Positions 1 through 38,041 of a DNA stretch of 38,041 nt are shown one piece after another (position 1 is the first letter of the stretch; each line of letters begins with the position of its first letter). The position numbers were made by a program, and so were the translations under genes. Below the pieces are notes generated by a model. The model did not search any database and had not been told where the DNA came from. It saw nothing but the letters and a program-made list of their open reading frames with translations. Source of the DNA: Betaproteobacteria bacterium HGW-Betaproteobacteria-6 (lineage in GTDB: Bacteria; Pseudomonadota; Gammaproteobacteria; Burkholderiales; Rhodocyclaceae); the NCBI GenBank assembly GCA_002842145.1, contig PHCF01000058.1, forward strand, positions 1-38,041, read 5' to 3'.

Positions 1-168
1 CTGACGTTTGACAGCAGCGGCAGCCTTACGCTTGCGTTCGGCGGTGGGCTTTTCGTAAAACTCACGGGCACGCAGCTCGGTCAGCAAACCAGTCTTTTCA
101 ACCGTGCGCTTGAAGCGGCGGATAGCAACTTCGAACGGCTCATTTTCCTTGACACGAATGTTCGGCAT
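1..168 (-). CDS. rpsU: 30S ribosomal protein bS21 (partial, C-terminus outside window)
   Basis: The 56 visible codons begin [20 protein letters not shown] and continue into a Lys/Arg/Ala-rich helix, which is diagnostic of bS21, a small-subunit protein of about 70 residues that binds near the 3' end of 16S rRNA and helps initiation. The last 15 or so residues lie beyond base 1. The ATG at 168 is preceded by a very strong GGGGGTGAT ribosome binding site. It is divergent from tsaD, the usual arrangement in beta- and gammaproteobacteria, where rpsU heads the rpsU-dnaG-rpoD group; that group would lie to the left of the window (inference). Confidence 0.96.
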
Positions 169-293
169 ATAAATCACCCCCTTCCGTTAGGCGCCTGCCG
201 GGTCAAGTAAAAGGCAGTGCGCGCAAATTTTGTTCCGCAGATTTTGCGGGTAGCCCAGCAGTATATGCGAGAAAACCATGTTGTTCCAAGTGT

Positions 294-299
294 TAAAAT
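294..299 (+). promoter_or_regulatory. Putative -10 box (TAAAAT) of tsaD
   Basis: TAAAAT sits 7 bases before the tsaD ATG, so transcription would begin at or next to the start codon and give a leaderless mRNA. No Shine-Dalgarno sequence is seen in the gap. No convincing -35 was found. The same geometry occurs ahead of dnaE. Confidence 0.45.
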
Positions 300-306
300 T
301 CGCGCC

Positions 307-1329
307 ATGCTAGTCCTTGGTATTGAATCCTCCTGCGACGAAACCGGTATCGCGCTCTACGACAGCGAAGCCGGCCTCTTGTCGCATGCCCTTCACTCGC
401 AGGTGGCGATGCACGCCGAGTACGGTGGTGTCGTTCCCGAACTGGCCTCGCGCGATCACATCCGGCGTGTCGTGCCGCTTTTGCGCGATACGCTGGCGCA
501 GGGCAATCGTTCGCTCGACGACGTCGATGCCGTGGCCTACACGCGCGGGCCGGGGCTGGCCGGGGCGCTGCTCGTGGGTTGTGCCTTCGCCGAAGCGCTG
601 GCGCTGGCCATCGACAAGCCGATCATTCCGGTGCATCACCTCGAAGGGCATTTGCTGTCGCCGCTGTTGTCGTCTACGCCGCCGACCTTTCCGTTCGTGG
701 CCTTGCTGGTCTCCGGCGGTCATACGCAATTGATGCGGGTGACCGGCGTCGGCGAGTACGAACTGCTGGGCGAAACGCTGGATGATGCGGCGGGCGAGGC
801 TTTCGACAAGAGTGCCAAGTTGCTCGGCCTGCCTTATCCGGGCGGGGCCTTGTTGTCGAAACTGGCTGAGTCCGGAACGCCGGGGGTTTATCAATTGCCG
901 CGACCGATGCTGCATTCAGGCGATCTGGATTTCAGCTTTTCGGGGTTGAAGACGGCTGTGTTGACGCTGGTGCGCGAGCACGCCGACGATATGAACGATA
1001 CGTTCAAGGCCGATGCGGCGCGGGCTTTTCAGGAGGCCATCGTCGAGGTGCTGGTCAAGAAGTCGCTGAAGGCGATGAAACTGACCGGCCTCAAGCACTT
1101 GGTGGTGGCTGGCGGCGTTGGCGCCAACAAGCAGTTGCGGGCAACGCTCGATGACGAGGCGCGGCGCAAGCGGTTTGGCGTTTTTTACCCGGAACTGGAG
1201 TTTTGTACCGACAACGGGGCGATGATCGCGCTGGCAGGCTGTCTGCGTCTGCAGGCCGGGACGCCGGCCAAGGTGGCGGGGAGTTTTGCCATTCAGCCGC
1301 GCTGGCCGTTGAGCGAATTGATGCGCTGA
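307..1329 (+). CDS. tsaD: tRNA N6-threonylcarbamoyladenosine transferase subunit TsaD
   Basis: 340 residues, the usual length. TsaD, with TsaB and TsaE, transfers the threonylcarbamoyl group to A37 of tRNAs that read ANN codons. The start [19 protein letters not shown] is the family's N-terminus, so the ATG at 307 is preferred over upstream in-frame codons that would add 30 unrelated residues. The metal-binding HHLEGH motif is at residues 110-115 (H111 and H115 match E. coli numbering), followed by an SGGHT nucleotide-binding loop and a conserved CTDNGAMIA segment near the end. It is divergent from rpsU and convergent with the 49-aa gene, whose stop is 7 bases away. The ASKHA fold is complete and nothing is missing. 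Confidence 0.97.
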
Positions 1330-1336
1330 GCGGCCG

Positions 1337-1486
1337 TTACGGCGCAATATCGGGATTGCCGTCAGGCGGTGATTCGAAAATTGGCCAAATTTTCCAGTCG
1401 ACCGTAGCAACGCCCTTTTTCTTGTGTTTTTTCAGCTTCGGGCAGTCCTTGCACGGTGGCTGGTGCTTGCAGCATTTTTTGCCCAT
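1337..1486 (-). CDS. 49-aa Cys/Lys-rich small protein with repeat-derived C-terminus
   Basis: This ORF is too short for most gene callers but has a near-ideal GGAGG site 5 bases before its ATG. Its first 24 residues, beginning MGKKCCKHQPPCKDCPKLKK, carry a CC-x5-C-x2-C pattern (C5, C6, C12, C15) in a strongly basic context, suggestive of metal or nucleic-acid binding. The start lies 12 bases after the cupin stop, so it is probably the last gene of the tpx-cupin cluster. Residues 26-38, roughly VATVDWKIWPIFE, are encoded by copy 1 of the 39-bp dispersed repeat, so the original C-terminus seems to have been replaced. I believe similar small CC/CxxCP proteins exist in proteobacteria but assign no function. 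Confidence 0.7.
   Translation of the reverse strand: MGKKCCKHQPPCKDCPKLKKHKKKGVATVDWKIWPIFESPPDGNPDIAP
1373..1411 (-). repeat. 39-bp dispersed repeat, copy 1
   Basis: On the minus strand it begins GTTGCTACGGTCGACTGG and ends with an AT-rich half around GGCCAA. It lies inside the coding sequence of the 49-aa protein and is translated in frame. It diverges from the other copies mostly in the A-rich half. Confidence 0.85.
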
Positions 1487-1498
1487 GGCGGCCTCCGC

Positions 1499-1777
1499 TC
1501 AGTTCCGTCGTGCCACCCAATAGGTGGCGCCAATGTTGCCGTAGCGTTCGGCATGTGCGACGTCGCGGGCCAGCTCAAAACTGTCGCCGACCTTGAGATG
1601 CCGTGTGTCGTCACCGACGGTCAGCCACATTTCGCCGCGCACGACCCGGGCCTTTACGGCGAACGGGTGAGTGTGCGCATCGAGCACGGCGTCGGCCGGC
1701 CAGCTACGTTCAAGCACCTCGTCGAATCCTTCGGCGAGGGCTTGGGCCTGGAATTCAGCGAAGGTGCCCGAGGCCAT
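1499..1777 (-). CDS. Small cupin-domain protein
   Basis: A single-domain cupin of 92 residues. The middle reads AHTHPFAVKARVVRGEMWLT, matching cupin motif 1 (two histidines, then a Gly-containing turn), followed by GDSFELARDVAHAERYG for motif 2 with a third histidine. This suggests a metal-binding beta-barrel; no enzyme activity can be assigned. It starts 8 bases after the tpx stop and is followed 12 bases later by the 49-aa Cys-rich gene, so the three are probably co-transcribed. Next to a peroxidase, a role in stress response or small-molecule sensing is possible but is only inference. Confidence 0.85.
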   Translation of the reverse strand: MASGTFAEFQAQALAEGFDEVLERSWPADAVLDAHTHPFAVKARVVRGEMWLTVGDDTRHLKVGDSFELARDVAHAERYGNIGATYWVARRN

Positions 1778-1785
1778 GTTTCAAC

Positions 1786-2286
1786 TCAGAGGGCAGCCAG
1801 CGCTGCGGCGTAATCGGGTTCGTTCTTGATTTCGCTGACCAGTTCGCTGTGGATGACCTTGTCGTTTTCATCAAGGACGACAACGGCGCGGGCGGTCAGC
1901 CCGGCAAGCGGGCCGCTGGTGATGGCGACGCCGTAGGCTTCTACGAATTCGCGGCCGCGCAGGGTGGACAGCGTGACGACATTGTCTAGACCTTCAGCGC
2001 CGCAAAAGCGGGCCTGGGCAAAGGGCAGGTCGGCCGAGATGCAGAGCACGATGGTGTTGGGCAGTGCGTTGGCCTTGGCGTTGAACTGGCGGACGGACAT
2101 CGCGCAGGTCGGCGTGTCGATGCTCGGGAAAATGTTGAGGATCTTGCGTTTGCCGGCGAAGCTGGCGAGGGTGACGTCGGAGAGATCCTTGGCGACCAGC
2201 GAGAAGGCCGGGGCGGTATCGTCCTTCTGCGGGAATTGGCCGGCGATGGTGATGGCGTTGCCGCCGAGGGTGACGCTCTGGGTCAT
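1786..2286 (-). CDS. tpx: Thiol peroxidase (atypical 2-Cys peroxiredoxin)
   Basis: 166 residues, the family length. Tpx reduces H2O2 and alkyl hydroperoxides using thioredoxin. The peroxidatic cysteine is C61 in [17 protein letters not shown] and the resolving cysteine is C95 in [12 protein letters not shown], the same positions as in E. coli Tpx. The ATG at 2286 is chosen because [10 protein letters not shown] is the family start and AAGGAAAA lies just upstream; an in-frame codon at 2319 would add 11 atypical residues. The leader contains a small GCCCC/GGGGC stem (2313-2330). A 30-aa ORF lies upstream, and the cupin and Cys-rich genes lie downstream on the same strand. Confidence 0.97.
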
Positions 2287-2350
2287 GGTTTTCCTTGAAG
2301 TTGAGTTGGGAGGCCCCATTCGACGGGGGCGCTCCGTTTTGGTTCATTGC

Positions 2351-2443
2351 TCAGAAGTTGTCGGGCAGGGTTGCCAGGATGTCGACGCACGCTTTCCAGG
2401 CTGAGAGTTCGTCGAACCAGCGATCAATGAAATTCGAAATCAT
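2351..2443 (-). CDS. 30-aa small ORF ahead of tpx
   Basis: An ORF that begins MISNFIDRWFDELSAWKACV and continues for another ten residues to a TGA. It has a consensus AGGAGG six bases before the ATG, better than that of tpx itself. The peptide looks like an amphipathic helix with several Trp/Phe and acidic residues and a single Cys. It lies 64 bases upstream of the tpx start on the same strand and downstream of the likely promoter region. It could be a real microprotein or a translated leader that affects tpx expression. I recognise no family. Confidence 0.5.
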   Translation of the reverse strand: MISNFIDRWFDELSAWKACVDILATLPDNF

Positions 2444-2515
2444 GGCGGCCTCCTGAAGTGGTCCGGGTCGTGATGACCTGATGGCCTCAGTGTAGGCAGC
2501 GCTGGCTTATTGATC

Positions 2516-2525
2516 CAATCGATTG
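2516..2525. promoter_or_regulatory. CAATCGATTG palindrome ahead of the tpx cluster
   Basis: A perfect 10-bp palindrome. On the minus strand it is followed by sequence resembling a promoter (TTGGAT, 18 bases, TACACT) that would drive the 30-aa ORF and tpx. The same palindrome with similar flanks occurs at 4546-4555 upstream of the ZIP transporter, so it may be a shared operator. The regulator is unknown. Confidence 0.35.
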
Positions 2526-2563
2526 ATTGAATGTGGTGGATTGGAATTGCCTATCGCGCCGAC

Positions 2564-2589
2564 AAGAAAAACGCCGGCGAACCGGCGTT
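2564..2589 (-). terminator. Rho-independent terminator of plsY
   Basis: On the minus strand an 8-bp perfect stem (AACGCCGG / CCGGCGTT) with a TTCG tetraloop is followed at once by TTTCTT. It lies 18 bases past the plsY stop and insulates the tpx cluster from plsY transcription. Confidence 0.85.
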
Positions 2590-2607
2590 ATCGTGGCGCG
2601 GCTTGCC

Positions 2608-3216
2608 TCAAGCCTTTTTCTTGCTGCCGATCTTCGATTCCTGGCCGGCCAGCAGGCGCTGGATGTTTTGCCAATGCTTGCCAATCAGGGCCATGGCGAT
2701 GATGCCGACGACGATGGTCTGGCCGTTGCCGCCGTGCATCAGCCCGGAAAAGACCGGGGCCAGGCCGGCGGCGACGACGGCAGCGAGTGAGGAATAACGG
2801 ACGGCGTAGGCGATGAGCAGCCAGGTGCCGGCGACGGCCAGGCCGAGTAGCGGGTCGAGGGCAATGAGAACGCCGGCGGCGGTGGCGACGCCCTTGCCTC
2901 CCTTGAACTTGAGGAAAATAGGGTAGAGATGGCCGAGGAAAACGGCGAGCCCGACGAGGCCGATGACGGTGCTGGAAAAGCCCATCTGCTGCGCGATGAA
3001 GACGGCGGCCCAGCCCTTGAGCGCATCGCCGATCAGCGTCAATAACGCGGCCTTTTTGTTGCCGCTGCGCAGGACGTTGGTGGCGCCCGGATTGCCCGAA
3101 CCGTAGCTGCGCGGGTCGGCCAGTCCGAACAGCTTCGACGAAATCATCGCGAAGGGAACTGAGCCGAGCAGGTAGGCGGCGAGCAGGGCCAGAAGCGGAG
3201 CAAGGGCGTTTTGCAT
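2608..3216 (-). CDS. plsY: Glycerol-3-phosphate acyltransferase PlsY
   Basis: 202 residues. PlsY is an inner-membrane enzyme that transfers the acyl group from acyl-phosphate to glycerol-3-phosphate, the first step of phospholipid synthesis, and works after PlsX. The protein is very hydrophobic with about five membrane segments. It carries the family motifs SGNPGATNVLR near residues 38-48 and FKGGKGVATAAG near residues 100-111. The ATG at 3216 (MQNALAPLLALLAAYLLGS) is used because the upstream in-frame extension is not membrane-like. It is divergent from folB with a short shared promoter region and ends in a strong terminator. The gene looks intact. Confidence 0.95.
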   Translation of the reverse strand: MQNALAPLLALLAAYLLGSVPFAMISSKLFGLADPRSYGSGNPGATNVLRSGNKKAALLTLIGDALKGWAAVFIAQQMGFSSTVIGLVGLAVFLGHLYPIFLKFKGGKGVATAAGVLIALDPLLGLAVAGTWLLIAYAVRYSSLAAVVAAGLAPVFSGLMHGGNGQTIVVGIIAMALIGKHWQNIQRLLAGQESKIGSKKKA

Positions 3217-3237
3217 GGTTGGAGTCGGTCGCTGGGG

Positions 3238-3257
3238 TACAATCGCGGCGGATTTTA
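3238..3257. promoter_or_regulatory. Face-to-face -10 boxes of folB and plsY
   Basis: TACAAT at 3238-3243 on the plus strand would start folB transcripts near 3250. TAAAAT on the minus strand, covering 3257-3252, would start plsY transcripts near 3245. The two putative start regions overlap, so the two promoters may interfere. No good -35 is seen for either. Confidence 0.35.
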
Positions 3258-3271
3258 CACCCGACCGCCAA

Positions 3272-3508
3272 ATGGACATTATTTTCCTCGACGAACTGCG
3301 CGATACGGTGGATTACGCTGTGGTCGTTGACCGGTTGCGTGCCGACCTGGCTGCCGTGCATTTCAACCTGATCGAGGCGTTGGCCGAGCACGTGGCGAGC
3401 TACGTGCTGGAGACCTTTGCCGTGCACTGGGTGCGTGTCTCCGTCGCCAAGCTCGGCATGATGCCGGGCGTCAAGCGCGTCGGCGTTATTATCGAACGCT
3501 CGCTCTAA
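3272..3508 (+). CDS. folB: Dihydroneopterin aldolase FolB, internally deleted
   Basis: FolB cleaves 7,8-dihydroneopterin to 6-hydroxymethyl-dihydropterin and glycolaldehyde in folate synthesis. Family members are about 115-122 residues, but this ORF has 78. The first nine residues (MDIIFLDEL) are the normal N-terminal strand, and the text then jumps to RDTVDYAVVVDRL, which belongs near residue 50. The remainder, LIEALAEHVASYVLETF to VGVIIERSL, is a normal C-terminal half with the conserved SVAKLGMMPG lysine. About 40 residues, including the region of the catalytic glutamate (GVYxWE in the family), are therefore missing in frame. The identity is clear, but activity is doubtful. Either the deletion is real and another aldolase serves folate synthesis, or this is an assembly fault. 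Confidence 0.85.
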   Translation: MDIIFLDELRDTVDYAVVVDRLRADLAAVHFNLIEALAEHVASYVLETFAVHWVRVSVAKLGMMPGVKRVGVIIERSL

Positions 3509-3528
3509 GCGCCTGGTTGGCCTCGCTT

Positions 3529-3564
3529 CGCCCCTCACCCGAGGGCGAGGGGCGTTTCAATTTT
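3529..3564 (+). terminator. Terminator after folB
   Basis: An 8-bp stem CGCCCCTC / GAGGGGCG with a 10-base loop is followed by TTTCAATTTT. The T-rich tail is the edge of repeat copy 6, so the dispersed repeat supplies part of the terminator. Confidence 0.6.
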
Positions 3565-3593
3565 GGCCGTTTTTCCCGGTTGACCGTGGGAGC
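3555..3593 (-). repeat. 39-bp dispersed repeat, copy 6
   Basis: On the minus strand it contains CCACGGTCAACCGGG, then AAAAACGGCC and AAAATTGAAA. It lies between the convergent folB and ZIP genes, 23 bases past the ZIP stop and in ZIP orientation. The first six bases are diverged from the consensus. Confidence 0.8.
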
Positions 3594-3616
3594 CGCCGTC
3601 CCCGACTAAATCCGGC

Positions 3617-4492
3617 TCAAAAAGCTGCCGCGAGCACCGTCATCACGGCAAAGCCCGTAGCCAGACCTGCCGTTCCGGCACCCACCCGGCCCGGCCTGTG
3701 CGAGGCCGGAATCATTTCGTGGCTGACCACCCAGAGCATCGCCCCGGCCGCTACGGCGAGTGCCATCGGCAAGGCGGCGCCGGCCAGTGTGCTGGCGATT
3801 ACGCCGAACAAGCCGCCCACCGGTTCGACCAGCCCGGTGCCCAGCGCGATCAAGGCGGCCCGCCACGGCGAGGCCCCGAGCGCCACCATGGCGCTGGCGA
3901 CGATCCAGCCCTCCGGGATGTTCTGCAAGGCGATGCCGAGACTCATGCCGTGGTCGGCGCCCGCCGCCGCGGCGACGCCCACCGCCAAGCCTTCCGGCAC
4001 GTTGTGGATGGCGATGGCGGCGACGACGAGGGCGACGTTGGGCCGCATGCCGCTGCTTTCGACTTCTTCGACATGCTCGTGCGGAAAGCGGCGATCGAGC
4101 ATCTGCATGGCGGCGACGCCGGCCAGCAAGGCTGCTGCGGTGACGAGGCCGAGCGACCACGCGGCGCTGCTGGCCATTACCGTCTGCACGGCCGGGACGA
4201 GAAGCGAGAAGAGGCTGGCGGCGAGCATCATGCCGCCGGCCAGGCCGAGCATCGGGGCCATCAGGCGCTCCGACGGACGGCGGAGCAGGAGTACGGGAAT
4301 GGCGCCAAGACCGGTCGCCGCACCCGCTAGCAGACTGGCTTGGAGACCTTGGGCGGCCATCGGGTGGGCAGCCAGCCAGTGGATCGCCTGCTCGATGCCG
4401 AAGACGACGGCGACAACGGCCATCGCGATGCCGATCCAGAGGTGGCGGCGGGCGGTCGGCCGGGCGTAGTGCTGGATAACGAGTTGGGTCAT
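3617..4492 (-). CDS. ZIP-family divalent metal transporter
   Basis: 291 residues and polytopic. ZIP proteins move Zn2+, Fe2+ or Mn2+ into the cytoplasm. The two metal-site helices are visible as IAIHNVPEGLAVGV and ALQNIPEGWIVA, and a third conserved histidine motif, SHEMIPASH, lies near the C-terminus. A short histidine/acid-rich loop (HEHVEEVE) lies between the membrane segments. The HNVPEG/NIPEG pattern resembles the GufA/ZupT branch, but the exact metal cannot be read from sequence. The ATG at 4492 has a GGAGCG site. It stands alone after ybaK with its own upstream region, which carries the CAATCGATTG palindrome. Confidence 0.9.
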   Translation of the reverse strand: MTQLVIQHYARPTARRHLWIGIAMAVVAVVFGIEQAIHWLAAHPMAAQGLQASLLAGAATGLGAIPVLLLRRPSERLMAPMLGLAGGMMLAASLFSLLVPAVQTVMASSAAWSLGLVTAAALLAGVAAMQMLDRRFPHEHVEEVESSGMRPNVALVVAAIAIHNVPEGLAVGVAAAAGADHGMSLGIALQNIPEGWIVASAMVALGASPWRAALIALGTGLVEPVGGLFGVIASTLAGAALPMALAVAAGAMLWVVSHEMIPASHRPGRVGAGTAGLATGFAVMTVLAAAF

Positions 4493-4545
4493 GGTGGCGC
4501 TCCGTTGTCTTGAGCGTCACTTTACGGACTGCAGTCCTATAGTGC

Positions 4546-4555
4546 CAATCGATTG
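4546..4555. promoter_or_regulatory. CAATCGATTG palindrome ahead of the ZIP gene
   Basis: The second copy of the palindrome at 2516-2525. Read on the minus strand, the match extends on both sides (CATT-x-AA-x-x before it; G and scattered bases after it), giving roughly 27 identities over 40 positions by eye. It lies 54 bases upstream of the ZIP start. It may be a binding site for a common regulator of tpx and metal uptake (inference). Confidence 0.35.
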
Positions 4556-4583
4556 CTTAAATGCTGTCGATTGTTGTTGGCAA

Positions 4584-5075
4584 TCATCCCTTGAGTGCAG
4601 CCTCGACCACTTTCGGGTGCAGGGCGCGCAGGATGTCGTGCGGATGGATGCCGACCAGAAAGCCGCGCCGGCCGCCGTTGATGTAGATGAGCGGCAGGTC
4701 GAGGATGGTTTTTTCGATATGCACGGGCATTGCCTTCTTGGTGCCGAACGGGCTGGTGCCGCCGACCAGGAAGCCGGTGTGGCGGTTGGCCACCTCCGGC
4801 TTGCACGGCTCGACCTTCTTGCAATTGATCTGGCGCGCCAGATCCTTGGTCGACACCTTGCAGTCGCCGTGCATGAGCACGATGAGTGGCTTGGCGTTCT
4901 CGTCCTCGAAAACCAGGGTTTTGACGACGGCGTGTTCATCGACGTTGAGTTCGCGCGCCGACACCTTGGTGCCGCCGTGTTCCTCGTAGTCGTAGAGATG
5001 GGTTGAAAAAGCCACCTTGTTCGCCTTGAGGAACTTGGTGGCCTGGGTTTCGGGGGCGTGTTCGGTTTTGCTCAT
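4584..5075 (-). CDS. ybaK: Cys-tRNA(Pro)/Cys-tRNA(Cys) deacylase YbaK
   Basis: 163 residues. YbaK/EbsC hydrolyses cysteine mis-attached to tRNA(Pro). Family features are the lysine in VVKTLVFED (K52), the GGTSPFGTKK loop and the GRRGFLVGIHPHDI segment near the end. The ATG at 5075 (MSKTEHAPET) is preferred, because the upstream in-frame extension to 5111 would overlap xerD and is unlike the family. The start is 10 bases from the xerD stop on the same strand, so it is probably in the same transcript as ogt-xerD. No strong ribosome binding site is visible. Confidence 0.93.
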   Translation of the reverse strand: MSKTEHAPETQATKFLKANKVAFSTHLYDYEEHGGTKVSARELNVDEHAVVKTLVFEDENAKPLIVLMHGDCKVSTKDLARQINCKKVEPCKPEVANRHTGFLVGGTSPFGTKKAMPVHIEKTILDLPLIYINGGRRGFLVGIHPHDILRALHPKVVEAALKG

Positions 5076-5085
5076 GGCTGAAATT

Positions 5086-6006
5086 TTAACCGCGTGGATG
5101 ATGCACTGCATGTAGCGTCTTCAGCCGTTCGCGGGCGACATGGGTGTAAATCTGCGTCGTCGAAATGTCGGCGTGGCCGAGCAGCAGTTGCACGACGCGC
5201 AGGTCGGCGCCGTGGTTGAGCAGGTGGGTGGCGAAGGCGTGGCGCAGGACGTGCGGAGAGAGTTTTTCCGGGGCAATCCCGGCAATCAGGGCGTAGCGCT
5301 TGATGAGTTGCCAGAAGGCCTGGCGGGTCATGGCGCCGCCGCGTGCGGTGACGAACAGGTCGTCGCTTTGCTGGCCGTTGAGGATGTTCGGCCGGGCCTC
5401 GTCGAGGTAGCGCTGAATCCACTCGATGGCCAACTGGCCGAGCGGCACCAGCCTTTCCTTGCTGCCCTTGCCGAGCGCACGCAAGACGCCGTCGGCGAGG
5501 CTGACTTCGTGCAGGCGGAGGCCGACCAACTCGGAGACGCGAAGTCCCGTGGCGTAGATCGTTTCGAGCATGGCGCGGTCGCGCAGCCCGAGTAAGCTGT
5601 CGAGATCGGGCGCGGCAAGCAGGGCTTCGACCTGTTTTTCCGACATGACCTTGGGCAGGCGTGACGGACGGTTCGGGTTGGCCAGCTTGAGCGTCGGGTC
5701 GGCGACAATGCGGCCGCGGCCGAGCTGCCAGCGGTAGAAGCGGCGCAAGGTCGACAGGTAGCGGGCTTGCGAACTGGCGCGGGTCTGCCTTGAGAGGTCG
5801 GCGATGAAGCGGGTCAGCGTCGTTTCGCGCAGGTCGAGCAGCGGCTCGTCGGCATTGTTGGCCAGCCAGCCGGCGAGGCGGCCGAGGTCGGAGCGATAGC
5901 TGTCGAGCGTCGCCCTGGCCAGGCCGTCTTCCAGCCACAGGGCGTCGCAGAAATTGTCGACCTCGGCGAGGTCAGCCGTGTTTGCTGGCAGGTTTGCCGG
6001 ATTCAT
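5086..6006 (-). CDS. xerD: Tyrosine site-specific recombinase XerD
   Basis: 306 residues. XerD, with XerC and FtsK, resolves chromosome dimers at dif. All catalytic residues are present with the same spacing as E. coli XerD (offset +8): R156 in ATGLRVSEL, K180 in ALGKGSKER, H252 and R255 in SPHVLRHAF, H278 in LLGHADI and the nucleophile Y287 in QIYTHV. The N-terminal SAM-like core-binding domain begins at FCDALWLEDGLARATLDSY. The start at 6006 overlaps the end of ogt by 35 bases, suggesting translational coupling. The next gene, ybaK, starts 10 bases on. XerD is favoured over XerC by these N-terminal and active-site sequences. Confidence 0.95.
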   Translation of the reverse strand: MNPANLPANTADLAEVDNFCDALWLEDGLARATLDSYRSDLGRLAGWLANNADEPLLDLRETTLTRFIADLSRQTRASSQARYLSTLRRFYRWQLGRGRIVADPTLKLANPNRPSRLPKVMSEKQVEALLAAPDLDSLLGLRDRAMLETIYATGLRVSELVGLRLHEVSLADGVLRALGKGSKERLVPLGQLAIEWIQRYLDEARPNILNGQQSDDLFVTARGGAMTRQAFWQLIKRYALIAGIAPEKLSPHVLRHAFATHLLNHGADLRVVQLLLGHADISTTQIYTHVARERLKTLHAVHHPRG

Positions 6007-6472
6007 GCTTCAGCAGCCAGCGTTTCACGTCAAGCAGGAAACCGCCGCGTTCGCGGGCAAAACCGCCTAGTCCGCCACCGGTGGCGACGACGCGATGACA
6101 CGGCACGACGAGCGGGTAGGGATTGGAGCCGCAGGCCTGGCCGACGGCGCGCGGCGCGTTTTTGAGGTTTTTTGCCAGTTGACCGTAGGTGTCGGTCCGG
6201 CCGCTCGGAATGGCCGAAATCTGTTCCCACACCCGGCGCTGGAAAGCGGTGCCGGCCGGGCGCAGGGGCAGGCCGAAGGCGAAATCCGGGTCGGCCAGAT
6301 AGGCCTTGAGCTGGCGCACGGCTTCGGCGGCGAGCGGGGTGCCGGCGGGGATTTCCGGACGGGGTTCGAGGAAATCGATGCCGGTGATTTCATCGTTGTC
6401 GCACTGCACCCCGAGACAGAAGCCGGGGGCGGCGACAACGGCCTGGTAAGTCTGGTTGGCTCGGGCTTTCAT
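5972..6472 (-). CDS. ogt: Methylated-DNA--protein-cysteine methyltransferase
   Basis: 166 residues. It is a suicide repair enzyme that moves the alkyl group from O6-alkylguanine (or O4-alkylthymine) to its own cysteine. The acceptor is C125 in PYPLVVPCHRVVATGGGLGG. The DNA-binding helix-turn-helix reads FQRRVWEQISAIPSGRTDTY before it, and GGFLLDVKRWLLKHE closes the domain. The short N-terminal domain and the absence of an AraC-type domain point to Ogt rather than Ada. A GGAGG site lies 4 bases before the ATG. It heads the ogt-xerD-ybaK set and overlaps xerD. Repeat copy 2 lies just upstream. Confidence 0.94.
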   Translation of the reverse strand: MKARANQTYQAVVAAPGFCLGVQCDNDEITGIDFLEPRPEIPAGTPLAAEAVRQLKAYLADPDFAFGLPLRPAGTAFQRRVWEQISAIPSGRTDTYGQLAKNLKNAPRAVGQACGSNPYPLVVPCHRVVATGGGLGGFARERGGFLLDVKRWLLKHESGKPASKHG

Positions 6473-6487
6473 GACGCCTCCGTGGTC

Positions 6488-6526
6488 GTTGCTACGGTCG
6501 ACCGGAAAAAATGGCCAAAATTCAAA
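6488..6526 (+). repeat. 39-bp dispersed repeat, copy 2
   Basis: Closest to the consensus: GTTGCTACGGTCGACCGG, then AAAAAATGGCC and AAAATTCAAA. It fills the gap between ogt and gcdH. Its right end overlaps the gcdH stop codon (TGA on the minus strand at 6524-6522), so the repeat supplies the end of that gene. Confidence 0.9.
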
Positions 6527-7697
6527 AAGCCGACAGCCCGGTTTGCGCCCGACCGAGAATCAGCGCATGGACATCGTGCGTGCCCTCGTAGGTCGTCACC
6601 GATTCCAGATTGACCATGTGGCGAATCACCCCGAATTCATCGGAAATGCCGTTGCCGCCCAACATGTCACGGGCGTTGCGGGCGATTTCCAGGGCCTTGC
6701 CGGTGCTGTTGCGCTTCATCAGAGAGACCAGCTCCGGCGTCGCGCTGCCGTCGTCCATCATGCGGCCGAGGCGCAGCGCCCCTTGGATGCCCAGTGCGAT
6801 CTCGCCCTGCATGTCGACGAGCTTTTTCTGGATCAACTGTGTGGCGGCGAGCGGCCGGCCGAACTGCTGGCGGTCCAGCGTGTATTGCCGCGCCGTGTGC
6901 CAGCAGGCCTCTGCCGCACCGAGGGCGCCCCACGAAATGCCGTAGCGCGCCGAGTTGAGGCAGGTAAACGGACCTTTCAGACCGCTGGCCTTGGGCAACT
7001 GGTTTTCGGTCGGCACGAATACATCGTCCATGACGATGTCGCCGGTGATCGAAGCGCGCAGGCTGACCTTGCCGGAAATGACCGGCGCCGACAGGCCGGC
7101 CAAGCCCTTTTCAAGAATGAAGCCGCGCAAGGCGCCAGCGTCATCCTTGGCCCAGACGATGAAAATGTCGGCAATCGGCGAGTTGGTAATCCAGGTCTTG
7201 CGACCGGACAGCTTCCAGCCGCCCGGCACGCTGCGGGCGACGCTGGTCGCGCTGGCCGGATCGGAGCCGGAATCCGGCTCGGTCAGCCCGAAGCAGCCGA
7301 TCAACTCGCCCTTGCCGAGTTTCTTGAGGTATTTCTCTTTTTGCTCGTCGGAGCCGAATTCAAAAATCGGCAACATGACCAGCGAGGACTGCACGCTGAG
7401 CAGCGTCCGGTAGGCCGAGTCGACATACTCGACCTCGCGTGCGATCAGCCCGTAGGACACGTAATTCAGCCCGGCGCCGCCGAACTGTGGCGGCAAGGTG
7501 GCGCCAAGCAGGCCCATCTCGCCCATTTCGCGATAGATCGCCGGGTCCGTCGTCTCGTTGCGAAAAGCGTCGAGGATGCGCGGTTTGAGCGCCTTCTCGG
7601 CGAAATCGCGGGCGGCGTTGCGGACTTGCCGTTCATCGGCGGCCAGTTGGCTGTCGAGGAGGAAAGGGTCTGCCCAGTGGAAGGTCGTTTTCGGCAT
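6522..7697 (-). CDS. gcdH: Glutaryl-CoA dehydrogenase
   Basis: 391 residues, the usual GcdH length. It is an FAD enzyme that oxidises and decarboxylates glutaryl-CoA to crotonyl-CoA in lysine, tryptophan and (anaerobic) aromatic degradation. The GcdH-type start [13 protein letters not shown], the FAD-binding block [15 protein letters not shown] followed by [11 protein letters not shown], and the C-terminal [19 protein letters not shown] with catalytic base E371 support this over a general acyl-CoA dehydrogenase. The start is 4 bases after the bacteriohemerythrin stop, implying coupling, and no clear ribosome binding site is seen. The stop codon lies within repeat copy 2. Confidence 0.92.
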
Positions 7698-7701
7698 GGG
7701 T

Positions 7702-8160
7702 TTATTTGAAGAAACGAGCGAACCAGCCTTTCGTTTCTTTCTTGGTCTCCTTTTCTTTAATAAGCGAGATCATATTCGTCTTCACCGCCGCGACATAGTC
7801 CGCATCGTCATGTTTGATGTGGCTGACCAGCCAGCGGGCAAGCATGTTGTGCAGTTCGACGCCGATTTCCTCGCCCAGATCGATGCGCTCCTGGTATTCG
7901 CCGACCTTGCGGGTGAACAACTCATGGACGCGCTTGTGCGCCTTGACGTACTGGTAGCCGGCGTCTTCCTGCAGGCTCTCTTCGAAGGCGAAATGCGACA
8001 GGGTGTAGGCCACGCAGGCATCGACGATTTCCCGGGTCTTGCGTTGGTCACCAACGGCATTGGCGGCTTCTAGCTTGTTGATGAATTCGACGATTTGCCG
8101 GTGTTGCTGGTCGATGACATTGATGCCGGTGTCAAGATCGGCTTTCCAGGTGATGGGCAT
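7702..8160 (-). CDS. Bacteriohemerythrin
   Basis: 152 residues, a four-helix bundle that binds O2 at a di-iron site. All ligands are visible in canonical spacing: H20 ([10 protein letters not shown]), H56 and E60 (SHFAFEES), H75 and H79 (HKRVHELF), H114 and D119 ([10 protein letters not shown]). The start [20 protein letters not shown] is typical of stand-alone bacteriohemerythrins, which also rules out the longer in-frame ORF. A Lys/Glu-rich tail ends in GWFARFFK. It could store or deliver O2, or sense it, in a microaerophile. It is upstream of and nearly fused to gcdH, an unusual pairing with no known functional link. Confidence 0.95.
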
Positions 8161-8255
8161 GACGAGGCCTTTTTCGGGGGGCAAAAATGGCGTCGATTTT
8201 ATGACAAATATGAAAACATATGCCAGCGTCGTGCTGGTTGGCTGGCCCGCGGCCA

Positions 8256-8284
8256 ATAAAAACCCCGGACCAGGCCGGGGTTTG
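8256..8284 (-). terminator. Rho-independent terminator of proA
   Basis: On the minus strand a 9-bp perfect stem (AAACCCCGG / CCGGGGTTT) with a 6-base loop is followed by TTATT. It lies 18 bases past the proA stop and separates proA from the bacteriohemerythrin-gcdH pair. Confidence 0.85.
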
Positions 8285-8301
8285 CGGGAGCGGTTGGGGA
8301 A

Positions 8302-9558
8302 TCAGCCGCGTACGTGTCCGTCGCCCAGCACGATCCATTTCTGGCTGGTCAGCCCTTCGAGGCCGACCGGGCCGCGAGCGTGGATCTTGTCGGTGGAAAT
8401 GCCGATTTCGGCGCCCAGGCCGTATTCGAAACCATCGGCGAAGCGCGTCGAGGCGTTGATCATGACCGAGGCCGAATCGACCTCGCGCAGGAAGCGCATG
8501 GCCTTCGGATGGTTGTCGGTGACGATCGCTTCGCTGTGGTGCGACGAATACTTGTTGATATGGGCGATGGCTTCATCGATGCCGGCCACGACCTTGACTG
8601 AGATGATCGGCGCGAGGAATTCGGTGTAGTAATCGTCTTCCGTTGCCGCCACGGCGTTCGGCACGATGGCACAGGTTTCGGCGCAACCGCGAATCTCGAC
8701 ACCCTTTTCGGTCAGCATGTGGGCAATCGGCGGCAACAGCATGGGCGCCACGGAGCGGTCGATGAGCAGCGACTCGGCTGTGTTGCAGGTGCCGTAGCGC
8801 TGGGTCTTGGCGTTTTCGACGATTTTCAGTGCCTTGTTCGGGTCGGCTTCTTCTTCGAGGTAAACGTGGCAGTTGCCGTCGAGGTGCTGGATCATCGGCA
8901 CGCGGCACTCGGCCAGCAGGCGCGAGATCAGCCCCTTGCCGCCGCGCGGCACGATGACGTCGACGAATTCGCGCATGGTGATCAGTTCGCCGACGGCGGC
9001 GCGGTCGGTGGTGTCGATGACCTGCACGGCATCGGCCGGCAGTCCGGCGGCTTGCAGGCCTTCATGGACCAGCGCCGCGATGGCGCGGTTGGAGCGAATG
9101 GCTTCCGAGCCGCCGCGCAGGATGGCTGCGTTGCCGGATTTCAGGCACAGTGCCGCGGCATCGGCCGTGACGTTCGGACGTGCTTCGTAGATGATGCCGA
9201 TGACGCCGAGCGGCACGCGCATCTTGCCCACCTGGATGCCGGACGGCTGGTACTTGAACTCACCCATCTCACCGATCGGATCGGGCAGCGTGGCGACCTG
9301 CTCGACGCCGGCCGCCATGTTGTCGACGCCCTTTTCGCTCAGGGTCAGGCGGTCGAGCATGGCGGTTTCGAGTCCGGCGGCGCGGGCGGCAGCCAGGTCT
9401 TCCTGATTGGCGGCGATGAGCGCGGTTTTTTCGCGGCGGATGGCAGCAGCGATGGCGAGCAGGGCGGCGTTCTTTTCGGCGGTCGAGGCCGAGGCGACGC
9501 GACGCGAGGCTGCACGCGCCTGACGGCCGACTGTCTGCATGTAATGCTTGATATCCAT
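8302..9558 (-). CDS. proA: Gamma-glutamyl phosphate reductase
   Basis: 418 residues. ProA makes glutamate-5-semialdehyde from gamma-glutamyl phosphate with NADPH, the second step of proline synthesis. The aldehyde-dehydrogenase fold is complete: [20 protein letters not shown] in the cofactor domain, catalytic cysteine in [15 protein letters not shown], and the C-terminal [20 protein letters not shown]. The ATG at 9558 ([11 protein letters not shown]) is chosen with a moderate GAAGAA site. An in-frame codon at 9648 would place the promoter inside the gene. It has its own promoter and terminator and is monocistronic; proB is not next to it. Confidence 0.96.
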
Positions 9559-9585
9559 GATGTTCTTCGGGCAGGGCAAAGAGAC

Positions 9586-9591
9586 ATTATA
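9586..9591 (-). promoter_or_regulatory. -10 box (TATAAT) of proA
   Basis: A perfect TATAAT on the minus strand, 27 bases upstream of the proA ATG. The -35 is weak (a GTTCCC-like hexamer at about the right distance). Confidence 0.55.
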
Positions 9592-9671
9592 GCGAGACAA
9601 ATAAACGGGAACTTCCAGAAGCGGGTAAACTCTTATCCGCAGTGACAATAGGGCTTTCCGTCGAGGACAAG

Positions 9672-9923
9672 ATGGCTGAAAAATTGATTTTGCCGACCGA
9701 AGTTAAGGTCTGCGCTACGTGTAGTTATTGGGATGGCGAACGGCAGGTTGATGCCGAGATGAAGCTGGTGGTCGTCAGTGAGGAATGTGCCGGCGAATGC
9801 CTGGTGCAGGAGAAGAGCAAGCCCGGCCTGCACGACGTGCGTCAGGAGCATTCCTGTATCTGGGAAGATCTGGAACCGGATACGCCGCCCGAGGACAGGG
9901 CCGCCGACAACAAGGCGGCTTGA
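9672..9923 (+). CDS. 83-aa Cys-rich protein of unknown function
   Basis: A small soluble acidic protein with five cysteines: C14 and C17 in [14 protein letters not shown]39 and C43 in [11 protein letters not shown], and C62 in HSCIWEDL. The paired CxxC and CxxxC motifs plus a late histidine-cysteine suggest a zinc or iron-sulfur site. A GAGG site lies 7 bases before the ATG, so 9672 is preferred over the upstream in-frame start. Its stop abuts the end of holA on the other strand with no gap. It shares an upstream region with proA. I do not recognise a named family. Confidence 0.75.
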
Positions 9924-10878
9924 TTATTTGATTGCGGTGAGGCGCAGGCCGAGCCGCAGGAATTCTTCCCAGATGTTGCCGTGACCGATGCCCTTGGCCA
10001 GTCGGTCGATTTTTCCGGCATGTTGCAACGCTGCTTCAAGCGTTGCGGTCGACAACCGCTGAAGTGCCTTTTTCACCGGGTTGGCGCGCGGCCCCCAGAC
10101 TTTCGCATCCTTGAGCAGCATGTCCACCGGCTTGCCGGCATCCATGCCGGCCCGAATGATGGTCTTCCTGCATCAGGCCGTCCAGCGTCCGCGCCAGACG
10201 GGCGATGTCGCCAGAGAGCAGGGCTTCGCGCAGGCCGTCGATGTCGTAGCGGGCAACGTTGAGCACGGCATCGCGGATTTGTGCCAGCGAGAGCTGGCCG
10301 GCCGGGTAGAGCAGGCCGAGTTTCTGGATTTCCTGATGGGCGGCGAGCAGATTGCCTTCGACCCGCTCGGCGATGAACTTCAGGCTTTCGAGGTCGGCGC
10401 TCTGCTGCTGACGGCGCAGGCGACCGGCGATCCAGCCCGGCAGTTCGGCCAGCGGCGGGGCCATGAGCTTGATGGCGACGCCGGCATTGACTAGCGCAGT
10501 GAACCAGGCAGCCTTTTCTTCGCGCCAGTCGAGTTCGGGCAGGGTGATGAGCAGCAGGTTGTCCATCGACAGGGTCTGGCACCACTGCTGCAGCGCCGCG
10601 CTGCCTTCCTTGCCGACCTTGCCGGTCGGTACGCGCAGGTCGATCAGCTTTTTATCGCCGAACAGCGACATGTTGCCGCCGGCGGCGAGCAATGTTCCCC
10701 AGTCGAATTGCGGCAGCACAGTGAGCACTTCGCGTTCGCTGTAGCCCTGCTGGCGCGCTTTTGCGCGGATGGCGTCGGCGGCTTCGATTACCAGTAGCGG
10801 GTCGTCGCCATACAGCACATAAAGCGGACGCAACTCGCGTTCGAGGTGGCCCGCCAGTTGTTCGCCCTTGAGCAGCAT
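9924..10878 (-). pseudogene. holA: DNA polymerase III delta subunit, broken by an internal deletion/frameshift
   Basis: HolA is the clamp-loader delta subunit that opens the beta clamp. The first 238 or so residues read normally (MLLKGEQLAGHLERELRPLY, then ...IDLRVPTGKVGK... and ...RTLDGLMQE). The frame then changes near 10160, and the C-terminal part continues in another frame as TIIRAGMDAGKPVDMLL... to GNIWEEFLRLGLRLTAIK, the normal HolA end. Summing the two gives about 317 residues against a usual 335-345, so roughly 15-25 residues of the linker before the collar domain are lost and the frame is shifted. As written, the product would end in about 40 unrelated residues. The start overlaps the lptE stop (TAATG). 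holA is essential in E. coli, so an assembly or sequencing fault is as likely as a real lesion. Confidence 0.82.
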
Positions 10879-11405
10879 TACTCGCTGTCTTCTGCCGCGT
10901 CGGGGTTTTTCGGCTTGATGATGCTCAGCCGGCGCATGATCTGGTTGACCAGGTCATTGTTCATGTCGCGCCAGAGCAGTCCTTCTTCGAGGTCCTTGGC
11001 GAGAATGTTTGAGTCGTCGAAGGAAATGTCGCGGGTCAGCGCCACCTCGTTGGGCGGAACCAGCACCTGCCCCTTCTGATTGACGACGCGGAAGCGGTAG
11101 GTCAGTTGCAGCCGGTATTCACGTACGCGGCCCTGGGCGTTGACGCTGAGGATGGTCTTCAGCCGGTTGTCGCTCAGTTGCTGGAAAATGGCATCGGCCG
11201 CCTTGGCGTCCTCGACGATCTCGGTGCTGCCGCTGGCGGTGATGTAGCGCTGCAGCCAGATGTTGACGTCAGCCGTGTCCGGCAGGGCTATGTACATCGT
11301 CTTGTAAGGCAGGTTGCCGCTGCCGACGCCACGCAGATGGAAGCCGCAGCCGGCAAGGGCGGCGGCGAGGACCAGAGCGAACAGCAGGCGGAGCGGCGTG
11401 CGCAT
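10878..11405 (-). CDS. lptE: LPS-assembly lipoprotein LptE
   Basis: 175 residues. LptE is an outer-membrane lipoprotein that plugs LptD and helps place lipopolysaccharide on the cell surface. A lipoprotein signal peptide ends in ALAGC with the lipidated C20, followed by GFHLRG, a hallmark of LptE. The rest is a beta/alpha domain with VREYRLQLTYRFRVVNQKG and a helical C-terminus. The ATG at 11405 gives a proper signal peptide. It starts 10 bases after the leuS stop and its own stop overlaps the holA start, matching the widely conserved leuS-lptE-holA order. Confidence 0.93.
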   Translation of the reverse strand: MRTPLRLLFALVLAAALAGCGFHLRGVGSGNLPYKTMYIALPDTADVNIWLQRYITASGSTEIVEDAKAADAIFQQLSDNRLKTILSVNAQGRVREYRLQLTYRFRVVNQKGQVLVPPNEVALTRDISFDDSNILAKDLEEGLLWRDMNNDLVNQIMRRLSIIKPKNPDAAEDSE

Positions 11406-11415
11406 GTGGCTTTCC

Positions 11416-14091
<2,676 letters not shown>

Positions 14092-14185
14092 TCATCGGTG
14101 ATGAGGGCAAGACAGGTCTGACGCCCGTGCTTGTCAGGGTTCTTTTTTGTTGACTTCCGAGGGGTGAAAACGCTCCCCAAGCGAT

Positions 14186-14263
14186 AAAAAGTGACCGGGG
14201 CGGGCTGATGCGGAGCCTGCACGCTCCGCATCAGCGGGGATCAACTTAACGTCGCCCGGTCAC
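14186..14263 (-). terminator. Two-tier hairpin terminator after the 116-aa gene
   Basis: An inner 13-bp perfect inverted repeat (14204-14216 with 14223-14235, loop of 6) is nested in an outer 9-bp stem GTGACCGGG / CCCGGTCAC (14191-14199 with 14255-14263). On the minus strand the outer stem is followed at once by TTTTT. The outer stem overlaps the stop codon of the 116-aa gene. It is much larger than an ordinary terminator. The remaining gap to leuS (14077-14185) holds nothing I can name. Confidence 0.65.
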
Positions 14264-14610
14264 GCCGCTTTTTTTTGCTGGCACATGCCTTCCCAGGTGT
14301 TTTGCCAGTAGCGGTATGCATTCTGGGTTGCTGCCAGGGAGAGCAGGGACATCCGGGACTGATGGCGCCACATCCAGGAAAGCTGGGGGGCGGGGGCGAG
14401 GTTGTAGGACTGCACGCTGCCGGCTTCGTCCTCGACGATGGCCAGGAAACGGTCGATGGCCAGACCCCAATAGGCGGAACCTTCGGTTTTGCCTGTGAGA
14501 TACTCGGCTTCGCTGACGGCGCGGCGCCACAGCTTGAGCGCCAGCTCGTCGCTGATGCCGGCCTTGCGGGCGATCCAGGGAAGGATCTTTGGGGCATTCA
14601 TGTTATTCAT
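14260..14610 (-). CDS. 116-aa protein of unknown function
   Basis: A soluble, mostly helical protein beginning MNNMNAPKILPWIARKAGIS. It contains several tryptophans and aromatic helices (ALKLWRRAVSEAEYL, AYWGLAIDRFLAIVED, NAYRYWQNTWEGMCQQ) and ends in Lys-Lys-Ala-Ala. There are no membrane segments or signal peptide. A GGAG site lies 8 bases before the ATG at 14610. The spacing of aromatic residues is phasin-like only in a loose sense, and I would not assign a function. It is transcribed away from uvrD and shares with it a 219-bp upstream region that holds a FadR/PdhR-type operator. It ends in a large terminator. Confidence 0.75.
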   Translation of the reverse strand: MNNMNAPKILPWIARKAGISDELALKLWRRAVSEAEYLTGKTEGSAYWGLAIDRFLAIVEDEAGSVQSYNLAPAPQLSWMWRHQSRMSLLSLAATQNAYRYWQNTWEGMCQQKKAA

Positions 14611-14777
14611 GCTGCTTCTCCTTTACTACGTGTAGCGGTAGCTACTGCTGTTAAGACTGCCTTGTGGGCTAATAGTTTTGGTGCACTGCAATATATTTTA
14701 GGCAAGTATACGTGTGCACTCGATTCCCGTCTGTGAAAAAATGCACGCGATTGTGGTTTTCGTTGTACAAACGCAAC

Positions 14778-14796
14778 TAATTGGTAAGACCAATTA
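14778..14796. promoter_or_regulatory. PdhR/LldR/FadR-type operator (TAATTGGT-AAG-ACCAATTA)
   Basis: A perfect 8-bp inverted repeat with a 3-base spacer that fits TGGT-N3-ACCA, the half-site pattern of FadR-subfamily GntR regulators. The E. coli PdhR box is ATTGGT-N3-ACCAAT. It lies 33 bases before the uvrD start in the uvrD/116-aa gap. A second small hairpin, CCGGGC-CGT-GCCCGG, follows at 14798-14812. Which gene is controlled is not known; the regulator is not in the window. Confidence 0.55.
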
Positions 14797-14829
14797 ACCG
14801 GGCCGTGCCCGGACTATTCCAGAGACTTC

Positions 14830-16974
14830 ATGTCCGATCTCCTTGCAAATCTAAATTCGCCGCAACTTCAAGCGGTTACCTTGCCTCCAGTCCATGCCTT
14901 GATTCTGGCTGGGGCCGGGAGTGGTAAGACCCGGGTGCTGACGACCCGCATTGCCTGGCTCATGTCGACCGGTCAAGTTGGGCCGCACGGCGTGCTGGCG
15001 GTGACCTTCACCAACAAGGCGGCCAAGGAGATGACGGCGCGGCTGTCTTCGCTGGTGCCGATCAATACGCGCGGCATGTGGATCGGCACTTTCCATGGCC
15101 TGTGCAACCGCCTGCTGCGGGCACATTACCGCGAGGCCGGGCTGCCGCAGACCTTCCAGATCCTCGATTCGGCCGACCAGCTGGCGATGGTCAAGCGGCT
15201 GCTCAAGAACCTCAACGTCGACGACGAGAAATACCCGCCGCGCGAGTTGTGCCACTTCATCAATGCCCACAAGGAGCAGGGCGTGCGGGCGGCGCAGGCC
15301 GAGGTTTACGACAATTACACGCAGAAGCGCGTCGATCTGTACGCCGAATACGAGAACCAGTGCAACCGGGAGGGCGTCGTCGACTTCGCCGAACTGCTGT
15401 TGCGCTGCTACGAATTGCTGCAGCGCAACGAACCTTTGCGCAAACACTACCAGGATCGCTTCCGTTACATCCTCGTCGATGAGGTGCAGGACACCAACAA
15501 GCTGCAGTACGCCTGGCTGAAATTGCTGGCCGGTGGCGGCGCCGTGGTCTTTGCCGTCGGCGACGACGACCAGAGCATCTACGCCTTCCGCGGCGCCGAA
15601 GTCGGCAACATGCGCGAATTCGAGCGCGATTACGCCGGTGACAATGTGATCCGGCTCGAACAGAACTACCGCTCGCACGGCAATATCCTGACGGCCGCCA
15701 ACGCCATCATCAAGAACAACCGCGAGCGCTTGGGCAAGAATTTGTGGACGGATGCCGGTGACGGCGAGCTGATCCGCGCCTTCGAGGCTTATTCCGATCT
15801 CGACGAGGCGCGTTTCGTCGTCGAGGAGATCCGCGAACTGGTCCGCGACGGCATTTCGCCGACGCAGATCGCCCTGCTTTACCGCTCCAACGCCCAGTCG
15901 CGCGTGCTCGAAAACGAGCTGTTCACGAAAAACGTGCCGTACAAGGTCTATGGCGGCCTGCGCTTCTTCGAGCGGCAGGAAATCAAGCACGCGCTCGCTT
16001 ACCTGCGCCTGCTTGGCAATCCGGACGACGATACGGCTTTCCTGCGCGTCGTCAATTTCCCGACCCGCGGCATCGGTGCCCGTTCGCTCGAAAACCTGCA
16101 GGCAACGGCGCATCAGACCAATTCCAGCCTGTACAACGCGGCGGCCTCGCTGAGCGGGAAGGCCGGGCAGACGGTCGGTGCCTTTATCAGGCTGATCGAG
16201 CAACTGCGGGTTGAAACGGAAGGCCTGCCGCTGCCCGAAATGGTCGAGCACGTCATCGAAAAATCCGGTCTGGCCCAGCATTACCGGACCGACAAGGAAG
16301 GCCAGGACCGGCTGGAGAATCTCGACGAACTGATCAATGCCGCCGCGACTTTCATCGATGACGAGGGCGCCATCGGCGAAGGCGGCGCGCTGGTGTCCTT
16401 CCTCACCCTGGCTTCGCTCGAAGCCGGCGAGCATCAGGCCGGCGAGGGCCAGGAGGCAGTGCAGCTGATGTCGGTGCATGCCGCCAAGGGGCTGGAGTTC
16501 GACGTGGTTTTCATCACCGGGCTGGAGCAGGGGCTGTTCCCGCACGAAAACTCAATCAACGCCGGCAAGGACGGTCTGGAGGAGGAGCGCCGGCTGATGT
16601 ACGTTGCGGTCACGCGCGCCCGTCGGCGCCTTTACGTGTCCTGCGCGCAGACCCGCATGTTGCACGGCCAGACACGCTATTGCGTGCCGTCCAGCTTCCT
16701 CGACGAAATTCCCGAGCAACTGTTGCTCAAGCTCAACAAGAAGGCGGCGCCAGCGGCGGCCTTCCCGGCTTTCGGCTCGTTCGGCGGCGGCTATGCCGAG
16801 CCGGTGGCGGCCGGTGGCCTGCGCATCGGGCAGACCGTCGAGCACGCCAAGTTCGGCATCGGCGTCATCGTGTCGACCGAAGGGCGCGGTGCCGATGCGC
16901 GCGTCCAGATCAACTTTGGCGGCAGCGGCATGAAGTGGCTGGCGCTCGAATACGCCAAGCTGACGCCGGTTTGA
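14830..16974 (+). CDS. uvrD: DNA helicase II, UvrD
   Basis: 714 residues, a superfamily 1A 3'-5' helicase for nucleotide excision and mismatch repair. Visible motifs are Walker A AGAGSGKT (residues 27-34), motif Ia VTFTNKAAKEM, Walker B ILVDEVQDTNKLQY, motif III GDDDQSIYAFRGA, motif IV LEQNYRS, motif V MSVHAAKGLEFDVVF and motif VI MYVAVTRARRRLY. The C-terminal GQTVEHAKFGIGVIV segment is the UvrD RNA-polymerase/UvrB-interaction type tail. It could be read as PcrA/Rep, but the length and tail favour UvrD. It has a weak GAGAC ribosome binding site. Repeat copy 3 follows the stop by 12 bases. Confidence 0.95.
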   Translation: MSDLLANLNSPQLQAVTLPPVHALILAGAGSGKTRVLTTRIAWLMSTGQVGPHGVLAVTFTNKAAKEMTARLSSLVPINTRGMWIGTFHGLCNRLLRAHYREAGLPQTFQILDSADQLAMVKRLLKNLNVDDEKYPPRELCHFINAHKEQGVRAAQAEVYDNYTQKRVDLYAEYENQCNREGVVDFAELLLRCYELLQRNEPLRKHYQDRFRYILVDEVQDTNKLQYAWLKLLAGGGAVVFAVGDDDQSIYAFRGAEVGNMREFERDYAGDNVIRLEQNYRSHGNILTAANAIIKNNRERLGKNLWTDAGDGELIRAFEAYSDLDEARFVVEEIRELVRDGISPTQIALLYRSNAQSRVLENELFTKNVPYKVYGGLRFFERQEIKHALAYLRLLGNPDDDTAFLRVVNFPTRGIGARSLENLQATAHQTNSSLYNAAASLSGKAGQTVGAFIRLIEQLRVETEGLPLPEMVEHVIEKSGLAQHYRTDKEGQDRLENLDELINAAATFIDDEGAIGEGGALVSFLTLASLEAGEHQAGEGQEAVQLMSVHAAKGLEFDVVFITGLEQGLFPHENSINAGKDGLEEERRLMYVAVTRARRRLYVSCAQTRMLHGQTRYCVPSSFLDEIPEQLLLKLNKKAAPAAAFPAFGSFGGGYAEPVAAGGLRIGQTVEHAKFGIGVIVSTEGRGADARVQINFGGSGMKWLALEYAKLTPV

Positions 16975-16986
16975 GTATTCCGGACG

Positions 16987-17025
16987 ATTGCTACGGTCAA
17001 CCGGGAAAAATGGCCCAAATTCAAA
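16987..17025 (+). repeat. 39-bp dispersed repeat, copy 3
   Basis: ATTGCTACGGTCAACCGG, then GAAAAATGGCC and CAAATTCAAA. It starts 12 bases after the uvrD stop and, by chance or not, lies in the same reading frame. The rest of the uvrD-qor gap holds only the GGAG site of the next gene. Confidence 0.9.
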
Positions 17026-17100
17026 TCGCCGGACGGTAGATCGCCGGCCGGCGCGGTGATAACCTCGTCGTTTCACAAAAACAAGCAGACGGAGATCACC

Positions 17101-18075
17101 ATGCCCCACGCCATTCGACTTCATCAAAACGGCGGCCCGGAAGTCCTGTCCTGGGAAGCCGTCGATCTGCCGGCGCCAGCTCCCGGGGAAGCGACGGTTC
17201 GCCACTTTGCCGTCGGCCTCAATTTCATCGACGTCTATCACCGCACCGGCCTCTACCCGGTCGCGCTGCCCTCCGGCATCGGCATGGAAGGCGCCGGTAT
17301 TGTCGAGGCGGTCGGCGAGGGTGTTGCCGATCTCAAGATCGGCGACCGCGTCGCCTATGCCGGCGGGCCGCTCGGCGCCTATGCCGAGGTGCGCAATATT
17401 CCGGCCCATCGCCTGCTCAAGCTACCCGACGCGATCTCGTTCGAAACCGGCGCCGCGATGATGCTGCAAGGCCTGACGGCGGCCTACCTGCTGCGCAAGA
17501 CTTACCGTGTCCAGCCGGGCGATGCCGTGCTGATCCAGGCTGCGGCCGGCGGTGTCGGGTTGATTGCCTGCCAGTGGGCGCGGGCGCTTGGCGCAACGGT
17601 GATCGGCACCGTCGGCTCACCGGCCAAGGCCGAACTGGCCAAGGCGCACGGCTGCCATCACGTGATCAACTACAGCACCGAGAATTTCGCCCAGCGCGTG
17701 CGCGAAATCACCAACGGCGAAGGCGTTGCCGTGGTCTATGACGGCGTTGGCAAGGATACCTTTGCCGGCTCGCTCGACAGCTTGCGGACCCGGGGCATGA
17801 TGGTTTCCTTTGGCAATGCTTCCGGCCCGGTACCGCCGCTCGACCTCATCGCGCTCTCGCAAAAGGGCTCGCTGTTCGTGACCCGGCCAACCCTGTTGCA
17901 CTACACCACGAAGCGCGAGGAACTCGTCGCCCTGGGCAGCGAGCTGTTCGATGTCGTCGTCTCCGGCCAGGTGAAAATCGAGGTCAATCAGACCTATGCC
18001 CTGAAGGATGCGGCGCAGGCGCACCGTGACCTCGAAGCGCGCAAAACAACGGGTTCCACCATCTTCCTCCCATGA
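17101..18075 (+). CDS. NADPH:quinone oxidoreductase (zeta-crystallin type)
   Basis: 324 residues of the medium-chain reductase fold without the structural zinc site. This family reduces quinones by one electron with NADPH. The start MPHAIRLHQNGGPEVLSWE and VGLNFIDVYHRTGLYP are QorA signatures. The cofactor loop is IQAAAGGVGLIACQWARALG, and YDGVGKDTFAGSLDSL follows it. A GGAG site precedes the ATG at 17101. Its TGA overlaps the ATG of the TAXI gene (ATGA), so the two are translationally coupled. The substrate is not known. Confidence 0.9.
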   Translation: MPHAIRLHQNGGPEVLSWEAVDLPAPAPGEATVRHFAVGLNFIDVYHRTGLYPVALPSGIGMEGAGIVEAVGEGVADLKIGDRVAYAGGPLGAYAEVRNIPAHRLLKLPDAISFETGAAMMLQGLTAAYLLRKTYRVQPGDAVLIQAAAGGVGLIACQWARALGATVIGTVGSPAKAELAKAHGCHHVINYSTENFAQRVREITNGEGVAVVYDGVGKDTFAGSLDSLRTRGMMVSFGNASGPVPPLDLIALSQKGSLFVTRPTLLHYTTKREELVALGSELFDVVVSGQVKIEVNQTYALKDAAQAHRDLEARKTTGSTIFLP

Positions 18076-19397
18076 TGGCCAAGCTGAAAGCCGGACTGCT
18101 CTCGCTGCGCGACCTGCTCGCCACCGCCTGGTGGATCGTCCTGCTGGCCGGCATCGGCTTCGTCATCGCTTACCAGTTCGTCGAGCCGGCGCCGCCGAAG
18201 AAGATTGTGATCAGCACGGGTAGCGAAAGCGGTGCTTACTACCAGTTCGCCCAGCGCTACGCGACCATCCTCGCCAAAAACGGCATCACGCTCGAAGTGC
18301 GCCCGTCGGCCGGCTCGCTGGAAAACCTGGCGCGCCTGAAAAACGACGAGGTGCAGGTCGGCTTTGTCCAGGGCGGGGTCGTCCCGCCCAAGGAAGATCC
18401 GGATGCCGAGGACGATTCCGGCCTGCTCTCGCTGGGCAGCGTCTTTTACGAACCGGTCTGGGTTTTCTATCGCGGCGACAAGGATCTGACGCGCCTCACC
18501 GAACTGCAGGGCAAGCGCATCGCCATCGGCCAGGAGGGGTCGGGGGTGCGCCAGTTGGCGCAGCAACTGCTTGACGCCAACGACATTCCGGCCGGCGACA
18601 ATCTCGTTCCGCTGGCTGGCCTCCTGGCGGCCGAAGAGCTGCAGCAGGGGCGTATCGACGCCGCCTTCATCATCGCGGCCGAAAGCGCGCCGGTCGTCCA
18701 GGTGCTGATCCGTTCGCCCGGCGTCAAGCTCATGAGCTTCGCCCAGGACCGCGCCTACCAGCGTCGCTTTCCCTTCCTGACCAAGCTCACCTTTCCGCGC
18801 GGCGTCGCCGATCTGGTCCGCGACTTTCCGCCCGACGACATCAAGGTGCTGGCCCCGACGGCCAACCTGATCATCCGCGACGACCTCCATCCGGCCCTGC
18901 AGGCCTTGCTCCTGCGCACGGCCAGCGAGGTTCATGGCAAGTCCGGGTTTTTTCAGGATGCCGGCGAATTCCCGGCCTACATGGACCAGATGCTGCCGCT
19001 GTCACCCGATGCGGCGCGCTATTTCAAGTCCGGGCCGCCCTTCCTGCAGCGTTACCTGCCGTTCTGGCTGGCCGTTCTTGTCGACCGGCTGATCGTCCTG
19101 CTGGTGCCCATTTTCGCGTTGCTCATCCCGCTGCTCCGGGTGGCGCCGGCGATCTACACCTGGCGCGTGCGCTCCAAGGTTTTCCGCATCTACGGTGAGC
19201 TGAAATTCCTCGAAGACGATCTGAAAAATCATTTCGATCCGGCCAAACAGGCCGACTACCGCAGCCGGCTCGACGCGCTTGAAGACGAAGCCAGCGCCCT
19301 GCACATTCCGCTCGGCTTCACCGACCTGGTCTATACCCTGCGCGAACACGTCAATCTGGTTCGCCACATCCTTGACAAGAAAGAAGCCTCGGCATGA
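18072..19397 (+). CDS. Membrane-anchored TAXI-family TRAP solute receptor
   Basis: 441 residues. An N-terminal membrane anchor (about residues 17-37) is followed by a TAXI-type periplasmic binding domain: KIVISTGSESGAYYQFAQRY, then RPSAGSLENLARLKNDEVQV, QGGVVPPK and GKRIAIGQEGSGVRQLAQQL. It then has a C-terminal membrane hairpin (FWLAVLVDRLIVLLVPIFAL) and a cytoplasmic helical tail. TAXI receptors bind dicarboxylates or amino acids for TRAP transporters, but no DctQM-like membrane partner is in the window. The C-terminal membrane region suggests a sensory or stand-alone role. It overlaps qor and the ParA gene by ATGA at each end. Confidence 0.85.
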   Translation: MMAKLKAGLLSLRDLLATAWWIVLLAGIGFVIAYQFVEPAPPKKIVISTGSESGAYYQFAQRYATILAKNGITLEVRPSAGSLENLARLKNDEVQVGFVQGGVVPPKEDPDAEDDSGLLSLGSVFYEPVWVFYRGDKDLTRLTELQGKRIAIGQEGSGVRQLAQQLLDANDIPAGDNLVPLAGLLAAEELQQGRIDAAFIIAAESAPVVQVLIRSPGVKLMSFAQDRAYQRRFPFLTKLTFPRGVADLVRDFPPDDIKVLAPTANLIIRDDLHPALQALLLRTASEVHGKSGFFQDAGEFPAYMDQMLPLSPDAARYFKSGPPFLQRYLPFWLAVLVDRLIVLLVPIFALLIPLLRVAPAIYTWRVRSKVFRIYGELKFLEDDLKNHFDPAKQADYRSRLDALEDEASALHIPLGFTDLVYTLREHVNLVRHILDKKEASA

Positions 19398-20020
19398 AAG
19401 CCTTCCTCGTCGCCAATCCCAAGGGCGGTTCCGGCAAAAGCACGCTGGCCACCAACCTGGCCGGCTATTTCGCCAGCCGGGGGGCCGAGGTGATGCTCGG
19501 CGACATCGATCGCCAGCAATCGTCGCGCGAGTGGCTGGGCATCCGCCCCTTTGCGCTGCCGACCATTGACACCTGGGCGGTTGGCGAAGACAAGATTTCC
19601 CGGCCGCCCAAGGGCACCACGCACGTTGTCCTCGATACCCCGGCCGGCCTGCACGGCAAGATGCTCGAGCGCGTCCTCAAGCTGTCGACGCGCGTCATCG
19701 TGCCGGTCCAGCCGTCGATGTTCGACATGCTGGCGACGCGCCATTTCCTGACCGAACTGCTCTCCGAAAAGGCGGTGCGCAAGGGCAAGGCCGATGTCGC
19801 CGTGATCGGCATGCGGGTCGATGCGCGGACCCGCGCCGCCGGCGAACTGGAACGTTTTTTCGCCACCTTCGAGCTACCCGTCCTGGCCTATCTGCGGGAC
19901 ACGCAGGTCTACGTGCAGGCGACTGCCGCCGGGATGACCATCTTCGACCTGCCGCCTTCGCGCGCCGAGCGCGATATCGAGCAATGGCAGGCGATCATCG
20001 ACTGGGTCGACGCCAAGTAG
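19394..20020 (+). CDS. ParA/MinD-type ATPase
   Basis: 208 residues. A deviant Walker A, ANPKGGSGKSTLATNLAGYF, near the N-terminus marks the ParA/MinD/Soj superfamily. DIDRQQSSREWLG and LDTPAGLHG give the A' and switch regions. It lacks the N-terminal helix-turn-helix of plasmid ParA and has no parB beside it. Such orphan ParA proteins position membrane, chemotaxis or storage complexes. Its start overlaps the TAXI stop, so it belongs to the qor-TAXI-parA operon. Its partner is unknown. Degenerate repeat copy 7 follows 3 bases after the stop. Confidence 0.88.
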   Translation: MKAFLVANPKGGSGKSTLATNLAGYFASRGAEVMLGDIDRQQSSREWLGIRPFALPTIDTWAVGEDKISRPPKGTTHVVLDTPAGLHGKMLERVLKLSTRVIVPVQPSMFDMLATRHFLTELLSEKAVRKGKADVAVIGMRVDARTRAAGELERFFATFELPVLAYLRDTQVYVQATAAGMTIFDLPPSRAERDIEQWQAIIDWVDAK

Positions 20021-20022
20021 CC

Positions 20023-20061
20023 ATTCCTAAGGTCAACCCGGGAAAAAGCCCAAAAACGCAA
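20023..20061 (+). repeat. 39-bp dispersed repeat, degenerate copy 7
   Basis: ATTCCTAAGGTCAACCCGGG then AAAAAGCCCAAAAACGC. It keeps the GGTCAACC core and the A-rich half but differs at many sites. It exactly fills the gap between the convergent parA-like and kinase genes. Confidence 0.55.
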
Positions 20062-23000
20062 TCAGGCTGATTCGGCCTCGACCGCCAGCCACTGCTCCAG
20101 CTTGGCGTAAAGCAGCTCCGGCTTGACCGGCTTGGCGATGAAATCCGACATGCCAGCCGCCAGGCAGCGTGCCCGGTCCTCGGCAAACGCATTGGCCGTC
20201 AAGGCCAGGATCGGCGTCGTCGCGTAGCCGGGCAGGCGGCGAATATGCTCGGTGGCCTGCAGGCCGTCCATGTTCGGCATCTGCATGTCCATGAGGATCA
20301 GGTCGTAGTGTTTTTTGGCGGCGCGTTCGAGCGCCACGGCACCATCATTGGCGACATCGATGACCAGTCCGGGCAGGCATTGCAGCAATTCCAGCGCGAC
20401 CTCCTGGTTGATTGGCTCATCCTCGGCGAGCAGGACAATCTTGCCGGCAAAGTTCTTGTTCGCTGCGCCGGCCTGCTCCGTGGGCAAGTCGGCCGTCCCT
20501 GGAGTCGCCTTGTCGAAAACCATGGTCAGCGTGAAGGTGCTGCCCTCGCCTGGCGTACTGGCGAGTTCGAGGCTACCGTTCATGAGCTGCACCAGTTTCC
20601 GGACAATGGCCAAGCCCAGCCCGGTGCCGCCGTGCTTGCGGGTGGTCGAGCCGTCGGCCTGCTCGAAGGGCGAGAAAATCCGCCCCTGCGCCTCCGGCGC
20701 TATCCCGATGCCCGTGTCGGCGATGGTCAGGCGGGCCGTCAGCGTGGCCGCCGTCTCGGCCACCTTCGTGGCGCGGATGGCGATGCAGCCCTGATCGGTG
20801 AATTTGACCGCGTTGTCTACCAGGTTGAGCAAAATCTGCTGCAGGCGCAGCGGATCGCCGAGCAGCCTGGCCTCGGCCAGTTGCGGGTCGATGTTGCGTT
20901 GTAGTTGCAGTCCCTTGGCCGCCATCTTGTCGCCGACCAGGCTCTCGATATTGGCGATGATGCCGCCCAGCCGCAGCGCTGTCCGCTCCAGTTTCAGCCG
21001 TTCGGCATCGATTTTCGACAAGTCGAGAATGTCGTTGAGCAGGCAGAGCAGGTGGCCGGCAGCCTTGTCAATCTTGCCCAGTTTGTCGCTTAGCTCAGGG
21101 TCGGTGCTTCGCCGGCTCAGGATGTGCGTGAGGCCGATGATGGCGTTCATGGGCGTGCGCAGTTCATGGCTCATGTTGGCCAGGAAGGTGCTCTTGGCAC
21201 GATAGGCCGCTTCCGCCGCCTCCTTGGCCAGTTGCAGGTCGGCGGTGCGCATGGCAACCAGTTCTTCGAGGTGCATTCGGTGGCGGTGCAGTTCGGCCTC
21301 GGCCTGCTTACGCTTGGAAATGTCGATGATGATGCCGATCACCGCCGGCTGCCCTTCGTAATCGACGGCGGTACCGAAGACCTCGACATCCAGCTTGCTG
21401 CCATCGCGGCGTAGGCCGGTAAAGCCATAGTGCAGCGCGTCGATCTCACCGCTTTCCCGGCGGCGGACGTTGTCGGCAACGGTCTGCCGGTCCTCCGGGG
21501 CGACCAGGTCGCTGACCGCTACCCGGTCGATGATTTCCGCCGGCGACTCGTAGCCGAAGACCTTGGCAAACCACGGATTGACGTAGCGGAAACGAGGTCC
21601 CTGGATGATATAAACGCCGGCCAGTGACTGCTCGACCAGGCCGCGGAATTTTCGTTCGGCTGAGCGCAGCTCCCTTTCCACCTCTGACCGCTTGGTGATG
21701 TCGTGGCCGACCATGACCAATGCCTGCCGGCTGCCGTCGGCAGCGAATAGCGGCACCTTGGCAACCTCGAAAACCTGCTCATTGCCATCGCGGTTGCGGA
21801 AAATCAGTTCCTCGTCGAGGCGCCCGCCATCGCGCCAGGCCTGTTCATCCGAGGCGTCGAGCATGGTCAGCGGCGCCGCGTCGAATATGCCTGAGGAGGC
21901 CAGTTCCTGGCTGGTCGAGCCACGGAAGTCGGTATCGTTAAGGCCGAGTAGGTGGAGCAGGGGGCTGTTTGCTTCTGTCCAGCGACCGGCGCCATCCTTC
22001 AGGCAGACAATGTCGGGCAGGGTATCGATCAATGTGCGCAGGCGCTTCTCGTTTTTGTGCAGGCGGCTGGCGTAGGCGGTGATGTGCCGCCGGTAGCTGT
22101 TGTTGCGCAGAACCCAGAAAAATACCATCAGGCCGCACAGAATGCCGCCGATGGCGATGCTGAGCGGCAGTGCCATGGAGTTGGCGCGATCGAAGGCGGG
22201 GCTGCTGGATAGCCGGGCGATCCACTGGTGGCCGCCAAACTCGATGGGCAGCGTGACGCGCTGGTGCCCATGCGTGCTCACCTTATTCTCGCGGCGTGAA
22301 TCGAAAAGCAGGTTTTCCGGCGCCACGGCCATGTCGTACAACTCGATCTCGACGTCCTTGTTGCTCGGGTTGAAGATGGTGCCGAGCAGATCCCGGGCGC
22401 GAAAAGCGGCGTAACTGAACCCGCGCAGGGCCGCCCGGCGTTCTTTGATGTTGCCGTGGGGCTGACCGCTGTGGAAGACCGGCATGTAGATCAGGAAGCC
22501 CGGCTGGGGTTGCCCGTCATTTTCCTGAACCAGCGTGATTTTCCCCGACAGGGCCGGTTCGCCGCTGTCCCGTGCCCGCGTCATGGCAAGGTGACGAACC
22601 GGCTCGGAGAACATGTCGTAGCCGAATGCGCGCTGATTAATTTGGGAAAAAGGCTCGAGAAAAACGATGCTGCTATACAGCTCGCGTGCACCGTCAGGCT
22701 TGATCGCGTAGTTCGGGAAGCCTTCGCGGCGGACCGCTTGCTCATGCGTCGCCCGGTCTTGCGGCTGGATCATCAGCGCAAAGCCGGTGGCCTGGATGCC
22801 GGGTAGTGTTTTGTCAAGTTGCAGGTTGAGTACATAACTCCGCCATTCGTCGCGCCTGACACTATCGCTTGCCTCGACGAAGGAGGCGCCGCCGCGCAAG
22901 ACCTGGGCGTGGGCCTGCAGGCGAAAAACCAGGGCGCTCCGTTCCTGTTCGGCCCGGTACAGGAATCGCTGATAAATCTGATCCTCGGTGCTTTGTCGAA

Positions 23001-23136
23001 CGATGCCGTAGAGCGCCGCCGTAATGGCCAGAATGATGCCGAGCGCAATCCAGGCGCCACCTTCGTGCAGCAAAAACTGCGGAAGGTGGCGGCCTCTTTG
23101 CATGCTGTCGAGCGGTATCGGCCGAAGTTTTTCCAT
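20062..23136 (-). CDS. Hybrid sensor histidine kinase (CHASE-PAS-PAS-HisKA-HATPase-REC)
   Basis: 1024 residues. A first membrane segment lies near residues 29-46, then a periplasmic CHASE-like domain to about 315 ([34 protein letters not shown]) and a second membrane segment at about 321-344. Two PAS domains follow (about 360-480 and 490-610), the second ending in [15 protein letters not shown]. The kinase core has H657 in [18 protein letters not shown], the N-box with N775, and G-boxes DTGIGI and GGTGLGL. A C-terminal receiver carries D950 in [14 protein letters not shown] and the lysine in FIAKPVKP. All catalytic residues are present. CHASE domains often sense small molecules outside the cell, but the ligand is unknown. 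The two-receiver regulator at 25598 may be a partner (inference). Confidence 0.92.
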
Positions 23137-23203
23137 TGTTGCGCTTTGGGTCGAACTGTTCTCACGATAGCACTTCCGGCGATGCGGGGGACGATTGATT
23201 GGC

Positions 23204-24118
23204 TCAGTGCAGCCCCTCGCTCAGGGCGCTCGCAACCTCCTTGTCGGCCAGCTCCTCGATGAACCAGAGGAGTGCCTTGCCATCCAGTCGGGTACGCCAG
23301 GCGGTATGCAAGGGGATGGCCGGGCGTGCCGTGGCCAGTTCCTTTTTAACCAGTCGCCCGGCGGCGATTTCCGGTTCGGCCAGCCAGCGCGGCAGGTGGC
23401 CGATACCCAGTCCAGCCGCCTGCGCCGCCACCTTGGCCCGTATATCGGGAACGCGCAGGACGTCCTGTCCTTCAAGCAGGCCGATGGTGCGGGCATCGAG
23501 CTCCTGCGAGGTGTCGGCGATGACGACGGCGCGGTGGTGGAGTAGTTCGCTGGTCGGGATGATGTCAGGCCAGGCAGCCAGTGGATGTTCCGGGGCGACG
23601 GCGAAGATGAAATCGGTATGCGTGCACAACAGGCTGGTCGCGATGCCGCTGCGTGACGGCGGGTCGCCCGGTGCGCCGATGGCCAGGTCGGCCCGGCCGG
23701 TCGTCAGGGCATCCCAGGTGCCGCCGAGGACTTCGCCGGAAAGCCGGATCTGGGTGCCGTGTCCGGCCGCGTAAAAGCGCTTGAGCAGCGGGAAGATACG
23801 CTCGATCGGAATGACGGCATCGAGCGCAATGCGCAATTCGGCCTCCCAGCCGTCGGCGATGCGTTGGACTCGGCGCTCCAGTTCGCTGGCAGCGCGGAGC
23901 AGATGGCGGCCGTCGTCGAGCAGCGTGCGTCCGGCCTCGTTGAGCGTGGCGCGTCGGCCTTCGCGCCGGAATAGCGTAATCCCGAGATCGCATTCCAGTT
24001 TGGCGACGGCGTGGGACAGCGCCGATGGCACGCGATGCAGCGAAGCCGCGGCCGCGGTGAAGCTGCCGAGGCGTTCGATGGCGTCGAGGATGAGGAGCAA
24101 ATCGAGTGATATTTTCAT
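23204..24118 (-). CDS. LysR-family transcriptional regulator
   Basis: 304 residues. The N-terminal winged helix-turn-helix reads [20 protein letters not shown] then [17 protein letters not shown]. The C-terminal effector domain is of the periplasmic-binding-protein type. It is divergent from the pirin and flavodoxin-like genes across a 105-bp region, the classic LysR arrangement, so it probably controls that pair. AT-rich sequence with several ATTAT/AATAT elements at 24121-24190 may hold its T-N11-A sites. Its relatives often sit beside pirin or quinone-reductase genes. The effector is unknown. Confidence 0.92.
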
Positions 24119-24223
24119 GTGAAAAATATTAACCGATAGACTCGTAATTATTCGCTATTGTTTGTTGAACGCCATGAATATTATGGTGACTAATCAGTAC
24201 GATTCATTCACAAGGAGACTGAA

Positions 24224-24931
24224 ATGATCCTGCTCCGCCCTTCTGCCGAACGTGGCTATGCCGACCATGGCTGGCTGCGTGCCAAACACAGCTTTTCCTT
24301 TGCCGATTATTACGACCCTGAAGAAATGGGCTGGGGCGCCCTGCGCGTCATCAACGAGGACCGCGTCGCGCCGGGTACCGGTTTTGGCCGGCACGGCCAT
24401 CGCGACATGGAAATCGTTACCTACATCCTGTCCGGCACGCTCGAGCACAAGGACAGCCTCGGCCACGGCGGCTTCATCAAGCGCGGCGAGGTTCAGCGGA
24501 TGAGTGCCGGCAAGGGCATTTTGCATAGCGAATCCAACCCGTCTGCCGATGAAGAAACGCACCTGCTGCAGATCTGGATCGAGCCGGCGCAGCACGGCAC
24601 ACCGGCCAGCTACGAGCAACAGGCCCTGCCGCTCGACGAGTTGCGCGGCAAGTGGCGGTTGGTGGCCTCGCCGGACGGTGCCGACGGCAGCACGACCATC
24701 GGCCAGGATGCGCGCCTGTTGGCCTCCGTCGTCGAGCCGGGGGCAAGCATCGATTACCGCCTGGTAGCCGGTCGGCTGGCCTATGTGCACGTTATCTACG
24801 GTCAACTGGAAATAAATGGCAAAAACCTGAGTGCCGGTGACGGCGCCAAGATTGCCGACGAAACCGATCTCAAATTTTCGGCGAGCGAAGAAGCGGAAAT
24901 CCTGCTCTTTGACCTGCCGCCTGTCGCATGA
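24224..24931 (+). CDS. Pirin-family protein (YhhW-like quercetinase fold)
   Basis: 235 residues, a bicupin. The N-terminal cupin carries the metal-site histidines in GTGFGRHGHRDMEIVTYILS with further conserved LGHGGFIKRGEVQRMSAGKG and ILHSESNPS. This matches bacterial pirins such as YhhW, which can have quercetin 2,3-dioxygenase activity. The second half is the diverged cupin. A perfect AAGGAGA site precedes the ATG. It is followed 34 bases later by the flavodoxin-like reductase, and both are divergent from the LysR gene. A redox or stress role under LysR control is likely (inference). Confidence 0.92.
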   Translation: MILLRPSAERGYADHGWLRAKHSFSFADYYDPEEMGWGALRVINEDRVAPGTGFGRHGHRDMEIVTYILSGTLEHKDSLGHGGFIKRGEVQRMSAGKGILHSESNPSADEETHLLQIWIEPAQHGTPASYEQQALPLDELRGKWRLVASPDGADGSTTIGQDARLLASVVEPGASIDYRLVAGRLAYVHVIYGQLEINGKNLSAGDGAKIADETDLKFSASEEAEILLFDLPPVA

Positions 24932-24965
24932 CCCTTATTTCAAAAATCATTAAAAGGAAAACAGC

Positions 24966-25520
24966 ATGAGCAAAACCATCGTCGTTTATCACTCCGGCTA
25001 CGGCCACACCAAACGTGTTGCCGAAGTCGTCGCCGAAGGCGCCGCTGCCGAGTTGCTGGCCATCGATGCCGAAGGCAACCTGCCCGAAGGCGGCTGGGAC
25101 GAGCTGGCTGCCGCCGACGCCATCATCTTCGGCACGCCGACCTACATGGGCGGCCCGAGCTGGCAGTTCAAGAAATTTGCCGATGCCTCGTCCAAGCCAT
25201 GGTACTCGCGGACCTGGCAGGACAAGGTATTCGGCGGTTTTACCAACAGCGCCAGCCCGGTCGGCGACAAGGGGGCGACGATGATTCAACTGCACACGCT
25301 GGCCTCGCAGCATGGAGGCATCTGGGTCAGCCTCGGCATCCTGCCGGCCAACACCAAGGCTGCAACGCATGCCGATGTGAACCATCTCGGTGGCTCGGCC
25401 GGCCTGCTGGTCCGTTCGCCCTCCGACGCCAGCGTCGACGAAGTCCCGGCCGGCGATCTCGATACAGCCAAGCGCTACGGCCAGCGCGTCGCCGAAATCG
25501 CCGCCCGCCTGCGCGGTTGA
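24966..25520 (+). CDS. Flavodoxin-like NAD(P)H:quinone/FMN reductase (WrbA-like)
   Basis: 184 residues. The FMN phosphate loop is VVYHSGYGHTKRVAEVVAEG at the N-terminus. The second FMN-contact segment reads IIFGTPTYMGGPSWQFKKFA, and the third, DKVFGGFTNSASPVGDKG, resembles WrbA-type enzymes. These reduce quinones by two electrons, avoiding radicals. It is somewhat shorter than WrbA (about 198), so the exact family name is left open. An AAAAGGAAAA site lies before the ATG. It is the second gene of the pirin operon. Confidence 0.88.
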   Translation: MSKTIVVYHSGYGHTKRVAEVVAEGAAAELLAIDAEGNLPEGGWDELAAADAIIFGTPTYMGGPSWQFKKFADASSKPWYSRTWQDKVFGGFTNSASPVGDKGATMIQLHTLASQHGGIWVSLGILPANTKAATHADVNHLGGSAGLLVRSPSDASVDEVPAGDLDTAKRYGQRVAEIAARLRG

Positions 25521-25526
25521 CGGCGG

Positions 25527-25554
25527 GAGCGGGCGGCCCCCAGGCAGCCCGCTC
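25527..25554 (+). terminator. Hairpin after the flavodoxin-like gene
   Basis: A perfect 8-bp inverted repeat, GAGCGGGC / GCCCGCTC, with a 12-base loop, starts 6 bases after the stop. There is no T-tract, so it may be an mRNA-stabilising hairpin rather than a true terminator. TATAGT at 25560-25565 could be the -10 of the next gene. Confidence 0.4.
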
Positions 25555-25597
25555 GCTGCTATAGTGAGATCATTCCCCTTTGTTTCGGAGTGATCGC

Positions 25598-26335
25598 ATG
25601 GCACTGACAACCTCGCTGACTGACCTCGCCATCATTCTGGTCGAGCCGTCGCAAATGCAGGCGCATCTGGTCAGCCGCATGCTCGAGCATCAAGGCGTCA
25701 GGAAAATCATCACGGTCGACACCGCCAGCGCGGCGCTATCGGCACTGAAGGCTGAAAGCGGCAACGTTATCGTGATCAGCAGCCTTTACCTGCCCGATCT
25801 GGCTGGAACCGAATTGGTCGCCGCCATGCGCGAAAACCGTGACTTTGAAACCGTGCCCTTCATTCTCGTGTCCAGCGAAACCCGGCCGCAGGTACTTGAA
25901 CCGGTGCGCCAGTCCGGTGCCTGCAGCATCGTCGCCAAGCCTTTCAACGAACAGCAACTGTCGCGCGCGCTTTATGCCGCCGCCGACTACCTGAATCCGC
26001 CGGAAGACCTCGATGTGGCCGAAATCGAAAACCTGCGCGTCCTGGTCGTCGATGACAGCCTGGCCTCGCGCCGCCATTTGCGCCGCCTGCTCAGCGAACT
26101 GGGCATCGAACGCATTACCGAGGCGGTCAACGGCAAGGAGGCGGTGGCCCTGCTCGAACAGGCCATGGTCGACCTCGTCATCACCGACTACAACATGCCG
26201 GAAATGGATGGCCGCGAGCTGACCGAATACATCCGCACGCAAGCCGTCGAGCGGGCCGGCGTTTCGGCCATCTGCGACAAGCCTTTCGAAGCCGGCAGCA
26301 TTCGCCGGCTGATCAGTGAAGCACTGACCCGCTAA
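25598..26335 (+). CDS. Two-receiver response regulator with shortened second receiver
   Basis: 245 residues. Receiver 1 (about residues 8-130) has SerS62 where the phospho-aspartate should be (VIVISSLYLPDLAG), so it is a pseudo-receiver. Receiver 2 starts at LRVLVVDDS with D152/D153 and has the acceptor D197 in LVITDYNMPEMDG and the lysine K228 in ICDKPFE. Between EYIRTQ and AVERAGVSAICDKPF some 20-24 residues are missing in frame: the fourth strand with the switch Ser/Thr and the helix after it. This receiver is 99 residues long against about 120. The shortened domain is unlikely to fold or switch normally. The ATG at 25598 has GGAG 8 bases upstream. There is no output domain. Confidence 0.85.
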   Translation: MALTTSLTDLAIILVEPSQMQAHLVSRMLEHQGVRKIITVDTASAALSALKAESGNVIVISSLYLPDLAGTELVAAMRENRDFETVPFILVSSETRPQVLEPVRQSGACSIVAKPFNEQQLSRALYAAADYLNPPEDLDVAEIENLRVLVVDDSLASRRHLRRLLSELGIERITEAVNGKEAVALLEQAMVDLVITDYNMPEMDGRELTEYIRTQAVERAGVSAICDKPFEAGSIRRLISEALTR

Positions 26336-26347
26336 GGGAGCGGCGCG

Positions 26348-26480
26348 CCGGCGAAACGATGTGTTTCCCGGTTAGCCTCTGCGCGCCTGACGCGCACGGA
26401 TAATCCATGCGGATTATGCCGTTGGCGACCATTGTCACAAGCATGCAATGTGCATGCGCCAATCTTCGGGGCATTCCCCG
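26348..26480 (+). other. Run of five hairpins in the 219-bp gap before the PEP-CTERM genes
   Basis: Hairpins by eye: 26348-26371 (CCGG-GAAAC stem with one bulge, loop GATGT); 26381-26395 (GCGCG/CGCGC); 26397-26421 (about 10 bp, CGGATAATCC then ATGC then GGATTAT-CCG with one bulged G); 26422-26462 (outer TTGGCG/CGCCAA and inner CATTG/CAATG); 26467-26480 (CGGGG-CATT-CCCCG). No gene or T-tract is present. It may be a structured leader or small RNA, or a cluster of operators. It matches no riboswitch consensus I know. The remaining 26481-26554 holds the AGGAG site of the next gene. Confidence 0.4.
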
Positions 26481-26554
26481 GTCGTCGGTTTCGGCTCAAG
26501 TTGCGCTCCGCCGCAGGGTGTCATGTCCCCTATTCCGGATCAACAGGAGCAATT

Positions 26555-27229
26555 GTGAAAAAATCTCTGCGCTACATCGCCGCCGCTGCGCTGACCGCCG
26601 CCTCTTTTGCTGCCTCCGCGGCAGTTTCCATCACCGAAGTCGCGCCTTGGGCCAGCGGCAATTCGCTGGTCAAGGCTGACTGGTTCGAGTTGACCAATAC
26701 GGGCAGCAGCGCGGTCGACATTTCCGGCTGGATGGTGGACGACAGCTCAAATTCGTTTGCCTCCGCAGTGGCACTCAACGGTATTTCCAGTATCGCTGCC
26801 GGGCAGTCGGTGATTTTCATCGAAGGATCCGACAGCACAGCCGCCAGTTTCACGACCAACTGGTTCGGCGCCAATATTCCGGCCGATCTGGCCGTCGGCT
26901 ACTACAGCGGCTCGGGTATCGGCCTCAGTACGAACGGCGATGCGGTCAACATCTTCAACGCGGCGGGCGTGGTGCAGGCCAGCGTCGGTTTTGGTGCTTC
27001 GGATGCAACCGTGCCCTACCAGACCTTCGACAACGCTGCCGGCCTCACCAATACGACCATCTCCCAGCTCAGCGTCGTCGGCATGAACGGTGCCTTCGTG
27101 GCGGCCAACAGCGTGAACGAAATCGGTTCGCCGGGCAGCATTGCCGCGGTTCCGGAACCGAAAAGCTACGCCATGCTGCTCGCCGGTCTTGGCTTTATCG
27201 GCGCTCTGGCGCGCAAGCGTCAGCGCTGA
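26555..27229 (+). CDS. Secreted lamin-tail-domain protein with PEP-CTERM sorting signal
   Basis: 224 residues. A GTG start is used, because AGGAG sits six bases before it and the following VKKSLRYIAAAALTAASFAA is a proper signal peptide; the longer in-frame ORF to 26432 does not give one. The mature part is an LTD beta-sandwich (SITEVAPWASGNSLVKADWF, then ELTNTGSSAVDISGWMVDD). The C-terminus has VPEPKSYAMLLAGLGFIGAL followed by ARKRQR, a classic PEP-CTERM signal (VPEP, membrane helix, basic tail) cut by an exosortase. Such proteins are exported to the exopolysaccharide layer. No exosortase gene is in the window. It is followed 18 bases later by a second PEP-CTERM gene. Confidence 0.9.
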   Translation: MKKSLRYIAAAALTAASFAASAAVSITEVAPWASGNSLVKADWFELTNTGSSAVDISGWMVDDSSNSFASAVALNGISSIAAGQSVIFIEGSDSTAASFTTNWFGANIPADLAVGYYSGSGIGLSTNGDAVNIFNAAGVVQASVGFGASDATVPYQTFDNAAGLTNTTISQLSVVGMNGAFVAANSVNEIGSPGSIAAVPEPKSYAMLLAGLGFIGALARKRQR

Positions 27230-27247
27230 TTCGGGAGGGCATAGACC

Positions 27248-28231
27248 ATGAACTTCAAACATCTGATTCTCGCCCTGACCGCCGTCAGCAGCTTTTCCGC
27301 GCAGGCCGCCAACTCCCTGAACCTGGCCAGCTACGCGGTGAGTGGCATCTATTCGCTCGATGTCCTGAATGGCACGAACGGCGGTATTTCCGGCCTGGAA
27401 GCCTCGGCCGTCACCTACGCCCAGGATCGTGGCACGCTGTTCTTCGTCGGCGACGAAGGCACCGGCGTCATCGAAATCTCCAAGACCGGCCAGACGCTCG
27501 GCTACATGAACTTCGACTGGGCCGGCACCGGCAGCACCAAGAACGATACCGAAGGCCTGACCTATCTCGGCGATGGCCAGCTCGTGGTCGGCGAAGAACG
27601 CTTGTTCGACGCCTATCGCTTCACCTACGTCAATGGCGGAACCGCAGCGCTGGCAAGCAGCAGCGTGTCGATCAGCAACGCCACCGTTGGCAACAGCGGC
27701 ATGGAAGGCATCAGCTACGATGCGCGTAACGGCGGCAGCTTTGTCACCATCAAGCAGGAAAATCCGCAGGGCATCCTGGCCGGTACACTGAGTTTCTCCT
27801 CGGGGGCTGGCGTCGCAAGCATGACCCAGTTGTTCAACCCCGACCTGCTCGGGCTGGCGACGCTGTCCGATGTGCAGACGCTTTCCGGCGTCAATTCCCT
27901 GGTCGGCACGACGGCTGCCGACAACCTGCTCATTCTCAGCCTCGGTTCGAACAGGCTGGTTGAAGTGACCCGTTCCGGCGTCATCAAGAGCAGCCTCGAC
28001 CTGGCCGGCATCGTTCCGCACAACGCGATCGAAGGCGTGACCATCGACGAAAAGGGCATCATCTATCTGGTTGCCGAGCAGGAGCAGGATGGCAGCGTGC
28101 TCGACAGCCTGGCCCGCTCACGGCTGATCGTGCTGGCTGCCCCGGTTCCCGAGCCGGAAACCTATGCCATGTTGCTGGCCGGTCTCGGTTTGCTCGGCGT
28201 CGTGGCCCGGCGCCGGCGGCCGGTGGCCTGA
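27248..28231 (+). CDS. Secreted SdiA-regulated-like beta-propeller with PEP-CTERM signal
   Basis: 327 residues. A signal peptide ends at SSFSAQAANS. The body has repeated propeller strands such as ASAVTYAQDRGTLFFVGDEG, GTGVIEISKTGQTLGYMNF, EGLTYLGDGQLVVGEERL and AIEGVTIDEKGIIYLVAEQE, a pattern seen in the SdiA-regulated (and phytase-like esterase) family. The end VPEPETYAMLLAGLGLLGVV plus ARRRRPVA is a PEP-CTERM signal nearly identical to that of the preceding protein. A GGGAGG site precedes the ATG, and it ends in a strong terminator. It is probably co-transcribed with the LTD gene. The catalytic or binding role is unknown. Confidence 0.88.
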   Translation: MNFKHLILALTAVSSFSAQAANSLNLASYAVSGIYSLDVLNGTNGGISGLEASAVTYAQDRGTLFFVGDEGTGVIEISKTGQTLGYMNFDWAGTGSTKNDTEGLTYLGDGQLVVGEERLFDAYRFTYVNGGTAALASSSVSISNATVGNSGMEGISYDARNGGSFVTIKQENPQGILAGTLSFSSGAGVASMTQLFNPDLLGLATLSDVQTLSGVNSLVGTTAADNLLILSLGSNRLVEVTRSGVIKSSLDLAGIVPHNAIEGVTIDEKGIIYLVAEQEQDGSVLDSLARSRLIVLAAPVPEPETYAMLLAGLGLLGVVARRRRPVA

Positions 28232-28255
28232 TGCGCTGATTTTTCAGCGAGACGG

Positions 28256-28278
28256 ACGGGGGCTGAGGCCCCCGTTTT
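28256..28278 (+). terminator. Rho-independent terminator of the PEP-CTERM pair
   Basis: An 8-bp stem ACGGGGGC / GCCCCCGT with a TGAG loop is followed by TTT. It lies 24 bases past the stop and faces the convergent membrane-protein gene. Confidence 0.8.
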
Positions 28279-28285
28279 CGTTGAT

Positions 28286-28843
28286 TCAGCCGGCGTTGTT
28301 GATTTTTGTCGCCAGCCGGCGGATGGCGATGCGGCGGGCGACAACGATGAGCGCCAGGAGCACGAGCAGCGGGTCGAACAGGACATCCCACAGATTGGCA
28401 AAAACGCCGCTGGCGTAGCCGGCGAGGTCAAGCGCGAGGATCGCCAGCCAGATGTCGAGCCGCTTCCACCACAAGGCCAGGCCGATCGGCAGCAGCCCGG
28501 CGAGCAACGCCAGCGGCTGATAGCCGAGGGCATACGGGTCGAAGGCACCGAAGCCGAGCGAGGCCGCGTAGAAAGGCACGGCAAAAACCAGCAGGCCCAG
28601 TGCTGGCCGGTAGCTCAGGGGCGACGGCGTCTTGTCGGCGAGCTGGAGGATGGCCAGCGCCAGCAGGGTCAGCGAAGGCGTCCCGAAATAAGCGTGCATG
28701 CCCGGTGCGATACCGACGAGCAGGGCTAGTGTGCTGGCGGCCAGGGCAACGCGCGGGCGCAGCTCGCCGAGCGGAACGAGGGCGGCGAGCGCCCCGAAAA
28801 TAACGGCGTGGGCGAGTAGACCGTAGGCGGCCAGCAGGTTCAT
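28286..28843 (-). CDS. Integral membrane protein of unknown function
   Basis: 185 residues, almost entirely hydrophobic, with about six membrane segments from LLAAYGLLAHAVIFGALAAL to LLVLLALIVVARRI and a basic tail. The ATG at 28843 is chosen because it overlaps the stop of the sialidase-like gene (ATGA) and because the longer in-frame ORF to 29341 is the antisense-like shadow of that gene. No family motif is recognised. Tight coupling to the exported sialidase-like protein suggests a joint role at the cell envelope (inference). Confidence 0.75.
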   Translation of the reverse strand: MNLLAAYGLLAHAVIFGALAALVPLGELRPRVALAASTLALLVGIAPGMHAYFGTPSLTLLALAILQLADKTPSPLSYRPALGLLVFAVPFYAASLGFGAFDPYALGYQPLALLAGLLPIGLALWWKRLDIWLAILALDLAGYASGVFANLWDVLFDPLLVLLALIVVARRIAIRRLATKINNAG

Positions 28844-29943
28844 GGTTGCCCTCCGTCGAGCCAGGCTTCGCTGAATGCCGCATGTTTGATGCCCTGCCGG
28901 CGCCAGTCGTAGGCGAGGTGGATGCGTCCGTCGCGGCCAAGCAATAAAGACGGGTTGCCGTAATCGGCGCCGCCATCGGGAGCGGCTTCGACCGTGCGTA
29001 TTTCCCGCCAGGTCTTGCCCTGATCGGCTGACAGCCAGAGCAGCAATGCCTGCCGCCCGCTGGCCGGGTTGCCGGCGAGGAGCAGCCGGCCGCTTCTCAG
29101 GCGGAGCAGGGCGACCGAGGCATTCGGATTGGCCACGGCGAGGGCTTCTCCTGCCTGCCAGCGCCGGCCGCCATCGTCGGTCGTCGCTACCTGTACAGAA
29201 CCCGACCCCGGGCCGGCATCGCGCAGCACGGCCATGGCCCGCTGCTCGTCGAAAACAGCGACGGCCGGTTGCAGCGTGCGGGAGGTGGCGGGCAGGCGAA
29301 GCTTGTCGACAATTTGCCCGGTGGCCGACAGGCGCAGCCATTCGCCGTGCCGGCCGATGAAATCGTGGCTGATCGCCAGCCCCAGACCCCCATCGGCCAG
29401 CGACACGGGGGCGGACCGCACGGTGCTGTCAAAATTGGCGAACGGCGACGTTTGCAGGCGGGCCGGCTTGGTCCAGCTCTTGCCGCCATCGGTGGACAGA
29501 CTGTGGTTGATCGAACTGCCCAGCGTGCTGCTGGCGTACCACAGATGCAACCAGCTGCCTTCGGCGTGGAGTACCGGGCTGCCGAGCCGGTCAACCCGGG
29601 CGAAGGTGCCGCCGGCTGTGCTTTCGTGGCTGGCGATCTGCCCCGGCGGGCGCCAGCCATCACGTTCCCGGATGCTGAAGTGGATCGTCATCCCATCCTC
29701 GGGGCCGGCCAGCCAGGCGGCGGCAATGCGGCCATCGGACAGTTCGGTCAGGTTGGGGGCGGCGGCCGCAAGGCTGGCATCGCGCCAGAGCATTTCATTG
29801 ACGAAAAGCGGCGGCAGGGTTGAGGGCGTTGCCGCCGGCGGCGCTGCAAAGCCGGCGTCGGCCGGCGTCGGGGCGCGCCAGAAAGCCCCGGCCAGAGCCG
29901 CGGCGAACAGGATGAGCAGGAGGGGGCGGACAGGAAGCGGCAT
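28840..29943 (-). CDS. Exported BNR/sialidase-fold protein
   Basis: 367 residues. An N-terminal signal or anchor (MPLPVRPLLLILFAAALAGA) is followed by a beta-propeller with at least three Asp-box (BNR) repeats: SLSTDGGKSWTKP, ATTDDGGRRWQAG and LSADQGKTWREIR. NPSLLLGRDGRIHLAYDWRR near the end is a typical last blade. Exo-sialidase active-site residues cannot be checked by eye, so the fold is certain but a sialidase activity is not; related proteins act on other glycans or as binding modules. The ATG at 29943 is chosen for its signal peptide. It is translationally coupled to the membrane protein downstream. Confidence 0.82.
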   Translation of the reverse strand: MPLPVRPLLLILFAAALAGAFWRAPTPADAGFAAPPAATPSTLPPLFVNEMLWRDASLAAAAPNLTELSDGRIAAAWLAGPEDGMTIHFSIRERDGWRPPGQIASHESTAGGTFARVDRLGSPVLHAEGSWLHLWYASSTLGSSINHSLSTDGGKSWTKPARLQTSPFANFDSTVRSAPVSLADGGLGLAISHDFIGRHGEWLRLSATGQIVDKLRLPATSRTLQPAVAVFDEQRAMAVLRDAGPGSGSVQVATTDDGGRRWQAGEALAVANPNASVALLRLRSGRLLLAGNPASGRQALLLWLSADQGKTWREIRTVEAAPDGGADYGNPSLLLGRDGRIHLAYDWRRQGIKHAAFSEAWLDGGQP

Positions 29944-30073
29944 GGGGCGGAAGTTTAACCGGCTTGCCGTGGAGGGGGTGATTTTGCGCATTCAAGCGCT
30001 CGGGCGAACTACGAAGCTGGCCGCCGGGCCTCGAATTCGGTAATAATCCTTGGTGCCTGGGAGGGGTATAAAA

Positions 30074-32632
30074 ATGCGGATCAAGTATTTCGTGCTCGGC
30101 GCGTCGGCGATAGTCGCAACCTTGTTTTTCGGTGGGGCGTATTGGTCGCTCGATCGAATTTTCGACAACATCGTGCGGGCCAATGCAGCGCGTGCCTCCG
30201 AGGCGACGACGCAGATCACCTTTGCCTCGATGTACCAGCTGATGAGCCAGGGTTGGCGACGCAGCCAGGCGGATGCGTTTCTCCACGCGATAGCCGAAGC
30301 TGGCAAGGACAACGGGCTGACCGTGCAGATCTACCGCAGCCAGGTGGTGGTCGATCTTTACGACGAAATTGCCCAGCCGCCGCTCGATGCCGATCTCAAA
30401 TACGTTTTTGCCAGCGGCAAGCCCGTGCGCCGCGACACGGTCGATTACGCCCGCCACATTTATCCGCTGGTGGCCGAGGCCAAGTGCCAGCGCTGCCACC
30501 GCAATGCCAGCGTCGGCGATGTGCTCGGCGCGGTCGAGGTGCGTCAGGATTACGCCACCCTGTTGGCCGATGCCCGGCGCGAACTGTATCTGGCGTTTGC
30601 CCTGCTCGTGCCGCTCGCCGCCTTGCTGGCCGGTGGGGCCGTATGGTGGGTCGGGCGCAGAATCGAAGGGTCGCTAGAAGGCCTCCAGGCGGATTTTGAC
30701 CAAGTCAATGCGGTTGGCGATCTGCGCCATATTTCCATCGCCCAGCGCGACCTCGGCTTCGTTGAACTGAACGGGGTATTCGCTGCGCTCGACCGCTTGC
30801 TGGCCAAATTGAGGACGATCGCCGTTGACAAGGAAATCCTGACCTTCGAAATCGGCCTGCTCGAAAAGTTTGTCATCACCTCTGATGTCGTGCGTGACTG
30901 GCGCGATTACGTTGGCCGGCTGCTCGTCGATATCAACGGCATCCTGCCGGCCCACACGCTGTTCTCCATTTTCAAGATCGACGACGAACTGTTCGACCTC
31001 GAGGTTTTCTGGCGCGGGCCGGTGACCGAACGCACGCGCACCATGATGGAGTTGCATATTCGCAAGGAACTGGCTGGTTTGCCGACCTTTGGCGACATCG
31101 GCGCCTGCAACATTCATCATCACGTTTCAAGCCACCTGGGCGAGCCGATCGATTTGTCGGAAGAGGATGTGTCGCTACGCGTCAAATCCTTTTTTGTCGA
31201 CAAGCCGAAGATCGGCGGCATCGTCGGCATCGGGGTGCATGCCGGCGTCCTTGAAGACGAGACGCGTTATCTGGTCATGGAGAGTGTCCTGTCGACCTTG
31301 CTCAACGTTGTCGGCTCGGTCAAGGCGATCTACAAATACACCCGCGATCTTGAGTATTACGCCACCCGCGATCCGCTGACTGATCTGTTCAACCAGCGTG
31401 TTTTCTGGGAACTGAGCTTCTATGAAGTCGGCCGAGCCCAGCGTCACGGCTACAGCTTCGGCCTGCTCCTCATCGACCTCGACAATTTCAAACTGATCAA
31501 TGACAACTATGGTCATGTCGTCGGCGACTCCTATCTCCAGCGCTTTGCCCGCCAGGTGCAGAACGCGCTGCGCGATGGCGACATTCTGGCTCGCTACGGC
31601 GGTGACGAATTCGTCGCGCTGTTGCCGGAGGCCGATCTTGAGGCTGTGGTTATGGTGGCCGAGCGAATCCGCCAAGCTGTCGAAGCGATGGAGGTAGTGA
31701 CGCCGCACGAGGTGACCATTCGCGGCACGGCCTCCATCGGTCTGGCCGTTTTCCCGGATCACGCGGACAACGCCAAGGATCTGCTGCTCTTCGCCGACAA
31801 CATGATGTACAGGGCCAAGGGGGCGGGCAAGGGGCAGGTTGCGGTACCGACTCAGGATGACATCGTCTCGGTGTTTCGCGACATCACCCAGAAGAGCGTC
31901 ATGGTCCTCGACGCCATCGAGGCGAAGCGCGTCGTGCCGTACTTCCAGCCCATTCTCGGCATCGCCGAAAGGAAGATCGTCGCCTACGAAGTCCTGTCGC
32001 GGATCGAACTCGACGGGGAGATCATCCGGGCCGACGAATTCGTCGAAATCGCCGAGAAAATCGGGGTCATCCACCGTCTCGACATGCTGGTCATCGAACA
32101 GGCCCTGGATATCCTTTCCGCCCAGGGCCATACCGGGGAGGTCTTCATCAATCTCTCGCCGCGGGCACTGGTCTTTAACGAGTTTGCCCGCGACCTGCGG
32201 CGGATCGTCGCGAAGAGCGGCATCTCGCCGCACAACATCGTCTTCGAGATCACCGAGCGCGACACGGTCAAGAACCTGTCGCTGCTCGAACGCTTCCTCA
32301 ACGACCTTAAGGCCGACGGCTTCAAGCTGGCCATCGACGATTTCGGTTCGGGCTTCTCGTCCTTCCACTACCTGCGCCGCTTCCCGATCGACTACCTCAA
32401 GATTGAGGGCGATTTCATCGCCAACATGCTCAACAGCGAGAAGGACCGCACCTTCGTCGTCAGCATCCGTTCGCTGGCGCGCGACATGGGCATCACCGTG
32501 GTCGCCGAATATGTCGAGTCGGCCGAGGTGCTGGCCGAACTCGTCGGGCTTGACGTCCAGTGCGCTCAGGGTTACCACATCGGCCGGCCGGGCCGCGATC
32601 TGCTGCCGGTCGACTGGCAGCCGCCCGAGTGA
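30074..32632 (+). CDS. c-heme sensor diguanylate cyclase/phosphodiesterase (GGDEF-EAL)
   Basis: 852 residues. Membrane segment 1 is at about 5-25. A periplasmic domain of about 140 residues follows with a CxxCH heme motif, C138-Q-R-C141-H142, in a DUF3365/Tll0287-like setting (HIYPLVAEAKCQRCH). Membrane segment 2 is at about 170-194. A helical and GAF-like region precedes the GGDEF domain (YATRDPLTDLFN; GGDEF intact at 509-513; RxxD inhibitory site R500/D503). The EAL domain begins near residue 620 with EVL at 639-641 in place of EAL, and has FINLSPRAL, EITERD, DDFGSGFSS and VVAEYVES. Both domains look active in principle. It probably links periplasmic redox state or ligand to cyclic di-GMP. 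GAGGGG precedes the ATG at 30074. Confidence 0.93.
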   Translation: MRIKYFVLGASAIVATLFFGGAYWSLDRIFDNIVRANAARASEATTQITFASMYQLMSQGWRRSQADAFLHAIAEAGKDNGLTVQIYRSQVVVDLYDEIAQPPLDADLKYVFASGKPVRRDTVDYARHIYPLVAEAKCQRCHRNASVGDVLGAVEVRQDYATLLADARRELYLAFALLVPLAALLAGGAVWWVGRRIEGSLEGLQADFDQVNAVGDLRHISIAQRDLGFVELNGVFAALDRLLAKLRTIAVDKEILTFEIGLLEKFVITSDVVRDWRDYVGRLLVDINGILPAHTLFSIFKIDDELFDLEVFWRGPVTERTRTMMELHIRKELAGLPTFGDIGACNIHHHVSSHLGEPIDLSEEDVSLRVKSFFVDKPKIGGIVGIGVHAGVLEDETRYLVMESVLSTLLNVVGSVKAIYKYTRDLEYYATRDPLTDLFNQRVFWELSFYEVGRAQRHGYSFGLLLIDLDNFKLINDNYGHVVGDSYLQRFARQVQNALRDGDILARYGGDEFVALLPEADLEAVVMVAERIRQAVEAMEVVTPHEVTIRGTASIGLAVFPDHADNAKDLLLFADNMMYRAKGAGKGQVAVPTQDDIVSVFRDITQKSVMVLDAIEAKRVVPYFQPILGIAERKIVAYEVLSRIELDGEIIRADEFVEIAEKIGVIHRLDMLVIEQALDILSAQGHTGEVFINLSPRALVFNEFARDLRRIVAKSGISPHNIVFEITERDTVKNLSLLERFLNDLKADGFKLAIDDFGSGFSSFHYLRRFPIDYLKIEGDFIANMLNSEKDRTFVVSIRSLARDMGITVVAEYVESAEVLAELVGLDVQCAQGYHIGRPGRDLLPVDWQPPE

Positions 32633-33421
32633 TCAGCAGCCCTTGTATTCCGGCTTGCGCTTCTGCATGAAAGCGTCGATACCTTCGCCGGCATCCTCGC
32701 TCATCATGTTGCAGGCCATCACCTCGCCGGCGTAGTCGTAGGCCTCGGTCAGGCCCATTTCGAGCTGCTTGTAGAACATGCCCTTGCCCATGCGGATGGC
32801 GACGGCGCTCTTGCCGAGGATGTTGCCGGCCAGCCGCTCGATTTCAGCGTCCAGCGCATCGAGCGGCACGACGCGATTGACCAGACCCTTGGCTTTGGCT
32901 TCCATGGCGTCGATGAATTCGCCGGTGAGCAGCATTTCGAGCGCCGCCTTGCGCCCCAGGTTGCGGGCCAGACCGACGGCCGGTGTCGAGCAGAACAACC
33001 CGACATTGATGCCCGACACGGCAAACTTGGCGACATCGGCCGCCACCGCCAGATCACACATCGACACCAGCTGGCAGCCGGCCGCCGTGGCGATGCCGTG
33101 CACGCGGGCGATGACCGGCTGCGGCATCAGGGTGATGCTCAGCATGAGCTGGCCGCATTGCTTGAACAGCGCCTGCATGAATTCCTTGCTGTGGTTGCCG
33201 CGCATTTCCTTGAGGTCGTGCCCGGCGCAAAACGCCTTGCCCGCCCCGGCGATGACCACGACCCGGACGCCGCTGGAGCCGGCGATGGCGTCGAGCTCGG
33301 CTTGCAGGGCGGTCAGCATGTCTTTCGACAGCGAGTTGAACTGGCCGGGACGGTTGAGGGTCAGCGTGGTCAGGCCGTCGGCGCGGTCGGTACGCAGGAC
33401 AAGGGGTTCGGTCGTGGTCAT
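32633..33421 (-). CDS. Crotonase-fold protein, ECHDC3-like (enoyl-CoA hydratase family)
   Basis: 262 residues. The crotonase fold is clear: oxyanion loops AGAGKAFCAGHDLKEM and HGIATAAGCQLVSMCDLAVA. However, both catalytic glutamates of classical enoyl-CoA hydratase are replaced, Q in GCQLV for GCELA and G in SGINVGLFCSTPAV. The FCSTPAV signature is that of the ECHDC3 subgroup, so an ordinary hydratase activity is doubtful. A GGAGACACC site precedes the ATG at 33421. It is convergent with the GGDEF-EAL gene, with stop codons directly abutting. It has no fatty-acid gene neighbours. Confidence 0.85.
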   Translation of the reverse strand: MTTTEPLVLRTDRADGLTTLTLNRPGQFNSLSKDMLTALQAELDAIAGSSGVRVVVIAGAGKAFCAGHDLKEMRGNHSKEFMQALFKQCGQLMLSITLMPQPVIARVHGIATAAGCQLVSMCDLAVAADVAKFAVSGINVGLFCSTPAVGLARNLGRKAALEMLLTGEFIDAMEAKAKGLVNRVVPLDALDAEIERLAGNILGKSAVAIRMGKGMFYKQLEMGLTEAYDYAGEVMACNMMSEDAGEGIDAFMQKRKPEYKGC

Positions 33422-33600
33422 GGTGTCTCCATCGTGGGTGTTATGGGGCCGGCCATGCGGCCGACGGTCTATCGATAAACGCTGATTCTACCCCCGGAAA
33501 TCGGGCTGTCGCTTGTGTGGCTTTTGGTACAGACCCCGGTGTGGCCAGTGATTAAGGTAGCTCCCACAGCATCCCGTGATCATTCAAGGAGAACAGCCAA

Positions 33601-34017
33601 ATGCAAGCCATGCGTGATTTTCTCGACACCCACGACCGCAGTCGCGGCACCTTCCCGGCGCAACTAAGCCAGGATGAATTCGAGATCGTCTTCGCCCAGT
33701 ATGAAACGTCCTGTCAGGCCGAGGGCGTAGCGGCCGTTGCTACGGTCAACTGGAAAAAACGGCCAAAATTGAAATTGGCTCGAATGTATCCAGATGGCGC
33801 CGGCTCACGGCATCGCTTTGGCTGGCGTTGGGTCGCTGAGGTGCTTGGCAAGGAATGCCGACGAAGCGGGACAAAGACAGGAAAACTGGGAAGTTTCCTG
33901 AATCACCGAAGGCGCGTGGTCGCGGGAAGCGCGCAAGTACCCGAGGCGAAGAAAGAACTGTTCGGCGGTGGTCGTCAGCAGAAACAACGAAGCCACGCCG
34001 TGAGCCGCCGACCATGA
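33601..34017 (+). CDS. Small ORF run-on through repeat copy 4
   Basis: An AGGAGAA site precedes an ATG that opens MQAMRDFLDTHDRSRGTFPA and continues with about 24 acidic, helical residues (QLSQDEFEIVFAQYETSCQA) to the repeat at 33736. From there the frame reads through the repeat (AVATVNWKKRPKLK) and on into sequence antisense to the ArsN2-like gene, giving 138 codons. Only the first 44 residues look like a genuine protein; the tail is probably an accident of the repeat having removed the original stop. It is likely a truncated or altered small gene. Family unknown. Confidence 0.5.
   Translation: MQAMRDFLDTHDRSRGTFPAQLSQDEFEIVFAQYETSCQAEGVAAVATVNWKKRPKLKLARMYPDGAGSRHRFGWRWVAEVLGKECRRSGTKTGKLGSFLNHRRRVVAGSAQVPEAKKELFGGGRQQKQRSHAVSRRP
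33736..33774 (+). repeat. 39-bp dispersed repeat, copy 4
   Basis: GTTGCTACGGTCAACTGG, then AAAAAACGGCC and AAAATTGAAA. It is read in the same frame as in copy 1 (VATV-D/N-WK) at the end of the small ORF. Confidence 0.9.
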
Positions 34018-34260
34018 CTCCGCAAACGAAACCAGCTCGCGCCCAAGCCCGCGCTTGCGACAAGAGGAGCGAACAGCGAGCGAACGCAGCAAGCCAAACG
34101 GCTGATGGAGTTCGAGGCCAACGACGGCAACCAAAGCGCCGCCATCGCGGATGCCAAAGAACTGAGGCGGAGATGTGTCCGAAATGTCGGCGATAGGCAA
34201 CGCGTTCTCGGCAAGAAGCGCAGCGACTTCTTTGATCGAGGAAACAGGTTCGATGGTCAT
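33805..34260 (-). CDS. GNAT acetyltransferase, ArsN2-like
   Basis: 151 residues. The acetyl-CoA loop SLAVRSSCRKRGLGRELV and the flanking GALVAVVGLELHQPFGLLRS, LFLLTTTAEQFFLRLGY and FSCLCPASSAFLAKHL match the ArsN2 family, GNAT enzymes often found in arsenic-resistance operons. No other ars gene is here. It lacks a visible ribosome binding site and a terminator. The lower-GC flanking DNA and degraded neighbours suggest it was gained by transfer. Its true substrate is not known, so a resistance role is only inferred from family. Confidence 0.8.
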   Translation of the reverse strand: MTIEPVSSIKEVAALLAENALPIADISDTSPPQFFGIRDGGALVAVVGLELHQPFGLLRSLAVRSSCRKRGLGRELVSFAESWSAAHGVASLFLLTTTAEQFFLRLGYLRASRDHAPSVIQETSQFSCLCPASSAFLAKHLSDPTPAKAMP

Positions 34261-34363
34261 GTAGGGAAGGCTAGCTTAAAAAAGGGGCGCCGCGTGAGGT
34301 GGAGGGGTTAATGCGCGCTCGTTTGATCGGCGTCCTTCTCGACTGTCAGGTTCGGCGTCTGAC

Positions 34364-34820
34364 TCAAATGAACTCCTTCGCACAAGCATGAAGTAGAGTG
34401 AGTCCCTCAACTGCAGGCTCAATAGCCGGAAGCGAATAGAAAGCAACATCATGCATGTACCGCGAGACATAAGGAGCATTGTGGAATGCATTTAGCGCTT
34501 CGACCCAAGGAGGAATCGCCATTTCAAGCTGCGAGCATTCGATTGCTGCAAGTCCCCAAAGCTCCCCAAGGTTGTGACGAACACTTGGTTTTCTAAGCTC
34601 CCTGCTGTTACGCCCAGACTTAAGAGCAATACTCTTCAATAAAACATTCAGCAATATGGCCTAGCAGCAATACGAGAGCTTCGCGTCTTGTTTCATGAGC
34701 GTTCGCTAGCACAAGAGCACCAGGAAGGACCGCAGACGCCACACCGAACAGCGCGCGACGTTCAGTGGGCGGAGAGAACACTAAATCACCTGTTGTGGCG
34801 TGGATGCTGACAGTAGCCAT
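34364..34820 (-). pseudogene. HEPN-like protein, frameshifted
   Basis: Two overlapping frames form one protein. The first runs from the ATG at 34820 (MATVSIHATTGDLVFSPPTE ... REALVLLLGHIAEC) and stops at 34620 after reading FIEEYCS. The second frame reads LLKSIALKSGRNSREL and RHNLGELWGLA and ends at 34364. Removing one T from the TTTT run near 34647 joins them as HIAEC-LLKSIALKSGRN, which is exactly the HEPN-type pattern (helix, then K..LLK-G, then RHNL..LW). The intact protein would have about 155 residues. HEPN proteins are frequent in toxin-antitoxin and defence systems, but this one carries only a loose R-x5-H, so no RNase activity is claimed. No start-site ribosome binding sequence is seen. 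Confidence 0.65.
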
Positions 34821-34832
34821 GTGTCGTGTTGT

Positions 34833-34881
34833 GCCTAACGTTGAAAATCACCAGGCCCGGTTGATTGTCGGGTTGGCAGCC
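34833..34881 (-). other. attC-like imperfect palindrome
   Basis: Read on the minus strand it ends in GTTAGGC, a perfect GTTRRRY integron core site 12 bases before the HEPN start, and begins with GCCAAC. The internal arms (GACAATCAACC and GGTGATTTTC) are partly complementary. The second core site is imperfect and no integrase or second site was found, so this is only suggestive. Confidence 0.25.
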
Positions 34882-34888
34882 AGGCTCA

Positions 34889-35275
34889 TTAACCTTTGAC
34901 CTTCCTTATCATGTGGTCGATGACTTGGCTGTGCTCGTGTTGGGGGCTGAACATGATAATTTCCGCGTCTGCGTCGACCTTTACGTTGTGCGCAGGAGGC
35001 CAGTAGAAGAGATCATTCGCTTTAACAGTTTCTTGCGTGCCATCCGCATTGGTTGTGGTGAGTTGGCCGCGCAGGACGAAGCCCCAATGAGGGCACTGGC
35101 ACAAATTGCCTTCCAGTCCTTGGAACAGCGGAGTCGTGTCTACGCCTGCCGATAGCGTGAAATATTCGCCGCTGATCTTGCCAAATCCAGTTGCATCGCC
35201 GAAATCCGTTCGCTGACGGATTACCGCACCCGGGATTTCCATCCTGACGTCGACATCTTCCTTTGCTATTCGCAT
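34889..35275 (-). CDS. Cupin-domain protein
   Basis: 128 residues. MRIAKEDVDVRMEIPGAVIR opens the protein. The cupin barrel has LCQCPHWGFVLRGQLTTTNA (motif 1 with one histidine) and NDLFYWPPAHNVKVDADAEI (motif 2). The tail reads FSPQHEHSQVIDHM. A GAGGAGAA site lies before the ATG at 35275, which is preferred over the in-frame upstream codon at 35338 that would run through the inverted repeat. An 11-bp inverted repeat lies directly upstream and may regulate it. No function can be assigned. Confidence 0.78.
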   Translation of the reverse strand: MRIAKEDVDVRMEIPGAVIRQRTDFGDATGFGKISGEYFTLSAGVDTTPLFQGLEGNLCQCPHWGFVLRGQLTTTNADGTQETVKANDLFYWPPAHNVKVDADAEIIMFSPQHEHSQVIDHMIRKVKG

Positions 35276-35294
35276 GATCGATTCTCCTCTAGGG

Positions 35295-35345
35295 TAAATG
35301 GATGCTATGGGGACATTTTGTGCAACTAATAACCGCATCCATTTA
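35295..35345. promoter_or_regulatory. 11-bp inverted repeat TAAATGGATGC / GCATCCATTTA upstream of the cupin
   Basis: Perfect arms at 35295-35305 and 35335-35345 are separated by 29 bases. One arm ends just before the cupin ribosome binding site. It could be a paired operator or an mRNA leader hairpin. Confidence 0.45.
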
Positions 35346-35804
35346 AAGATGACTCCTATCCTCGTCGATTAGTTTCCACTTTGAGGCGATGGCAGACAGG
35401 TCGCGCAACGCAATCTAAGCCGAACGGTTGAGATGCCCAACTCGTAGTAACCGACAAAACTGTCCAACAAGCTGGCGGACAGGACAGCCAAAGGTCCATG
35501 TGTCGCAATGATGTTGGGCGTCTGCTTGCATATTGTCGACTGATTCCTGATGACAAACCGGGTGGCATGAATTTTTGGCCGGAATTGCAATTGGTATTTT
35601 GCTGGGCGGTGTTCTGGCGCGTGCGGAACCGCGATCCGATGATTTCGATTTTGGCTGTTTTTTCCGGTAGACCGTAGCAATGCGTCTCGCCGTAGCGCCG
35701 GGCTTTTGTGGGCGTAATTCCTGCGGTATTAAACTCGCTGGCACTGCCGGTCGGTGGCGTGTCTGATTCGCGTTGCCTGGCCGCGAGCAGGGAGGTGGTC
35801 GGTC
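35346..35804. other. Non-coding or decayed stretch
   Basis: No convincing gene was found. A glycine/isoleucine-rich hydrophobic reading (LAGIAIGILLGGVLA) on the plus strand near 35570-35620, without a start, may be the remnant of a membrane-protein end. Repeat copy 5 lies at its centre. Confidence 0.5.
35643..35681 (-). repeat. 39-bp dispersed repeat, copy 5
   Basis: On the minus strand: ATTGCTACGGTCTACCGG, then AAAAAACAGCC and AAAATCGAAA. It is not next to an intact gene end. Confidence 0.88.
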
Positions 35805-36088
35805 ATGCAAGCACAGGCGATGATCAAGCTTGAGGATTTCAGTCCGTTTTCCAGCCTGACGGCAGTTGGCAAGAACCGTTTGCGCTAGGGGATGGTGAGT
35901 CGGCATGCGGTTTCCGAGGCGCCGTTGTATTTGATCGATGCCCGCGAGACTTGCGTTTTTGCGCTGAACAGCCTGTTCAACGATCTGCTCGACCCGGCAT
36001 GGTTCCAGGCGGTGTCGGAAACGATGCTGGCAGGGTGTCGCTGATTCGCGACGTGGCCGGTTTGCGGCGGGTGGTCAGCCAGGGTTAA
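35805..36088 (+). pseudogene. Crp/Fnr-family regulator, decayed
   Basis: A GGGAGG site leads into MQAQAMIKLEDFSPFSSLTA, the start of a Crp/Fnr-type sensor domain, but codon 28 is an in-frame TAG (35886). The same frame continues as GMVSRHAVSEAPLYLID and TCVFALNSLFNDLLDPAWF, matching later parts of the cyclic-nucleotide-binding domain, to a TGA at 36042. A third fragment in another frame (VSLIRDVAGLRRVVSQG) looks like the family C-terminus, ending at 36088. Total length is about 280 bases against about 690, so most of the gene, including the helix-turn-helix, has been lost. Confidence 0.6.
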
Positions 36089-36135
36089 TGTCCGGGGCCG
36101 GGCTGATCGGGTAAACGGTGGCCGGTCGGGCGCGG

Positions 36136-36141
36136 TAAAAT
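36136..36141 (+). promoter_or_regulatory. Putative -10 box (TAAAAT) of dnaE
   Basis: TAAAAT lies 7 bases before the ATG at 36149, the same geometry as tsaD, suggesting a leaderless message. No ribosome binding site is present. Confidence 0.45.
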
Positions 36142-36148
36142 GGCGCCC

Positions 36149-38041
36149 ATGAATTCGCCGCGCTACGTCCACCTCCGCCTCCATTCCGAATACTCCGTTA
36201 CCGATGGCATCGTCCGTATCGGCGACGCCGTCAAGCGCGCGGCGGGCGACGGCATGCCGGCGATGGCGTTGACCGATCTGGGCAATCTGTTCGGGCTGGT
36301 CAAGTTCTACAGCGGGGCGCGTGGCAAGGGGGTCAAGCCGATTGCCGGGGCGGATGTGTGGATCGCCAATCCGGAGTCGCCGGACGATGCCTATCGGCTG
36401 CTCCTGCTGGCGCGCAACAACGCCGGCTACAAGCAGTTGTGCCAGTTGCTGAGCAAGGCATATCTGGTCGAAGGCCGGCGCGACCGGGCGGAAGTCAATC
36501 GCGACTGGTTTGGCGAGGTCGGCTGCGACGGGCTGATCGCCTTGTCCGGCGCGCATCTGGGCGATGTCGGCGAAGCGCTGTTGAACGGCAATTTCGATCT
36601 GGCCGGCGAGCGGGCCAAGGCCTGGGAGGCGATCTTCCCCGGCGCGTTCTACCTGGAAGTTCAGCGCTACGGCCAGCCGCAGCAAGAGGCCATCGTTCAG
36701 CAGATGGCCGATCTGGCGGGCGAGACGGGCATTCCGCTGGTCGCCACGCATCCGATCCAGTTCATGAATCGCGACGACTTCCGCGCCCACGAAGCGCGCG
36801 TCTGTATCGCCGAAGGCTATGTGCTGGGCGATACGCGGCGCCCCAAGCTGTACACGGAAGAGCAGTATTTCAAGACGCAGGCCGAGATGGTCGAGTTGTT
36901 CGCCGACCTGCCGGAAGCGCTGGAAAATTCGCTGGAAATCGCCAAGCGCTGCAACATCACGATGACGCTGGGCAAGAACTTTCTGCCCGATTTCCCGATC
37001 CCGCCGGGCATGACCATCGACGAATATCTCGTCGATGAAGCCCGGAAGGGGCTGGAAGTCCGCCTCGCCGAGCTTTATCCCGATCCCGAGGTTCGCCTGC
37101 AGCGCCGGAAAGAGTACGACGATCGCCTCGTTTTCGAGTGCAACACCATCGTCCAGATGGGCTTCCCGGGCTACTTCCTGATCGTGGCCGACTTCATCAA
37201 CTGGGCCAAGAACAACGGCGTGCCGGTCGGCCCGGGCCGGGGTTCCGGCGCCGGTTCGCTGGTCGCCTACAGCCTGCGCATTACCGACCTCGATCCGCTG
37301 GCTTATGCCCTGCTGTTCGAGCGCTTCCTGAATCCGGAACGGGTGTCGATGCCCGACTTCGACATCGACTTCTGCCAGGACAACCGCTGGCGCGTCATCG
37401 AGTACGTTCGCCAGCACTACGGCGAGGACGCGGTGAGCCAGATCGCCACCTTCGGCACCATGTCCTCGAAGGCGGTGATCCGCGACGTCGGCCGGGTGTT
37501 CGGTCTGCCGTATTCGATGTGCGACCGGATTTCCAAGCTCATCCCCATCGTCCAGAACAAGCCGGTGTCGCTGGCCGAGGCGCTGGAGCAGGAGCCGCAG
37601 CTACGCGAGATGATGGAGGGCGACGGCGATGGCGAGACCATTCGCGAACTGTTCGACCTGGCCAGCCGTCTTGAGGACTTGACCCGCAACGTCGGCATGC
37701 ACGCCGGCGGTGTGCTCATCGCGCCTGGCAAGATCACCGACTTCTGCCCGATCTATCAGGCCACCGGTAGCGATGCGTCGACGGTGTCGCAATTCGACAA
37801 GGACGACGTCGAGAAGGTCGGCCTGGTCAAGTTCGACTTCCTGGGCCTGCGAAATCTGACCATTATCGAGCTGGCCGTCGAGTACATCCGCCGGATGACC
37901 GGCGAGAAGCTCGACCTGATGTCGCTCGGCTTCACCGATCCGGCCGCCTACCAGATCCTCAAGGACGCCAACACGACGGCGATCTTCCAGGTTGAATCGG
38001 AGGGCATGAAGAAGCTGCTCAAGAAGCTGGCGCCCGACCGT
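36149..38041 (+). CDS. dnaE: DNA polymerase III alpha subunit (partial, continues past window)
   Basis: 631 codons of a protein usually about 1150 long. DnaE is the replicative polymerase. The PHP domain starts at YVHLRLHSEYSVTDGIVRIG. The palm domain has VGPGRGSGAGSLVAYSLRI and PDFDIDFCQDNRW, where D405 and D407 match the catalytic pair of E. coli. The third-aspartate region is VKFDFLGLRNLTII. MNSPRYVHLRLH is the usual start; an in-frame ATG at 36140 overlaps the putative -10, so 36149 is preferred. No internal loss is seen in the visible part. Confidence 0.96.
   Translation, partial: MNSPRYVHLRLHSEYSVTDGIVRIGDAVKRAAGDGMPAMALTDLGNLFGLVKFYSGARGKGVKPIAGADVWIANPESPDDAYRLLLLARNNAGYKQLCQLLSKAYLVEGRRDRAEVNRDWFGEVGCDGLIALSGAHLGDVGEALLNGNFDLAGERAKAWEAIFPGAFYLEVQRYGQPQQEAIVQQMADLAGETGIPLVATHPIQFMNRDDFRAHEARVCIAEGYVLGDTRRPKLYTEEQYFKTQAEMVELFADLPEALENSLEIAKRCNITMTLGKNFLPDFPIPPGMTIDEYLVDEARKGLEVRLAELYPDPEVRLQRRKEYDDRLVFECNTIVQMGFPGYFLIVADFINWAKNNGVPVGPGRGSGAGSLVAYSLRITDLDPLAYALLFERFLNPERVSMPDFDIDFCQDNRWRVIEYVRQHYGEDAVSQIATFGTMSSKAVIRDVGRVFGLPYSMCDRISKLIPIVQNKPVSLAEALEQEPQLREMMEGDGDGETIRELFDLASRLEDLTRNVGMHAGGVLIAPGKITDFCPIYQATGSDASTVSQFDKDDVEKVGLVKFDFLGLRNLTIIELAVEYIRRMTGEKLDLMSLGFTDPAAYQILKDANTTAIFQVESEGMKKLLKKLAPDR

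Follow-up and report, generated by a model that had tools for sequence, protein, structure and literature searches.

A genus-specific repeat with a conserved core and phased A/T tracts is a candidate DNA-uptake sequence in Azonexus and Dechloromonas

Introduction

DNA-uptake systems of the USS/DUS type have been reported only from the Pasteurellaceae and the Neisseriaceae. The architecture of these sequences, their origin without insertion and their dialects are described in PMC1626085 and PMC3630211. According to PMC7811141, the known bearers of uptake sequences live mainly in airways and at other mucosal sites. ComP is an uptake receptor in these systems, and ComN has been proposed as another. 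A different class of dispersed repeats, the REP/BIME elements with their RAYT transposases, prefers extragenic DNA and gene 3′ ends. Here we describe a dispersed repeat found in a 38,041-nt stretch of DNA (the window) and its distribution in the genus to which that DNA belongs, Azonexus/Dechloromonas.

Results

All seven copies of the repeat that an earlier note had placed in the window were recovered. A search with the degenerate 39-mer, allowing up to 3 mismatches, gave 5 window sites, and a pattern consisting of the core followed by A/T tracts gave 7; each search returned 0 matches in 100 shuffles. Copy 1 (1372-1412, minus strand; core pattern 1378-1404) is diverged (36.9 bits) and lies between two convergent genes, one tsaD-like (307-1329) and one at 1499-1777. 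Copy 2 (3555-3593, minus; core pattern 3560-3586) is found just past a ZIP-transporter-like gene (3617-4492, minus) and upstream of an acyltransferase gene (2608-3216, minus). Copy 3 (6488-6526, plus) overlaps the stop codon of an acyl-CoA dehydrogenase-like gene (6522-7697, minus), and copy 4 (16987-17025, plus) lies 12 bp past a uvrD-like gene. A core follows the uvrD-like gene in 10 of 29 other genomes examined, drawn from the best 30 of 75 matching genomes. Copy 5 (33736-33774, plus) and copy 6 (35643-35681, minus) share a 2.4-kb stretch without a gene call; the core of copy 6 reads CGGTCTAC and therefore falls outside the strict core pattern. Copy 7 (20023-20061, plus), which fills the gap between two convergent genes, is degenerate with a mutated core (19.5 bits, E = 2.9e-5) and, like copy 6, does not fit the core and A/T pattern exactly.

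Two window sites that match the core pattern fall within predicted genes and were absent from the earlier list. The first (6159-6185, minus) is inside a gene identified by Pfam as 6-O-methylguanine methyltransferase-like (5972-6472, minus), and here the left half of the repeat also matched. The second (24799-24825, plus) is inside the predicted gene 24224-24931. We rejected chance as an explanation for these coding matches; both fit the genus pattern and were counted as sites.

The repeat unit is approximately 40-41 bp, with conservation from about -1 to +39 and sharp edges in 30 aligned copies. A 39-mer of constant length had been proposed. Its copies exist and are sharply bounded, but the unit is this longer one and its essential part, CGGTCRAC with phased A/T tracts, is shorter. 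In the motif, a near-invariant core, ACGGTCRAC, precedes two A/T tracts that are spaced by one helical turn. When CGGTCAAC profiles were made from G065 with no A/T filter, A/T content peaked after the core at +11 to +16 and +22 to +27, with weaker peaks around the core at +29 to +32 and -7 to -5. Unfiltered profiles of the G045 and G057 cores were similar. In 60 copies that had not been used for selection, tract 1 contained 160 A, 74 T, 5 C and 1 G, and tract 2 contained 151 A, 27 T and 2 G. From this constraint to A or T, we infer that the motif is a putative protein-binding site.

We then counted sites genome-wide; these motif and dialect counts cover whole genomes, and site positions are those listed. 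In G000, the genome that contains the window, 99 sites match the 39-mer with up to 3 mismatches (reversed control, 0). This confirms a high genome-wide copy number and stands well above the figure of about 20 copies below which the family was to be doubted. The core and A/T motif occurs at 553 sites in the 4.3 Mb of G000 (267 plus, 286 minus; control, 0). Across 76 genomes of the genus the count ranges from 0 to 653 per genome, with 4 matches in total for the reversed control, and 297 other genomes of the order have at most 3 each. In these 297 genomes outside the genus, the motif is no more frequent than expected by chance. The earlier note had also considered gene-specific elements; sites are indeed kept at the same positions across congeners, but the chance level outside the genus indicates that they are not elements of that kind.

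In 400 kb sampled at even spacing from G065, a de novo search for words followed by two phased A/T tracts recovered ACGGTCAA 71 times (0.6 expected), and ACGGTCAAC occurred 93 times (3.6 expected). The de novo word search in the motif-poor genome G056 yielded no word of 6-8 bases with the minimum count of 6. The motif is thus strongly over-represented genome-wide and on both strands, as is characteristic of uptake sequences.

Placement at gene 3′ ends was confirmed. Among G000 copies selected for high score, with genes called by a codon-usage script that leaves gene starts and small genes uncertain, 39 of the 117 copies in intergenic DNA are flanked by convergent genes; among neighbouring gene pairs, 76 of 482 are convergent (P = 2.6e-6). 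Sampling was even in G065, G056 and G057, and fell mostly on contig starts in G045. Of 73 sites in the evenly spaced G065 sample, 36 are coding (62.2 expected), 35 are intergenic (8.9 expected) and 2 are at fragment edges; the intergenic sites cluster near the ends of genes, chiefly in gaps between convergent ones. The first 12 G065 regions, which have positive GC skew, contain 25 forward and 24 reverse sites, and the other 8 contain 10 and 14. Chi and KOPS are polar chromosome motifs, and a motif of this type is ruled out by the balanced strands of the G065 sample. Confinement to one chromosome region is ruled out as well, since 19 of the 20 sampled G065 regions have sites. Close inverted pairs of cores, which are frequent in genomes with USS or DUS and serve there as terminators, were seen 8 times in 400 kb of G057 and once in 400 kb of G065.

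We compared orthologous sites between genomes. In alignments that span the site, a gap of at least 20 columns was found in 1 of 208; there, 32 of 40 columns are missing and only core letters are left, which could reflect partial loss. Because a spanning alignment could drop large gaps, the test was repeated with the two flanks mapped separately, and 0 of 171 orthologous comparisons lacked 35-45 bp. The core was absent in 17 of the 171, of which 13 are of equal length (within 3 bp) and the remaining 4 differ by -71, -19, -18 and +26. In motif-poor G056, the core is absent at 4 of 6 orthologous sites; 3 of these are of equal length and 1 is shorter by 18 bp. A further 64 orthologous pairs contained no clean empty site, and 11 of them differ by at least 30 in length through indels beside a retained copy. 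Both sides of these 64 pairs were chosen for having copies, which inflates the conserved share, so the one conclusion drawn from them is that clean 40-bp gaps are absent. Orthologous sites hold their position and change by substitution.

Three congeners carry a second core, CGGTCRSC, in place of the first. The pattern RCGGTCRSC with tracts has 245 copies in G045, 281 in G076 and 273 in G087, and 0-4 in each of the 73 other genomes; the first pattern has 3, 15 and 11 sites in these three genomes. CGGTCRAC and CGGTCRSC are mutually exclusive in G045, G076 and G087 and share an inner core, and the second core is found at some of the same orthologous positions as the first. G057 has a further motif variant. 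The host bacteria come from water and soil, and the spelling of the motif is species-specific.

We also searched for competence genes. The ComEC family is present in 71 of 76 genomes and in 51 of 51 high-quality genomes, including motif-poor ones, by a search that also matches E. coli and other controls; its presence does not separate motif-rich from motif-poor genomes. The comEC gene of G000, a motif-rich genome, looks broken: it is divided between two frames and shows a gap of 70 bp relative to G079. In G002, also motif-rich, comEC is interrupted by approximately 33.7 kb. GspH/FimT-type pilins were found in 69 of 76 genomes, both motif-rich and motif-poor. Of 30 GspH loci examined, 29 yielded a pilin candidate and one gave none. 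Some of the 29 candidates look like other pilin types, and in their alignment motif-rich and motif-poor genomes did not separate in any obvious way.

Discussion

The repeat was previously described as unlike REP/BIME or any uptake sequence recognised. No known uptake sequence matched it, as far as could be searched, but its core with two phased A/T tracts, its hundreds of copies on both strands, the half of G065 sites that are coding, its evolution in place and its dialects make an uptake sequence the most likely class. As judged from sequence comparison, the repeat is probably a DNA-uptake signal sequence for natural transformation in Azonexus/Dechloromonas. Each site would dock a DNA receptor on the cell surface, most likely a type IV minor pilin, which would recognise the core ACGGTCRAC through the major groove together with narrow, rigid A/T tracts in phase. 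Fragments with a site would be taken up and recombined more often, and random mutations towards the consensus would spread by transformation. Sites would hence gather on both strands and in genes, and mostly where they are least harmful, between convergent genes and just past stops. A change in receptor specificity would rewrite sites in place and produce dialects, and sites would decay where uptake is lost. The presence of ComEC regardless of motif abundance, the apparently disrupted comEC genes of G000 and G002, the scarcity of inverted core pairs in G065 and the length of the consensus weigh against this reading. Somewhat more guardedly, we think it likely that the Azonexaceae, which are free-living Betaproteobacteria, possess a third DNA-uptake language of independent origin, and that a single genus uses no fewer than two mutually exclusive dialects of it plus a third variant.

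Alternatively, the motif could be the binding site of a genus-specific protein that organises the nucleoid or chromosome by bending or bridging it at hundreds of scattered sites, most of them downstream of genes. Such a protein would be comparable in role to MatP, Noc or H-NS. A core and phased tracts kept as A or T point to a DNA-binding protein, the sites are found all over the chromosome and concentrate where genes converge, and a chromosome-wide structural protein could yield many of the same facts. However, the G065 sample reveals neither strand polarity nor a regional limit, and half of the G065 sites are inside genes. For a structural protein, it would also be odd that copies range from 0 to 653 within one genus and that three congeners have switched to another core, in part at shared positions. 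We consider this explanation unlikely, but worth keeping in view.

Other DNA-level signals, such as the target of a recombinase or a restriction/modification protein, would also account for a specific asymmetric core that is limited to a genus and has dialects. To our knowledge, a footprint of approximately 40 bp with phased A/T tracts at such abundance is unusual for sites of this kind, and we give this reading very little weight.

A short mobile repeat (REP/RAYT-like or MITE-like) copying itself into gene ends would have sharp edges, a constant length and a large number of near-identical copies, as seen here. Not one orthologous comparison showed the corresponding 35-45-bp loss, half of the G065 sites are in coding DNA, and searches for the Y1 transposase (PF01797) detected none in 6 of the 12 genomes with most copies (G065, G067, G002, G012, G078 and G079) but did so in several poor ones. 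The orthologous comparisons and the missing link to a Y1 transposase rule out this origin, whose probability is close to nil; the repeat is genuine and no transposon.

A 3′-end RNA element (terminator, stability element or sRNA target) would fit the position just past stop codons, but we rule it out as exceedingly improbable, since G000 copies have no strand bias (in tandem gaps, 33 have the orientation of the genes and 34 the opposite one, contrary to the earlier claim that copies follow the upstream gene) and no structure (six foldings of 3 copies on both strands were no better than shuffles, z = -0.52 to 0.65). The corresponding G065 counts are 13 with and 7 against. Rfam gave no match in the window, and none of 19 terminator-like sites in window positions 1-20000 coincides with the copies there.

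If the repeat is an uptake signal, the rewriting of CGGTCRAC to CGGTCRSC at the same positions would make it possible to follow, by comparing sister species, a change in receptor specificity and its genome-wide effect. Finding such a language in environmental relatives of Dechloromonas would mean that self-recognition is not bound to animal hosts. The 76 related genomes, which include rich, poor and dialect-switched ones, would serve to test the rise, change and decay of uptake specificity, and they would offer a new system for finding the receptor of a USS-like motif. A tag added to DNA could ease the transformation of these organisms.

Among described systems, the Pasteurellaceae USS (Hin type, AAGTGCGGT; Apl type, ACAAGCGGT) is similar in that an asymmetric core precedes two A/T-rich segments; the second segment is centred 12 positions on in the Hin-type USS (PMC1626085) and approximately 11 here. 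Both also have hundreds of copies within and between genes, origin by substitution and not insertion, types per clade and a GCGGT/CGGTC-like core. The resemblance between ACGGTC/GCGGTC and the Pasteurellaceae core ANNNGCGGT would mean either a striking convergence or a vestige of a shared mode of DNA recognition by pilins. In contrast to the USS, the Azonexus motif belongs to another proteobacterial class and to GC-rich genomes, and its core is ACGGTCRAC. Its consensus of approximately 40 bp, with weaker A/T blocks at -7 to -5 and +29 to +32, exceeds the stated USS length of up to 32 nt, and its density is lower (553 in 4.3 Mb for this putative uptake motif, compared to 1,465 cores in H. influenzae). 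REP/BIME elements are likewise dispersed, with an extragenic preference and a bias to 3′ ends, but the repeat described here has no stable hairpin, empty sites or link to a Y1 transposase, and half of its G065 sites are in genes. The Neisseriaceae DUS comes from the same class, the Betaproteobacteria. As described in PMC3630211, the DUS comes in dialects (eight in the family) that share an inner core, is enriched across whole genomes and is not obvious in some family members, all of which resembles the pattern found here. The DUS differs in being a continuous motif of up to approximately 13 nt with another sequence, without A/T tracts and with a known receptor, ComP.

Abundance and distribution of the repeat

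The seven copies of the repeat in the window are present in the sequence where the earlier note had placed them. Each unit of about 40 bp carries a core, ACGGTCRAC, followed by two A/T tracts one helical turn apart. Throughout the source genome, G000 (4.3 Mb, 226 contigs), 99 sites fit a degenerate 39-mer at three or fewer mismatches (55 forward, 44 reverse), and a reversed control gave none. Scanning 552,532 fetched bases of G000 with a position matrix identified 185 copies, against none in a shuffled or a reversed control, and a sequence-only profile built on 32 copies listed at least 150 matches at E 4.1e-10 or better. The edges of the unit are sharp in 30 aligned copies, with G at -1 in 19, T at +39 in 24 and little conservation outside. 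One opposite-orientation pair of copies lies back to back in a gap of convergent genes (L098:2502-2578). Two of the window copies fall in a 2.4-kb stretch (33422-35884) in which a codon-usage script called no gene.

We counted the pattern CGGTCRAC-N4-W5-N6-AWWW in 76 genomes of the genus. G000 contains 553 sites, and 12 genomes have at least 400 (G000, G065, G067, G069, G050, G002, G012, G078, G079, G017, G084 and G090). Six or fewer were found in 27 genomes, and the reversed control matched four times in total over all 76. In an order-wide set of 300 genomes, three of them genus members, each of the other 297 has at most three sites, where the control reached up to 6. Among the 80 of 97 stretches listed for a strict 35-mer, the named records are MAGs whose titles read Azonexus, Dechloromonas, Azonexaceae or Rhodocyclaceae, with a few vaguer names; NCBI taxonomy places Azonexus in the Azonexaceae, Rhodocyclales. 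Judged by these records and by its membership of the same genus, the source genome of the window probably falls within this group.

We sampled the motif-rich congener G065 in 20 evenly spaced pieces of 20 kb. Among words preceding two phased A/T tracts, ACGGTCAA was observed 71 times (0.6 expected), together with overlapping neighbour words, and ACGGTCAAC occurs 93 times in the sample (3.6 expected). The same word search in motif-poor G056 returned no 6-8-base word at a minimum count of 6. Of 73 pattern sites in G065, 36 are in genes (62.2 expected), 2 at fragment edges, 20 in tandem gaps (6.3 expected), 9 in convergent gaps (0.8 expected) and 6 in divergent gaps (1.8 expected). Of the 29 sites in convergent or tandem gaps, 23 have a gene 3' end within 50 bp, and strand use is balanced relative to GC skew. 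In these pieces (L228-L247), the genic sites prefer one codon phase, with the site centre in phase 2 for 27 of 36.

Constraint on the core and the A/T tracts

Weaker copies diverge unevenly: the CGGTC.AC core is kept, and the A tracts turn to T, almost never to G or C. Because a position matrix can favour this very pattern, we repeated the test with simple counts of mismatches at 80 loci from named genomes; the 81 strict copies that had served to select these loci were excluded. In the 60 other copies with 11 mismatches or fewer, columns 20-23 (tract 1) are A in 160 cases, T in 74, C in 5 and G in 1, columns 30-32 (tract 2) are A in 151, T in 27 and G in 2, and the GGCC block between them is G or C in 216 of 240 positions. 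When strong copies were masked, 197 isolated cores again showed A/T peaks at both tract positions; six control words showed none there. Around 114 CGGTCAAC sites in the G065 sample, taken with no A/T filter, A/T reaches 68-82% at +11..16 and 62-89% at +22..27 from the core start, with lesser peaks at -7..-5 and +29..32.

Fixed core letters and phased tracts of A or T, in either orientation and in or out of genes, suggest that the constraint is that of a DNA-binding protein. A nucleoid protein binding the sites would be one such protein, a reading that we consider rather unlikely. This kind of constraint does not fit an RNA element or a mobile unit.

Evolution in place and dialects

Window copy 4 (16987..17025, plus strand) follows a uvrD-like gene, and we compared the DNA downstream of uvrD in the best 30 of 75 matching genomes. 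Ten of the 29 others have the core there (G079, G067, G084, G065, G069, G078, G002, G012, G003 and G055); their flanks and tracts carry substitutions, and G002 also has a short insertion. In G090 the site can still be recognised but its core has changed, and G045 and G076 have the core of a second dialect. The remaining 16 have no site, and in several of them the downstream DNA differs.

Of 208 usable alignments spanning a site, drawn from all the DNA fetched (16 with multi-copy flanks were set aside), 182 have the core and 26 do not. Only one has a gap of at least 20, with 32 of 40 columns absent and the core letters retained. Since spanning alignments may miss large gaps, we also mapped 300-bp flanks separately. 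The core was kept in 154 of 171 comparisons and absent in 17, a conservation rate inflated by the choice of loci (G000 and named loci), which leaves the absence of clean gaps unaffected. Lengths agreed within 3 bp in 134 of the 171, and none showed a loss of 35-45 bp. Among the 17 core-less comparisons, length is equal in 13 and differs by -71, -19, -18 and +26 in the other four; in the -19 case, the flank runs into a site that is still present. In G056, the core is absent in four of six comparisons.

At four positions with CGGTCAAC in G000 or G065, the G045 sequence reads CGGTCGGC (at two of them), CGGTCACC or CGGTCAGC, accompanied by A/T tracts. RCGGTCRSC with tracts occurs 245 times in G045 (74% complete), 281 in G076 (85% complete) and 273 in G087 (6% contaminated); counts in the other 73 genomes range from 0 to 4. 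The first pattern occurs 3, 15 and 11 times in G045, G076 and G087, respectively. A third variant, TACGGTCGAC, occurs in G057, where the second tract is rich in T. The 400 kb sampled from this genome (L318-L337) include eight pairs of inverted cores that lie 30-32 bp from each other, have A/T tracts in the interval and could form hairpins.

A putative DNA uptake sequence

We think that the repeat is a putative DNA uptake sequence. Several observations stand against this reading. ComEC was detected in motif-rich and motif-poor genomes alike. In G000, comEC (C145:62001-68000, L346) looks split over two overlapping frames, with a 70-bp gap relative to G079 that may be an assembly error. An insert of about 33 kb and lower G+C breaks comEC at a shared position in G002 and in motif-poor G082: C33:109608-143311 in G002 (L340-L341; ~33.7 kb, G+C 0.515) and C1:2218693-2251157 in G082 (L342-L343; ~32.5 kb, G+C 0.525). 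The first long frame of the G002 insert encodes a large serine recombinase, and further genes encode a CHAT-domain protein, a type B DNA polymerase, a D5/VapE-like protein and a UmuC-like polymerase. Neither insert contains a motif site. If real, the loss of comEC in G000 and G002 would be recent, because their motifs are fresh. Also weighing against uptake, no receptor was found among the GspH/FimT-type pilin candidates of congeners. These candidates (L198-L227) differ strongly between congeners. Two further motif-poor genomes, G051 and G018, also seem to have a split or incomplete comEC (L344, L345).

Among the best-ranked results of a literature search, with most subscription papers and all preprints outside it, we found no report of the motif or of a Dechloromonas uptake sequence. 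The D. aromatica genome paper (PMC2907700) has no occurrence of "competence" or "natural transformation".

The uptake-sequence reading draws on a likeness to the two known systems; motifs of this kind are known to be used in two families only (PMC12616744). As described in PMC1626085, the uptake signal sequence (USS) of Pasteurellaceae is built in the same way: A/T-rich segments 2 and 3 follow a core, and in the Hin type the centre of segment 3 lies 12 positions further on. Its A/T tracts have a narrow minor groove, according to PMC7811141. The DNA uptake sequence (DUS) of Neisseriaceae occurs as dialects (PMC3630211), as does the present motif. PMC1626085 also remarks that USS and DUS, puzzlingly, share an unusually strong consensus of the sort seen in young transposons, and the near-identical copies of the Azonexus-group repeat invite the same misreading as a transposon.
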